From a virus: a stretch of DNA of 64,000 nucleotides. Shown here one piece after another: positions 1 to 64,000 of the stretch; within the stretch, counting starts at the first letter, position 1, and each line of letters opens with the position of its first letter. Position numbers and translations under genes: made by a program. The notes under the pieces are model-generated. The model had not been told where the DNA came from. It ran no database searches and worked only from the letters and a program-made list of their open reading frames with translations. The stretch is from IMG/VR virus record IMGVR_UViG_3300047445_000186, positions 1-64,000 of that record; one strand, written 5' to 3'.

Positions 1-141
1 GTAGTACACACCGCCATTCGAGCTGAACCGCAGATCGCCGAGATTGCACTTCCCTTTCATGCTCTTCACGTAAGCAGTGACCTTACGCTGAATTGCTTCG
101 AAGTCCTTCTCGTTCCGGGCTTTGACATCAACCAATTTCAT
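1..141 (-). CDS. Hypothetical protein, truncated by window edge
   Basis: A reading frame on the minus strand starts with ATG at 141 and runs off the left edge without a stop (47 codons visible, beginning MKLVDVKARNEKDF). An AGGAG Shine-Dalgarno lies a few bases upstream. It follows the gp26/gp51-like pair in the same direction and is probably co-transcribed with them. I do not recognise the fragment. Confidence 0.6.
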   Translation of the reverse strand, partial: MKLVDVKARNEKDFEAIQRKVTAYVKSMKGKCNLGDLRFSSNGGVYY

Positions 142-170
142 GTGTTCTCCTAGTCGGGATCAGGATTGTA

Positions 171-401
171 TCACAACCCGAGACCGCCGAACGGGCTCTT
201 CGATGCTGCCTCAATCCGCTTGTTGATACTTTCGATCACCAGGTCACGTTCGAACGCAGACATGTTCAAGGCCGTCTCGTACGGCACGCCACCACGGGTG
301 TACGTAGCGATGTCGATCGCGGCCTGAATCAGGCCCTTGATTTCAATCTGCATTCGATCGATCATCTGAACGATTCTGGTGTGATCGCCAGTCAGAATCA
401 T
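171..401 (-). CDS. gp51-like baseplate hub assembly protein / tail chaperone
   Basis: A 76-residue protein whose second half has the pattern GGVPYETALNMSAFERDLVIE, resembling the short gp51-type hub assembly proteins of T4-like phages and the T part of G/GT tail chaperones. Its ATG overlaps the gp26 stop by four bases (ATGA), and its frame is -1 relative to gp26. A slippery heptamer lies just before the gp26 stop, so this segment may also be made as the C-terminal part of a gp26-gp51 fusion. T4 gp51 is longer, so the family call rests on position and the short ER motif. Confidence 0.55.
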   Translation of the reverse strand: MILTGDHTRIVQMIDRMQIEIKGLIQAAIDIATYTRGGVPYETALNMSAFERDLVIESINKRIEAASKSPFGGLGL

Positions 402-1186
402 TCGGAGAAAAAAGATACAGGATTGAGCGGGAGCTCAACCTTCATCTCACCACCACAGTCCTTGCACTTCAGCGGCACGGTCTGCTCTGGTCCCCAACCG
501 TTCAACTCAGCCGCAGCTTCGTTGATTCGATTCACCATTGGCGATGTGAGCTTCCGGATCCATTCTTCGATGAACTTCGGATCAGTGACATCGTCAACCT
601 TCTCGACCATCGATACGAGATTGATCACGGCCATTTCCTTCACGTCTTCAGCCGTGAATTCCTTCTTGTTCGCTGAGCGATGGAACAGCTCGATCACGTC
701 CTTGAACTTCATCGGACGAGTGTACACCTTCTGACCGGTCACGAGCTCAACGACACGCTTCTCTTCGATCAGGGTTGGATCAAGCAGAACCATCTTCTGA
801 GCGAGCGCTTCGAGATCAACGACGTACGAGTGCTGCTTCGCTTCAGCACAGTCGTGCTTCACTTCAATTCGATACTCCGAACCGTACGTCACGAGGCGTA
901 GGAAGAACAGGAGCGCGTCGATGTCGCGGCCAAAGAGCTCAAGCGGCTTCTTGATCGACGGAACGCAATCAGCCATCACGGCCTCGAGCGCCTTCCCGTT
1001 GAACAGCAAGTCAGGATTCTTCAAATTGATTTCAGCCAGTGCAGTCATTGGGTGCACATGGATTTCGCCGTTCTTGGTAGACGAATCAAGCTCGCCGTTC
1101 ACGTACAGCGCTGCTCGGGATGGGAGCTGGAACGTTCTGCCTGGCAGTTTGATCTTTGCCAGGAGTGGATTTGTGGTGTCGGACAT
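398..1186 (-). CDS. gp26: Baseplate hub assembly protein gp26-like (T4_baseplate family)
   Basis: A 262-residue protein with features of the T4 gp26 baseplate-hub family: an N-terminal LPGRTFQLPSRAALY segment, a helical middle, a C-terminal CKDCGGE zinc-like knuckle (about residues 241-247) and a terminal SFFSE. In T4-like phages the gp26/gp51 pair helps assemble the central hub with the tape measure, and here the pair lies divergent from the tape-measure gene. A late promoter core (TAAATAGG read on this strand) is about 35 bases upstream of the start. The last codons form a U UUU UUC slippery heptamer. Confidence 0.75.
   Translation of the reverse strand: MSDTTNPLLAKIKLPGRTFQLPSRAALYVNGELDSSTKNGEIHVHPMTALAEINLKNPDLLFNGKALEAVMADCVPSIKKPLELFGRDIDALLFFLRLVTYGSEYRIEVKHDCAEAKQHSYVVDLEALAQKMVLLDPTLIEEKRVVELVTGQKVYTRPMKFKDVIELFHRSANKKEFTAEDVKEMAVINLVSMVEKVDDVTDPKFIEEWIRKLTSPMVNRINEAAAELNGWGPEQTVPLKCKDCGGEMKVELPLNPVSFFSE
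407..413 (-). promoter_or_regulatory. Candidate -1 programmed frameshift site (T TTT TTC)
   Basis: In the gp26 frame the minus strand reads TCT TTT TTC TCC GAA TGA, so T TTT TTC is phased exactly as X XXY YYZ. After a -1 slip the ribosome reads CTC CGA ATG ATT and continues into the gp51-like frame without a stop. G/GT-type tail chaperone genes use this arrangement. Recoding itself is inferred. Confidence 0.6.
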
Positions 1187-1203
1187 CAGTGTCGCCTTCG
1201 ATC

Positions 1204-1209
1204 TAAATA
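1204..1209 (+). promoter_or_regulatory. T4-type late promoter core TAAATA
   Basis: TCTAAATATGG lies 52 bases upstream of the tape-measure start. It faces the minus-strand late promoter of gp26, with predicted start sites nearly coincident. Confidence 0.65.
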
Positions 1210-1220
1210 TGGAACCTACC

Positions 1221-1226
1221 TATTTA
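1221..1226 (-). promoter_or_regulatory. T4-type late promoter core TAAATA (minus strand)
   Basis: The minus strand reads CCCGTAAATAGG, placed to transcribe gp26, the gp51-like gene and the left-edge gene. With the plus-strand core it can form a short hairpin, AAATA(T)GG with CCTATTT. Confidence 0.65.
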
Positions 1227-1260
1227 CGGGCTTTAGAAAAGCCCCTCTCGGGACCACTGG

Positions 1261-4119
1261 ATGGCAATCGACAACGACATTCTTAAAACACTGCAGAGCA
1301 TTGAGAAGCTTCTCAAGAGCACGTCGTCTGCTGCTTCCGGTAAGTCAACGTTCTCTCAGAAATTCGACAAGATCCGCGGGAAGAAACAAGACGATAACTC
1401 TGGCGACGGTAAGACCTTCCAAGCTTTCACGAAGAGCATGGATAAGGCTGATGACGCTCTGCTTGGACTGTCAAGCAATCTGTCTGGCTTGAACAAGGAA
1501 GTCGGCAGAACGACGTCTGGATTCAGCGCTCTGAATGCGCAGATGTCGAAGTTCATGTCGGCTCTGCAAGTCACGCCACCAGGTGTGACACAAGCTGCAG
1601 GCGCTCCGAGAACTCGTATCCCTGGTAAGAACGGGCTTGGCGGTGTCGCACCAGGTATCACGATTCCAGCTCCAGCGGCAGGTGTAGGCGCTGCCTCGCC
1701 AATGAAGCAAGTCATGGGGCGGATGCTTCAGAACTTCGGTCAAGCATCTGTTGGTTCTGGCGGCCTTGCACTCGCATTCGGCGCTCTGATTGACGCAACG
1801 AAGCGTGTCACTGGCGAGTACTTTAATTTGGCTGAAATGGGCATGGGCTCAGTCAGCAATCTGGCGACACTCTCTAAGAACGCGCTGATGTCGGGCATGG
1901 CTCTGAAAGAGTACACGGCCCTGATCGGTTCGAGCATTAATGTCGCTTCCCGCGCCGGCAATCTTGAGAACTTCCAGAAGATCATCTCGGCGCAGGATGC
2001 CCAGCTCGCAGCAATGGGCGTGTTCGGTGCTGAAGCCCGCGCGATGCAGGCTTCGCTGGCCCAGAGCTCGGCGCAGCTTGGCGTTCCGATCGGTGATCTG
2101 ACGAAGGCAACTTCATCGCAGATCGACATCTTTGATAAGCTCCGCAAGTCGTCGAACATGACGGCTTCTGAGTTCGCAAGCATGACTCGTTCTGTTGCGA
2201 ACAGTGAAGAAGCTCAGAAGGAGCTGCTTGGACTGGCGCCATCAGAACGTATCGCTCGCATGAATCAGCTCGTGCAGCTGAACAGCATCGGTACGAAGAT
2301 GGGTATGGCTGCTGACGCTTCCGCGAAGCTCGGCCAGGCTCTGATGGCGGCACGTCAATCGACCGTCAAGGAACGTATCGACACTTCCGGCCTGATGTTG
2401 CAGATGGGTGCGTTCACTGGGAACGGCGCCGCTGGCCAACGTGGCATGGAACTTCAAATGAAGGGCCGCCGCCGCACAGAGGCTGAAGACGAAGAACTGC
2501 TGCAGATCTCGCAGACCTTTGAGCGTTCTGCTCAGACGATGTACCAGCAGGGTTCGCTTGGCGTTCAGAATGTTCTTGATCAGTTCGAAGAACAATCCTC
2601 AAAGGGTGCGTACGGCCAGATGGTCAAGGCTGGCCGAGGAAAGTCGCTCGCTGAAGATACTGGCACGGTAAATCAAGTTGCGTTCGGACAGCACGTTGGT
2701 GAATTCGGCCAGGCAGTTGGTAAGCTCACTTCACTGTTCAACGGTTTCGAACAGAGTGTTCTCGGCCCACTCGTCGCAGGTCTTGGTGGTGGTCTGCTCA
2801 CGATGTTCCGCGGTCCAATCGTGAACATCCTGTCTAAGGCACTTGGATTCGGTGGTGGAGCAGCAAAGGCTGCAGGCGCAGTTGCTTCGGCCGCTGGAGG
2901 TGGTGGAGCTTCAGCTGCGTACGGCGCTGGCCAGGCAGTCGGTAAGACGATGTCTTATTTGTCAAATGCATTCTCGACAGGTAAGAGCGCAATTGCTGGA
3001 TACATCCAGAACGTAAGACTCTCGAGCGCAATCATCAAGGATGCTGGCGGCACGACAATGGAAGTCGTCGGTCAGGTCTTCAAGGATGGTATTACCGCAG
3101 TGAAGGGTAGCGGCACGATGATGGCGGACGGCATGAAGTCATTCACCTCAGTCCTGAAGGCATCCGCACCTGAAATGAAGGCAGCGTTCGTGGGTGGTCT
3201 TGATGTGCTCAAAGGTGGCGCGGGAATGCTCTGGACCGGTTTGAAGGGTATCACGAAGATCTTCGGCCCACTGAGCGGTCTGATTGATGCTGCGATCGAA
3301 ATGTTCACTGGCGATATGTCGGATGCGCTGAACCCAAGTGGCGGCGTATTCAACCGCATGGGCGGGATGATCACGGCATTCTTCACAGCAATTCCGAACA
3401 TGCTCATTGACGCGCTTGCGTTCGTGTTCGGTGATGAGAACATCCAGCCTCTGAAGCGCGGTTTTGACCTGATCGTCGGGTACATGAACTTCGCGATCAA
3501 GGACTTCCTCGCTCGTCTCGCAGGTGGTGCTGCTGACTTGATGGAATCGCTGCCATTCGTTGGCAAAGACTCTCGCATGGTCAAGATGCTGCGCGGTTGG
3601 CAGGATGGTCTGGTTGACTCGGCGACTGAGAACGTCGCGATGGTCGAGAAGCTTTGGGACAACAACAGCGCGACGATGGCCTCGATCTCGAAGGAGAACA
3701 AGGCAGTCGCTGACAAGCAATCAGCTACCTCAGAGCAAGCTGCCACGAAGGTCGTCGCTTCTCAGAGCAAGTTCAACAACGTGATGGAGGCCGGTGCAGT
3801 GACGGCCGCTTCTGTCTATGCCGACGCTGCAGCACTTGCTGCACCACAGGTTCAGGTTGCAAAACAGGTCAGCACGGCCCCTGTAAATACTGCTGATCAG
3901 CAGACCGCTCAGGCACAGGCCGCGGCTGCAACCCAACAACAGCAAGCTGCAACAGTGACGTCCGATCTGGCGTCGGTGATGCAGTCCATTCTACAAGTTC
4001 TACGTGAGAATCTGCCTCGTCAAACTGACAGCTCTGAAGCGCTGGTCAAGCTCGTTAAACCGCAGACCTCTTTCCAATCAGCAGAAGACGCCGCAAATCA
4101 ACTCTTGCGCCGCAGGTAA
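1261..4119 (+). CDS. Tape measure / tail length protein (gp29 position)
   Basis: A 952-residue alanine-, glycine- and serine-rich protein with long amphipathic helical stretches, hydrophobic patches around residues 500-590 and 660-730, and a C-terminal region rich in Gln and Ala (about residues 855-900). Size, composition and position next to gp26/gp51 and upstream of the portal suggest the tail length ruler that fills the tail tube; T4 gp29 is shorter (about 590 residues). No enzymatic motif was seen. The Shine-Dalgarno before the ATG is weak (GGGA). Assignment is by context and composition. Confidence 0.65.
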   Translation: MAIDNDILKTLQSIEKLLKSTSSAASGKSTFSQKFDKIRGKKQDDNSGDGKTFQAFTKSMDKADDALLGLSSNLSGLNKEVGRTTSGFSALNAQMSKFMSALQVTPPGVTQAAGAPRTRIPGKNGLGGVAPGITIPAPAAGVGAASPMKQVMGRMLQNFGQASVGSGGLALAFGALIDATKRVTGEYFNLAEMGMGSVSNLATLSKNALMSGMALKEYTALIGSSINVASRAGNLENFQKIISAQDAQLAAMGVFGAEARAMQASLAQSSAQLGVPIGDLTKATSSQIDIFDKLRKSSNMTASEFASMTRSVANSEEAQKELLGLAPSERIARMNQLVQLNSIGTKMGMAADASAKLGQALMAARQSTVKERIDTSGLMLQMGAFTGNGAAGQRGMELQMKGRRRTEAEDEELLQISQTFERSAQTMYQQGSLGVQNVLDQFEEQSSKGAYGQMVKAGRGKSLAEDTGTVNQVAFGQHVGEFGQAVGKLTSLFNGFEQSVLGPLVAGLGGGLLTMFRGPIVNILSKALGFGGGAAKAAGAVASAAGGGGASAAYGAGQAVGKTMSYLSNAFSTGKSAIAGYIQNVRLSSAIIKDAGGTTMEVVGQVFKDGITAVKGSGTMMADGMKSFTSVLKASAPEMKAAFVGGLDVLKGGAGMLWTGLKGITKIFGPLSGLIDAAIEMFTGDMSDALNPSGGVFNRMGGMITAFFTAIPNMLIDALAFVFGDENIQPLKRGFDLIVGYMNFAIKDFLARLAGGAADLMESLPFVGKDSRMVKMLRGWQDGLVDSATENVAMVEKLWDNNSATMASISKENKAVADKQSATSEQAATKVVASQSKFNNVMEAGAVTAASVYADAAALAAPQVQVAKQVSTAPVNTADQQTAQAQAAAATQQQQAATVTSDLASVMQSILQVLRENLPRQTDSSEALVKLVKPQTSFQSAEDAANQLLRRR

Positions 4120-4128
4120 GGATATTTC

Positions 4129-5847
4129 ATGTCTCAAATGACTTCGTTCTGGCGCATCGTTGCTCCTAAGACACGTAAGCAACTGTACACAACGCTCAGC
4201 ACGGATGCGTACGATCCACGCTCGACAGATATGTCGTCCATGGCTGCAGTTACTTGGTACTCGCAGATCATGCGCGGGCCAGGTACTCGGATGGCTTCGT
4301 ACAAGCAGTACGACACAATGGATACCGACATCGACATCTCGCGTTCCCTCGACATTATCGCCGAAGAAATGTCCGGCAAGGATGACAAGACTGATCTGCC
4401 GTTCGTGATCAAGTGGCAGAAGGAAGACAACCAAGACGTGTCTGACACGACAGTTGTGACAGTTCGTGCTGCTCTTCGTCAGTGGGCGCAGATGCAGGAT
4501 CTGAAGAAGCGCGTGTTCAGCACGGCTCGAACGATGATCAAGTACGGTGATTGCTTCTTCCGCAAGGGTTCTGACACGCGTAAGTGGACGTACGTCGATC
4601 CATCGCTCGTGATTGGTATCGAGGTTGACGAGCTCGGCACGAAGGTCGCTTATCATGTGAAGCGTCCAGCTCAACAGCAACAGCAATCGCAGATGTACAC
4701 GACCCAGCGTATGGATGACGTTGACGTCGTTCCAGCGGCTGCGATGATTCACTTCTCGATGTGTGACGACATGGGCGACTCTGCTCCGTTCGGTCACTCA
4801 GTGCTGAAGCCAATCTTCCGTGTCTACCGTCAACTTTCGATGCTTGAAGATGCGGTGATCATTTACCGTATCGTTCGTGCTCCAGAACGCCGTGTGTTCT
4901 ACATCGACGTCGGGAACATGAACCAACAACAGGTCAAGCGTTACCTCGAGTCGGTCAAGAACGAAATCCGTCAGAAGCGCGCGCCAGGAACGACTGCTGG
5001 CGGCAAGGCTGAAGTTGACGGCCAATTCGATCCTACGTCGCTCCAAGAAGATTACTTCTTCCCAGTCACGGCTGCCGGTAAGGGTTCACGTGTTGAAACC
5101 CTGCCAGGCGGCACTGAAGACTTCGGTACGAATCTACTCCGCTCGTTCGCTGAGAAGATCTTCCGCGGTCTGCGTATTCCGACCTCGTACCTTGGCGGTC
5201 AAGAGGGTGCTGGCGCTCAGACGAACGACGGCAAGGTCGGTATCGCGTACATCGAAGAACTTCGGTTCGCGAACTTCATCACGCGTCTGCAAGACCGGAT
5301 GAACGAAATCTATGACCAAGAATTCAAGATCTACTTGAAGGTCTGTGGTCTCCGCATTGACGATGAAGTGTTCCAGGTCCGTCTGCCAGATCCAGCGAAC
5401 TTCGCGCTGTACCGTCAGGCTGCGCTCGATGCCGATCTGATTGCATCGTTCCAGAACATTCAGGAAGTTAAGTTCCTGTCGCGTCGCTTCATCTTGAAGC
5501 GTTACCTCGGTCTGACGGATGACGAAATCCAGATGAACGAAGTGATGATCAAGGAAGAGAAGAACATGTCTGACAACGCGATTGTGCCGATCATGCAGCA
5601 GATGTATGACGATGCAGTGTACGCGAATCGTGCCGAGATCACGGTTGACGGTGAGAACGTTGATCAAGGTGGCGGTGGTACTGACGAAGCTGGCGATCCA
5701 GGAGCAGGTCTCTTGGATAACGACTTCGAAGACAAGCCATTCGCATCAGCGCCTGATGAGTCTCCAGAGGCAGCTCCACCTGAAGGTGCTGATGAAACTG
5801 GTGCAGAACCACCAGCGGCAGGTGAAGAACCGCCAGCAGCCGGCTAA
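4129..5847 (+). CDS. gp20: Portal vertex protein gp20
   Basis: The 572-residue dodecameric portal of the head, through which DNA is packaged and ejected; T4 gp20 is 524 residues. Family features are an N-terminal YDPRSTDMSS... region leading to DIDISRSLDIIAEEM, then VFYIDVGNM, the QKRAPGTTAGG loop, LPGGTEDFG and LRIPTSYLGG. The last 60 residues form an acidic, proline- and alanine-rich tail absent from T4 gp20. The stop codon lies inside the late promoter of the next gene. Confidence 0.93.
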   Translation: MSQMTSFWRIVAPKTRKQLYTTLSTDAYDPRSTDMSSMAAVTWYSQIMRGPGTRMASYKQYDTMDTDIDISRSLDIIAEEMSGKDDKTDLPFVIKWQKEDNQDVSDTTVVTVRAALRQWAQMQDLKKRVFSTARTMIKYGDCFFRKGSDTRKWTYVDPSLVIGIEVDELGTKVAYHVKRPAQQQQQSQMYTTQRMDDVDVVPAAAMIHFSMCDDMGDSAPFGHSVLKPIFRVYRQLSMLEDAVIIYRIVRAPERRVFYIDVGNMNQQQVKRYLESVKNEIRQKRAPGTTAGGKAEVDGQFDPTSLQEDYFFPVTAAGKGSRVETLPGGTEDFGTNLLRSFAEKIFRGLRIPTSYLGGQEGAGAQTNDGKVGIAYIEELRFANFITRLQDRMNEIYDQEFKIYLKVCGLRIDDEVFQVRLPDPANFALYRQAALDADLIASFQNIQEVKFLSRRFILKRYLGLTDDEIQMNEVMIKEEKNMSDNAIVPIMQQMYDDAVYANRAEITVDGENVDQGGGGTDEAGDPGAGLLDNDFEDKPFASAPDESPEAAPPEGADETGAEPPAAGEEPPAAG

Positions 5848-5850
5848 ATA
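5845..5850 (+). promoter_or_regulatory. Late promoter core TAAATA
   Basis: CGGCTAAATACAGG overlaps the gp20 stop and lies about 27 bases upstream of gp21. A second AAGGAG ribosome site follows before the ATG. Confidence 0.7.
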
Positions 5851-5876
5851 CAGGACTATTAGGCTAAGGAGCACTC

Positions 5877-6485
5877 ATGCAGCTGTTGAAAGAATACCTC
5901 GATCCAAGCACCACCAATCTGACCGAAATGAAGAAGGTTGGCGGCGATCTCTACCTGTCTGGCATCATGATGCAAGCAGCACTGAAGAACGGCAATGGCC
6001 GCGTCTATCCAGTGAATGAAATCGCCCGTGCAGTTCAAGAGTGTCAAGACAAGATCACCAAGGGTAACTTCATCCTTGGCGAACTGAATCACCCAGACTC
6101 GTTGAGCATCAATCTCGCGAACGTTTCGCACGCTATCACTGAGATCCGCATGGACGGTAATAACGCTGTTGGCAAGATGAAGCTCTTGAACACGCCAGCT
6201 GGTAACATCGCAAAGGCTATCATCGAAGGCGGCGTTCGTCTTGGTGTTTCCTCGCGCGGTACCGGTAACGTGAACGAAGGCGGCGAAGTTGGTGACTTCT
6301 CGTTCGTCACAATGGACATCGTTTCTACTCCATCGGCTCCAGATGCATTCCCATCGGTAGTGCAAGAAGCTATGGGCTCGAAGAAGATTCTCTCGCTCGC
6401 TGAAGCTGTTGTTGTCGATCCAAAGGCACAGAAGTTCTTTGCGGCTGAGATCAAGAACCTGATCGCATCCCTCACAAAGAAGTAA
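5877..6485 (+). CDS. gp21: Prohead core protease gp21
   Basis: A 202-residue serine protease that matures the prohead by cutting scaffold, capsid and internal proteins after L/I-x-E (T4 gp21, 212 residues). Visible motifs: NGNGRVYP (residues 38-45), the catalytic histidine in GELNHPDS (H72), NLANVSH, and the catalytic serine in LGVSSRG (S125/S126) followed by D140. Its own N-terminus (LLKEYL... NLTE at 14-17) contains a possible self-cleavage site. It sits in the portal-protease-core-scaffold-capsid cassette. Its predicted substrates include the CTS-bearing proteins at 25.9-39.2 kb. Confidence 0.93.
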   Translation: MQLLKEYLDPSTTNLTEMKKVGGDLYLSGIMMQAALKNGNGRVYPVNEIARAVQECQDKITKGNFILGELNHPDSLSINLANVSHAITEIRMDGNNAVGKMKLLNTPAGNIAKAIIEGGVRLGVSSRGTGNVNEGGEVGDFSFVTMDIVSTPSAPDAFPSVVQEAMGSKKILSLAEAVVVDPKAQKFFAAEIKNLIASLTKK

Positions 6486-6488
6486 TCC

Positions 6489-7322
6489 ATGAAGCTCCTT
6501 CAAGAAATGCTGGGGCTGCTTGAAGCCTCGGCTAAGTTCGCAACTGATGCGGACGGTAATCTGATTCCAGCAAAGCTGCCTAAGCTCAGCCTTGGCGCGA
6601 TCAATGCAGCAATCTATCGTGTCGCAATCGCTTCGGTGAAGCTTCCAGCTGACGTGAAGGCTGACGCTCAGTTCACTGCAAAAGAAACAGATCGTTTCTT
6701 CAGCTCCCAGAACGACGAAGTGCTTTCGCAACTCGAGAAGTTCGCAGACGGCCGCGGGAACTATCAAGACGACGTGCTTGAAGCGTTCTACCGAGCGCTC
6801 GAAGATGTGGGTAACGAGATCATCGAGTACTACTCGAACAAAATGAATCACGCTCCAGGCTATCAAGCGCCAAAGATCGCTGCCTTCGATGCTGAAAAGG
6901 TTCCATCGTCCCGCGTGATCGCTGAGCTGAAGAAGTTCCCACACTGGGAAGAAGGTGTTCGCATTGAGAAGTGGACCGAGCAGAATCAAAAGAATGCGCG
7001 TAAAGCAAAGCACGCTTCTATGGTCTCTCCAGCGCTGATCGACAAGGTCGTGAAGGAATTCGACGCTCGCTTTGATGGCGAATTCACTGACAAGATCGCG
7101 AAAGAAATCACGCGCGATCCAGGCATGTTCGGCCTTCCAAATGGGTACGCTCCAAAGACTGGTGCAGAAGTTCGCGCCAAGATTCTTACATGGAAGCCAC
7201 GTGACATCATCGAGTGGATCATCGAGAACTCACGCAAGCTCAGCCACGATGAAATTTCTGCAGCCTTGAGCAGCAAGAAAACAGTCGACGCGATCTGGGC
7301 TAAGGTCTCCAAGGGTAAGTGA
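6489..7322 (+). CDS. Putative internal head protein with CTS-like N-terminus
   Basis: A 277-residue protein beginning MKLLQEMLGLLEASAKF. The first 12 residues resemble a T4 capsid-targeting sequence ending in a gp21-type site, LLE|A (after residue 12). The rest is mainly helical, rich in Lys and Glu, with no known motif. It lies three bases after gp21, where T4 has core proteins, so a prohead-core or packaged internal protein is likely. T4 gp67/gp68 are much smaller and I see no direct homology. Confidence 0.6.
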   Translation: MKLLQEMLGLLEASAKFATDADGNLIPAKLPKLSLGAINAAIYRVAIASVKLPADVKADAQFTAKETDRFFSSQNDEVLSQLEKFADGRGNYQDDVLEAFYRALEDVGNEIIEYYSNKMNHAPGYQAPKIAAFDAEKVPSSRVIAELKKFPHWEEGVRIEKWTEQNQKNARKAKHASMVSPALIDKVVKEFDARFDGEFTDKIAKEITRDPGMFGLPNGYAPKTGAEVRAKILTWKPRDIIEWIIENSRKLSHDEISAALSSKKTVDAIWAKVSKGK

Positions 7323-7337
7323 CCCAACCGGCCCCGG

Positions 7338-7343
7338 TAAATA
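7338..7343 (+). promoter_or_regulatory. Late promoter core TAAATA
   Basis: CCGGTAAATACTAAC begins 15 bases after the preceding stop and about 33 bases upstream of the small core-protein gene. Confidence 0.65.
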
Positions 7344-7375
7344 CTAACTTCATACAACAGACGAAAGGTACCGCT

Positions 7376-7543
7376 ATGAGCGATCCACGCGAACAACTGA
7401 AATCAATGCTTCAAGACCTGATCAATGATCGTCCAGAGCAAGCTTCTGCCACCATCCACGATTACATCGTGGCGAAGACGCAAGCCCTCGCAGGCTTTGC
7501 AGCTCCAGAAGCTGACGTTGATACTGAAGTCACCCCAGAGTGA
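7376..7543 (+). CDS. Small prohead core-like protein
   Basis: A 55-residue acidic protein (MSDPREQLKSMLQDLIND...) with one predicted amphipathic helix pair. Small proteins of the form LxDLINxxxxxA...VxxK occur just upstream of the scaffold in other T4-like phages and are called gp67-type core proteins. The ATG after GAAAGGTACC is preferred over an upstream in-frame ATG because the late promoter transcript would begin between them. A terminator follows. Confidence 0.55.
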   Translation: MSDPREQLKSMLQDLINDRPEQASATIHDYIVAKTQALAGFAAPEADVDTEVTPE

Positions 7544-7550
7544 TCACTAT

Positions 7551-7584
7551 GTGCTGAAAACATCCCCGTTTTCAGCACATTTTC
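7551..7584 (+). terminator. Rho-independent terminator
   Basis: A perfect 11-bp stem, GTGCTGAAAAC / GTTTTCAGCAC, with a six-base loop, is followed by ATTTT. It separates the core-protein gene from the gp22 promoter. Confidence 0.85.
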
Positions 7585-7596
7585 CGAACTGCGCGC

Positions 7597-7602
7597 TAAA
7601 TA
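7597..7602 (+). promoter_or_regulatory. Late promoter core TAAATA for gp22-gp23
   Basis: GCGCTAAATACCACC lies about 90 bases upstream of gp22 and just after the terminator, so the scaffold-capsid unit has its own late promoter. Confidence 0.75.
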
Positions 7603-7656
7603 CCACCACATGATAAAGAGTTGGTAACAACTTTAGTCACGCAGAAATTCAAATGT

Positions 7657-7673
7657 GGTAGCTTCATGCTACC
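7657..7673 (+). promoter_or_regulatory. 5-prime leader stem-loop of gp22 mRNA
   Basis: GGTAGC-TTCAT-GCTACC forms a perfect 6-bp stem 20 bases before the start codon. A second small hairpin, AGTTG-GTAA-CAACT, lies about 35 bases further up. They may stabilise this abundant mRNA (inference). Confidence 0.5.
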
Positions 7674-7692
7674 GAAACTTAGGAGAAAGCTA

Positions 7693-8577
7693 ATGGACGA
7701 AATCCTGCAGAAACTGCTTCAGTCCGAGCTGCTCAGCGAAGAAACCAAAACTGAACTCTCCGAGCAATGGACCACTTCGGTCGAAGCCTACAAGACGCAA
7801 GTCCGTGAAGAAACTTCGCTCCAAGTTCGTTCGGAACTCGCAGAACAGTGGATCGGCGAACGCGACGAACTCGTCGCCAAGGTCGATGGTTTTGTGTCTG
7901 AAGCACTCATGAACGAAGTTGCTGAACTGAAGGCTGACATCGAGCGCTTCCGTGATCTCGAAGCTGAATACGCTGAAAAGATTGTTGAAGAGAAGCACAA
8001 GCTCGCAGAAGAAGTCGCATCTGAACTCGACCAACTGGTTGACAAGATCGATGCATTCTTCGAAGCACGCCTGAACGACGAACTCGATGAGCTCAAGGAA
8101 GACCTCGAAGTCGTGAAGCAAAACGAATTCGGTCGCAAGATCTACGAAGCATTCGCAAACACGTTCGCTGGCGCTCACATCGACGAATCGTCGATCGCTG
8201 GTAAGCTCAAGATTGCTGAAGCTAAGCTCGCAGATGCTACCTCCGCTCTTGCTGATTCGGAAGAATCCCGCTCGACGATGGTTCGCGAAGCAAAGATGAA
8301 CACGCTCCTCGCTAGCCTCACAGGCAAGAAGCGCGAAGCGATGGAAATGGTTCTCAAGAATGTCGAAACCGGCCGTCTTGAAGAGTCGTACAAGTTCTTT
8401 ATCGGTCGTGTCCTGAAGGAAGATGCTGCACCAGCTGCTGCTCTGACTGAAGGTAAGACGGTCGACAAGAAGACAACGGTTGTGACTGGTGACACGCAAG
8501 TCGAACAAGTCGCAAAACAACCTGCAGCCCTCAGTGAAAGCCTGCTCCAGCTGCAGCGCCTCGCCGGTATCAAGTAA
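7693..8577 (+). CDS. gp22: Prohead core scaffolding protein gp22
   Basis: A 294-residue, very acidic, long coiled-coil protein (residues about 25-200 rich in E, K, L and A heptads), matching T4 gp22 (269 residues) in position, length and composition. It forms the scaffold core inside the prohead and is degraded by gp21; several L-x-E sequences that could be cut are present. The ATG after TTAGGAGAAAGCTA is chosen over an upstream in-frame start because of this strong ribosome site. It is followed 25 bases later by gp23. Confidence 0.9.
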   Translation: MDEILQKLLQSELLSEETKTELSEQWTTSVEAYKTQVREETSLQVRSELAEQWIGERDELVAKVDGFVSEALMNEVAELKADIERFRDLEAEYAEKIVEEKHKLAEEVASELDQLVDKIDAFFEARLNDELDELKEDLEVVKQNEFGRKIYEAFANTFAGAHIDESSIAGKLKIAEAKLADATSALADSEESRSTMVREAKMNTLLASLTGKKREAMEMVLKNVETGRLEESYKFFIGRVLKEDAAPAAALTEGKTVDKKTTVVTGDTQVEQVAKQPAALSESLLQLQRLAGIK

Positions 8578-8602
8578 CCCCTGTCCCCATTAGGAGATAA
8601 AA

Positions 8603-16052: not shown

Positions 16053-17495
16053 ATGCTGTACGATGGTATCAATCTAGCCGAGCACGCGTCGATCTTGAAC
16101 ATCACCGTGCAGTCTGGCACGGTGTTCCCGACAAATGCAAACGTCGCTGAGCTGTTCTATCGAACAGATTCGTCCACGCTGTACGCGCACGATGGCACCA
16201 CTTGGCAGGCCCTCGGCGGAGGCGGTTCTGGTGGTGGATCGGTTGCTGCTGAAGCTGCGAAACTGAGCACGCCTCGATTGATCAACGGCGTCGCGTTCGA
16301 CGGTACAGCGAACATCACAATCACAGATAGCTCGGCACTGCCACTCGCTGGTGGCACACTCACTGGCTTGCTCGTTACACGCGCTTCAAATGGAACCACC
16401 GCTGGTCTGCGTCTTCCAGTAGGAACAGGTCCAGCAGCTCCAGTGAATGGCGATCTGTGGAACAGCGGATCGGCACTACAGCTCCGCGTCTCTGGGAACA
16501 CGAAGACGATCGCGTTCACTGACTCGAATATGGCATCAGCAGACAAATGGTCTGCTGCTCGAACGATTACTCTCGCTGGTGATGTCACTGGCTCGACATC
16601 GATTGACGGTTCGGCGAACGTTTCGCTAACGGCTGTTCTGTCTCCATCTGCCGTTCTTGCTGCGTTCATTGCCTCTGGCGGTGGTGGTGAAGCAAGCACG
16701 TTGAATGGCCAGCCTGGTTCGTTCTATACGAACATCACTGCTCGCCTTGGCTATACTCCGCTGAACGCATCAGCGTACACCGCAGCCGATGTGCTGTCGA
16801 AGCTGATCACAGTGGATGGTGCTGCTTCCGGTCTTGACGCTGATCTGCTTGATGGTCAGCACGGTGCGTACTATCGTGACTTGGCGAACATGAGCGGTAC
16901 GCTCGCTGTGAATCAAGGCGGCACAGGTGTCGGAACGATTACTGGTTTGATCAAGGGAAATGGCACAAGCCCGGTGACTGCTGCAGTTGCTGGCACTGAC
17001 TACGTTCTTCCAACAGGCTCGATCACAGGGAACGCAAGCACGGCCTCGCGGATCAACGTTGGTGGCACTGCGTACCAGACGTACCGCATGAACAGCACAG
17101 GAACAACTCAAGAGTGGGGTGGAGCGATCCAGCCAATCTTGATTGCAGCCAGCGATGAGACAACTGATCTCACGGTTGGAGATGCGAAGGTCACGTTCAG
17201 AATGCCATTTGCGTTCACGCTGACTCAGCTTCCGCGAATTAGTCTTGCGGCCGCCGCCGTAGGTGAAGGTGACTTTGAAGTGGACATCAAGAAGAATGGC
17301 GTCTCGATTTTCAGCACGAATTTGACGATCAACTCAAGTGACACAACAAGCAAAACTGCTTCAACTCCTGCGGTGCTTGTAAGCAATCCAACGGTATTTG
17401 CAGACGACGATGAAGTGACGATTGATGTTATTCACGTTGGTATCAGCGTTGCTGGTGCAGGTCTGAAGGTTGCATTGGTGGGGTACCCATCATGA
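16053..17495 (+). CDS. Tail fibre protein
   Basis: A 480-residue fibre protein. It has an N-terminal LFYRTDSSTLYAHDGTTW unit, a Gly/Ser linker (about residues 52-62), LPLAGGTLTG (residues 93-102), and GLDADLLDGQHGAYY (about residues 257-271), a repeat typical of phage tail fibres. The C-terminal third is a beta-sandwich-like domain. Its last codon overlaps the next start (ATGA). Confidence 0.75.
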   Translation: MLYDGINLAEHASILNITVQSGTVFPTNANVAELFYRTDSSTLYAHDGTTWQALGGGGSGGGSVAAEAAKLSTPRLINGVAFDGTANITITDSSALPLAGGTLTGLLVTRASNGTTAGLRLPVGTGPAAPVNGDLWNSGSALQLRVSGNTKTIAFTDSNMASADKWSAARTITLAGDVTGSTSIDGSANVSLTAVLSPSAVLAAFIASGGGGEASTLNGQPGSFYTNITARLGYTPLNASAYTAADVLSKLITVDGAASGLDADLLDGQHGAYYRDLANMSGTLAVNQGGTGVGTITGLIKGNGTSPVTAAVAGTDYVLPTGSITGNASTASRINVGGTAYQTYRMNSTGTTQEWGGAIQPILIAASDETTDLTVGDAKVTFRMPFAFTLTQLPRISLAAAAVGEGDFEVDIKKNGVSIFSTNLTINSSDTTSKTASTPAVLVSNPTVFADDDEVTIDVIHVGISVAGAGLKVALVGYPS

Positions 17496-20230
17496 GCAGA
17501 GGTTGGATGAACGGAGAGGTGATCGCTCCAGAAGATGCAGTGACCAGTGGTCGTTATCGAGTGATGAACTACCGTTTGTACGGGCATCCTGAAATGTTCC
17601 TGAACCCTTACCGGTTCGGTGGAGGCACGATCACTCCTCCTCCATCATCGCCGTACTTCATTTACGACACGTTCACTGGTGCGGACGGCACGTACATCTT
17701 CGATCACGTTGGTGACAGTGGTGTGGTCTGGACTATGAAGGCTGCTGCCCGCGAGTACAAGATCACGGATAACATCGGCATTAAGCTGTCGGGGAATACA
17801 CTTCTCACAGACGGTTACTACGGTGGGTACACCACAATCCTGCCGACGATTGCACTTCCAGCAGATACGCCATACTACGTTGAGTTCGATCTGACCTTCA
17901 TTGAGGGAGCAGGTAACGGCCCGAACATTACGTTGTACCGCGCGAGTGGCACTGACGATACCTCCATGGACAACGCGGACTGGATCGGTCAGGTGATCCA
18001 CACAGGGACTACCGGTGAACTGTTCATTAGCAGCAACATGCTTTCATCGGACACTTTGCCTGCGGCTGCTGAAACGCCTCACACATTTCGGTTCATCTTC
18101 GACGGGCTGAGCATGACGGTTAGAATGAATGGCACGACCATTCTCACCGATACCGATTCGTATTACGTGGGTCTCCCTGGCGGGTACATGGGCTTTGCTG
18201 TTGAGGATCGAGATGTACCGCCACAAATGTCGCTTGACAACTACAAGGTTGTCGTTCCTTCAACTGGTCTCGTGATCTTCAGAGATGATTTCACTGACAG
18301 TTCAGGCACGGTCCTTGAAGGCCGCGTTCCTAACATCCGCGAAGCTGGATCGACCGCGACTTGGAGCGACACCTCGAAGTTGTCTGATACGTCTCCTGAG
18401 TTCCAACTCACTGGTGCCGGTGAGGTGGGCGTCGTTCTTTCATCTGGGGCGCCAAGCGATACGGTAGCATGGACGTTCGCGTATCTGCCATTGGGCGGTG
18501 AAGTCTTGCGCTTCGAGACGTCTATTCGTAATGCTAACGGAACGAGCGCGCTCGTGCGCAGCAGCGACGAAGAAATTTTCTCTGTTGAGTTGAATCAAAC
18601 CGACACTGGCGAGAATGTCAAGTTCGGTATCTTGAACGTTGGGTGGGTGTACATCGGCTCATCGGCAGACGGAGATGGTAGCGTCGCGTACGAACCTATT
18701 TTGGGTGTTGGCGGCGCGGCAGTTAAGTTCGCAGCAGAATGGGGTGGTGGATTCCTTCGGATCTTCATTGATGATGTTCAGATTTCAGAGATGGTCTGCA
18801 CGACAGAGACACTGTCATCCGGTTCGCCAGGGTACATGTACTTCGAGTTCGCTAATGGGAACGTAGTTGACTATGTTGAGCTTAAGCGATTCGGATCTTC
18901 GACACCGCCTCCTGCTCCTCCAGCCCCACCAGTACCAATGTTCACGGTGAGTGCTTCATCTGGAATTCCACCGCTGACTGTGACCTTCACAGACACCTCG
19001 ACAGGTGGACCGACCTCTTGGGCATGGGACTTCCAAAATGATGGTACTGTAGACAGCACTGCGCAGAATCAAATTTTCACGTTCACCGATCCTGGAACGT
19101 ACGATGTGAAGCTCACGGTGACGAACAGCGGTGGTTCAAGCAACGTAGTTCAAACGGCAGCGGTCACCGTCGCTTACCCAGCGTATACGATTTACGATTC
19201 GTTCAGCGGTGCGCCGCAAGATCAGCAATTGACCGCTCACACTGGTGAAATCAATGCGTCTTGGACTTCGCCTTCTGGGTATCATCCAGTGGTGAATCCA
19301 TCGTATCCGTATCCACCAGGTACCGGCTATGCGCAGTTCACGTATGCCACTGGTAAGTCAGTCGGAACCATGACCTCAGCGACAGGTTTTGTTGAGGTTG
19401 GTTTTTCAGTGTTGAATTCGAACGATAGCTTCATGCTCACGTTCTGCGACTCTCCTGCAATTGACAACTTCTTTACGCCTACGAATCGGAACGCGCCGAC
19501 TGTGTTGTTCGTGAATGCCGATCCGCCAAGGCTTGAGTTCACCAAGAGCGGTGAAGGCCCTGCGTACACGTACATGACGTACAACTCCGAAGTCAAGATC
19601 GATGGAACACTGAACAGATTCCGTCTGCAAGTGACGGCCAGTACGATCGACGTGATCATCAACGGCAGTACAGTGTACACGATGGCAAGCACATTCGATT
19701 TGACAGGGAAGCACGTCAGTATTCGAAGCGACAGCGTCACGTCTTACAACGCATTGTTCTTCGACTACATCGTCGCAGGTCCTGGCAATCTGCCGTCACC
19801 ACCTCCGACACCAATGGCAGCGCCACCGGCTCCGCCTCCACCGCCTCCTCCACCACCACCTCCGGCACCGCCTCCAGGAGCTGCACCATCTGCTACGCTG
19901 ATCACGCTGCCGTACTCGGCATCGGTTCCGCTGGACAGCAATCTGAAGTGGTACAAGTTCGTCCTGTCTGCGACAGCTACTGTCACAATGTCTACATTGA
20001 ATTCGCCAGACACGAACGGTGATACGTTCTTGGCGCTGTACGACAGTGCTGGCAACGGGCTCCAGGAGAATGACGATTCTGGCGCCAGGTACCTCAGTGA
20101 GATCGTTACTTCACTGAGTGCAGGCACGTACTACCTCGGCCTCACGTACTGGCCTGGCAATGTGAACTCTGGTTGGAATCTCACTGGTGGCTCTGTTGCT
20201 GGCTCTGATATTCTGCTGGAAGTGTCTTAA
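17492..20230 (+). CDS. Large multi-domain fibre/adhesin with PKD and PPC domains
   Basis: A 912-residue modular protein. Order: a short N-terminal region; two LamG-like beta-sandwich units of about 200 residues, each starting Y/F-x-x-F-T/S-G/D (near residues 52 and 260); a PKD domain (about 482-565, with FTDTSTGGPTSWAWDFQNDG); a third LamG-like unit (about 566-766); a proline-rich hinge (about 768-800, up to 11 consecutive prolines); and a C-terminal PPC (bacterial pre-peptidase C-terminal) domain (about 803-912, with GDTFLALYDSAGNGLQENDD). PKD and PPC domains are typical of secreted bacterial enzymes that bind polysaccharide or protein. As the last gene of the fibre operon it is a good candidate receptor- or matrix-binding tip. 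No catalytic domain was seen. Confidence 0.75.
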   Translation: MSRGWMNGEVIAPEDAVTSGRYRVMNYRLYGHPEMFLNPYRFGGGTITPPPSSPYFIYDTFTGADGTYIFDHVGDSGVVWTMKAAAREYKITDNIGIKLSGNTLLTDGYYGGYTTILPTIALPADTPYYVEFDLTFIEGAGNGPNITLYRASGTDDTSMDNADWIGQVIHTGTTGELFISSNMLSSDTLPAAAETPHTFRFIFDGLSMTVRMNGTTILTDTDSYYVGLPGGYMGFAVEDRDVPPQMSLDNYKVVVPSTGLVIFRDDFTDSSGTVLEGRVPNIREAGSTATWSDTSKLSDTSPEFQLTGAGEVGVVLSSGAPSDTVAWTFAYLPLGGEVLRFETSIRNANGTSALVRSSDEEIFSVELNQTDTGENVKFGILNVGWVYIGSSADGDGSVAYEPILGVGGAAVKFAAEWGGGFLRIFIDDVQISEMVCTTETLSSGSPGYMYFEFANGNVVDYVELKRFGSSTPPPAPPAPPVPMFTVSASSGIPPLTVTFTDTSTGGPTSWAWDFQNDGTVDSTAQNQIFTFTDPGTYDVKLTVTNSGGSSNVVQTAAVTVAYPAYTIYDSFSGAPQDQQLTAHTGEINASWTSPSGYHPVVNPSYPYPPGTGYAQFTYATGKSVGTMTSATGFVEVGFSVLNSNDSFMLTFCDSPAIDNFFTPTNRNAPTVLFVNADPPRLEFTKSGEGPAYTYMTYNSEVKIDGTLNRFRLQVTASTIDVIINGSTVYTMASTFDLTGKHVSIRSDSVTSYNALFFDYIVAGPGNLPSPPPTPMAAPPAPPPPPPPPPPPAPPPGAAPSATLITLPYSASVPLDSNLKWYKFVLSATATVTMSTLNSPDTNGDTFLALYDSAGNGLQENDDSGARYLSEIVTSLSAGTYYLGLTYWPGNVNSGWNLTGGSVAGSDILLEVS

Positions 20231-20270
20231 GCTGACCTGATTTGAAGGCCTTGCAGGTTCATAGATTCGG

Positions 20271-20276
20271 TACAAT
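20271..20276 (+). promoter_or_regulatory. TACAAT -10 element, likely leaderless start
   Basis: GGTACAATAGGCCG places the hexamer 6 bases before the ATG at 20283, with no proper Shine-Dalgarno. Confidence 0.5.
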
Positions 20277-20282
20277 AGGCCG

Positions 20283-20585
20283 ATGAAGAAGTTCCTGCAG
20301 GCCTTGACCAATCAAAGGCTCGAAAAACCGATCAGCGAAATTCCCGCCGAAAAACCGGCGCAAATTTTTTCGCCGATTAGTTTCGAGCGCACGGTCTTCC
20401 TGAGGGAACGCATTCAGGTTCTGCAGTCGATGTACAACGAATTCCTGCAGAAACCTGCGAAGTACGTTGTTGGGGGTCAGCACGAGCTCCAACGATCGGT
20501 CCTGAGCACGATCATGGCCGAGAAACTTCAGCTCATGGTCGAGCTGAACGTCTTGAGCGAGCATCTGGAGAAGACTAATGTTTAA
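20283..20585 (+). CDS. Hypothetical early protein
   Basis: A 100-residue helical protein (MKKFLQALTNQRLEKPISEI...). Its end overlaps the next gene by 8 bases. Function unknown. Confidence 0.6.
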   Translation: MKKFLQALTNQRLEKPISEIPAEKPAQIFSPISFERTVFLRERIQVLQSMYNEFLQKPAKYVVGGQHELQRSVLSTIMAEKLQLMVELNVLSEHLEKTNV

Positions 20586-20793
20586 GCTGATCAAGTGTTC
20601 TGCGCCTGGGTGGGAGAAGGAATTCCAAACCAGTGAAGAGATGAAAGCCGCGCTGTACAGTCACATCTGCGGCCTCTGCCGAGATGGGGCTGAGTCGTCG
20701 TACTGCGATCCAGTCCACGAGGGTTCCTCGTTCGGCGAACTGCTCAGCACCGGTTGCGGTTGCGAATTCGACGTGGAGCCTTACCCTCTGTAA
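20578..20793 (+). CDS. Hypothetical cysteine-rich protein
   Basis: A 71-residue protein with five cysteines (CGLC at 31-34, C43, and CGC near 59-61), possibly metal-binding. Coupled to the preceding gene. Not recognised. Confidence 0.55.
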   Translation: MFKLIKCSAPGWEKEFQTSEEMKAALYSHICGLCRDGAESSYCDPVHEGSSFGELLSTGCGCEFDVEPYPL

Positions 20794-20839
20794 CACGTTA
20801 CAGATTAGTTGTGTACGTCATCCTGTGGTGGAGTAGAAT
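20788..20839 (+). promoter_or_regulatory. CTGTAAC-AC-GTTACAG palindrome and TAGAAT promoter
   Basis: A perfect 7-bp palindrome spans 20788-20803 and overlaps the preceding stop. TAGAAT (20834-20839) lies 6 bases before the ATG at 20846, with no Shine-Dalgarno. The palindrome is placed like an operator upstream of the promoter. Confidence 0.55.
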
Positions 20840-20845
20840 TCACCC

Positions 20846-21220
20846 ATGAACTTGAACGAAGCAACTGAACTGGATATCCGCTCCGACATCGTCGTGACCG
20901 GGTACAACGGTGAAATGGCTGATTTCGATAATCCGCGCGGAGAAATCCACGGATTCCGCGCCTACCTGACGATCACCGCCGAAGACGGTTCTCGTTGGGC
21001 ACACTTCGCGCACTGCACCAAACACTGGGAGCAGGAGGCGATCGCAGAGGTCGAGAAGCTGAAAGCTCGTGTTCAAGCATTCCTTGATCACGGTGCGCAA
21101 CCCCTCGATCCTGCGTGTTGGACCCCGATTCAGCCGTGCTACGGTTCCGATGCGTACCAGTCCGGCGGTTGGGAAGCAGAAACGGTCGCGTGGGAACGCG
21201 AAATGGACGAAAGATTCTGA
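20846..21220 (+). CDS. Hypothetical early protein
   Basis: A 124-residue protein with an aromatic, acidic sequence (MNLNEATELDIRSDIVVTGY...). It lies downstream of a leaderless-type promoter and starts a small operon through 22047. Function unknown. Confidence 0.65.
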   Translation: MNLNEATELDIRSDIVVTGYNGEMADFDNPRGEIHGFRAYLTITAEDGSRWAHFAHCTKHWEQEAIAEVEKLKARVQAFLDHGAQPLDPACWTPIQPCYGSDAYQSGGWEAETVAWEREMDERF

Positions 21221-21221
21221 C

Positions 21222-21422
21222 ATGCCCGATTTGAAAACCCAAGTCTTCGAGGCGCTCGACACCGCCACGAAGGAGAACGATTTCTCGTACTTCGGCATGA
21301 CGCCGCTCGAAGTAGCCGATGACATCGTCGAGTTCAACGCCACATTCGAGAACGTGCAGCCCGAAGAACTCGTGCCGCACATCGAGGCCTGGCTCGAAGG
21401 CAATCCGCAGGAGGACAAATGA
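21222..21422 (+). CDS. Hypothetical small acidic protein
   Basis: A 66-residue acidic protein (MPDLKTQVFEALDTATKEND...). It starts one base after the preceding stop; a longer in-frame upstream start would overlap the preceding gene heavily and is rejected. Unknown. Confidence 0.55.
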   Translation: MPDLKTQVFEALDTATKENDFSYFGMTPLEVADDIVEFNATFENVQPEELVPHIEAWLEGNPQEDK

Positions 21423-21550
21423 TCAGACCAATCGGCCCGTCGATGGCGTACCTGGATTTCCGTGCAATGAAGATGCACTGGGAAGCGATCTGGGAAGCGA
21501 ACGACATGCGCTGGAACTACACGCTCCTGCCACCGGAGAAATTCCTGTGA
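21419..21550 (+). CDS. Hypothetical 43-residue protein
   Basis: A short gene starting with an ATGA overlap and ending with a TGA that overlaps the GTG start of the next gene. The protein is rich in Met and Trp (MIRPIGPSMAYLDFRAMKMH...). The tight overlaps on both sides support translation. Confidence 0.5.
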   Translation: MIRPIGPSMAYLDFRAMKMHWEAIWEANDMRWNYTLLPPEKFL

Positions 21551-22047
21551 ACAAGATCATCGAACGAGCCTTGGAGCTCGTGAAACCCCAATTTCGCCTG
21601 GACCTCCACCATGGCTGGCATGGGATCGGCCACTGGTCTCGCGTCTGGCATAACGCCCGGTTTCTGTGCAGCGAGTTGAAGCTCGATCCGACGGTTCCCT
21701 GTTGGTTCGCGTTCACGCACGACTCGCAGCGGTTCAACGAGGACAAGGACGAGGAGCATGGCCATCGAGCCGCGGCCTGGATCGAAAGTCTGGACGGCCA
21801 TCAGCTCCGCTTGAACACGTTCGATCTGCACCTCCTGAAGACCGCGATGCGTGGTCACTCTGACGGAAAGACAGAAGCGCACCCGATCATCCAGGTCTGC
21901 TGGGACGCCGATCGCCTCGATCTCGGCCGAGTGGGGATCATGCCGCACAAGTCTTACCTCTGCACCGAACCAGCGAAGCGGCCAGAGGTGATCGCGCTAG
22001 CGTGGGAACGATCAACCAGTCCTCCCGCCAGACGACTGGTTCGCTGA
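21547..22047 (+). CDS. HD-domain phosphohydrolase-like protein
   Basis: A 166-residue protein with an HD-superfamily layout: HGIGHWSRVWHNA (residues 25-37), the H58-D59 pair in FTHDSQR, H71 (EEHGHRAA) and D109-equivalent WDADRLDLGR toward the C-terminus. HD proteins hydrolyse phosphate esters of nucleotides or signalling molecules; the substrate here is unknown. The GTG start is inferred from the GTGA overlap; longer in-frame versions would overlap two genes. A terminator follows. Confidence 0.65.
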   Translation: MNKIIERALELVKPQFRLDLHHGWHGIGHWSRVWHNARFLCSELKLDPTVPCWFAFTHDSQRFNEDKDEEHGHRAAAWIESLDGHQLRLNTFDLHLLKTAMRGHSDGKTEAHPIIQVCWDADRLDLGRVGIMPHKSYLCTEPAKRPEVIALAWERSTSPPARRLVR

Positions 22048-22069
22048 CCCTCTGTCAGACTCCTTAAGA

Positions 22070-22090
22070 AAGGGCCTTCGGGCCCTTTTC
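22070..22090 (+). terminator. Rho-independent terminator
   Basis: AAGGGCC-TTCG-GGCCCTT followed by TTCC ends the early operon before the neck module. Confidence 0.85.
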
Positions 22091-22181
22091 CGTTTCCGGA
22101 ATTAGACTCTTCACCGACGCCGGTCAGGTGTCTCCGGTGTCGCCTCGTGTCGCCGATCGGTGCCGGGTCTTTGGTGCTGGC

Positions 22182-22217
22182 ATGACGTAAATAGGTCTCT
22201 ACTCCTATGAGCGTCAT
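22182..22217 (+). promoter_or_regulatory. Late promoter in the left arm of a start-proximal hairpin
   Basis: ATGACG (22182-22187) pairs with CGTCAT (22212-22217), and ATAGG (22191-22195) with CCTAT (22204-22208), separated by a 3x3 internal loop. TAAATA (22188-22193) lies in the left arm, and the gp13-like start is 2 bases after the right arm. Read-through RNA would fold; late RNA starting about 22199 would not. Confidence 0.6.
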
Positions 22218-22219
22218 TC

Positions 22220-24094
22220 ATGTCAGAAAATCTAAACACCGCTTCTACGCACGATCTCTGGGTTGAAGCGCGGCAGTTCAAGCTGGACCTCAATCGTCCA
22301 ACGCCGACCTCAATTGAAATTACGATCACGCGGCCAGTCGGTCTGAAGATCGCGGACGGAGCGGTCGTTCTGCTCGGCGAGCAGGCAATCGACGCGTCGA
22401 GCTGGCCAGAAGACGGTAAGAAGTATCTCGCCTCGACCACGTGGAATGACCAGAGCGAAGGCGCTGGATCGCTTATCAACACGTTCCAGGTCGTTGGGTT
22501 CTACAGCGGAATCATGGGTCAGCCTCTGCCTGAAGGCACGGTCACTGGCACTGAGACCACATGGACGATCACCGTCGAAGGCACGGATCCAGACACGCTG
22601 TACTACGCGTCGATCCACCCTGCAACGAAGGTCTTGCAGTACTACCCGATTGGCGTCCAATCGTACCCACTTGACGGTTCGCAGATCGAGAAGAGCTCGA
22701 ACTCGTACACTGGTTCGATCCCATCGCTTCCTGCTGCTCCAACCTCGCCAACTCCTGGCATGGTCTACTTCGATCAGGCGCTGAAGTTCGTTCAGTACTG
22801 GGACGCAACGCGGAACGTCTGGATCCCAACGCGCTCTGACACCATCCAAGCAGGTGAAACAAATCCTGGCGTGATCGGTCATGTGTTCATGATCGGCGGA
22901 TCGCTGAAGGTGTTCGATGGTCTGAACTGGATTTCAGTCACGGCAGCGAACATGCAGTTCTCAGCAGCTGGATCGTGGGTGCCGTTCAACTCGGTCTCTG
23001 GCGCGACGAAGCTCCCTGATGCTCCAGTTGCTGGTGACCTCGTGTACAACTACACGTCGCAACAAGTTCAGTACTTTGACGGTACAAGCTGGCAAATCCC
23101 TGGCCCAGCTACGGCTCTGCTCACAACGAGCACCGCAACGGTTCCTGCGTTCACGGTTCCATTCGCTGTTGAGTACGAAGACCTCGTCACGCCGTACATC
23201 GGAATGTTGTTCTACAACACGAAGAACCATCAGCTGAACGTGTTCAATGGCACGACATGGGAGCGCGCAAATACAGCCCAAGCCGGCACGCCAACATCCG
23301 ACAAGGTCGGTATCGGCAATGACGGTTCGTACGATCAACGCATTCGCCTTGTGAACATTTTGAAGGCTCAGCTTGGTTGGCCAGCGCAATGCGTTGAGCT
23401 CACTGAAGAGCAGTTCAACATCGCGATCGATAACGCGCTTGACACTTACCGTCAGCTCAGCATCGGTGCGTACGAGCCACGGTTCATGGTCATTCAGCTG
23501 ATCGCTGGACAGCAGACGTACTTCCTGAACTCGCCAACTGATCGCTCTGACGCAATTGTGTCGGTCCAGAAGATCAATCGCATGGGGTACGCCTCGATCG
23601 GCTCGACTGGCTCCGACAACATCTGGAACCAAGCGTTCATTCAACAGAACTTCACGCAGTCAATTACGAGCGGGCCGATGGTTGAGCTTCAACTGCTGTC
23701 GAACTGGACTGATGACATGACACGTATGTTCGCTGGTGACATTCCATTCGTTTGGAATGAAGCGCGCCGCGAGTTGTTCCTGAAGCGCATGATCCGCAAT
23801 CATGAGAAGGTTGTGCTTGAAGTTGAACTTGAGCGCACCGAGCAAGAAATCATGATGGACCGTTGGTGCAAGCAGTGGATTCAAGGTTGGGCTATTGCCG
23901 AGTGCAAGGAAAATCTCGGCTTGATCCGTTCGAAGTTCAGCTCCGGTACTCCTGGTCCCGCTGGCACGATCACCCTGAACGGTGACACACTGCTCTCCGA
24001 AGCTCGCCAAGACTTCACGGACCTGCGCCAGCAGATCTTTGATTACGAGGTTCAGAACGCCGAGCACGGGAACGTCGCGTTCCTGATGGGCTGA
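22220..24094 (+). CDS. gp13: Neck protein, gp13-like C-terminus with fibre-like N-terminal extension
   Basis: A 624-residue protein. The C-terminal about 260 residues (from RIRLVNILKAQLGWP) follow the T4 gp13 neck family: DNALDTYRQLS, then WCKQWIQGWAIAECKENLG, GLIRSKFSSGTPGPAG and ITLNGDTLL. gp13 and gp14 close the head and join it to the tail. T4 gp13 is 309 residues; the extra N-terminal part carries three similar units (around residues 178-203, 270-293 and 332-352) of the type PGMVYF...QYWD...W, as in whisker and fibre proteins, so this neck protein may carry its own decoration. The gp14-like gene follows. Confidence 0.75.
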   Translation: MSENLNTASTHDLWVEARQFKLDLNRPTPTSIEITITRPVGLKIADGAVVLLGEQAIDASSWPEDGKKYLASTTWNDQSEGAGSLINTFQVVGFYSGIMGQPLPEGTVTGTETTWTITVEGTDPDTLYYASIHPATKVLQYYPIGVQSYPLDGSQIEKSSNSYTGSIPSLPAAPTSPTPGMVYFDQALKFVQYWDATRNVWIPTRSDTIQAGETNPGVIGHVFMIGGSLKVFDGLNWISVTAANMQFSAAGSWVPFNSVSGATKLPDAPVAGDLVYNYTSQQVQYFDGTSWQIPGPATALLTTSTATVPAFTVPFAVEYEDLVTPYIGMLFYNTKNHQLNVFNGTTWERANTAQAGTPTSDKVGIGNDGSYDQRIRLVNILKAQLGWPAQCVELTEEQFNIAIDNALDTYRQLSIGAYEPRFMVIQLIAGQQTYFLNSPTDRSDAIVSVQKINRMGYASIGSTGSDNIWNQAFIQQNFTQSITSGPMVELQLLSNWTDDMTRMFAGDIPFVWNEARRELFLKRMIRNHEKVVLEVELERTEQEIMMDRWCKQWIQGWAIAECKENLGLIRSKFSSGTPGPAGTITLNGDTLLSEARQDFTDLRQQIFDYEVQNAEHGNVAFLMG

Positions 24095-24133
24095 TCGCTA
24101 TTTGTCACCTAATGCCTGTATAACTCTCACCCT

Positions 24134-25957
24134 ATGAGCTCTCTCCCTATCACCACATGTCCAGACGGCGCAGGTTCAGTGAACACGACCGGAAATGGAC
24201 TCGCCCCTGTACAGACGTACATCCAACCTGACATTTGCGTCGGTGAGTGGGAAATTCCGGCGTGCTCGGATTCGTATCAAGAGCAGCTCGCAGCAGAGAA
24301 CCTGAACATCAGTGGGGCGCCACTGAATGTGTTCAAGCTCCTGGGTGTGCACGAGCAAGGGAAGTTGATTGACCTTGTCGGTCTTGGGCAAGCGCTGAAC
24401 AGCTCGGCAGATGCGTTCGATCTGCTCGGAAACAATTGGCTGTCAGCAGAGACGGGCATGGCCGTGCTCACGACCCCTGCTTGGATGGGGTACGATTTTG
24501 GAACGACTAAGACGTCGTTCGGTCAGGACGTGAACGCAAAGGGCCAACCTGCCGCGCAGCACATCACATCGTTCCGAATTACGCAACCGACTGAGGGTCG
24601 CAGAGCACTTCAAGTGCGAATTGAACGATCGACGGGCGGGTACAAGGTTGACCCTCTGAAGATCCGCTTTACCGGATCTGGGAATGGTTCAGTGCAAGGT
24701 TACACTCCGGGCGTTCAGGCGGTTCCGGGCACCTTCATGCTTGCTGCAAGTAGCGCTACAAACTTCTCGGTTCTTTTCACCGGGGCCACCACGGAGGTGG
24801 TCGGTGTTTGCACGGTAGGAGTACGCTTCAATAGTCTGCACGGTTCTTTCACGATCATTCCTGGTTCGATTCCATTCGAGGCTGGCGACATGTTCTCCCT
24901 TCCGGTTGAACTTGATTGGTACCGAGTAGATGTCTTGAACTTGCCAGACGTCGCAGGTGCGGTCCTTGCCCGCATCAAGCAATCCTCAGCTTCCCGTTAC
25001 TGGCGAATCGTCCCTACTTCCTTCAGTGGAGTTCATGACGATCAACCTTGGGAGGTTGAGAAGTTGGAGCTGTTCGACTACCAGACAACTCGTCTGGATG
25101 ACGTTCAAGACCAACTGTACCTGGAGAATCGCGATCGGGACTATGCTAAGCAATCAGTCCAGTTCAAAGTTTCGTACCAGCCGTTCGACGCCATTTCTGA
25201 CCTGTCGAAGTTTGGTTTCCAAGTTTCTGACATGTACTCGTTCACAACTGTATTCTCTACCATGATCGCGGCTTTGGGCCGTCCGATCGTGGTTGGGGAC
25301 GTGCTTGAAGTACCGTCTGAGATGCAGTACGACCAGAACCTGAAACCAGTCCGGAAGTTCCTTGAAGTCACAGACACTTCGTGGGGCTCTGACGGGTACA
25401 CCACTTCGTGGCGCCCAATCACGTTCAAGTTCCAAGCGACTCAATTGATCCCGAGCCAGGAAACACGCGACATTCTCGGCACCGTTGATACCCAGAAGTA
25501 TGTGGTCGACGATGGTAACTTCTTCGCTGGCATCGAGCAGATCAGCACCGGTCCTCTGACATCCTCCGAAGCTGTGAAGGCCGAGGCTGAGCTGGCAGTT
25601 CCTGAGACTGGCGCGAATGTCCGTGAAGTCGCTTCCGGTATGAATCGCTTCAATCAACCTGGCAGCTACGACGGCACTGGTTTGTACGTTGAAGATGGTC
25701 TGCCGCCAGATGCGCAGCCATACACCGAAGGCTTCAAGCTTCCAGACGTCGCTGGAGTTCAGGATGGCGCGTTCTTCCGTTTGAACTACGACCCAAAACT
25801 AAATATCGCTGCACGCCTGTACAAGTTCAGCAACGTGAAGAACCAGTGGATGTACGTTGAGACCGATCGTCGGAACGAACGCTCTGCACTGAAGCCATCA
25901 CAGCGCGAAATGTTCAATCAGACGAAGACAATCTCTCTCACATCTAAGACCGTCTAA
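24134..25957 (+). CDS. gp14: Neck protein gp14-like, enlarged
   Basis: A 607-residue protein. Residues about 360-455 (VSDMYSFTTVFSTMIAALGR, then VGDVLEVPSEMQYDQNLKPV and KFLEVTDTSWGSDGYT) match the T4 gp14 neck family, including the SQETRDILG motif. T4 gp14 is only 256 residues; the extra mass is an N-terminal and central beta-rich region (about residues 100-330) and a C-terminal region. It acts with gp13 in the neck. Its stop overlaps the following gene start (ATGA). Confidence 0.75.
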   Translation: MSSLPITTCPDGAGSVNTTGNGLAPVQTYIQPDICVGEWEIPACSDSYQEQLAAENLNISGAPLNVFKLLGVHEQGKLIDLVGLGQALNSSADAFDLLGNNWLSAETGMAVLTTPAWMGYDFGTTKTSFGQDVNAKGQPAAQHITSFRITQPTEGRRALQVRIERSTGGYKVDPLKIRFTGSGNGSVQGYTPGVQAVPGTFMLAASSATNFSVLFTGATTEVVGVCTVGVRFNSLHGSFTIIPGSIPFEAGDMFSLPVELDWYRVDVLNLPDVAGAVLARIKQSSASRYWRIVPTSFSGVHDDQPWEVEKLELFDYQTTRLDDVQDQLYLENRDRDYAKQSVQFKVSYQPFDAISDLSKFGFQVSDMYSFTTVFSTMIAALGRPIVVGDVLEVPSEMQYDQNLKPVRKFLEVTDTSWGSDGYTTSWRPITFKFQATQLIPSQETRDILGTVDTQKYVVDDGNFFAGIEQISTGPLTSSEAVKAEAELAVPETGANVREVASGMNRFNQPGSYDGTGLYVEDGLPPDAQPYTEGFKLPDVAGVQDGAFFRLNYDPKLNIAARLYKFSNVKNQWMYVETDRRNERSALKPSQREMFNQTKTISLTSKTV

Positions 25958-26835
25958 TGAAGCTCCTCGATCTTTTTGAATCAGCGAAATACACCCTCGA
26001 GCAGGAGTTTATCATCCGCTCGTGGGGTCAGGTCTTGTACCTTGACTACTTCGATTTGCCTGCTGGCCGCAGCACTATTGGCACCTATGATTTGGCTGTT
26101 CTCGTTCGTGAGTACAACGAGGCAATCAAGTCTGGCGATGAAGACAAGATCACCGAGCTGGATGAGTGGATCGCTGAAGGCGCGCCATTGAAGAACGGTA
26201 AGCACGTGCTCACAAAGGAAACTGTTGACGTTCTGCTCACGCGAGCGCAACATAAAGCTGGCAAGGAGATCACGCTCTATCGGTTCGATGAACGAGACAA
26301 TCCATTGAAGCCAGATGCGTGGATCAGCATGACCACGAAAGATAACGGATACGCAGGCGCACGTCGTGAATACCATCTGAAGGCAGATGACCTGATCATT
26401 GACGCACATGGTCTTGCTGATGACCAGGAAGTGATCGTGAATACGAACGTGCTTCTTAAGTCTACAAACGAAGCGTACCAGCCAGAGTGGGAGAAGCCAT
26501 GCTGGATCGTCGCAATCAAGAACACCCTTGGCGTCTCTGAAGAGAAGATCAAGGAGCTTGCTCTGAAGCATGACTGGGACGGAAAGAGCGATGGTCTTGC
26601 TGTCAAGAACGTGATCATGATCGTGTGGGATTTGATCGGCCATATGCCTGATCTGTCGCTCACGAAGGACTCGAGAGGCATGACACCAAAGGAGTTCTCT
26701 GGCACTCAAGGCAAGACTGGTCTCGTGTTCACGAAGGCGCACGTGATGCCGATGATCAATGGCAAGGTATCAAATTTCAACGGGCACGGCGAAGAAGAAA
26801 TCGCGGCGGTCGCCACGTACAAAGGTAAGAAATGA
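25957..26835 (+). CDS. Putative packaged ADP-ribosyltransferase-like effector with CTS
   Basis: A 292-residue protein beginning MKLLDLFESAKY, a CTS-like start with a gp21-type site LFE|S after residue 8. Residues 105-160 look like an ADP-ribosyltransferase core: ITLYRF (R109), the strand WISMTT (S124) and DDQEVIV (D156-Q-E158), matching R-S-(E/D)xE though with Asp at the first acidic position. The C-terminal half is not recognised. It sits between neck gp14 and sheath-completion gp15 in a late region. Likely carried in the head and injected, as T4 Alt is; the atypical DxE leaves activity uncertain. Confidence 0.55.
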   Translation: MKLLDLFESAKYTLEQEFIIRSWGQVLYLDYFDLPAGRSTIGTYDLAVLVREYNEAIKSGDEDKITELDEWIAEGAPLKNGKHVLTKETVDVLLTRAQHKAGKEITLYRFDERDNPLKPDAWISMTTKDNGYAGARREYHLKADDLIIDAHGLADDQEVIVNTNVLLKSTNEAYQPEWEKPCWIVAIKNTLGVSEEKIKELALKHDWDGKSDGLAVKNVIMIVWDLIGHMPDLSLTKDSRGMTPKEFSGTQGKTGLVFTKAHVMPMINGKVSNFNGHGEEEIAAVATYKGKK

Positions 26836-27302
26836 TTCTGCAGGAGATCCTTGACAGCGTATATCCGTTCAAGCTGAAGAAGCATGCTGACGGTATGTCG
26901 GCGTCGTTCGTGAATGCGAACAAGAAGCGCGTCTCGGTCTCCTTGGTTGGGTACCACATTCCAGAAACTGGTTGGTCGTACGAGATCCAGTTCGCGATCA
27001 AGAACAGCACTGAGTTAACAGGTGATGGTGATCAGTTCAAAATCTTTGCGACTGTTTCTGCAATCGTGCAGGAGTTCTTGAAGGTCAAGAGCGATTGGCG
27101 AGCATCAGGAGTTCCTGTGCTACTGTTCTGCACGGCAGATTCAGGTGGCCGTCATGGACTGTACAGGAAGCTTGTTCAGCGAGTAATCGCTGGTACGAAA
27201 TTCAAAATCAAAGAACCAACCGCTCTGCCGAAGAACGTGCAAGAGTGGTGGTCGCAGCTGGAGTTCTCCGGCGACTCATACATTATGGCAACAACACTAT
27301 GA
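26832..27302 (+). CDS. Hypothetical protein with short CTS-like start
   Basis: A 156-residue protein starting MILQEILDSVYPF, which resembles the hydrophobic-E-hydrophobic start of the packaged proteins but lacks a clean L-x-E cleavage site. Mixed alpha/beta; no motif found. It is overlap-coupled to its neighbours on both sides, between an ART-like gene and gp15. Possibly another head protein or a partner of the ART-like gene upstream. Confidence 0.55.
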   Translation: MILQEILDSVYPFKLKKHADGMSASFVNANKKRVSVSLVGYHIPETGWSYEIQFAIKNSTELTGDGDQFKIFATVSAIVQEFLKVKSDWRASGVPVLLFCTADSGGRHGLYRKLVQRVIAGTKFKIKEPTALPKNVQEWWSQLEFSGDSYIMATTL

Positions 27303-28084
27303 TCAATAACTACTGGTTCGATAATCAACTGCGGAGCTACATCCTGCAGTTCGTCTCGATCTTCCAAGGTCTGCAAGTACAGACTGGTTCTGGCGAGTGC
27401 GATGAGGTTCAGCGAATCACCGTACCATGCGTGATCGGTAACAAGGACCGTGTCGTCGCAGCTCTGCACACTGGGAATACAGACAATCGCGTGTTCAGCC
27501 TGCCAACAATGTCCGTGCACATGCAAGGTCTGCAGCTCGCTCCTGAACGTCGGAAGGTTCAAGCATTCGTGGATCAGCGAGTGACCATGAAGGCTGGTGG
27601 CGTGTTCCCGCAAGACTTGACGACCGTTAAGCGCGCGATGCCAATCCCGTACAACATGACGATCGAACTGAGCATCTACGCGTCGAACACTCTGCAACGC
27701 GATCAGATCCTAGAGCAAATCCTCGTGCTGTTCAATCCGGATCTGCAGATCCAGAAGTCTGATGGTGCATTCGACTGGACACGTCTGACAAAGGTTGAAC
27801 TGACTGACATCGCGAACGAAGAGAACTATCCATCGGCGACTGATCGCCGCATGATCGTCTGGACTCTGTCGTTCGAGCTGCCGATCTTCCTGAGCGTTCC
27901 GATGGGCGTGAAGGATGACTTGGTCCGGAAGGTCATTATCCAGATTGGTTCGCTAGATACTCTAGTAGTGAATGAAGTTGACGAGAATGGAGAACTGACT
28001 CCGTTCGGCACTCCAATTGCTCGTATCGAGTACGACACCCGCGACCCTGTAGGTCCAATTCCTGACGGCCCAGTCCAAGTATGA
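27299..28084 (+). CDS. gp15: Tail sheath stabiliser / tail completion protein gp15
   Basis: A 261-residue protein matching T4 gp15 (272 residues): N-terminal NNYWFDNQLRSYILQF...F, then a central PIPYNMTIELSIYASN, QILEQILVLFNPD and DRRMIVWTLSFEL. gp15 caps the tail tube and sheath at the head-proximal end. The ATG overlapping the preceding stop is used instead of a long upstream extension that would overlap the preceding gene. Confidence 0.85.
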   Translation: MINNYWFDNQLRSYILQFVSIFQGLQVQTGSGECDEVQRITVPCVIGNKDRVVAALHTGNTDNRVFSLPTMSVHMQGLQLAPERRKVQAFVDQRVTMKAGGVFPQDLTTVKRAMPIPYNMTIELSIYASNTLQRDQILEQILVLFNPDLQIQKSDGAFDWTRLTKVELTDIANEENYPSATDRRMIVWTLSFELPIFLSVPMGVKDDLVRKVIIQIGSLDTLVVNEVDENGELTPFGTPIARIEYDTRDPVGPIPDGPVQV

Positions 28085-29667
28085 TTTCATTCAAGCAATT
28101 CCTCGCCGAAAAGGCAATGAACAAAGGCGCGTACGCTAAGGCTGCGGCCCGCGTAGGCGGAGACGCACGTATCGGTTTTGAGATCGAAGTCGTTGTTCCA
28201 GCAAAAACCGCAATGCACGTCGGTCCTTCTGAAACGAAGGACGATCCGTCGAACATCGAAGACATCCGTAAGTACGACTCTCTGAGCGAGTTCGAGGTCA
28301 CGTTCTATGTGACGCAGAATGATCGTGCAAAGATCAATCGTGACTTCGGAGACTGGGTGGCAGCCCAGGAAGATGACTGGGTTGAGGGGAACTGGCACTC
28401 ATTCGTTGATGACGACGAGCATGAAGACAATCCAGATCGCGCTGAGAAGAATGCGCGCCGTGAAGCCGCACGTGAGTACGACAAGTCTGACGACACCTTT
28501 GATGTCTGGGTTGATCGTGAATTCAGAACCTCAAAGTCATTCGTTGATTTCTACGATCTTGAGCCAAACTACGGCTGGCACAACGACTACACGGTGTACA
28601 CGTCTGATCCACAAGGCGAGTCCGAGATGTACATGAACGGCTGGGGTGAGACAGCAAAGTACATGGCACAGCAGCTCGAGCTGATCGTAAAGAACAAGGT
28701 CGTCGTGAACGGTTCCGGCTATTCAAGCTGGAACCTTACCCATGACACCTCGATCAAAGACGATCAAGGCACTGATTACGAATCAGGCATGAACGGGTAC
28801 GGTATTGAAATCGTCTCTCCTCCGCTGAAGTTCGAAACCGCGTTCACTCTCCTTGAAGCTGTTCTCCGTTGGGTAGATCGGAACGGCATGAACACGAATG
28901 AGACGACTGGCATTCACATGAACATGTCTCTGAACGACATGGCTGATTTCGATCCATTGAAGCTCGTGCTGTTCATGGGTGACAAGCACATCCTTGAGAA
29001 GTTCAATCGTCTTTCGAACACGTTCACTCGCTCGCAGATTCAGCTTGCTGCTGACGGCGTCGAGATGACTGGCACTCTGCCAAAGGGCGTGGCTGAGATT
29101 GAGAAGGCTGCTCGTGAATCGCTGAAGACTTCAGGTAAGTACTTCTCGGTTAATCTGAACCACATGCCGAAGTACCTCGAGTTCCGCGCTGCTGGCGGTC
29201 CAGGATACCACAAGCGAATCGCTGATCTGCACGAATTGATGGGCCGTTGGCTGACCGCCATGGAGATCGCAACCGATCCGGCACGTGAACGGAAAGAGTA
29301 CCTGAAAAAGATCGCGAAGCTCGCAGGGCTGACATCGATCGGTAAGGCGCAACAAGGCGATTCAGTCGAGAAGTCATTCAAGGACGCAGTTCTTGGTCCA
29401 CGCGGTCGTCGCTGGCTCTGGGACGGCGTCCAAAAGGCTCTTGAGTCTGGTGATGCAGCAAAGATCAAGACGGCTCTGAAGTCGCTCGTGATGGAGATCA
29501 TTTCCGATTACGAAGACGGATCGCCAAAGAAGCCGACCTTTAAACAGGTAAAAGAAGCCCGTGCAATGTTCAAGCAGGCCGGAGTGAAACTGAATGATTT
29601 GCAGGGAGACGACAAAGAACTGCGCGGCGCGTACGCAAAATTCAATCACATTTGGAGTGTCGACTGA
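28081..29667 (+). CDS. Putative packaged amidoligase-like enzyme with CTS
   Basis: A 528-residue protein. The N-terminus MISFKQFLAEKAM is a near match to the T4 internal-protein CTS (MKTYQEFIAEA), with cleavage expected after LAE (residue 10). The following region fits the phage/bacterial amidoligase family: GFEIEV (32-37), W217 with HDTS (221-224), GIEIVSPPL (241-249) and TGIHMNM (276-282); a Gly-rich FRAAGGPGYH follows near 370. Amidoligases join carboxylates and amines using ATP and are often linked to peptide or cell-wall modification. The usual second histidine of TGxHxH is Asn here. It lies between gp15 and the sheath. The substrate is unknown. Confidence 0.65.
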   Translation: MISFKQFLAEKAMNKGAYAKAAARVGGDARIGFEIEVVVPAKTAMHVGPSETKDDPSNIEDIRKYDSLSEFEVTFYVTQNDRAKINRDFGDWVAAQEDDWVEGNWHSFVDDDEHEDNPDRAEKNARREAAREYDKSDDTFDVWVDREFRTSKSFVDFYDLEPNYGWHNDYTVYTSDPQGESEMYMNGWGETAKYMAQQLELIVKNKVVVNGSGYSSWNLTHDTSIKDDQGTDYESGMNGYGIEIVSPPLKFETAFTLLEAVLRWVDRNGMNTNETTGIHMNMSLNDMADFDPLKLVLFMGDKHILEKFNRLSNTFTRSQIQLAADGVEMTGTLPKGVAEIEKAARESLKTSGKYFSVNLNHMPKYLEFRAAGGPGYHKRIADLHELMGRWLTAMEIATDPARERKEYLKKIAKLAGLTSIGKAQQGDSVEKSFKDAVLGPRGRRWLWDGVQKALESGDAAKIKTALKSLVMEIISDYEDGSPKKPTFKQVKEARAMFKQAGVKLNDLQGDDKELRGAYAKFNHIWSVD

Positions 29668-29705
29668 AAGTGCACTGGTTCTCGAAGCACTTTCCGGCAC
29701 GGTCC

Positions 29706-29711
29706 TAAATA
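29706..29711 (+). promoter_or_regulatory. Late promoter core TAAATA
   Basis: GGTCCTAAATACCTAG lies about 60 bases upstream of the sheath gene. Confidence 0.75.
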
Positions 29712-29730
29712 CCTAGAACCAAAACCCAGC

Positions 29731-29746
29731 AGTCAGAATTCTGACT
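29731..29746 (+). promoter_or_regulatory. 16-bp perfect palindrome in the sheath leader
   Basis: AGTCAGAATTCTGACT lies between the late start site (about 29717) and the sheath ATG. In RNA it gives a 6-bp stem with an AAUU loop, a possible 5-prime stabiliser. Confidence 0.5.
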
Positions 29747-29771
29747 CTTAACCCCTCGTAGGAGATCTAAC

Positions 29772-31613
29772 ATGCCATCCCTCGTTTCTCCAGGTGTATC
29801 CGTATCGGTCACCAACGAAGCGCTCTACTTCGCAGCTGCAGCACCGACTGTCCCGCTGTTCTTCATCGCCACCAAGGCCGGCAAGACCCAACCAAATGGC
29901 GTTACCCCAGCCGCCGGTACACTTGAATCTGGTGTTGTCCGCACTGTCACGTCGCTTCAGCAATCGCTCGAGCTGTACGGTGTGCCATCGTTCCGCAAGG
30001 ACTCGTCCGGCAATGAATTCCACGGCGATTCCCGCAATGAATACGGCCTGTTCGCTCTGAACCAAGCTCTCGGCGCTCTGTCGCGTGCTTATGTTGTCCG
30101 CGCTGACGTTGACCTCTCTGACGCTCCAGACACGTTCATCTCGTTCGGCACTCCAGTCGTTCTCGCAGGCTCGACCCTGTACAACGGTATCGGCAATGGC
30201 ACGATCGCAACGATCACCGCAACCGACAGCAAGGTGAAGCCACAAACGATCTCGATTCTGTTCACGTCCGCAACGACGTTCGCAGTATCCGGTTCGGTCT
30301 CCGGCTACATCGGTGCTGGTGTCGTTGGTACGCCTTTTGCTTCGTCGAAGGTGAACTTCACGATCACAGCAGGCGTTGTTCCATTCGTCGCTGGTGACGC
30401 ATACCTGTTCGATCTGGTTTACACCTCGGTCTTCACCGGCACCGGTAACGGCAAGCTGGTTTCCCTGGTTCCAGACACGCTCGCAGTTCCAGAAACTGTC
30501 ACGATCAAGTTCACTTCGCCAACGGCATTCACGGTCGTCGGTTCGGTCTCCGGCTCCGGTACTCCAGGCACTGTTGGTACTCCGTACGACAACATGCGCA
30601 TGCAGTTCACTGTGAACGCAGGCACGACTCCATTCGCAGTGGATGACCAGTTCGTTGTGACCGTCACGGAAGTTACTGTCGCTGCTCAACTCGGTTCGAA
30701 CGATGCTGCAAAGCGCGTCACGATCGTTACGGCTCTCCAAGCTGCAATCAACGGCAATCTGGATGTTCGCTCGGAACGCTACGAGTACAACATCATCGCT
30801 GCTCCTGGTTACCCAGAAGTTTCCGATGAACTGGCTGCTCTCGCATCCGACGTTCTGTACGAAGCAGTTGTTATCGCTGACACCCCAATGAACAAGACGC
30901 CTGACCAAGTCGCTCAATGGGCACTGACTTCGTCGCGTACTTCGAACGAAAGCGTCGCGTACTACTACCCATGGGGTCTCGCATCGAACCTCGACGGTCG
31001 TGATGTCCTGATCGCTCCATCGGGTATCGCTATCCGTACGATCGCTGTGTCTGATCAACAAGGTTACGTCTGGTCTGCAGCCGCAGGTGCTCAGCGTGGT
31101 GTTGTTACTGGTGTCTCGAAGGTTGGTTATGTTTCCGGCATGCTCGGTACCGCTACCACGTTCGTTGAAGCCAATCTGAACAACGGTCAGCGCGACAATC
31201 TGTACGAAGCACAGAAGAACATCAACCCAATCACGTTCTTCCCAGGTCGCGGTATCTTGGTTTGGGGTCAGAAGACTTCCGCTCCAGCAAACTCGGCAAT
31301 GGACCGCCTGAACGTTGTTCGTCTGGTTGCTTACCTCCGTCGTGTTCTCCGTAAGGGTGGCATGCCGTTCGTGTTCGAACCAAATGACCAGATCACTCGC
31401 GACAACTTGAAGGCAGCTGCCGATGGCATGCTGAACGACATCATGTCGAAGCGCGGTCTGTACGACTACGCAACGAAGTGCGATGCATCGAACAACACCG
31501 GCACTCGTATCGACAACAACGAGCTCTGGCTCGACGTTGGTATCAAGCCAGTGAAGACGGCGGAATTCTTGTACATTCCTATCCGTCTGGTTAGCACTGA
31601 CACTAGCTTCTAA
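29772..31613 (+). CDS. gp18: Tail sheath protein gp18
   Basis: A 613-residue contractile sheath subunit (T4 gp18 is 659). N-terminus PSLVSPGVSVSVTNEA is typical. A repeated beta domain (about residues 120-300) precedes the conserved YYPWGLASNLDGRDVLIAPS region, KNINPITFFPGRGILVWGQK and the C-terminal ELWLDVGIKPVKTAEF. It has its own late promoter and a strong GTAGGAGATC ribosome site, and is followed by a terminator and then the tube gene. Confidence 0.93.
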   Translation: MPSLVSPGVSVSVTNEALYFAAAAPTVPLFFIATKAGKTQPNGVTPAAGTLESGVVRTVTSLQQSLELYGVPSFRKDSSGNEFHGDSRNEYGLFALNQALGALSRAYVVRADVDLSDAPDTFISFGTPVVLAGSTLYNGIGNGTIATITATDSKVKPQTISILFTSATTFAVSGSVSGYIGAGVVGTPFASSKVNFTITAGVVPFVAGDAYLFDLVYTSVFTGTGNGKLVSLVPDTLAVPETVTIKFTSPTAFTVVGSVSGSGTPGTVGTPYDNMRMQFTVNAGTTPFAVDDQFVVTVTEVTVAAQLGSNDAAKRVTIVTALQAAINGNLDVRSERYEYNIIAAPGYPEVSDELAALASDVLYEAVVIADTPMNKTPDQVAQWALTSSRTSNESVAYYYPWGLASNLDGRDVLIAPSGIAIRTIAVSDQQGYVWSAAAGAQRGVVTGVSKVGYVSGMLGTATTFVEANLNNGQRDNLYEAQKNINPITFFPGRGILVWGQKTSAPANSAMDRLNVVRLVAYLRRVLRKGGMPFVFEPNDQITRDNLKAAADGMLNDIMSKRGLYDYATKCDASNNTGTRIDNNELWLDVGIKPVKTAEFLYIPIRLVSTDTSF

Positions 31614-31630
31614 TCCAAGCTAACTGTACA

Positions 31631-31657
31631 AAGGGTCCGGCTTTGCTGGGCCCTTTT
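31631..31657 (+). terminator. Rho-independent terminator after gp18
   Basis: AAGGGTCC-GGCTTTGCT-GGGCCCTT with one G.U pair, then TTCC. Confidence 0.8.
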
Positions 31658-31688
31658 CCATTTCTGCTATCGGAAATGGCTTACGCAC

Positions 31689-31710
31689 TAAATAAGGCTG
31701 TAAAGCTTAT
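31689..31710 (+). promoter_or_regulatory. Late promoter overlapping a GUAA-tetraloop hairpin
   Basis: TAAATA (31689-31694) overlaps the left arm of ATAAG(G)CT-GTAA-AGCTTAT (31692-31710). The late start site falls in the loop, so the hairpin forms only in read-through RNA. The tube ATG follows at 31728. Confidence 0.65.
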
Positions 31711-31727
31711 CTCAACTGGAGTCAATT

Positions 31728-32321
31728 ATGGCAACACTTTCGAATTTCGGTATCCCAGGCGCTGGCTCTGGCGTGCTGCATCCGAAGCTCAAGAACAAGT
31801 GGCGCATCACGTTCCAAGACATTGGCCGTTTGGTTGCTGGGCATAACAGCCGCAATCTGACGATGCAGTCTACCACCGTGTCGCGCCCTCAAGTAGAATT
31901 TGAAGAAGTCGCAATCCATCGCTACAACTCGACGGCATACGTCGCTGGGAAGCACACATGGTCGCCAATGAGCCTGACGCTCGAAGACGACATCGGTGGT
32001 CTCGCTTCGAAGGTCGTGAAGGCACAACTTGAAACGCAACAGCGTCTCGTTGGTGTGGATCTCGACGGTCGTTGGTTGAACACCGCTGCTACCGGTTCCG
32101 ACTACAAGTTCGGCGTTAAGCTCGAACAACTGGATGGTGACGAAGGCGTTGTTGAAACGTGGATTCTGGAAGGCGTGTTCATTCAGTCCGCAGAATTCGG
32201 CGATCTGGATTACTCCGCTTCGGAAGCTGCTACGATTCAGCTCTCCCTGCGCTTTGACCACGCTCGCTCGGTCGATAGCGGTGAAGGTTACGGTACGGCT
32301 CTGGGCGGTAACGTCGCTTAA
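31728..32321 (+). CDS. gp19: Tail tube protein gp19
   Basis: A 197-residue inner tube subunit (T4 gp19 is 163). N-terminal MATLSNFGIPGAGSG, then KLKNKWRITF, an internal STTVSRPQVEFEEV loop, DDIGGLASKVV and LEGVFIQSAEFGDLDY match the T4-like tube fold. It follows the sheath as in T4 and ends at a terminator. Confidence 0.9.
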   Translation: MATLSNFGIPGAGSGVLHPKLKNKWRITFQDIGRLVAGHNSRNLTMQSTTVSRPQVEFEEVAIHRYNSTAYVAGKHTWSPMSLTLEDDIGGLASKVVKAQLETQQRLVGVDLDGRWLNTAATGSDYKFGVKLEQLDGDEGVVETWILEGVFIQSAEFGDLDYSASEAATIQLSLRFDHARSVDSGEGYGTALGGNVA

Positions 32322-32572
32322 TTAGTCGCGCTGTCTGACAGATTTAGAGGACCTTTCGAGGTCCTCTTTTGTTTTGCCTTCGAGCATGCATTTCGCTCTG
32401 CCTCCTCCCAGGTTTCACCATATCCCCAGGCGCAGGTCCCGTCTTTGAGCTCCACGTACACGCCACACGTTTGGTGATGGTGGTGATTTTGCAGCATCGC
32501 GGCAGGCAAGAACGCACGCTGATGGACCTCGTGATCTACATCACCGCCGAATAGGTAGCTCAATAGTGTCAT
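32318..32572 (-). CDS. Possible minus-strand small protein
   Basis: An 84-residue frame on the minus strand covers the otherwise empty stretch between the tube gene and the next late promoter. Its centre, CGVYVELKDGTCAWGYGETWEEAERNA, looks protein-like (a short strand pair then GxTxEEAxxNA, as in HicB-type domains). There is a possible -35/-10 on the minus strand upstream (TTTACA, 17 bases, TACAGG), but the ribosome site is weak and the frame runs through the gp19 terminator. Real but uncertain. Confidence 0.4.
   Translation of the reverse strand: MTLLSYLFGGDVDHEVHQRAFLPAAMLQNHHHHQTCGVYVELKDGTCAWGYGETWEEAERNACSKAKQKRTSKGPLNLSDSATN
32346..32376 (+). terminator. Rho-independent terminator after gp19
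   Basis: AGAGGACC-TTTCGA-GGTCCTCT is followed by TTTGTTTTG. Confidence 0.9.
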
Positions 32573-32651
32573 GAACCGATTTTAACCCGAACCCCTGTAT
32601 CGGACTTGTTATCAGTTGTAAAACCGGTACAGACTGCTTGGCACTGTTCGC

Positions 32652-32657
32652 TAAATA
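32652..32657 (+). promoter_or_regulatory. Late promoter core TAAATA
   Basis: TTCGCTAAATACATG lies 32 bases upstream of the AAA+ gene. The leader contains a small CACT-AAAA-AGTG hairpin and no strong ribosome site. Confidence 0.7.
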
Positions 32658-32688
32658 CATGACATCATAATTCACTAAAAAGTGTCAC

Positions 32689-34242
32689 ATGCTTTCCTTC
32701 ATTGATTTCCTGGCAGAAGCCCAGTTCAGCGACGACGATTTTGCTCGCGTTCTGAGCGTCTTCGAACGCCGTCTCCCAAAGCTCCTTGGCGCTAAGCTGT
32801 ACCGTTACGGTGGTAAAAACCACGTTGAAAAGGTCGGCTCCGCTTCCCGGATCGTGTACATTTTCAATGACCGCGCATTCGGTGTTCGCTTCAAGGGCGG
32901 TCACGTTATTGGCATCGACGTCTGGTCCTCGTTCAAGGGTGGTCCAAGCCACTTCATCGACGTGCACACGCTCGCCGCTTCTTCCCTGATTGCTTCGATC
33001 AGCAAGCTCGCTGCTCTGATCAAGAATCCAAAGGAAGGTACGCACGAAGTGAACGCGGTGAATGAATCCGTTCAGCTCGATGAGATGGCACGTCGCGTTG
33101 ACGACAGCGCTTTCTACAAGTTCATGGTCGCTGCGTACGGTGAAGACGGTGCACAGAAGGTTACTTGGGCTCAGATCAAGACTGTCGCTGACGACAATGA
33201 CGTTCTGATTCCACGCTACATCCGTGACCAGAAGATTGGCCGCGGTCTCTGGACCTCGAAGCCAGGTGCTGGTGGTTCTTCCGAAGGTGGTGACGCCGCT
33301 GCTCCAGAAGCTGCTCCAAAGGCCGCTAAGAAGGAACCAATCCTGTACATCAAGGTCACGGCTCAGGACCCTGACACGAAGCGCTTCATCCCTGCTGGTG
33401 AAGTGAAGCAAGCCCAAGCTCTGTACAAGCAGATCGCTTCTGGCATGGCTGATCACAAGCCTTCCGAAAAGGAAATGCGCGATCCAGACACTCTGTACGG
33501 TCACTTGTCGCAACTCGTCGACATGACTTGTAAGGGTACGCTCCGCTCGCTGCTGATCTACGGTGGTCCAGGTACCGGTAAGACGTACACGATTATGCAG
33601 ACGATCAAGCAAGCTGGCATGACGTCTGGTAAAGAGTACATCAAGATGTCGGGTAAGGCATCTCCACTGTCGATCTACCAAACACTGTTCATGTTCCGCG
33701 AAGGCGGTCTCGTTGTGTTCGACGACTTGGACTCGATGTGGGGTAATGAAGACGCAACGAACATCTTGAAGGGTGCTCTCGATACGTCACCAGTCCGCGA
33801 AATCACATGGGGTTCTTCGAGCACTGTGAACGTTTCGAAGATGGACAAGGAAGAGCGCGAGCAATTCAATCGTCAAGTGGACGACAAGCTCGAAACGAAC
33901 CCAGAGAAGGTCAAGCTGCCTAATCAGTTCGAATTCAAGGGCCGCGTTGTGTTCATCTCGAACCTGAAGAAGGACGAGTTCGACACCGCGATCATGTCGC
34001 GTTCCGCAAAGATCTGTATGGACCTGACTCCAGAGGAAATTCTGAAGCGCATGCGTTCCGTTCTGCCAGGTCTCGGTGGTGACGACGTTCCACTGAAGGA
34101 TAAGGAAGCTCTGCTTGATCACCTGATCAAGATGCACGGTAATGGCGAACTCGATGCTGTCACAATGCGTGAGTTCGTTAAGGGTCTGAACATCTTCCGC
34201 TCGGGTGCTCCGAACTGGAAGGACCTGATCCAGTATTCCTAA
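32689..34242 (+). CDS. Putative packaged AAA+ ATPase with CTS
   Basis: A 517-residue protein starting MLSFIDFLAEAQF, an almost exact CTS match with expected gp21 cleavage LAE|A after residue 10. A second L-D-E|M site occurs at 130-132. Two N-terminal domains (about 12-125 and 135-215) are followed by an Ala/Pro/Lys linker and an AAA+ module: Walker A GGPGTGKT (292-299), Walker B VVFDDLD (342-348), a sensor-like N425 in VFISN and a C-terminal lid. An ATPase delivered inside the capsid would be unusual; it may remodel a host complex at infection. It could instead act in the prohead. It has its own late promoter and terminator. Confidence 0.75.
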   Translation: MLSFIDFLAEAQFSDDDFARVLSVFERRLPKLLGAKLYRYGGKNHVEKVGSASRIVYIFNDRAFGVRFKGGHVIGIDVWSSFKGGPSHFIDVHTLAASSLIASISKLAALIKNPKEGTHEVNAVNESVQLDEMARRVDDSAFYKFMVAAYGEDGAQKVTWAQIKTVADDNDVLIPRYIRDQKIGRGLWTSKPGAGGSSEGGDAAAPEAAPKAAKKEPILYIKVTAQDPDTKRFIPAGEVKQAQALYKQIASGMADHKPSEKEMRDPDTLYGHLSQLVDMTCKGTLRSLLIYGGPGTGKTYTIMQTIKQAGMTSGKEYIKMSGKASPLSIYQTLFMFREGGLVVFDDLDSMWGNEDATNILKGALDTSPVREITWGSSSTVNVSKMDKEEREQFNRQVDDKLETNPEKVKLPNQFEFKGRVVFISNLKKDEFDTAIMSRSAKICMDLTPEEILKRMRSVLPGLGGDDVPLKDKEALLDHLIKMHGNGELDAVTMREFVKGLNIFRSGAPNWKDLIQYS

Positions 34243-34262
34243 TCCTTGATTTAAGGATTATG

Positions 34263-34294
34263 ATAGCCGATCCTTTATGGGTCGGCTATTTTTG
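34263..34294 (+). terminator. Rho-independent terminator
   Basis: ATAGCCGA-TCCTTTATGGG-TCGGCTAT is followed by TTTTG. Confidence 0.85.
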
Positions 34295-34312
34295 CATCTG
34301 CTCGCTCCGCTC

Positions 34313-34318
34313 TAAATA
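34313..34318 (+). promoter_or_regulatory. Late promoter core TAAATA
   Basis: GCTCTAAATAAGCG lies 25 bases upstream of the next CTS-bearing gene; the short leader holds the palindrome TCCGATCGGA. Confidence 0.7.
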
Positions 34319-34342
34319 AGCGTACATCCGATCGGAATCACC

Positions 34343-35371
34343 ATGAAACTCATCCAAGAAATTCAAACCATTGTTGAAGCCAAGGGCGTCAAAGACTCGC
34401 TCTCTGATACTCAACTGAAGTATGTTCTCCGTGGCGCAGCCACTGGTAGCCGTATCGAAGCTGATGGAAAGATCGTTTGGCCAGGCACTGCGTCGACAAT
34501 CTTCAATTCACGTGAAGCTAAAGAAAAGTATGCTCGTAAGGGTGATGCATTTGCCGAGAAGATGAAGACCGGCAAGTTCAACAAGGTCGTGATCAAGGAT
34601 TACCAAGCACGTGGCGCCGGCGGTCAATGGCTGACTGCTGAAACGTACGAACTGACGATCAACGAATCGTTCACGCTTGGCTCGAAGCAACACGCTGAAC
34701 TCGCAGCAGCTGCAAAGGGTCTGGACAAGATGACCGTTCGTCGCTTCAAGACGATCGTCAAGTACTCGACCATGAGCCAGCACGATTGCACTGAAATCAC
34801 CGACATGTTGAACACTGTCGACGCTGACAAGGTTCTGACGCGTCATGACATCGAGCAAATTGCAGCTTCAACGAACACTGATCTTGGCGAACTGCTTGAT
34901 CTTTCGAATCTGAATGAGGCGGAAGAGAAGAAGACAGCAAACCCAGAATTTGCCAAGGGTCTCGAAGCAGGTATGAAGGCGCTCAAGAAGCTTCGTCCCC
35001 AAGGCAAGATCATCCCAGGTTTCGTTCATAACATCGGCAGTGCGAGCCACGAACGTCATGATGCATCGTTCGAGTACGATTTCGAATATGACGGCAAAAC
35101 ATACGAAGCTGCGATCCGTGTAGATTACTCGAAGTCTGGTGGCGTCAGCCGCCCACCACAGTACCACTACTCGTACTACAGCTTCAAGGACAAGAACGAA
35201 AAGAACGCTCGTATGTTCAACCCACAAGCTGACTCCGGCCCGTTCATCACGGATCTGAGCGAGCTCGGCAAGGAACTGAACTCCTGGGAAAAGCACATTG
35301 CTGATGGCTTGATCGCTCAGAAGAAGCGTTGGGAAGCTGATCTCGAAAAGATGCGTCCAAAGAAGAAGTAA
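34343..35371 (+). CDS. Putative packaged internal protein with CTS, unknown function
   Basis: A 342-residue protein starting MKLIQEIQTIVEAKG, a CTS-like start with cleavage site IVE|A after residue 12. A second possible site, LNE|A, occurs near residue 193 between a helical N-terminal half and a C-terminal half with YEFDFEYDGKTYEAAI-like strands. No catalytic motif was recognised. It is the first gene of a late operon extending through gp54/gp48-like, the small ART-like pair, gp4 and the large ART gene. Confidence 0.65.
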   Translation: MKLIQEIQTIVEAKGVKDSLSDTQLKYVLRGAATGSRIEADGKIVWPGTASTIFNSREAKEKYARKGDAFAEKMKTGKFNKVVIKDYQARGAGGQWLTAETYELTINESFTLGSKQHAELAAAAKGLDKMTVRRFKTIVKYSTMSQHDCTEITDMLNTVDADKVLTRHDIEQIAASTNTDLGELLDLSNLNEAEEKKTANPEFAKGLEAGMKALKKLRPQGKIIPGFVHNIGSASHERHDASFEYDFEYDGKTYEAAIRVDYSKSGGVSRPPQYHYSYYSFKDKNEKNARMFNPQADSGPFITDLSELGKELNSWEKHIADGLIAQKKRWEADLEKMRPKKK

Positions 35372-36661
35372 ATGGCCGATATTTCGCAACTCCTGAGATC
35401 CTCAGGCATTGACGCTCAGCGCACTGCGACTGATCTGTTCGGTGCCGCTGTTGAGGACTTCGCGGCAAAGCCACTGAACGGCTTGCTGAACTCCGTCACT
35501 GGACGGAACGGCACGGCGGCTCAGGGGCGAAATGATCCAGGTACATGGTACGCAACATCGTACGCTGCCTCTTTGGCGAACTCGCAGTACCGTCCGAAGT
35601 TGAAGTTCATGTTCCGCGTGGAGTTCTTGTTCGAGCCAAAGGTGCTCGAGACATTCGGCCGCGCCGAATGGCAAAAGAACTTCACCTTCCTCGTGAAGAC
35701 TGTAGATCGTCCAAAGGTCGACTTCGAGTACGAGGACGTGAATCAGTACAACTTTAGAACGAAGGTCTTGAAGCAGATCAAGCACCGTGAACTGACGCTC
35801 TCATTCACTGACGACGTCGGCAATCACGTGTACGAGTTCTTCCGTTTCATGATGATGGTTCACTCACCAATTACCCGTCGCTCTGCTTACGCATCAAGTG
35901 ACATCTCGGCTGCGTACGCAACGTACACCGCTGGTTCGGGCATGGAGTTCACGAAGGGTCTCGGTCCTATCAATGACTTCGCGCACCGTGGTGCTGTTGA
36001 CACCGATCTTGGCAATGCGATCCGCGCAATCAAGATCACTCAGATCTTCATCAACCCTTCCGATACGCCGCCAAATGCAGCGAAGGAAGTGTCGTTCTTC
36101 TTCATCAATCCACGCGTAACCTCGTTCGACTTGGATGATGTGTCGCATGAAGCATCTGATCCGAATCTGTTCACGATGCAGTTCGATTATGACTTCATGG
36201 TCATGAGCAAGCAAGAACTCTTGAAGCCACTGAGCGCTGACAAGTCTCTCCCACCAGTTGGCACTGCTCCAGGTGAAGCTGCTCCTACACCAGGTTCTGG
36301 CACTAGCACTGGGTACGGTTCTGGCGCAATGGATCCGTACATTGGAATGCTCGCTGGTATTGGTGGCCGTGCTGTACAGAAGATCACCTCAGATACCGTT
36401 GGCAAAGCTCTGCGAACCATTCCTGGTCTCGGTTCTGTCGCTGACAACATCGGTGGTATCACGCAAGGTATTGCGCGTGACCAGCTTGCAGGGATCGGTC
36501 AAACTGTGAACCAAGCGTTCGCTCGACCAGGTCGCGACATCGTGACTGATTTGTCGACTGCTGGCCGTGATGCAGCGTCGTACATCACTTCTATTGGTTC
36601 AGGTGGATTCGGCTCAGGCCAACCATCCGTGAACGTAACTGATCTTGGCGGATATCTCTAA
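35372..36661 (+). CDS. Baseplate tube initiator/cap protein (gp54/gp48-like)
   Basis: A 429-residue protein. Residues about 70-290 have the tail-tube-related fold of T4 gp54 and gp48: KFMFRVEFLF, FTFLVKTVDRPKVDFEYE, then LTLSFTDDVGNHVYEFFR and TMQFDYDFMVM. The C-terminal about 130 residues are glycine-rich, which suggests extension into the tube, as in gp48. In T4 these two proteins sit on the hub and start tube polymerisation. I cannot choose between gp54 and gp48 by eye. Confidence 0.65.
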   Translation: MADISQLLRSSGIDAQRTATDLFGAAVEDFAAKPLNGLLNSVTGRNGTAAQGRNDPGTWYATSYAASLANSQYRPKLKFMFRVEFLFEPKVLETFGRAEWQKNFTFLVKTVDRPKVDFEYEDVNQYNFRTKVLKQIKHRELTLSFTDDVGNHVYEFFRFMMMVHSPITRRSAYASSDISAAYATYTAGSGMEFTKGLGPINDFAHRGAVDTDLGNAIRAIKITQIFINPSDTPPNAAKEVSFFFINPRVTSFDLDDVSHEASDPNLFTMQFDYDFMVMSKQELLKPLSADKSLPPVGTAPGEAAPTPGSGTSTGYGSGAMDPYIGMLAGIGGRAVQKITSDTVGKALRTIPGLGSVADNIGGITQGIARDQLAGIGQTVNQAFARPGRDIVTDLSTAGRDAASYITSIGSGGFGSGQPSVNVTDLGGYL

Positions 36662-37146
36662 TGCTTCTCACTGAACTCCTGGCCTATCATGGCACTGGTA
36701 AGAAACCAACAACGAAGCTGAAGCCGCCTATCTTCGTGACAACTCAACGTGAAGGCGCTGAGTGGTATGCTGCTGAGCGCGGGAACGGCGAGAATGGTGT
36801 TATCCTCGTTGGCGATCTTCAAGTGAAGAAGCCGTTCGATCTGCGTAGGTTCGATGGGTACGAGAAATACCTAGAGTTGGCTAAGTCTGCGGGGATCGAG
36901 TTCGAGGGCATGGATGTCCATAACGAGCAGTTCTTCTGCAAGGAAATTCAAGATCACTCGCCATACGATGGCACGAACTCCTCTGACCTCGTGTACATTC
37001 CGAAGTTTCAAGCGGCACTGAAGGCCGCTGGATATGATTCATTGCACATGAGTGACGTGCTCACGAATGATGAGATCGACACGTACGTGATCTTTGATCC
37101 ATCACTGTTCAAGATTAAGCGCGCTGAGAAGCATCTGTACTACTAA
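36661..37146 (+). CDS. Small ART-PolyVal-like protein, copy 1
   Basis: A 161-residue protein beginning MLLTELLAYHGTGKK. Features fit small phage ADP-ribosyltransferases of the PolyVal/Tse2-like kind: YHGT (9-12), IFVTT then AEWYA (33-37), VKKPFDL, KAAGYDSLHM (121-130), and the C-terminal EIDTYVIFDPSLFKIK. The MLLTEL start may be a short CTS. It shares the layout and many residues with the next gene (tandem duplication). Proposed role: injected toxin-like modifier; the target is unknown. Confidence 0.55.
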   Translation: MLLTELLAYHGTGKKPTTKLKPPIFVTTQREGAEWYAAERGNGENGVILVGDLQVKKPFDLRRFDGYEKYLELAKSAGIEFEGMDVHNEQFFCKEIQDHSPYDGTNSSDLVYIPKFQAALKAAGYDSLHMSDVLTNDEIDTYVIFDPSLFKIKRAEKHLYY

Positions 37147-37153
37147 GAACGCA

Positions 37154-37642
37154 ATGCTTCTCTCTGAAATCACCGTCTATCACGGCTCTGAAGCTGCTCC
37201 TAAGGGGAAGTTCAAGATGCCTCTGTTCTTGACACCAAACAAGAATGGTGCTTCGTGGTATGCTCGCGAGCATGCTGGCGCCGGCAGAACTGGTGTCCTC
37301 GTGACTGGTGAGCTGAACGTGAAGAAGCCGCTTGAGGCTTATGGATACGGTCTGTGGAAGAAGATGCTTGACGTCGCTCAGTACGCAGGCATTCGTTTCA
37401 AGAACGATCCGTACTTCCAGTGCGATGAGATCAGCGACGCTGGACACTCTGGTTCGAACATCGGTGATCTCGTCTATCTTCCGAAGTTCCAGCAAGAGCT
37501 GAAGAGACAGGGATACGACTCAGTGCACATGAGTGACGAGCTAGTCGGTAGCTCGATCGAAGTGTACGTGATCTTCAAACCATCACAATTCAAAATCACC
37601 AGCATCGGCGATCCAATTTCGACCGATGACGCTTGGAAATAA
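37154..37642 (+). CDS. Small ART-PolyVal-like protein, copy 2
   Basis: A 162-residue paralogue of the preceding gene: MLLSEITVYHGS, PLFLT, ASWYA, VKKPLE, RQGYDSVHMSDEL and EVYVIFKPSQFKI in the same order. The start is the ATG 7 bases after the previous stop; a longer in-frame version would overlap the neighbour. The copies have diverged to roughly 40 percent identity by eye, so the duplication is old and both are probably functional. The N-terminus again has the M-L-L-x-E pattern. Confidence 0.55.
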   Translation: MLLSEITVYHGSEAAPKGKFKMPLFLTPNKNGASWYAREHAGAGRTGVLVTGELNVKKPLEAYGYGLWKKMLDVAQYAGIRFKNDPYFQCDEISDAGHSGSNIGDLVYLPKFQQELKRQGYDSVHMSDELVGSSIEVYVIFKPSQFKITSIGDPISTDDAWK

Positions 37643-37643
37643 T

Positions 37644-38087
37644 ATGGCAGCATCACGTGGCACAATGAAGGGTCGGTTCATTCCGAAGAACCCACAGAAA
37701 TACCTTGGGAACTCCGATCGAATCATCGGTCGCTCGAGCTGGGAATTCCGCCTGTTCCAATGGTGTGACAGCACTCCAGCAGTTCTGCAATGGGCTAGTG
37801 AAGAGTTCTCCGTTCCGTACCTGTCGCCAATTGACAACAAGGTTCATCAGTACTACCCTGACGCGCTCGTTGTTTACCGTGACAAGTTCGGGAACATCAA
37901 GAAAGAAATCGTTGAAGTGAAGCCGTACAAAGAGACGGTCAGAACTCCAAAGTCAACTGAACGGGATCTGATCGCTCTTGCAATCAATGAAGCTAAGTGG
38001 AAAGCCGCTGTGCGTTTCGCTGAGCAGCAAGGCATGACGTTCCGAATCATCACTGAAAAGACAATGTTCAAGCAGGCTGGCAAATGA
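37644..38087 (+). CDS. gp4: Head completion protein gp4
   Basis: A 147-residue protein matching T4 gp4 (150 residues), which finishes the filled head before tail joining. It has a TnsA/PD-(D/E)XK-like nuclease fold: E34 (SSWEFRLFQWCD), D73 in YYPDALVVY, and E91-V-K93 in VEVKPYKE. The second ATG (after GAAATAAT) is preferred because it removes overlap with the preceding gene. It is overlap-coupled to the large ART gene. Confidence 0.85.
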   Translation: MAASRGTMKGRFIPKNPQKYLGNSDRIIGRSSWEFRLFQWCDSTPAVLQWASEEFSVPYLSPIDNKVHQYYPDALVVYRDKFGNIKKEIVEVKPYKETVRTPKSTERDLIALAINEAKWKAAVRFAEQQGMTFRIITEKTMFKQAGK

Positions 38088-39241
38088 AACAGACCTTTAA
38101 ACAATTCAACGAATCGACTGAGCTGAACACCATTCATGTCCGCCCACTGAAGTCGGTCGAGCTTCATCGTGCAAAGGAAGCCGTTCAAGCCGCCTTGCTC
38201 GGTCACCAGCTCGCAAAAGAAAAGAAGCCAACACTCGATCAGATCAAGGCTGTTCATGATCAGCTCGCGAAGTTCAAGCTCCCGTTCGTGCAGGCGATCG
38301 TGAAGGAGCTTGATGAGGTGTTCGAGAAGTACCGCGCAATGATGAACGCTGGCACAAAGCTGTTCAGCCACGGCGCCGCAGTCGGCTCGTTGAACAAGGC
38401 GATGAAGGCCGCGTTCCTGTCAGGCGACAAGGCGAAGTTCAAGGAACTGAAGGCTCAGGCAGACTCCAAGATTGCAGACCTGGACCACCACGTGGACGCC
38501 GAGGCCACCGCGCATCGCAAGGTGAAGAACTCCTTTACGGCTGAAGCAAGCATCTTCGGCACCACCCGGCTCCTGTCAACGGTCGGGGATCATGAGTACG
38601 ACAAGCTGAAGGCTCTGGACTTCAGCCAGCCGCTGTACACAGGCCTCGATTTCCCGACGAAGCAAGCACATGACTTCCATTACGTCCTGTACTTCCTGAC
38701 GAATCTCACTAACTCTCCGAAGCCGATCCGGATGACGAGCGCGAATGAGTTCAGAACGCACACTCGTGTGAAGTACGCGAATGATGGTAAGCTCGAGAAG
38801 CTCTTGAAGATCACGGATGATTACCTGCACTCGAACGACAAGACACTGATCCCGCAGATCATGGCGCTTGTGAACGACATTCCTTCGATCAAGTCAGCGA
38901 ACGACTCAGCCAAGAAGAAGATCAAGACGGTTTATCGAGGGATCGGGATTGGTGAAGATGATGAGGGAGATCCGTCTCGCGATCAGATTATCGCCCAAGA
39001 CCGCGAGAGTAAATACGTTGCAACGTCTGATTCACGGCACGCCGCAAAGAACTTCGCATTGCAGAAGGGTCACTTAGAAGACAGTGAAGAGCGCCGTTCC
39101 GCTCTCGGATACATCATCGAGTACCGAGTAACTCCAGATGCGATCCTGTTCGACACGAAGGTGATCGACACCGTGTACAACGAGTCAGAAATTTTGATTG
39201 ACGCCACGAAGGCGGAAGTCGTAGAAATCAAGGAAGTATAA
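38084..39241 (+). CDS. Putative packaged Arg-type mono-ADP-ribosyltransferase with CTS
   Basis: A 385-residue protein starting MKQTFKQFNESTEL, with a CTS-like FKQF core and an F-N-E|S site after residue 10. A helical region (about 20-160) precedes a C-terminal ART domain with the full R-S-E set: TVYRG (R285), YVATSDS (STS-like, 311-317) with a following AAKNFA helix, and the ExE pair E367-S-E369 in YNESEILID. This is the arrangement of arginine-specific toxins and of T4 Alt/ModA/ModB. T4 Alt is packaged, injected and modifies host RNA polymerase; the same mode of delivery is inferred here, the target is not known. Confidence 0.75.
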   Translation: MKQTFKQFNESTELNTIHVRPLKSVELHRAKEAVQAALLGHQLAKEKKPTLDQIKAVHDQLAKFKLPFVQAIVKELDEVFEKYRAMMNAGTKLFSHGAAVGSLNKAMKAAFLSGDKAKFKELKAQADSKIADLDHHVDAEATAHRKVKNSFTAEASIFGTTRLLSTVGDHEYDKLKALDFSQPLYTGLDFPTKQAHDFHYVLYFLTNLTNSPKPIRMTSANEFRTHTRVKYANDGKLEKLLKITDDYLHSNDKTLIPQIMALVNDIPSIKSANDSAKKKIKTVYRGIGIGEDDEGDPSRDQIIAQDRESKYVATSDSRHAAKNFALQKGHLEDSEERRSALGYIIEYRVTPDAILFDTKVIDTVYNESEILIDATKAEVVEIKEV

Positions 39242-39760
39242 ATGTCAGCAGATCATAAAGCGTTCGACCTGCGGTTGAACAACGGCGGATACGGCGAAAA
39301 GGTTGACGTGAACACCAGCTTCTCTGGTGACGAGTTCACGCTCCGTCTTGGTGGTGTTCTGACCGAGGTGAAGTACAAGATCCCTCCTAATCTGACAACA
39401 GGTTGGGATCTTGTGATGCAGAGCTCGAAAGAGATCAAGACGGTTCTGGAACCGATCTTCCACGCCCATGGGATGAAGACCTATGAGAAGGCGCAGCAAT
39501 CGTTTGAGAAGCGACTGTACAAAGATCCTCCAACGAACGTTGATCTGAAGAAAGAACTTGCTAATGAACTCGGCGAGCTGATTGATCACTTTGAAACACT
39601 GGTGAAGTCTCATCTGCTTGAGTTCGCCACTAAGTACGTGAAGTACGAGATCGACTACCGTAAGTCGATCGTTCAAGATGCTCGTGATCAGGTTGCTCAC
39701 ATTGTGAAGGATCCGAGCGAGTTCAAGACAGAAGAAGAGCCAGAAGATGCAAGCACCTAA
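39242..39760 (+). CDS. Hypothetical late protein
   Basis: A 172-residue protein (MSADHKAFDLRLNNGGYGEK...) with an N-terminal beta region and a long helical C-terminal half. It starts directly after the ART gene and overlaps the small terminase gene by 14 bases. No similarity recognised; possibly virion or packaging related by position. Confidence 0.6.
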   Translation: MSADHKAFDLRLNNGGYGEKVDVNTSFSGDEFTLRLGGVLTEVKYKIPPNLTTGWDLVMQSSKEIKTVLEPIFHAHGMKTYEKAQQSFEKRLYKDPPTNVDLKKELANELGELIDHFETLVKSHLLEFATKYVKYEIDYRKSIVQDARDQVAHIVKDPSEFKTEEEPEDAST

Positions 39761-40217
39761 GCCAACAGTGAACATGGTCAATCCGTTGGATGACCTGTTC
39801 GACATCGATCCAGATGATCGTGACAATGAGCTCACCGAGTACCAGCAAGCCTCTGAAGGCGAAATTGCTGCGCTCGCTGCTCCGACCGAACCTGCTGAGA
39901 AGGACGAAGACGACATTGAGACCGACAAGCGTTTCGATGCCGTGTACGACGAAGCGATCGGCACGTTCAAGAATCAGATGGCGTACACCGAAATCATTGA
40001 GCCGCGTTATGCAGCTCGGAATGCTGAAGTCGCTTCGACGTTCCTGAATCTCGCTCTGCAAGCTGCAACAGCGAAGGCACGCGTGAAGACTGATCGTAAG
40101 CGTGTTGGCCAGTTCATTCCAGGCATGGGGAACAAGGTCACGAACAACACGATCGTTGCGACCCGCGAAGAGATCATGCGAATGATTTCCGTAGACGCAG
40201 ACACGAAGCCGCTCTAA
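39747..40217 (+). CDS. gp16: Terminase small subunit gp16
   Basis: A 156-residue protein in the gp16 position upstream of gp17, with the expected layout: an acidic, disordered N-terminus (residues 10-60), a central helical oligomerisation region (VYDEAIGTFKNQM... AARNAEVASTFLNLALQAAT) and a basic C-terminal tail. T4 gp16 (164 residues) recognises the DNA and activates gp17. The call relies on position, length and pattern. Confidence 0.7.
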   Translation: MQAPKPTVNMVNPLDDLFDIDPDDRDNELTEYQQASEGEIAALAAPTEPAEKDEDDIETDKRFDAVYDEAIGTFKNQMAYTEIIEPRYAARNAEVASTFLNLALQAATAKARVKTDRKRVGQFIPGMGNKVTNNTIVATREEIMRMISVDADTKPL

Positions 40218-40220
40218 ATA
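40215..40220 (+). promoter_or_regulatory. Late promoter core TAAATA
   Basis: GCTCTAAATACAGC overlaps the gp16 stop and lies 23 bases upstream of the next gene. Confidence 0.7.
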
Positions 40221-40242
40221 CAGCTGCACAACAGAGATTATC

Positions 40243-40449
40243 ATGCGTAAACTGATTGAAGACAAAGAAACGATTTCCGTTCCTACACTGAAGCCACGTG
40301 ATCCTAATCAGCAAATTCTTGCGAACAAGAAGAATGCTGGCGGTCCTATGCGTGACAAGAAGAAGGAAATGAAGCGCGGCAAGGAAAAGTTCAAGGGCTC
40401 TTTCAAGCAGTTCATGGAAGCGCTTGACGCAGCTGAGCAGGCTGAATAA
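40243..40449 (+). CDS. Small basic protein with C-terminal CTS-like motif
   Basis: A 68-residue protein. The middle is strongly basic (KKNAGGPMRDKKKEMKRGK, residues 30-48), as in small phage head-associated proteins. The last 16 residues, SFKQFMEALDAAEQAE, closely resemble the CTS of the packaged proteins (compare SFKQFLAEKA) but lie at the C-terminus. It could bind DNA or act in head assembly. Function inferred only. Confidence 0.6.
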   Translation: MRKLIEDKETISVPTLKPRDPNQQILANKKNAGGPMRDKKKEMKRGKEKFKGSFKQFMEALDAAEQAE

Positions 40450-40853
40450 TGGCCGGGAATCCTTTCGATTTCGCAAAGCCGATCATCAAGTTCAAGAAGC
40501 TTGACGACGACGGTAAGGGCAAAGAGAACAAGCCGTACACGCACGACGAAGTGATGGCGGCTCTGGCTGTCCTGCACAAGATGATTCACGCCCAAGCGGA
40601 ACACTACGGTGGCTCGCATGGTAAGCTCCTCCAAGCAGGTGTCGTAGAAGGTTCACTCCTTCAGCAAGTATCGTCTGCTGAGTTCATCGTTGAAAGCGGT
40701 GACGAGCTCGAGGACAAGCTCCAAGAGATGTACAAAGCTGCAAATAATCTGCTCCGCCGCATTGCCGGACTGGAAGATCGTGGTGCAATTCAGATGCTCG
40801 TTAAGTTGATCAATTCGATCACGAACGCAGTACAACTGGCACAAAAGACCTAA
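40449..40853 (+). CDS. Hypothetical late protein
   Basis: A 134-residue helical protein (MAGNPFDFAKPIIKFKKLDD...) overlapping the preceding stop by one base. Located between gp16 and gp17. Not recognised. Confidence 0.6.
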   Translation: MAGNPFDFAKPIIKFKKLDDDGKGKENKPYTHDEVMAALAVLHKMIHAQAEHYGGSHGKLLQAGVVEGSLLQQVSSAEFIVESGDELEDKLQEMYKAANNLLRRIAGLEDRGAIQMLVKLINSITNAVQLAQKT

Positions 40854-40862
40854 CAGCAGGCG

Positions 40863-40898
40863 GTGAAGTGTAAATAGGGGATGGCCCCTACACTTCAC
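40863..40898 (+). promoter_or_regulatory. Start-codon hairpin with embedded late promoter
   Basis: GTGAAGTGTA (40863-40872) pairs with TACACTTCAC (40889-40898), and GGGG (40877-40880) with CCCC (40885-40888), leaving the tetraloop ATGG, which is the start codon. The bulge AATA and the left arm contain the late core TAAATA (40871-40876). A late transcript would begin at or next to the A of the ATG. Confidence 0.7.
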
Positions 40899-41450
40899 TT
40901 CATTCACGGTTTCAATTCGAGCCACTACTCATTCGCCTACCTGGCGAAGGAGCTTGGTGCCGTCTCGAATATCGACTACAAGTCATACCAGCCGTTGGAG
41001 AAGTCGGTTCTCGACGTAGGTCTCCATCTCCCTCACAAAGAACCGGTCATCCTGATCGGGCACTCCCTTGGTGGAGTCCTTGCGATGATGCTTGCTCTGA
41101 AGGGTCAGCATAACGTCCAAGGTGTCGTCACGATCAGCTCTCCACTTGGTGGATCAAAGGCTGCATCGCTCACTCGGTGGTTCATGAACCTGCCGATCCT
41201 GAATGACATCACTCCATCTTCGGATGCAATGAAGCTTTTCAAGTCGAAGCCAGCACCATGCTCTGTGCTTTCGATCATCAGCACTGGCGGTCATCTCCCC
41301 GCCGCAGGCGAAGCGAACGACTCGATCGTTTCCGTTCAGAGCCAATCAGCTCTGAAGTACGCCCAGAAAGTGGAGATCCCAGCGAATCACTTCGAGATCC
41401 TGATGCATGATCAGACGATCGAAGCTGTACGCGCGTTCACTCAAACATAA
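40881..41450 (+). CDS. Alpha/beta-hydrolase (lipase/esterase-like)
   Basis: A 189-residue small hydrolase. FIHGF near the N-terminus forms the oxyanion region (residues 7-11), the nucleophile elbow is GHSLGG (S62), and a catalytic Asp (D147 in ANDSIV) and His (H170 in ANHFEI) complete the triad. The family includes esterases, lipases and acyltransferases; the substrate is unknown. Presence between gp16 and gp17 under a late promoter is unexpected: it might help lysis, act on the outer membrane or modify virion protein. Its start codon sits in the loop of a 14-bp hairpin. Confidence 0.8.
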   Translation: MAPTLHFIHGFNSSHYSFAYLAKELGAVSNIDYKSYQPLEKSVLDVGLHLPHKEPVILIGHSLGGVLAMMLALKGQHNVQGVVTISSPLGGSKAASLTRWFMNLPILNDITPSSDAMKLFKSKPAPCSVLSIISTGGHLPAAGEANDSIVSVQSQSALKYAQKVEIPANHFEILMHDQTIEAVRAFTQT

Positions 41451-41453
41451 TCT

Positions 41454-42197
41454 ATGCTATCAAAAGAACAGATTGCGGAGCTTCATCGCTGCGCAACAGA
41501 CCCCCTGCACTTCATTGAGCAGTACATCAAGATTGAACACCCATCCCTTGGTGCTGTTCCATTTGAGCTGTACGAGTACCAGCGCGATTACATCCGTGAG
41601 ATTCACACGGGGAACGTGATCGCTGCATTCGGCCGTCAGATGGGTAAGACCTCGCTGACATGTGCGTACGCGCTCTGGCACTCGATCTTCAATCCAAATC
41701 AGAACATTCTGTTTGTCTCGCAGAAGGTCGTGATCGCGCAAGAGATCATGAGCAAGATTCACTTCATGCGCTCGCATCTCGCATGGATCAGCGATCTTGT
41801 TCGCGCGAACAAGAATGAGCTCCAGTTTGACAACGGTTCGAGGATCATGTCTGTAGTTGGAAATAGAAATACTGCTCGTGGAATGTCGCTGAACATGATC
41901 GTGCTTGATGAGCTTGCGTACTGGCCGGAAAAGCAAGTCACTGAGTGCCTTGAAACGATCGTGCCATGCTTGGTCTCAACGAACGCGAAGATCGTGATCC
42001 CATCGACTCCAGGTCCAAATGGCAATCAGTTCATCGAGCTGTTCAAGCTTGGCGAAGCAGGACCACTGAAGCTCAAGCCTATCAGATACTCGTACGAGCT
42101 GCACCCACATCGTGGCGCTGAGTGGATGCAAAATCAGCGCGCTATGCTTGGCTCAATTCGATTTGAGCAGGAATATGGAGCCATCGTAAATGGCTAA
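41454..42197 (+). CDS. ATPase-only paralogue of terminase large subunit
   Basis: A 247-residue protein homologous to the N-terminal ATPase half of gp17, encoded just upstream of full gp17. It has Walker A GRQMGKTS (60-67), Walker B MIVLDE (148-153) and the coupling motif PSTP (183-186), and begins ELHRCATDPLHFIEQYIKI, parallel to gp17. It stops at RFEQEYGAIVNG, the point where gp17 passes into its nuclease domain, so it is a clean single domain. It could be a packaging-motor cofactor or a split remnant. It overlaps gp17 by 8 bases. Confidence 0.8.
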   Translation: MLSKEQIAELHRCATDPLHFIEQYIKIEHPSLGAVPFELYEYQRDYIREIHTGNVIAAFGRQMGKTSLTCAYALWHSIFNPNQNILFVSQKVVIAQEIMSKIHFMRSHLAWISDLVRANKNELQFDNGSRIMSVVGNRNTARGMSLNMIVLDELAYWPEKQVTECLETIVPCLVSTNAKIVIPSTPGPNGNQFIELFKLGEAGPLKLKPIRYSYELHPHRGAEWMQNQRAMLGSIRFEQEYGAIVNG

Positions 42198-43722
42198 GAA
42201 TCCGAATCTGAAGCGAGCTCACGAAACCAGTGAGTTCCTGCCAGAGAACGTCCTTGAGCTTTCACGCTGCATGGCCGATCCGATTTACTTCATGACGCAC
42301 TTCGTGAAGGTCACTCACCCTACCAAGGGTTCTGTGCCGTTCATCTTGTACGACTACCAGAAGGAAATGGTCCTTGCTATTCATGAGAACAAGGACACGA
42401 TTTTGCTTTGCTCGCGTCAGATGGGTAAAACCACTGTTGCGGCTATGTACATCCTGTGGTACGCTCTGTTCAACAAGGACAAGCGATGCGTGATTGCATC
42501 GAAGGCGATGGCGCACGCGGTTGAAATTCAATCTCGCGTTAAGTTCGCGTACGAAGAGCTGCCGCACTGGCTGAAAGCTGGTTGTAAGTTCTACAACCGT
42601 ACCTCGATCGAATTCGACAACGGTTCGAAGATCATCTGTGAAGCTACGTCTGAAAAGACTGGTCGCGGTTCCTCGCCATCGATCATTTTTCTTGACGAAA
42701 TCGCGTTCATCTCGCGCCGCATCCAAGAAGAAATGTGGGCATCGCTCACGCCCGCTCTGTCCACTGGTGGTAAGTTCATTATCACCTCGACTCCGAACGG
42801 TGACGGTGACTTGTTCGCTACGCTCTGGCGTGGCGCAAAGTCTGGCATGAACAACTTCAAACCACTCGAGTTCTTGTGGTGGCGCCACCCTGATCGTGAT
42901 CAGTCGTACTACGACGAAATGAAGGGTAAGCTCGGTCCCGTGAAGGCAAAGCAGGAATTGGATTGTGAGTTCCTGTCGTCTGATGCTCTGCTTGTGAGCT
43001 CACTCCGCCTTGCGCAGTTGAAGTGGGAAGTGCCGATCTTCCAAACGCTTGGTATCAACTTCTGGATTCCAGAGGAAGAGATTGGTGGGCGGAACAAGAC
43101 GTACTTGGTCTCCATGGATCCTGCAACAGGCTCTGGGAATGACTACTCGACGATCGAAGTGTTCGACTTCCCAGGGCTGAATCAAATCGCCGAGTTCAGA
43201 TCGAATGAGATCAACATCCCGTTGATGTACGGTAAGCTGATGTGGCTTCTCAGAAAACTCGCGCAACCGGTGAACGGTGGTCGAGCCGAAATTCTGTGGA
43301 CGTTCGAACGGAACGGTATTGGTGAAGCGGTCTCTGCGTTGTACTACAACGACGATAAGCAGGTCGAAGAAGCTGAGCTCGTGAACGATCACCCACTGAA
43401 GTTCGGTGTGTTCACGACCGGTAAGCAGAAGATTCTGTCTTGCTTGCAACTCAAGAGTCTGATCGAGAAGATCAACGGCGGCTTGAACGTGAAGTCTGAG
43501 CACCTCGTGTTCGAGCTGAAGAACTTCGTCTCGAAGGGTCAGAGTTACGAAGCGAAGACTGGTTCGACTGATGACTGCGTGATGGCAACAGTCGGTATCA
43601 TGCGTCTGCTGAAGCGTCTCTCTGAGTACAACGACGGCGCATTCAAGGTCGTGAACGAGTACGTTGACCCAGAAGCAGCGATCGACGAGAACAACGACTA
43701 CGTTCCGTTCGCGATCATGTGA
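42190..43722 (+). CDS. gp17: Terminase large subunit gp17
   Basis: The 510-residue packaging motor (T4 gp17 is 610). ATPase domain: Walker A SRQMGKTT (75-82), Walker B IIFLDE and coupling TSTP. Nuclease (RNase H-fold) domain: MDPATGSGNDYSTIEVF with the catalytic Asp, EILWTFERNG and a late acidic site in TGSTDDCVMA. It pumps DNA into the prohead through gp20 and cuts headful units. Walker residues are intact. Confidence 0.93.
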   Translation: MAKNPNLKRAHETSEFLPENVLELSRCMADPIYFMTHFVKVTHPTKGSVPFILYDYQKEMVLAIHENKDTILLCSRQMGKTTVAAMYILWYALFNKDKRCVIASKAMAHAVEIQSRVKFAYEELPHWLKAGCKFYNRTSIEFDNGSKIICEATSEKTGRGSSPSIIFLDEIAFISRRIQEEMWASLTPALSTGGKFIITSTPNGDGDLFATLWRGAKSGMNNFKPLEFLWWRHPDRDQSYYDEMKGKLGPVKAKQELDCEFLSSDALLVSSLRLAQLKWEVPIFQTLGINFWIPEEEIGGRNKTYLVSMDPATGSGNDYSTIEVFDFPGLNQIAEFRSNEINIPLMYGKLMWLLRKLAQPVNGGRAEILWTFERNGIGEAVSALYYNDDKQVEEAELVNDHPLKFGVFTTGKQKILSCLQLKSLIEKINGGLNVKSEHLVFELKNFVSKGQSYEAKTGSTDDCVMATVGIMRLLKRLSEYNDGAFKVVNEYVDPEAAIDENNDYVPFAIM

Positions 43723-43731
43723 TCCTGAAAA

Positions 43732-43766
43732 CCCAGGTTCCTTCCCTGGAGCCTGGGTGGTACAAT
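43732..43766 (+). promoter_or_regulatory. Hairpin and TACAAT promoter, likely leaderless start
   Basis: ACCCAGG (43732-43738) pairs with CCTGGGT (43752-43758), without a T-tract. TACAAT (43761-43766) follows and ends 7 bases before the ATG at 43774, with no Shine-Dalgarno. Confidence 0.55.
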
Positions 43767-43773
43767 CACGTCT

Positions 43774-44049
43774 ATGATTGCACCTGACTTGGCGAACGCC
43801 ACATTCGAAGCGCTCGCCGCCCTGTTCATCCTTAATCACTGCCGCGCAGTGTGGGGCTCGAAGCAGGCGCACGGCATTTCCATTCTGAGCACAATGTTCT
43901 TCGCGTCTTGGGGCGTGTGGAACATCTGGTACTATCCGCATCTCGGCCAGTGGTTGAGCTTCTACGCCGGCATTCTCGTCACATTCGCGAATCTGTTCTG
44001 GATCTATTCGATCTGGCTCATTCGCCGTAAGTACCCGTTGGAGGCCTGA
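43774..44049 (+). CDS. Small membrane protein with three transmembrane segments
   Basis: A 91-residue protein with hydrophobic segments at about 10-26, 34-54 and 60-83 and the motif SWGVWNIWYYPHLGQW between segments 2 and 3. Similar small membrane proteins occur widely in phages, with a layout reminiscent of SemiSWEET/PQ-loop transporters. Transport or holin function cannot be decided. It is first in a long early operon of overlapping genes reaching 46504. Confidence 0.7.
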   Translation: MIAPDLANATFEALAALFILNHCRAVWGSKQAHGISILSTMFFASWGVWNIWYYPHLGQWLSFYAGILVTFANLFWIYSIWLIRRKYPLEA

Positions 44050-44339
44050 TGCCAGTCATCTCCGACACGATCGCGGCGCACGGCGCAAAGCTGCCAGATG
44101 GTTCCACGACACACGATGCCGCCGTGTACTACGCTGGGTGGGAAGAGATTCAGGACAAGCTCACCTTGCTGTTCGGCGCAAAGTGCTGGACTGATGGGAT
44201 GTTCAGCGGAATGTACTTTCAGTCACCAAAAGAGTTCGTGTTCCAAGAAGGAAACGTCGGCGAAACCGAGTACAGCTACAAACCAGGATTCAGAATGTCA
44301 CTATGGGCAGGTCTGCGTCTTCTAGGATACCCAATATGA
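44049..44339 (+). CDS. Hypothetical protein
   Basis: A 96-residue protein of mixed composition (MPVISDTIAAHGAKLPDG...), overlapping its neighbours by 1-4 bases. Not recognised. Confidence 0.6.
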   Translation: MPVISDTIAAHGAKLPDGSTTHDAAVYYAGWEEIQDKLTLLFGAKCWTDGMFSGMYFQSPKEFVFQEGNVGETEYSYKPGFRMSLWAGLRLLGYPI

Positions 44340-44608
44340 GCATCGTTGTTTTCTATTTGCGACCAGACCCGATCGTTGAGGGTTGGTTGCCGCGCCACGA
44401 GGCATTCGAGTCCAGCGAGTTCGGCGAAGCAATGCGCCGCATTCAAGAGCTGCGCGACAAGGGATACCAGCACGTCGTGATGTCGTCCCAGTTCGATGGC
44501 GCGGTCGGAAAGCCAGGAGTCGATGCTGTCGAGAACGGCAAGACTCCAGACGGTCACGACTACGAGTGGACGAAGAAGCACCGCGGTGCTGGGCCGGAGT
44601 CGTCATGA
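44336..44608 (+). CDS. Hypothetical protein
   Basis: A 90-residue protein (MSIVVFYLRPDPIVEGW...) starting in an ATGA overlap with the preceding gene. It has an alpha/beta pattern but no assignable motif. Confidence 0.6.
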   Translation: MSIVVFYLRPDPIVEGWLPRHEAFESSEFGEAMRRIQELRDKGYQHVVMSSQFDGAVGKPGVDAVENGKTPDGHDYEWTKKHRGAGPESS

Positions 44609-44871
44609 TCGTCTGCGTCGTGATTTCATCTGCACTCTGCGGCAGGCCGTACGGCGTCGTGATGATCGACAAGAAATACCCGACCTGTTATGACGTAATG
44701 GATGGCGTCACGGCGTGGCTTGAAGAGCATATGTCAGCGAAGGACATTACGTTCAAGCAAGGTTATTACGGCAAGGACAGCTCCGAAGTCACATGCACAC
44801 TCGGTGGTGCTGCTCCGTACACTGCTACTTTCAAGAATACCAGCATTGAAAATTGCACGAGAATCACATGA
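44605..44871 (+). CDS. Hypothetical protein with hydrophobic N-terminus
   Basis: An 88-residue protein whose first 13 residues (MIVCVVISSALCG) are hydrophobic, perhaps a weak signal peptide, followed by paired cysteines. Starts in an ATGA overlap. Unknown. Confidence 0.55.
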   Translation: MIVCVVISSALCGRPYGVVMIDKKYPTCYDVMDGVTAWLEEHMSAKDITFKQGYYGKDSSEVTCTLGGAAPYTATFKNTSIENCTRIT

Positions 44872-45098
44872 CTGAAGACACTTGGGAAGCGACCCTTGAA
44901 GACCTTGCCGATCTGCGTGTCGAGATCAACGCAGTGCAGCATCAGTTTCCTGGCAAGGAGGATCGGGATAATCTTGAAGCAGCTTTGAAGCCGCTCCGCA
45001 AGCGGGGCGTTAAGATTCATGAACGGCGGATTGCGCTGAATGTGAAAGAGCTTCGGTTCACAAAGCGCGCCGCCGAACTTTTGGAGATCTTTGAATGA
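44868..45098 (+). CDS. Hypothetical protein
   Basis: A 76-residue charged, helical protein (MTEDTWEATLEDLADLRVE...), start chosen at the ATGA overlap. Unknown. Confidence 0.55.
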   Translation: MTEDTWEATLEDLADLRVEINAVQHQFPGKEDRDNLEAALKPLRKRGVKIHERRIALNVKELRFTKRAAELLEIFE

Positions 45099-45304
45099 TC
45101 GAATGTGGACGTCCAGTATCCGTTCCAGGCTCAACGCCTGACTACGAGGCCGCGCTGCCAGAGCCGACGCAAGAGCTTTGCGGTGAGTACGGCGTGTACG
45201 CCCGGGTTGGCAATCTGATCTACCGCGGAACCTACAACGCGTTTGGCCGCGATCACCACAACACCGGTGGGCATGGTTCCTGGGCATGGGTGGCGCACGC
45301 ATGA
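45095..45304 (+). CDS. Hypothetical protein
   Basis: A 69-residue protein ending in a Gly/His-rich GRDHHNTGGHGSWAW stretch, which might bind metal. Coupled by ATGA overlaps. Unknown. Confidence 0.55.
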   Translation: MIECGRPVSVPGSTPDYEAALPEPTQELCGEYGVYARVGNLIYRGTYNAFGRDHHNTGGHGSWAWVAHA

Positions 45305-45648
45305 ATGAACGAGGCAAGATCAGGCGCTTCAAAGCACAGTTGATCAAGATCTCCGAGGCATTCAATTGTCCAGGTCTGCACATCAGCGAACACGTTGCCG
45401 AGCGAATCTTCGAGCGCCACATGGCCCGCGACATTCCGTTCATCGCCGCGATCGCGAAGAATTTCTACGAGAACGTGTTCACACAGACAACTTACTGCGA
45501 ACGTTCTTACAAGGTCGGGTTCCGCGGGCTGTTCGTTTGTTTTAGAGTTACGGTAGGCGCCGTTTCTGGCGAACGCCGAGCAGTCCTGACCACGACCTAC
45601 GAAGGTGAGCAGGATTACTTCACCGACGAAACCATCATCTTGAAATGA
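45301..45648 (+). CDS. Hypothetical basic protein
   Basis: A 115-residue protein (MNERGKIRRFKAQLIKISEA...) with an N-terminal helix and a C-terminal beta meander (VGFRGLFVCFRVTVG). The shape resembles small RelE- or BrnT-like folds, but no active-site pattern is clear. ATGA overlaps on both sides. Confidence 0.55.
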   Translation: MNERGKIRRFKAQLIKISEAFNCPGLHISEHVAERIFERHMARDIPFIAAIAKNFYENVFTQTTYCERSYKVGFRGLFVCFRVTVGAVSGERRAVLTTTYEGEQDYFTDETIILK

Positions 45649-46136
45649 ACATGAAACTCAAACTCTCCCTCCTCGCTCTGGCCGTTCTCTCGCTCTCCGC
45701 CTGCAATCACGACGCTGCGCCAGTCTCGTACCAGCAACCGCAACAGCAGTACGCTCCCCAACAAGCGCCCGTGGTCGTTCAACAAGACAGCGGCATGAGC
45801 GCTGGAACCGCAGCCGCAGTCGGCCTCGCCGCTGGCGCCGTGGGTGGATACCTGCTCGGCAATCGGAACACGCCTCAGCCTTCCCAAGTTCAACAACCTA
45901 CAACCGTGATCAACAAGACCGTCGTGAACAAGACGTACGTACAACAAGCCCCCACCGCTCCCGTGACCGCGCCCGTCGCGCCAGCCAAGCCTGCAGTCGT
46001 GACTGCTGTGACGCAGCCAACTCTGCCGAAGTACACGGCCGCCGTTCCTGCTGTGCCGGTGAAGAGCACTGGCACGAGCTTCGCGCAGAAGCCCGCGAGC
46101 TACGGCACGACCACGACCACGTTCAAGCGGAAATGA
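45645..46136 (+). CDS. Phage lipoprotein with glycine-zipper segment
   Basis: A 163-residue protein with a lipoprotein signal peptide: hydrophobic stretch (5-16) and lipobox LSAC with C20 as the lipidation site. The mature part is Gln/Pro/Ala-rich, with a glycine-zipper helix GTAAAVGLAAGAVGGYLLG (about 54-72) and low-complexity Thr/Pro/Ala. Exported to the inner or outer membrane of a Gram-negative host. Superinfection exclusion or an Rz1-like lysis function are options; no spanin partner is evident. A second in-frame ATG lies 6 bases after the first. Confidence 0.75.
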   Translation: MNMKLKLSLLALAVLSLSACNHDAAPVSYQQPQQQYAPQQAPVVVQQDSGMSAGTAAAVGLAAGAVGGYLLGNRNTPQPSQVQQPTTVINKTVVNKTYVQQAPTAPVTAPVAPAKPAVVTAVTQPTLPKYTAAVPAVPVKSTGTSFAQKPASYGTTTTTFKRK

Positions 46137-46504
46137 GCGAACGCGACGCCTTCTGGCAGGGCGTCTTTGACGGTCAAACTCTGGCGAACTGCCATGGGTC
46201 TGACCGTCATGGCGTTGGGTACGGGAACCCATGTCAAACCTGCACGAACAGCTACATCAAGATGATGACGCACACGCCTGATCAGGGCCCATGGTCCGTG
46301 TACGAGCATAACGGCCAGTTCTCGATCGAGTCGCAAGATTTTCGTCATGACGTTCTGCTCCGCGTGACCGGTGATTTCTTCGATGACACCGTTCGACGCG
46401 AGTACGCGCAGCATATCGTCGAGATCTTGAATGCGGCTCCGCAGACACTGCCGCTCTGGTGGATCCCACATCAGTTCAAGCAGCTTCGTTTGTTCGAAGA
46501 ATGA
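46133..46504 (+). CDS. Hypothetical protein
   Basis: A 123-residue protein with a cysteine/histidine-containing N-terminal part (C20, H21, H26, CQTC at about 34-37), possibly metal-binding. Last gene of the operon that begins at 43774. Unknown. Confidence 0.6.
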   Translation: MSERDAFWQGVFDGQTLANCHGSDRHGVGYGNPCQTCTNSYIKMMTHTPDQGPWSVYEHNGQFSIESQDFRHDVLLRVTGDFFDDTVRREYAQHIVEILNAAPQTLPLWWIPHQFKQLRLFEE

Positions 46505-46507
46505 AGT

Positions 46508-46558
46508 TGTAACGGCCGCCGATACTGTTACACATTCACCCGCAGGATGTAGTACAAT
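46508..46558 (+). promoter_or_regulatory. TGTAAC/GTTACA inverted repeat and TACAAT promoter
   Basis: TGTAAC (46508-46513) and GTTACA (46527-46532) are inverted with a 13-base spacer. TACAAT (46553-46558) lies 33 bases upstream of the next ATG, which has a CGAGGTGATG ribosome site. Confidence 0.5.
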
Positions 46559-46590
46559 CACTCATCGACAACGAAACGAGGTGATGCAAG

Positions 46591-47043
46591 ATGTTCTACG
46601 TTCTGTTTCTCAAAGGTGAAGTGGTTGCAGTCACGGCCGAATCCCCGTACACCGGCACCCCCGCTCTGAAGAAGTTCGACGGCATCGAATACGACGCAGC
46701 CCAGAGCCGCTGGGACTGGGAGAGCCTGGAGGAAGTCGAGAACCTCGCCGCAAAGCTGACCGAGATCACCGGCAAGCTCCACATGGGCGAAGACAGCGGC
46801 CCGAACGTTTCGCCTCGCTTCGACATCTTCTGCCCGCCGGCTGTCGGCGACAAGGTCTCGTACGCCTTCAACGGCGACTACCACCCCGATGGTGAGATCG
46901 TCCGAATCACCCCGAGCTGGATGGTGATCACCTCCACTGGCAGCAAGTACAACCGCAAGAAGAACTCCGGCACCTGGAAGAAGGTCGGCGGAACCTGGTC
47001 GCTCGTGAGCGGTCACATCAGTCGCCAAAACCCCGAAGTCTGA
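46591..47043 (+). CDS. Hypothetical early protein
   Basis: A 150-residue protein with an SH3-like C-terminal half (AVGDKVSYAFNGDYHPDGEI, then TPSWMVITSTGSKY). Proline codons are CCC/CCG, never CCA in the stretches inspected, unlike the late genes. Function unknown. Confidence 0.65.
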   Translation: MFYVLFLKGEVVAVTAESPYTGTPALKKFDGIEYDAAQSRWDWESLEEVENLAAKLTEITGKLHMGEDSGPNVSPRFDIFCPPAVGDKVSYAFNGDYHPDGEIVRITPSWMVITSTGSKYNRKKNSGTWKKVGGTWSLVSGHISRQNPEV

Positions 47044-47045
47044 GA

Positions 47046-47051
47046 TAGAAT
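47046..47051 (+). promoter_or_regulatory. TAGAAT -10-like element
   Basis: GAGATAGAATCAAG follows the preceding stop directly and lies 33 bases before the next ATG, which has an ACTGGAGC ribosome site. Confidence 0.4.
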
Positions 47052-47084
47052 CAAGAATCAACAACCTCGAAAACTGGAGCACTC

Positions 47085-47267
47085 ATGTCGAACAACTTCA
47101 ACCCGTACGCCCCGTTCAACAACACGCCCGAGCACAAGAACCGCCTCGAGAAGATCGCCAATCGCCCTTCGCAACGCCAGCGCGATCTGCTCAAGCCGGG
47201 CCGAGTCACGATCATTGACTATGGCACCTCCGGCGAAGGTCCCCGCGTCGCAGTGAAGGCGAAGTAA
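47085..47267 (+). CDS. Hypothetical small basic protein
   Basis: A 60-residue basic protein (MSNNFNPYAPFNNTPEHKNR...), rich in Asn and Arg. Its stop overlaps the next start. Unknown. Confidence 0.6.
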   Translation: MSNNFNPYAPFNNTPEHKNRLEKIANRPSQRQRDLLKPGRVTIIDYGTSGEGPRVAVKAK

Positions 47268-47551
47268 TGAACTTCGTCGACATCTCGGTGAAGGACTTCA
47301 GTGGGAACTTCACGCACAAGGCGAAAGCCTTCGACGTGAAGACCCAAATCCTGCTGAAGACCCCGGCCTGGAGCTTGACGACCGTGCGCCTGCTCGGAAC
47401 GACCGATGCGATCACGCAGTTCCTGCGCACGCTCCCAACGTTCACTGAAGCTCTCGTGCAGATGCACGTCGGCGCTGCAAAGACCCTGACCGAGGATTCG
47501 ATCTCGCCTGGCTGGAAGAATCGCTCGCTCGTCGAGAACAGGAGAAAATGA
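47267..47551 (+). CDS. Hypothetical protein
   Basis: A 94-residue protein (MNFVDISVKDFSGNFTHKAK...) of alpha/beta pattern, overlapping its neighbours by 1-4 bases. Unknown. Confidence 0.6.
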   Translation: MNFVDISVKDFSGNFTHKAKAFDVKTQILLKTPAWSLTTVRLLGTTDAITQFLRTLPTFTEALVQMHVGAAKTLTEDSISPGWKNRSLVENRRK

Positions 47552-47769
47552 TGGCAAAATACTGGTCGTCCGAACCGCCCTCGCGCTGCGATGCGTGTGA
47601 CACCCCGATCACGAACGTGTTCACCGACGGAAAGACCACGTACGGGCCGTGGGCTTGCATGTGCCCGAGCTGTGCGACCCTCGGCCCTGGCATCGGGAAG
47701 TGGGGTATGGGCCTCGGCCAAGAATACACGAAGCAGCCCGATGGCAAGTGGTTGAAGACGAAAGGTTGA
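47548..47769 (+). CDS. Hypothetical zinc-ribbon protein
   Basis: A 73-residue protein with two CxxC pairs, CDAC (14-17) and CMCPSC (37-42), forming a likely zinc ribbon, then a Gly/Lys-rich tail. Such small ribbons often bind nucleic acid or protein. Unknown role. Confidence 0.6.
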   Translation: MMAKYWSSEPPSRCDACDTPITNVFTDGKTTYGPWACMCPSCATLGPGIGKWGMGLGQEYTKQPDGKWLKTKG

Positions 47770-47771
47770 TC

Positions 47772-47939
47772 ATGACATTCCTCGCAATTCTCCTGGGGCT
47801 GATCGTTGGTGGACTGTTCGGCTGCCTGCTTGGTTGGGTGTGGGCGCATAACACCGTGCTGAACGAAGCCAAAAAGCTTGGACGCTTCTACGTCGGGCCC
47901 GACGTGGTCGAGTGCACCGTGCATGAAGGAGCTCGATGA
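47772..47939 (+). CDS. Small single-span membrane protein
   Basis: A 55-residue protein with one transmembrane segment (about residues 3-24, Gly/Leu-rich) and a charged C-terminal part. It starts 2 bases after the preceding stop and ends in an ATGA overlap. Unknown; inner-membrane localisation is likely. Confidence 0.55.
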   Translation: MTFLAILLGLIVGGLFGCLLGWVWAHNTVLNEAKKLGRFYVGPDVVECTVHEGAR

Positions 47940-48535
47940 TGGAGTACGAGTGCTACCTCCTCAATCCGGACATGGAGCTCTGCCACATGGGCGAGAAGCT
48001 CTTCGAGACGGATGATTTGGCCGAAGCCTGCTCGTTCGTGTACAACTGGTACCAAGAGAAGAACGTGGATGTTTGCGTCTGGCAACCACGCACCAGCGGG
48101 TATCGCGAGTACTACAAGGTCGGCGAATGGCCGCCCTCGGCCGCGGCTCCCAAGGATCAAGTGACCGCGCCAGAGCCCGTGGATGCGGATGATCAGATCA
48201 AGCTCGATCACCCGCGCGCGATGTGGGAAATCCTCGTGCCAACGGAAAAGCGCCAACAACCAGGCGCGTTCTATCGGACTCGGTACCATCGCGTGTGGGA
48301 CGCGAAAGTCCGTGAAATTACTGGTGGTCTCACGATCCTCACGCCTGCCAAGGGGCAGTGGGTCAGCCCGAAAGGCGAGACGTTCACTGAGCGCATGATC
48401 CCCGTGCGGATCGTCGCCACCGAACCACAGATCAGCGAGATCATCGATCACACGCTGGAATACTATGACCAACTGGCAGTGCTCTGCTACAAGGTCAGCG
48501 ATCACGTCATTATTCGTCACAAGTCGGAGGTTTGA
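47936..48535 (+). CDS. Hypothetical protein
   Basis: A 199-residue protein of two parts: an N-terminal domain (1-70; ETDDLAEACSFVYNWYQEK) and a C-terminal beta domain after a Pro/Ala-rich linker (about 72-85). No motif recognised. Confidence 0.6.
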   Translation: MMEYECYLLNPDMELCHMGEKLFETDDLAEACSFVYNWYQEKNVDVCVWQPRTSGYREYYKVGEWPPSAAAPKDQVTAPEPVDADDQIKLDHPRAMWEILVPTEKRQQPGAFYRTRYHRVWDAKVREITGGLTILTPAKGQWVSPKGETFTERMIPVRIVATEPQISEIIDHTLEYYDQLAVLCYKVSDHVIIRHKSEV

Positions 48536-48757
48536 ATGGCAGCTCAGTATGTGTTCATGGTGAAGGGCCGCGGCGAGTTCCCAGTGGACATGCTTCGTCG
48601 CGATCAGTGCTATCCGTACCGAACGGAAGATGCGCACGCCATTCTCGGCGATGCAACCACGAAGGAACGTGAAGGCGTGTTCGTCTCGCCCCGCCCTCCG
48701 AACATCGATCGTTGGGCAAGCTTCGGCTGGCAGGTTCAAAGGACCTGCACCGTCTAA
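48536..48757 (+). CDS. Hypothetical protein
   Basis: A 73-residue protein (MAAQYVFMVKGRGEFPVDML...), directly after the preceding stop and followed by a terminator. The sequence start AQYVFMVKGRGEFP recalls the beginning of bacterial EttA-type ABC proteins, but only for about a dozen residues. Unknown. Confidence 0.55.
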   Translation: MAAQYVFMVKGRGEFPVDMLRRDQCYPYRTEDAHAILGDATTKEREGVFVSPRPPNIDRWASFGWQVQRTCTV

Positions 48758-48787
48758 GAACCTGAATCAATTCCGCTGTCGCACTTT

Positions 48788-48815
48788 AAAGGGCCTACAA
48801 TGGCCCTTTCTTTTT
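48788..48815 (+). terminator. Terminator with TACAAT as its loop
   Basis: AAAGGGCC-TACAAT-GGCCCTTT then CTTTTTG. The six-base loop is exactly the -10 hexamer seen at the phage's other early promoters, so the element may end one operon and start the next (ATG at 48828). Confidence 0.75.
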
Positions 48816-48827
48816 GCGGGGGTGCGC

Positions 48828-49001
48828 ATGTTCATTGCAATGGTACAGGTTAGCGGAGTGTGGGAAGTCACAAGGTTCGAGACGGAAGAGAAGCTCATGG
48901 CCTGGGCTGTGGCCCGACCAGGAAGTGTGGACGACTACCACATCTACGAGGCGAAGCAAATCCGCGTAGAGGTGCAGGCGACTGCGAGCATCAAACGATG
49001 A
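48828..49001 (+). CDS. Hypothetical small protein
   Basis: A 57-residue protein (MFIAMVQVSGVWEVTRFETE...). The start is placed after the terminator; it overlaps the next gene by 4 bases. Unknown. Confidence 0.5.
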   Translation: MFIAMVQVSGVWEVTRFETEEKLMAWAVARPGSVDDYHIYEAKQIRVEVQATASIKR

Positions 49002-49279
49002 AGTTCTCGATTTGGTATCACATCAGGTACTCGCTGCCTGTTCAGTACGTGGATCTTTGGGCTTGGCAGTTCAGCAATTGGTACACCAAGACCCGAAAGA
49101 AGTTCGGTCGCTGGCTCGGCACCCGCTCGCTCACGAAGCGTATCTGGGCGCGGGTCTATCGGAAGTGGCTCGATGAAGGCGATGTGATTGTTCGCGTGAT
49201 CAATTGGCGGACAGCTTTGCTCGATCGCAAGGGCTATCAACGCGTTGCAGTCTCAGCCTGCTTCTGGATTTTCGACTGA
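48998..49279 (+). CDS. Hypothetical basic aromatic protein
   Basis: A 93-residue protein rich in Trp, Tyr and Arg (MKFSIWYHIRYSLPVQYVDL...), strongly basic in the middle. Starts in an ATGA overlap. Possibly membrane- or nucleic-acid-associated; unknown. Confidence 0.5.
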   Translation: MKFSIWYHIRYSLPVQYVDLWAWQFSNWYTKTRKKFGRWLGTRSLTKRIWARVYRKWLDEGDVIVRVINWRTALLDRKGYQRVAVSACFWIFD

Positions 49280-49315
49280 TCCCACACTCTGGTTCAGCGG
49301 CTCTTGGTTGAGCCG

Positions 49316-49321
49316 TACAAT
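49316..49321 (+). promoter_or_regulatory. TACAAT -10 element, likely leaderless start
   Basis: GCCGTACAATCAGAGG ends 6 bases before the ATG of the HD-Pnk gene. AGAGG is too close to the ATG to work as a normal ribosome site. Confidence 0.5.
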
Positions 49322-49327
49322 CAGAGG

Positions 49328-50479
49328 ATGGAAAAATTCGAACAATTTCTCGCCGAGTTCAAGCTCACACCGTACTGGGCCACGATGGTCAACACGGTGG
49401 AGGACTCCCCATGGCACCGTGAAGCGAACGTTGCGCTCCATACGGAGATGTCGCTCGAGCAATTCGACACGCGCTTCGCCGCGAACTACTCGCGACGCGA
49501 AGCTCTCGTTGGTCGCGTGGCGATCTTGTTCCACGACACTGGCAAGCCTTCCGCTGAAGAAGTTCTCGAAAAGAAGGACGGCTCTGGTGAGAAGTACCGT
49601 CGGTACGCGGGGCACGAGCAAGATTCGGCCGTGGCATTCCAAGAGTGCTACTTGACGATGAGTTCACTTCGCGCGCTCTTGACGCCTGAAGAAGCTCGCG
49701 CAATCCGCTGGATCATCGAGCATCACTTGCCGTACGGGTACAAGGACAAGCAGAAGCGTCAAGGTCTCGCTGTCGCCACGTGGCACGCGCTTTACACCGC
49801 GAACTGCCGGTACGAGTTGTTCTTCGATTGCCTTCGCTCTGATGCGGCGGGTCGGATCAGTGACGACATGGAAACAAAGCTCCAGAACGTCGAGGATTGG
49901 GTCGAAGAGTTCAAGAAGATCCCGACTGCTCGCACTGCCGCGTACCGTGAACAGATCGCGTTCCTCTTGATCGGTCCTTCTGGATCGGGTAAGAGCACGT
50001 ACGTTCGGCATGCGTCTCAGAACGGCGATGAGATCATCTCGTACGATGACTTGAAGGAACAGTTCTGGTACCACAAGGGCCAGGCTGAGGGCTTTGGCTT
50101 CAGCGTTCCTACTCGTCAAGAGCAGTACGATCTTGCGTGGGCTTACGCGAACGAGAACGAGTCTGAGTTCAAGAAGTTCTCCGATGCGATCGTGGCGGCT
50201 CAGTTCGAAATGGCCTCGAAGTCTGGAGCGAACGTGTTCGTGGACATGGTGAACGCGTCCAAGAAGAAGCGTGCAAAGTTCGTGGATCTTGCGAACAGGT
50301 TCAAGTTCCGCGTCGTTGCAGTCGAGTTCTGGAACCCGCTCGATGAGTTGATCCGTCGTCAGAAGACGCGGCCTGACAAGTCGGTACCGCCAGGTGCGGT
50401 GAAGCAGCAGCTTTACGCGATCGGTGGAGCATGGCTCGGATCTGAAGTCGATCGTGTCGAGTTGGTACTGCCGACCTGA
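49328..50479 (+). CDS. HD-Pnk-type nucleic acid end-healing enzyme
   Basis: A 383-residue two-domain protein. N-terminal HD phosphoesterase: H30, the H69-D70 pair in ILFHDTGKP, H96 (GHEQDS), H132-H133 and D172 (RSDAAGR). C-terminal P-loop kinase: GPSGSGKST (216-224), D-rich VFVDMVNASKKKRAKF, a lid with RRQKTRP and PPGAV near the end. This is the order of bacterial HD-Pnk enzymes, which remove 2-prime,3-prime-cyclic or 3-prime phosphates and phosphorylate 5-prime ends. It would serve the role of T4 Pnkp in repairing RNA cut by host defence nucleases. The N-terminus MEKFEQFLAEFK resembles a CTS, but the promoter is early-type. No RNA ligase lies next to it. Confidence 0.75.
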   Translation: MEKFEQFLAEFKLTPYWATMVNTVEDSPWHREANVALHTEMSLEQFDTRFAANYSRREALVGRVAILFHDTGKPSAEEVLEKKDGSGEKYRRYAGHEQDSAVAFQECYLTMSSLRALLTPEEARAIRWIIEHHLPYGYKDKQKRQGLAVATWHALYTANCRYELFFDCLRSDAAGRISDDMETKLQNVEDWVEEFKKIPTARTAAYREQIAFLLIGPSGSGKSTYVRHASQNGDEIISYDDLKEQFWYHKGQAEGFGFSVPTRQEQYDLAWAYANENESEFKKFSDAIVAAQFEMASKSGANVFVDMVNASKKKRAKFVDLANRFKFRVVAVEFWNPLDELIRRQKTRPDKSVPPGAVKQQLYAIGGAWLGSEVDRVELVLPT

Positions 50480-50505
50480 CATCGTTCGGCTCACTCAGAA
50501 CGCAC

Positions 50506-50532
50506 AGGGGACCCGAAGGTCCCCTTCTTGTT
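50506..50532 (+). terminator. Rho-independent terminator
   Basis: AGGGGACC-CGAA-GGTCCCCT, then TCTTGTTT. Confidence 0.9.
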
Positions 50533-50665
50533 TAGCTAAACACCGATCCCTCTGCCTCGCACCGGCGCCCTCTCGTGTCGCCATGATTTCTGGCCAGACC
50601 GCGGATTCTCCGCGCTGGAAGTTCAACATCCTGATCCAAACACTCGGGTGTAACTTGTAACGATC

Positions 50666-50705
50666 TCTGTTACAATTACTACATCTTGTTGCAAATTGTA
50701 ACAGA
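50666..50705 (+). promoter_or_regulatory. 12-bp perfect inverted repeat around TACAAT
   Basis: TCTGTTACAATT (50666-50677) and AATTGTAACAGA (50694-50705) are exact reverse complements with a 16-base spacer. The left arm contains TACAAT (50671-50676). Two further TGTAAC copies lie just upstream (from about 50650). Confidence 0.65.
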
Positions 50706-50736
50706 TACACGAAGTCAACCTGACGGCGGTTTCCGC

Positions 50737-50742
50737 TAAATA
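50737..50742 (+). promoter_or_regulatory. Late promoter core TAAATA upstream of gp32
   Basis: CCGCTAAATAGACAG lies 69 bases before the gp32 start; together with the upstream TACAAT box, gp32 seems to have both early/middle and late promoters. Confidence 0.6.
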
Positions 50743-50810
50743 GACAGCCGAACATTCAGTTCGCAATCTTGTCACTTTGACTATTTGAATTTTTACGGAG
50801 TTTTGAAATC

Positions 50811-51731
50811 ATGGCAACCAAGCGTTCACTGGCCGATCTGGCCGCAGCATTCACATCCAAGACCAACGAAGGTGGTGGCGGAAACGCAACGTGGAAGCTG
50901 TTCTTCCCTTTCTGGAAGGCTGAAGTCGAGACCGTTTCTACGGTTCGTTTCCTCCCAGACAACGACGGTGAGAACCCAATGGGCTTCCTCGTCGAAAACC
51001 TCACCCACGAATTGAATATCAACGGCAAGCGCGAAAAGGTCGCATGCTTGAAGATGTTCGGCGAAGCCTGCCCAATCTGCGAACTGTCCTCGCGTTTCTA
51101 CGACAAGAACAGCGCAGAGCACAACGAAGAACTCGGCAAGCAGTTCTATCGCAAGAAGAGCTACATCGGCCAAGTCCTCGTTCTCGAAACCCCAATCGAG
51201 CACGATGCTGAGCAGATGGTGAAGCTCATCGAATTCGGTCCGCAAGTGTTCAAGCAAATCCAAGCTGCTTTCCAAAGCGGTGACCTGGAAGAAGCTCCTT
51301 ACGAACTGAAGGGTGGATACAACTTCCGCTTCCGCAAGACGAAGACCGGCTCTGGCCAGAATTCGTACACCACGTCGAACTTCGCTCCGAAGCAGACCGA
51401 CGTGTCGGACCAGATTCTGGAAAGCATCACGCTTTACAACCTGGCCGAGTACCGCACCGCAAAGGTCGATCGCGCTGCTGTTGAAGCAATGCTGATCGCT
51501 GCCCAAACCGGTGGCACGTACGAAGCAGCTGGTTCCGCAGCTCCTGCTGCTGGTCTCCAACTGAACAAGAAGTCGGCTGCAGCTCCTGCTCCTGCCGCTT
51601 CTGATGACGGTGATGTCGCAGCTCCTGCTGCCGCGCCAGCCGCTGCACCTGCTGAAGGTGGCGCGAAGCTCAGCGTAGTCGAACAACTGCGTGCACGTGC
51701 TGCCGCAGCCAAGGCCGCTCAACAAGCCTAA
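50811..51731 (+). CDS. gp32: Single-stranded DNA-binding protein gp32
   Basis: A 306-residue protein (T4 gp32 is 301). A basic N-terminal cooperativity region (TKRSLADLAAAF) is followed by the OB-fold core with the zinc site H63...C75, C84, C87 (in KVACLKMFGEACPICEL), then FYDKNSAEHNEELGKQ and YRKKSYIGQVLVLE. The C-terminal tail is unusual: long Ala/Pro-rich repeats and a helix ending LRARAAAAKAAQQA, where T4 has a short acidic tail. gp32 coats single strands in replication and recombination with UvsX/UvsY, encoded directly downstream. Confidence 0.9.
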   Translation: MATKRSLADLAAAFTSKTNEGGGGNATWKLFFPFWKAEVETVSTVRFLPDNDGENPMGFLVENLTHELNINGKREKVACLKMFGEACPICELSSRFYDKNSAEHNEELGKQFYRKKSYIGQVLVLETPIEHDAEQMVKLIEFGPQVFKQIQAAFQSGDLEEAPYELKGGYNFRFRKTKTGSGQNSYTTSNFAPKQTDVSDQILESITLYNLAEYRTAKVDRAAVEAMLIAAQTGGTYEAAGSAAPAAGLQLNKKSAAAPAPAASDDGDVAAPAAAPAAAPAEGGAKLSVVEQLRARAAAAKAAQQA

Positions 51732-51750
51732 GCTTGTAAGTTGAATGTTC

Positions 51751-51782
51751 GGAAGGATCCTTCGTGGTCCTTCCGCTTTTTC
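51751..51782 (+). terminator. Rho-independent terminator after gp32
   Basis: GGAAGGATCC-TTCGT-GGTCCTTCC with one bulge, then GCTTTTTC. Confidence 0.8.
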
Positions 51783-51798
51783 ATTTCCAAAGGAAAAT

Positions 51799-52863
51799 AT
51801 GGGACTCAAATTTCTTGCTCAGTTCAAGAAGGACGTCGCCAAGCTCGACACCGTAGGTGTTGGTATCAAGACCGTTGAAGAATGGTTGAGTACCGGCAAT
51901 TACGCGTTGAATCGAGCCTTGTCTGGCGACTTCATGAAGGGCGTGCCACTCAGCAAGCTCACTCTGTTCGCAGGTCCATCGGGCTCTGGTAAGTCGTTCA
52001 TCGCCTCGAATCTCGCTCTCCAAGCGCAGAAGGAAGGCTATCACGTTCTGTACCTCGACTCGGAACACGCGATTGACGTTGACTACCTGAGCAAAATCGG
52101 TGTTGACGTTTCGGAAGAAGCTCTCACGTACCTGTCGGTCACTACGATCGAAGACGTGAACAGCGTTCTGTCTGACTTCTTCAGTGCGTACAAGAAGGAA
52201 GTTGGCAAGGACAACATGACTGGTCAGAAGACCATGATCGTGCTGGACTCGCTCGCGATGCTTTCGTCTGCAACTGAAATCGAAAATTACGACAAGGGCG
52301 TGATCAAGGGTGACCAAGGTCAGCTCGCCAAGCGTCGTAAAGCAATGCTTCGTCTGGCCGTTGGTAACATCGGTCGTCTGCCAATCTCGATGATCATCAC
52401 CGATCACGTGTACCCGCAAGACATCATGATGGGCGATGGCGCATGGGCGATCACGAACTCTACGAAGTTCTCGGTCTCCATCATCGGCATCGTCACGAAG
52501 CTGAAGCTCAAGGAAGAAGGCGCCGTCACTGGTGTTCGCATGCGATTCGAAACGTACAAGAGCCGCTTTGCGAAGCTCGGTACGAAGGTCGAACTCGAAG
52601 TGCCGTACAACAAGGGGATGTCTCCTTTCTCTGGCCTGATTGAACTCCTCGAAGAGATGAGTGTGATCGCCAAGGGTACGCAGCCAGGTGAGAAGACGAA
52701 GTTCATCGGGAACGTGAACGGTGAACGGATCGTGTTCAAGGAAAGCGAGATCACAACTGAGATCGCTGAGAAGCTCTTGAAGCATCCATCGTGCCAGCCA
52801 ATGCTGACTCGTGGCGCTGAACCAGAGCCGACCGCTGAAGAGCTCGACAAGATCGAAGACTAA
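51799..52863 (+). CDS. uvsX: RecA-like recombinase UvsX
   Basis: A 354-residue strand-exchange protein (T4 UvsX is 391). Walker A GPSGSGKS (about 68-75), Walker B MIVLDSLAM (about 147-155), the substrate-binding LYLDSEHAID region and DNA loop residues around 190-205 are visible. It drives recombination-dependent replication with gp32 and UvsY. The ATG after AAAGGAAAAT is chosen; a longer in-frame start would lie in the gp32 terminator. Confidence 0.93.
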   Translation: MGLKFLAQFKKDVAKLDTVGVGIKTVEEWLSTGNYALNRALSGDFMKGVPLSKLTLFAGPSGSGKSFIASNLALQAQKEGYHVLYLDSEHAIDVDYLSKIGVDVSEEALTYLSVTTIEDVNSVLSDFFSAYKKEVGKDNMTGQKTMIVLDSLAMLSSATEIENYDKGVIKGDQGQLAKRRKAMLRLAVGNIGRLPISMIITDHVYPQDIMMGDGAWAITNSTKFSVSIIGIVTKLKLKEEGAVTGVRMRFETYKSRFAKLGTKVELEVPYNKGMSPFSGLIELLEEMSVIAKGTQPGEKTKFIGNVNGERIVFKESEITTEIAEKLLKHPSCQPMLTRGAEPEPTAEELDKIED

Positions 52864-52868
52864 ACCAA

Positions 52869-52890
52869 GGGAGGCTTCGGCCTCCCGCTT
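52869..52890 (+). terminator. Hairpin after uvsX, weak terminator
   Basis: GGGAGGC-TTCG-GCCTCCC followed by GCTTAAAAAG; no real T-tract, so read-through is likely. Confidence 0.6.
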
Positions 52891-52905
52891 AAAAAGAGAA
52901 TTGAA

Positions 52906-53124
52906 ATGAACCCATCTGCAACACACAGCTACAACGCATCGATCACCGTTCAAATCGCCGTCGGCGGTTTCATCGTCTCGTACCCAAAGTACGAAGAAGG
53001 TGTGGAGTACCCAGTGTACGTCCAAGAAGTCGCGACCTCGATCGGCAAGGCAATGCGTCTCGTGAAGACCGCGGCTGAGCAATTCAGCCTGGTCAAGAAG
53101 ACGGCTGACGACGCTGCTGAGTAA
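52906..53124 (+). CDS. Hypothetical protein
   Basis: A 72-residue protein (MNPSATHSYNASITVQIAVG...) with an N-terminal beta pair and a C-terminal helix rich in Lys and Ala. It lies between uvsX and the Acb2-like gene and its stop overlaps the next start. Unknown. Confidence 0.6.
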   Translation: MNPSATHSYNASITVQIAVGGFIVSYPKYEEGVEYPVYVQEVATSIGKAMRLVKTAAEQFSLVKKTADDAAE

Positions 53125-53318
53125 TGGAGCGCTATCAACTCCGGGTTATGGCTGAGAAAGCCGATCTGGACGTGCGTCTCGATCTACTCACGAAGTACAT
53201 CGACTCGAACCCACAGTACTTACGGATGGATGAGGAACAACAGGACCTTCTGGTGCGGCAACGCATGATCATGGAAGAGTACGCTGAAGTTCTCTCTGAG
53301 CGCATCAACACGTTCTGA
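53124..53318 (+). CDS. Acb2-like anti-CBASS hairpin protein (candidate)
   Basis: A 64-residue all-helical protein. It follows the pattern of the Acb2/Tad1-hairpin family (T4 Vs.4 type): QLRVMAEKADLD at 5-16, a helical turn with I26, then LLVRQRMIMEEYAEVLSERI at 42-61. Acb2 proteins are sponges that bind CBASS cyclic oligonucleotides and block defence. Length and spacing of the conserved Q-R-V, E-K-x-x-L and M-x-x-Y-x-x-x-L-x-x-R-I positions fit. The match is by eye and short, so it remains a candidate. Confidence 0.65.
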   Translation: MERYQLRVMAEKADLDVRLDLLTKYIDSNPQYLRMDEEQQDLLVRQRMIMEEYAEVLSERINTF

Positions 53319-53344
53319 TCCCACGGCTGATAGGCCGTTCCCTT

Positions 53345-53384
53345 AGGCATCGTTACAATTGAACTTCAACTTGTAACGGTGCCT
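53345..53384 (+). promoter_or_regulatory. 13-bp inverted repeat containing GTTACAATTG promoter
   Basis: AGGCATCGTTACA (53345-53357) and TGTAACGGTGCCT (53372-53384) pair with a single G.T mismatch and a 14-base loop, followed by TTCTCG. TACAAT (53354-53359) spans the left arm and loop. The element could be a terminator, an operator, or both, upstream of the uvsY-like gene. Confidence 0.6.
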
Positions 53385-53398
53385 TTCTCGTCTCTGCA

Positions 53399-53878
53399 AT
53401 GGAAAAACAAAGAATCAATCTGTTCGCTCTCGGAACAAAGAACGAGGAGTACATGGCTGAACTCCCGACGTTCTTCGAGCAGTGGGCACAGGAAATCGAA
53501 GAGGCGGCACCGATCTTTGAAATGGAAGGCGTGCGTCTCGAAAAGCTCGCATCTGCTCTTCCACATCATCAGTTCTTCTACGCAGGTCGTGCTCAAGAAG
53601 CTCGGGCTGTTGTGAAGTGGCTCGAAATCTCGAAGGCCCAGAAGGAATCTCGGCACGTCAAGAATTACAACAACCAACCTCGCGCTCTTGGCGTGAAGGA
53701 ACAGTCGCTGTACATCCAAGGCGAGAAGGACGTCGTCGAGCTGAATCAACTGATCGTTGAAGCGAATTTGAAACAACAACAATTTGACGAGATCGTCGAG
53801 GCCATCAAGCAGATGGGCTGGATGCTCGGTCACATCACAAAGCTTCGTGTCGCAGAAATGCAGGACGCGATCATTTAA
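53399..53878 (+). CDS. uvsY: UvsY-like recombination mediator
   Basis: A 159-residue helical protein. Its middle and end follow UvsY: FYAGRAQEARAVVKWLEISK..K, a linker, YIQGEKDVVELNQLIVE, then EIVEAIKQMGWMLGHITKLR. T4 UvsY (137 residues) loads UvsX on gp32-coated DNA, and the gene lies between uvsX and uvsW. No Shine-Dalgarno is visible before the ATG. Called from context and pattern, as sequence identity to T4 is low. Confidence 0.7.
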   Translation: MEKQRINLFALGTKNEEYMAELPTFFEQWAQEIEEAAPIFEMEGVRLEKLASALPHHQFFYAGRAQEARAVVKWLEISKAQKESRHVKNYNNQPRALGVKEQSLYIQGEKDVVELNQLIVEANLKQQQFDEIVEAIKQMGWMLGHITKLRVAEMQDAII

Positions 53879-54165
53879 TGGCAACCATCTCTAACTTCGG
53901 CGCCAGCACAATGGCCGCTTCGTCAGATCCAATCGCAGTGATCGGGTACAAGGACGAAGACATTTATCTCGTTCTGAATCTGCATGAGAACGGACAAGCT
54001 GTGAAGCTAACGTTCGAGCCAGAATCGACGATCAGCAATCTCGAAACCGTTCGCGTGAACATGCTCATGATGATGCTTGCTGGTGCAGCAATCACGGCTG
54101 AGAGCACGATGAAATACATCCGTGCAAAGAACCTCGAGCGCCATTTCCGTTTCAGTGCTCCATGA
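53878..54165 (+). CDS. Hypothetical protein
   Basis: A 95-residue protein overlapping its neighbours by 1-4 bases. Its first residues MATISNFG resemble the tube protein start MATLSNFG, but nothing else does. Unknown. Confidence 0.6.
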   Translation: MATISNFGASTMAASSDPIAVIGYKDEDIYLVLNLHENGQAVKLTFEPESTISNLETVRVNMLMMMLAGAAITAESTMKYIRAKNLERHFRFSAP

Positions 54166-55565
54166 AGACGGCGCACATTTGGGTACGCGACGAAGTGTAC
54201 ATGACTGTCGCCGGCATTGAGCCGAGCGAGCACCAGTTCTTCTGGGTGAAGTACGGCATTGAGGTCGAAGGTTCGTTCTACATGCCAGCTCGCAAGCTCG
54301 GTCGCTGGGATGGCAAGCTTCGGTACTACGAGAAGACTGGGAAGGTCTTCCTGCGTTTCCTGGCCGACATCATTCCGTTCCTCGAGAAGTGGGGATACAC
54401 GGTCGAGCTCCATGATGAGCGTCGCCCAATGAAGCTCGTCGAAGGCCGTCTGCACAAGGACTGGTTCCAAGGGAAGTCACAGGTTCCGATCGAGATCCGA
54501 CCGTATCAAGTTGAAGCTGTGAATGCAGCGCTTGACGCAACATCTGGGTTCGTGATCGCGGCGACGGGTGCTGGCAAGACGATCATGGTTGCGGGTCTCT
54601 GTGACGTTGTCGGCTCTGAAGGGTTCCGCTCGATCACGATCGTTCCATCCGCCGACTTGGTTGAACAGACCTCAGCAACGTTCAAGCTGTGCAACATCGA
54701 GCATGGCACGTACTCTGGCGCGAAGAAAGAAATCTACGCACCACACGTGATCGCAACATGGCAATCGCTGCAGAACAATCCGCACGTGATGGAAGACTTT
54801 CAGGTCGCGATCGTTGACGAAGCGCATGGTGCGAAGGCGAACACGATTGGCGATCTGCTCACGAACCACGGGAAGCACATTGGTTATCGTTTCGGCTTCA
54901 CTGGAACATGGCCAAAGCCAGAGACCGATCAGTACACGCTGCGTGGAACGATTGGTGAGAAGCTCTTTGAGATCAGCGCAGCCGATCTGATTCAGATGGG
55001 TTACCTTGCGAATTTGGAAATTCAACCTGTTGAAATCCAAGAGAAGGTCGGCGAAGACTTCCCTGATTACGCATCTGAAAAGGCGTACACGTCGAAGAGC
55101 AAGGAGCGCCTCGAGTTCCTTGCTGACTTGGTGATCGCTCGTGCTGCAGAGCACGGGAACACTCTGGTCCTCGTGAACTCGATCAAGCAAGGTCAGCAGC
55201 TCCAGAAGCTCGTGAAAGATTCGATCTTCCTGTGTGGCTCAGATGAAACCGAAGTGCGAGCTGAATGGTACTCAACGTTCGATAAACGAGATGATCTGAT
55301 CGTCTTTGCGACAGCCGGAATTGCGTCCACGGGTATCTCGATCGATCGCGTGTTCCATCTGATGCTGATCGACTCGGGCAAGTCGTTCGTTCGCGCCATT
55401 CAGTCGATTGGCCGTGGTCTCCGCAAGGGCCGTGACAAGGACTTCGTGTACGTGACTGACGTTTACTCGTCGCTGAAGTGGGGCAAGAAGCATGCCAAGG
55501 AGCGCGCAAAGTTCTACAAGGAAGCGCACTATCCAATCAACAAGGTAATGAAAGCAAAACTGTAA
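54162..55565 (+). CDS. uvsW: DNA helicase UvsW
   Basis: A 467-residue SF2 helicase (T4 UvsW is 503). An N-terminal substrate domain (about 1-110) precedes the helicase core: IRPYQVEAV (Q motif-like, 112-120), Walker A ATGAGKT (134-140), DEAHG (motif II, about 222-226), GFTGTWP (motif III) and the C-terminal AIQSIGRGLRKG (motif VI). UvsW unwinds branched DNA and R-loops and shuts off origin replication. It lies directly behind uvsY-like, as part of a recombination cassette. Confidence 0.92.
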   Translation: MKTAHIWVRDEVYMTVAGIEPSEHQFFWVKYGIEVEGSFYMPARKLGRWDGKLRYYEKTGKVFLRFLADIIPFLEKWGYTVELHDERRPMKLVEGRLHKDWFQGKSQVPIEIRPYQVEAVNAALDATSGFVIAATGAGKTIMVAGLCDVVGSEGFRSITIVPSADLVEQTSATFKLCNIEHGTYSGAKKEIYAPHVIATWQSLQNNPHVMEDFQVAIVDEAHGAKANTIGDLLTNHGKHIGYRFGFTGTWPKPETDQYTLRGTIGEKLFEISAADLIQMGYLANLEIQPVEIQEKVGEDFPDYASEKAYTSKSKERLEFLADLVIARAAEHGNTLVLVNSIKQGQQLQKLVKDSIFLCGSDETEVRAEWYSTFDKRDDLIVFATAGIASTGISIDRVFHLMLIDSGKSFVRAIQSIGRGLRKGRDKDFVYVTDVYSSLKWGKKHAKERAKFYKEAHYPINKVMKAKL

Positions 55566-55738
55566 TGGACCAAAATATTATTCACCACATTTTGAACACA
55601 TTTGACGAGGTGAAGGATGCGAGCAATGGCCGTCGTTTGAAGCTCAGTGATGAGGTTATCGCCACACTAACATCTGCAGCGATAATTCGAGAAACATATG
55701 GGTGGTATGAAGAACGTGACAACAATCGTGGTGCATAA
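55565..55738 (+). CDS. Hypothetical small protein
   Basis: A 57-residue helical protein (MDQNIIHHILNTFDEVKDAS...). The start overlaps the uvsW stop. Position just after uvsW recalls the small UvsW.1 of T4, but similarity cannot be judged by eye. Unknown. Confidence 0.55.
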   Translation: MDQNIIHHILNTFDEVKDASNGRRLKLSDEVIATLTSAAIIRETYGWYEERDNNRGA

Positions 55739-56112
55739 TGCGAGCTAAAATTCTTGAACTGAACGTGCCGAACAAGAACGGCCGCATTTACACGACTGAG
55801 GCTGTCCAGGCCGCGATCGAGCAGACCAAGGGCCGTGACATCTTCGGCTCCATTGGATATCCCGATGACTTCAATGGCACGGTCAATCTGGAACGTGTCT
55901 CGCACCGCGCTGTGAATATCCGCATCGAAGACGGTGACGTGTTCGCTGACATCAAGATCATGAACACCCCGAACGGGAAGATCTTGAAGCAACTCGAAGG
56001 CGCTGATGTTCCTCTCCATTTCCGACCAGCCGGCTTTGCGAACATCGCAGCAGACGGCACGGTTTCCGATTACCAAATTATCAGCATCGATGTGGTGCAT
56101 GACCCAGCATGA
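55738..56112 (+). CDS. Catalytically dead gp21-like (prohead protease fold) protein
   Basis: A 124-residue protein aligning with the core of this phage's gp21: NKNGRIYTTEAV (12-23) with gp21 NGNGRVYPVNEI, GSIGYPDDF (37-45) with GELNHPDSL, NLERVSHRAV (50-59) with NLANVSHAIT, IMNTPNGKIL (74-83) with LLNTPAGNIA. The catalytic His (gp21 H72) is Tyr41 and the serine pair (S125/S126) is Arg96-Pro97, so it should not be a protease. It lies in the recombination region, not the head cassette. It could be a regulator of gp21, a substrate-binding adaptor or a repurposed fold. Confidence 0.65.
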   Translation: MRAKILELNVPNKNGRIYTTEAVQAAIEQTKGRDIFGSIGYPDDFNGTVNLERVSHRAVNIRIEDGDVFADIKIMNTPNGKILKQLEGADVPLHFRPAGFANIAADGTVSDYQIISIDVVHDPA

Positions 56113-56333
56113 CAGCTGATGAATTCTTTGAATGCCGGCCTGGCGATACGGTTCGCCTGAACTGTGAACTCTGGTTCGGCAACGGACATGATAAAGAGAA
56201 GACGGTTCTTGTAGAAAGTACTCCATTCACGGTTATCCGAGGACACCTCGGCTTTTACAACTATTACCTGTACGTCGAGACCGAAGACAAGGTTCCGTAC
56301 AAACTGCAATATCAATCTTTGGAACGCGTATGA
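56109..56333 (+). CDS. Hypothetical protein
   Basis: A 74-residue beta-rich protein (MTADEFFECRPGDTVRLNCE...), with a short SH3-like barrel pattern. Overlaps on both sides. Unknown. Confidence 0.6.
   Translation: MTADEFFECRPGDTVRLNCELWFGNGHDKEKTVLVESTPFTVIRGHLGFYNYYLYVETEDKVPYKLQYQSLERV

Positions 56334-64000: not shown

Follow-up and report, generated by a model that had tools for sequence, protein, structure and literature searches.

A short N-terminal tag shared by unrelated proteins of a T4-type jumbo phage, and its likely role in capsid targeting

Why would proteins as dissimilar as ADP-ribosyltransferases (ARTs), an amidoligase and an AAA+ ATPase begin with nearly the same few residues? 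The question is posed by a 64,000-nt stretch of viral DNA (the window), which belongs, together with a gp21-type prohead protease gene, to the 332-kb genome of a T4-type jumbo phage. An earlier note, made from the sequence alone, had proposed that the products of six genes, starting at 25957, 28081, 32689, 34343, 38084 and 6489, share an N-terminal tag, are packaged in the prohead, trimmed by gp21 and injected. All six starts and the residues given for them held. The genes were described as interleaved with tail and head genes, to which 6489 is an exception, since it lies in the head module beside gp21 and not among the tail genes. Four further window genes (26832, 36661, 37154 and 61784) and some 20-25 genes outside the window had been missed. 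We regard a greatly expanded version of the T4 capsid-targeting sequence (CTS) system as the best reading of these data, and a likely one.

What do the tagged genes of the window encode? All features described here lie on the plus strand, and an arrow marks the predicted cut. The slot between gp21 and gp22 is taken by 6489..7322, whose 277-aa product begins MKLLQEMLGLLE↓A; different tagged proteins occupy this slot in other phages. Gene 25957..26835 (MKLLDLFE↓S) displays ART-like motifs discernible by eye (LYR..., ISMTT and DQEVIV), and a single partial match is its only relative outside a near-identical contig. The product of 26832..27302 (MILQE↓ILDS) belongs to a recurrently tagged, DUF6934-like body family. 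The claims of an amidoligase-like enzyme and an AAA+ ATPase both held: 28081..29667 (MISFKQFLAE↓K) matches PF12224 (Amidoligase_2, E=5e-10), with relatives tagged MITFKQFLAEKA, MITFKEYLLE and MKLDVLFE, and 32689..34242 (MLSFIDFLAE↓A) matches PF00004 (E=2.7e-5) and phrog_1250 (E=1e-32), carries an additional N-terminal domain and has relatives tagged MFTFKDYLVEA and MKINFASYLVEA. The body encoded by 34343..35371 (MKLIQEIQTIVE↓A) is of unknown type, the only relative found being in a near-identical contig.

The claim of ART domains held unevenly. The motifs of 38084..39241 (MKQTFKQFNE↓S), identified by alignment as YRG, VATSxS and YNExE (R, S-T-S, E-x-E), are invariant in four relatives; tags among the relatives of this gene are MFKQTFKLFLE↓S, MITFKEFLFE↓S and MKVSDIFLLAE↓S. 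The ART part of its structure model is poor (pLDDT mostly below 50), too poor for a fold search; no PDB profile match was obtained for this protein, and structure-sequence searches yielded no matches. Two genes whose products resemble each other, 36661..37146 (MLLTE↓LLAYHGTGKKPT) and 37154..37642 (MLLSE↓ITVYHG), match ART-PolyVal (PF18760, E=6e-4 and 3.5e-5, respectively) only below the curated cut-off; the relative of the former in one related genome begins MKLEQLFEAKKLKAFHGTGKLPT. Finally, 61784..62209, with a GTG start and the N-terminus MKLFELKTRGTGTYVA, encodes an Acb1 anti-CBASS nuclease (PF23474, E=5.5e-31). Its probable tag, MKLFE↓LK, is likewise seen in 3/4 relatives, and T4 Acb1 (57B) begins MMEFKDF.... 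Among the tagged bodies are ARTs, an amidoligase, an AAA+ ATPase, a T7-gp0.7-like kinase, RNA ligases and probably Acb1. The earlier note's view that the cargo is more varied than that of T4 held, and the repertoire proved in addition to be genome-wide and exchangeable. No MuF or portal domain fusion was found in the tagged proteins scanned, and the source genome lacks phrog_832 (T4 Alt-type).

Is the resemblance of these N-termini more than coincidental? Across the whole source genome 35 tag-type N-termini are observed against 6.8±2.5 in a null of column-shuffled or permuted N-termini, which preserves position-specific composition (z=11), and motif-bearing starts are far more frequent among N-termini (24/469) than among internal methionines (11/1827; p=7e-10). 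Four related phage contigs of 311–350 kb reach z=9–15 against the column-permuted null, with internal-methionine p-values of 4e-9 (G001), 1e-24 (G002), 2e-11 (G004) and 1e-10 (G005). The last two genomes were fetched only once the tag patterns had been fixed, and they too support the claim of a shared tag. The motif is short, and about 7 of the 35 matches in the source genome are expected by chance. No tag enrichment was seen in phiKZ, 121Q or CBB in the same tests; T4 has too few tagged genes to be scored by this statistic, and a position matrix trained on T4 was too narrow for decisive scoring. Statistics and comparison together show that proteins with otherwise unrelated bodies have an N-terminal tag in common.

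The tags of the source phage, with a predicted length of some 5-12 residues, fall into two types, MxxFKQFLxE and MK[LIV]xxL[LF]E. Among 77 tagged proteins of other phages the sole common alignment is MKLxxLxE, with M1 and E9 nearly invariant, and the tag is found on more than 100 unrelated body families. Homologous bodies retain a tag yet differ in its letters or type, and the individual phages have dialects of their own, such as MKLxxLLE in G002 and M[KR]WxQLxE in the Agrobacterium phage Atu_ph07. Absence of conservation in homologues, named in the earlier note as grounds for refutation, was not borne out: the homologue is tagged in 15/32 pairs for tagged genes and in 6/383 pairs for untagged genes. 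The Leu codons within tags are mixed, which indicates that the tag is conserved as protein and not as DNA, and this codon variation rules out a mobile promoter or start region conserved at the DNA level. In several pairs the similarity of bodies begins just past the predicted cut. The claim that cutting follows L/I-x-E mostly held; a few sites deviate, among them that of 38084 (F-N-E), where F replaces L/I three residues ahead of the cut. A protein-level, exchangeable tag carried by unrelated bodies in protease-bearing phages is thereby shown. Several candidates were set aside: 49328 (HD/AAA_33) and 56330 are probably not tagged, since in their homologues either conservation continues without a break across the region or the motif is missing; 41454 is paralogous to the adjacent terminase-like gene; and the tag of the ClpP-like 257140 is doubtful.

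A motif resembling a late promoter accompanies part of the set. [CG]TAAATA, a motif derived from structural genes, stands 5' of 12/31 tagged and 46/438 untagged genes of the source phage (p=9e-5), and none lay on the wrong strand. Within the window, TAAATA lies at 32652..32657, 37 bases 5' of gene 32689, and at 34313..34318, 30 bases 5' of gene 34343. In the relatives the enrichment of [CG]TAAATA is individually weaker or absent, with a pooled p=3.5e-5 for TAAATA; the T4 promoter TATAAAT shows no enrichment.

What machinery could read such a tag? The source phage possesses both a gp21-family (S77) protease and a gp22-like core, and a gp21-type protease was found in every complete-length genome having the tag. 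The protease gene, 5877..6485 (PF03420 E=1.2e-26; phrog_207 E=5e-56), whose own product begins MQLLKEYL, is the presumed tag cutter, an inference, as cleavage is unobserved. The gp22-like core scaffold, 7693..8577, precedes gp23 and has a homologue in 121Q annotated as gp22-like; it is presumed, from knowledge of T4, to be the docking partner of the tag. Between them, 7376..7543 encodes a small head-module protein kept in five relatives, possibly a core protein like T4 gp67/68, judging by position. The homologues of the major capsid protein gp23 (8603..9856) carry an L-x-E-type site ahead of the conserved body. We propose that some 28-35 different proteins, each marked by an N-terminal address tag of about 5-12 residues, would be synthesised late in infection; the tag would dock onto the gp22-like core scaffold of the growing prohead and the protein would be enclosed; the gp21-type protease would then cut after L/I-x-E, so that the body is released and no longer bound to the core. 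Once the DNA has been packaged, the bodies would travel into the host along with it, where they would modify host proteins and disarm host defences. Docking, cutting, packaging and injection are all inferred from what is known of T4: packaging strongly so, cleavage as an inference, and injection by analogy. The earlier note's packaging, trimming and injection are thus a supported reading, yet remain inferences for the source phage. Injection and the function of individual cargoes are the least certain parts, and the tagged bodies fit a role in early takeover or counter-defence.

The closest precedent is T4 itself, where the first 10 residues of IPIII have been proven to direct packaging, L/I-x-E cutting is likewise proven and Alt is injected (PMC9026906). 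The T4 leader MKTYQEFIAEA, cited in the earlier note, was confirmed in the T4 genome for two internal proteins, with MKTFKEFTST for IPI; T4 core proteins carry such leaders as well. Both leader types of the T4 CTS (IPI, IPII, IPIII and Alt) recur here: the IP type (MKTFKEF, MKTYQEFIAE) in MISFKQFLAE, MLSFIDFLAE and MKQTFKQF, and the Alt type (MELITEL) in MLITELF, MKLFEL and MLLTEL. Further common features are a short leader on unrelated bodies, L/I-x-E ahead of the body, the gp21-type protease, the gp22-like scaffold and an ART among the cargo. The differences lie in the number of candidates (about 30 per phage, where T4 has four clear ones), in the amidoligase, AAA+ ATPase, kinase, RNA ligases and Acb1 among the cargo, in the swapping of tag types between homologues and the phage-specific dialects, and in that packaging is undemonstrated here. 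In the internal protein hotspots of T-even phages, which encode injected GmrSD inhibitors (Silas et al. 2025, PMC12373910), the leader is likewise constant and the cargo fast-changing, but that cargo consists of small proteins, encoded at two loci, that inhibit a single restriction family, whereas here large enzymes are scattered genome-wide. In the giant phages phiKZ and SPN3US many head proteins are processed by a gp21-like protease and are probably injected (PMC5694885); several have propeptides exceeding 100 residues, in contrast to the predicted 5-12-residue tags; we found neither a PF03420 match nor a short tag in phiKZ. An N-terminal segment of phage P1 DarB suffices for entry of a reporter into the head (PMC9024508), but more than 9 residues are needed and the Dar proteins lack a common consensus. 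MuF fusions and polyvalent proteins (PMC9503650) also place ARTs, predicted to be packaged, next to head genes; the case for packaging rests there on gene context or MuF/portal fusion, whereas here the proteins probably enter by way of a short cleavable leader. No description of a short-tag system in RaK2-like phages was encountered in the open-access literature searched.

Do the tagged proteins occur in virions? There are no virion mass spectrometry (MS) data for the source phage or its near relatives. In Atu_ph07, MS detected 29 virion proteins from CDS 31-76 (PMC6102473), and tagged genes are concentrated inside this interval (13/45 against 11/526 outside; p=1e-9), including ten genes, gp53-gp62, with a third tag type, M[KR]W-x-QL-x-E, and gp63 with MRLFQLLE. 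The position of this cluster is the nearest experimental support, while detection of the tagged proteins themselves in virions is unproven. Most proteins on the CBB MS list have no tag, a check that lacks power because CBB tags are few; the XacN1 chitinase and lipase are virion proteins and untagged.

Could the tag serve another purpose? It might attach its cargo to the tail tube, baseplate or portal instead of directing it to the head interior, making the cargo tail-related. Many tagged genes do lie between sheath, tube and tail-completion genes, and CBB proteins detected in virions by MS share another N-terminal motif, MLPF...YGN, so that phages use tags elsewhere. The tags, however, match T4 leaders proven for head packaging and end in a prohead-protease site, they also occur in the gp21/gp22 slot and far from tail genes, and the recognised bodies are enzymes without tail folds, which renders this explanation very improbable. 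Equally hard to sustain is packaging as core or volume-filling structural proteins without injection of effectors. T4 core proteins bear such leaders and jumbo capsids need large cores, but the recognised bodies are diverse enzymes that retain their catalytic motifs (ART, kinase, amidoligase, Acb1); a given slot holds different bodies in different phages, and the bodies resemble the injected T4 Alt (PMC9026906). We give still less credence to an amphipathic helix or cytoplasmic signal for membrane binding, clustering or degradation, unrelated to the capsid: the tag is short and amphipathic and packaging is unobserved in the source phage, but a membrane helix would not be expected to have a fixed Glu, a body that begins at the protease site, a likeness to T4 leaders or late-type promoter motifs. 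Chance combined with N-terminal composition bias is all but excluded, for although Lys at position 2 and a hydrophobic residue at position 3 are frequent at phage N-termini, the null that preserves this composition falls far short of the observed count and the four relatives behave similarly.

The expanded CTS system that we favour admits a bolder formulation, towards which we lean only slightly: a clade of T4-type jumbo phages with head-borne delivery of at least about 30 enzymes per head by means of a swappable, cleaved tag, whose dialects co-evolve with the core scaffold. The cargo would include batteries of ARTs and Acb1, and takeover and counter-defence would therefore precede any phage gene expression.

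If this reading is true, the T4 internal-protein idea would no longer concern only a few proteins but would apply to a modular system spanning the whole genome. The N-terminus would by itself single out, among hundreds of uncharacterised jumbo-phage proteins, those that are packaged and reach the host at time zero, and a large stock of genes without known function would become a list of injected effectors and anti-defence proteins open to testing. Comparison of the tag dialects would allow the tag-scaffold interface to be mapped, and the tags themselves may be usable for loading proteins into very large phage heads.

The virus record is 331,776 bases long, the window covering its first 64 kb. 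Its major capsid protein shares 51% identity with that of Stenotrophomonas phage RAS14, 46% with Xanthomonas phage XacN1 and 40% with Escherichia phage 121Q, which places the phage as a distant RaK2-like, T4-type jumbo myovirus. In the head module, the gp21-type S77 prohead protease (5877-6485) is followed by a tagged gene at 6489, a small conserved protein, the gp22-like core scaffold and gp23. All six genes for which the earlier note had listed tagged N-termini (6489, 25957, 28081, 32689, 34343 and 38084) were found with those N-termini (6/6).

What is the evidence that these leaders form a system? Among the 521-523 genes called across the whole genome, the main tag pattern, M[KRNI]-hydrophobic-x(0-3)-(E[LIF], LxE or FxE), matches 24/469 N-termini against 11/1827 stretches after internal methionines (p=7e-10). 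Under a stricter null, which keeps the composition of every N-terminal position and counts the union of three patterns, 35 matches are observed against 6.8±2.5, and about 28 of the 35 are therefore expected to be real; some genuine tags also escape the patterns. The corresponding z is 11, and it reaches 10.4, 15.2, 10.5 and 9.0 in four related contigs of 311-350 kb located via their AAA+ and sheath genes, two of which (G004 and G005) were retrieved after the main patterns had been fixed, short sheath loci of both having been seen earlier. Enrichment is weaker in XacN1 (z=4.4) and Agrobacterium phage Atu_ph07 (z=5.8) and absent by the same statistic from 121Q, CBB and phiKZ. T4, whose tagged genes are very few, falls below significance, though its known leaders fit the patterns.

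The tag behaves as an exchangeable module. A broad pattern fits 222 of 2245 proteins in five genomes, spanning 156 body families; chance is expected to account for roughly 10-20% of such matches. When 77 tagged bodies from other phages are aligned, only MKLxxLxE emerges, M1 and E9 being nearly invariant. Homologues in two relatives are tagged in 15/32 cases for tagged genes of this phage versus 6/383 for untagged ones. The tag letters are often wholly unlike between homologues, and the bodies match from the predicted cut (slash) onward, as in MIMKLLQEVSNLNES/LPSPNNVDG versus MITFKQFLFES/SPSPGNVDG and MFSLLKQILTE/GGKATEKLG versus MITFKQFLLE/GGKATAALG. In the set of the ART at 38084 (MKQTFKQFNE/S, MFKQTFKLFLE/S, MITFKEFLFE/S, MKVSDIFLLAE/S), E and S are invariant across all four. 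Both tag types, IP-like and Alt-like, occur in ten families, in one case within a single genome (G004). Leucine codons within the tags are mixed, so selection on the tag acts on protein rather than DNA. In many related contigs, the gaps between conserved tail and head-completion genes around the tail sheath gene hold tagged proteins that vary by phage (G004, for example, has several genes of MITFKQFL type there, and G002 four of MKL type), and the slot beside gp21 is likewise variable. G002 also carries arrays of small, acidic-looking, MKLxxLLE-tagged proteins with unknown bodies at 11444-13658, 86359-88248 and 335055-337865 (loci L128, L132, L145).

Tagged bodies in the window comprise an amidoligase (28081), an AAA+ ATPase (32689), an ART recognized by motif (38084), an ART-like protein identified by eye (25957), two ART-PolyVal-like proteins with matches below the cut-off (36661, 37154), a DUF6934-like protein (26832) and unknown bodies (6489, 34343). 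Outside it, one tagged body, at 165222, is a phosphoribosyltransferase (E=7e-8), another, at 166097, is related to the T7 kinase that inhibits host transcription (phrog_15752, E=3e-7), and many more are unknown. Relatives add Acb1, zeta-toxin/polynucleotide-kinase-like proteins, RNA ligase, 2H phosphoesterase and Alt-type ART. Each of the five genomes encodes Acb1, with a tag-like start in four (MKLFELK, MLLNELK, MLLKEIL, MKLYELK), which is no more than a suggestion that it may be packaged in heads. T4 Acb1 (73952-74410, MMEFKDFSTG) adjoins IPI (73591-73878, MKTFKEFTST; locus L050) and has a similar leader; it, too, could conceivably be packaged. An untagged paralogue of the AAA+ ATPase is present in all five genomes (here at 262616-263623, locus L012); the tagged protein appears to have arisen by duplication, acquiring a tag and an additional N-terminal domain.

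The motif [CG]TAAATA lies some 25-40 bases upstream of many structural genes; in the window it is found at this distance from genes such as 15193, 22220, 31728, 32689 and 34343. Genome-wide, it occurs within 150 bases upstream of 12/31 tagged versus 46/438 other genes (p=9e-5), never on the wrong strand in this phage; the signal is weaker in relatives (TAAATA, five genomes pooled, p=3.5e-5). The motif resembles the T4 late promoter core and is suggestive of late expression; we regard it as a putative late promoter core preceding structural and tagged genes throughout the genome.

Could packaging be seen in an isolated phage? The virion proteome of Atu_ph07 has been determined by mass spectrometry (MS), with 29 proteins of mostly unknown function detected among CDS 31-76 (PMC6102473). 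Its genes at 39,484-50,592 correspond to gp53-gp63 (numbering anchored on gp2, gp4-gp5 and gp70) and fall within that interval. All of them but gp63, which has MRLFQLLE, start with a third dialect, M[KR]W-x-[QD]L-x-E (ten of eleven); the bodies are related to one another and to a tagged ART-like family of G004, and on visual inspection they resemble ARTs (YRG, late Glu). Tags are concentrated in CDS 31-76 (13/45 versus 11/526 elsewhere, p=1e-9). This support is indirect, resting on gene position only, and is not proof: detection of individual tagged proteins is not established. In CBB (KU574722), nine MS-detected virion proteins with differing bodies (Kelch, Laminin_G, others) begin with another common motif, MLPF...YGN or YAN (CBB_144, 247, 536, 537, 548, 549, 551, 552 and 553; loci L026, L027, L029). 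This is a modular virion tag of a second kind, which may serve tail whiskers or decoration. A protein of the present phage (150984-151916, minus strand, locus L006) starts with MLPFTLDDHVQFGYEGG, resembling this motif, and has TAAATA upstream.

The leaders of T4 IPII and IPIII (MKTYQEFIAEA), IPI and Alt (MELITELFDE) belong to the same two types as those described here. IPIII needs no more than its first ten residues to be packaged; residues 4 and 7 are important in targeting, 8 and 10 in processing, and gp21 cleaves after L/I-x-E (reviewed in PMC9026906). In T-even internal proteins the leader is the sole common part (PMC3012670), and Ip1-Ip3 are injected and inhibit restriction enzymes of the GmrSD type (PMC12373910). 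No description of such a tag system was found in the open-access literature searched. The earlier note's reading of a shared capsid-targeting tag, trimmed by gp21 on proteins destined for injection, is supported and extended genome-wide, while events in the virion remain inferred. Packaging in the head is the best-supported of these inferences and is likely; cutting of the tags is also likely, if slightly less secure, and injection into the host is favored only by a modest margin. The phage probably possesses a T4-like system of exchangeable capsid-targeting tags that extends over the whole genome and would deliver an unusually large enzyme cargo to the head.
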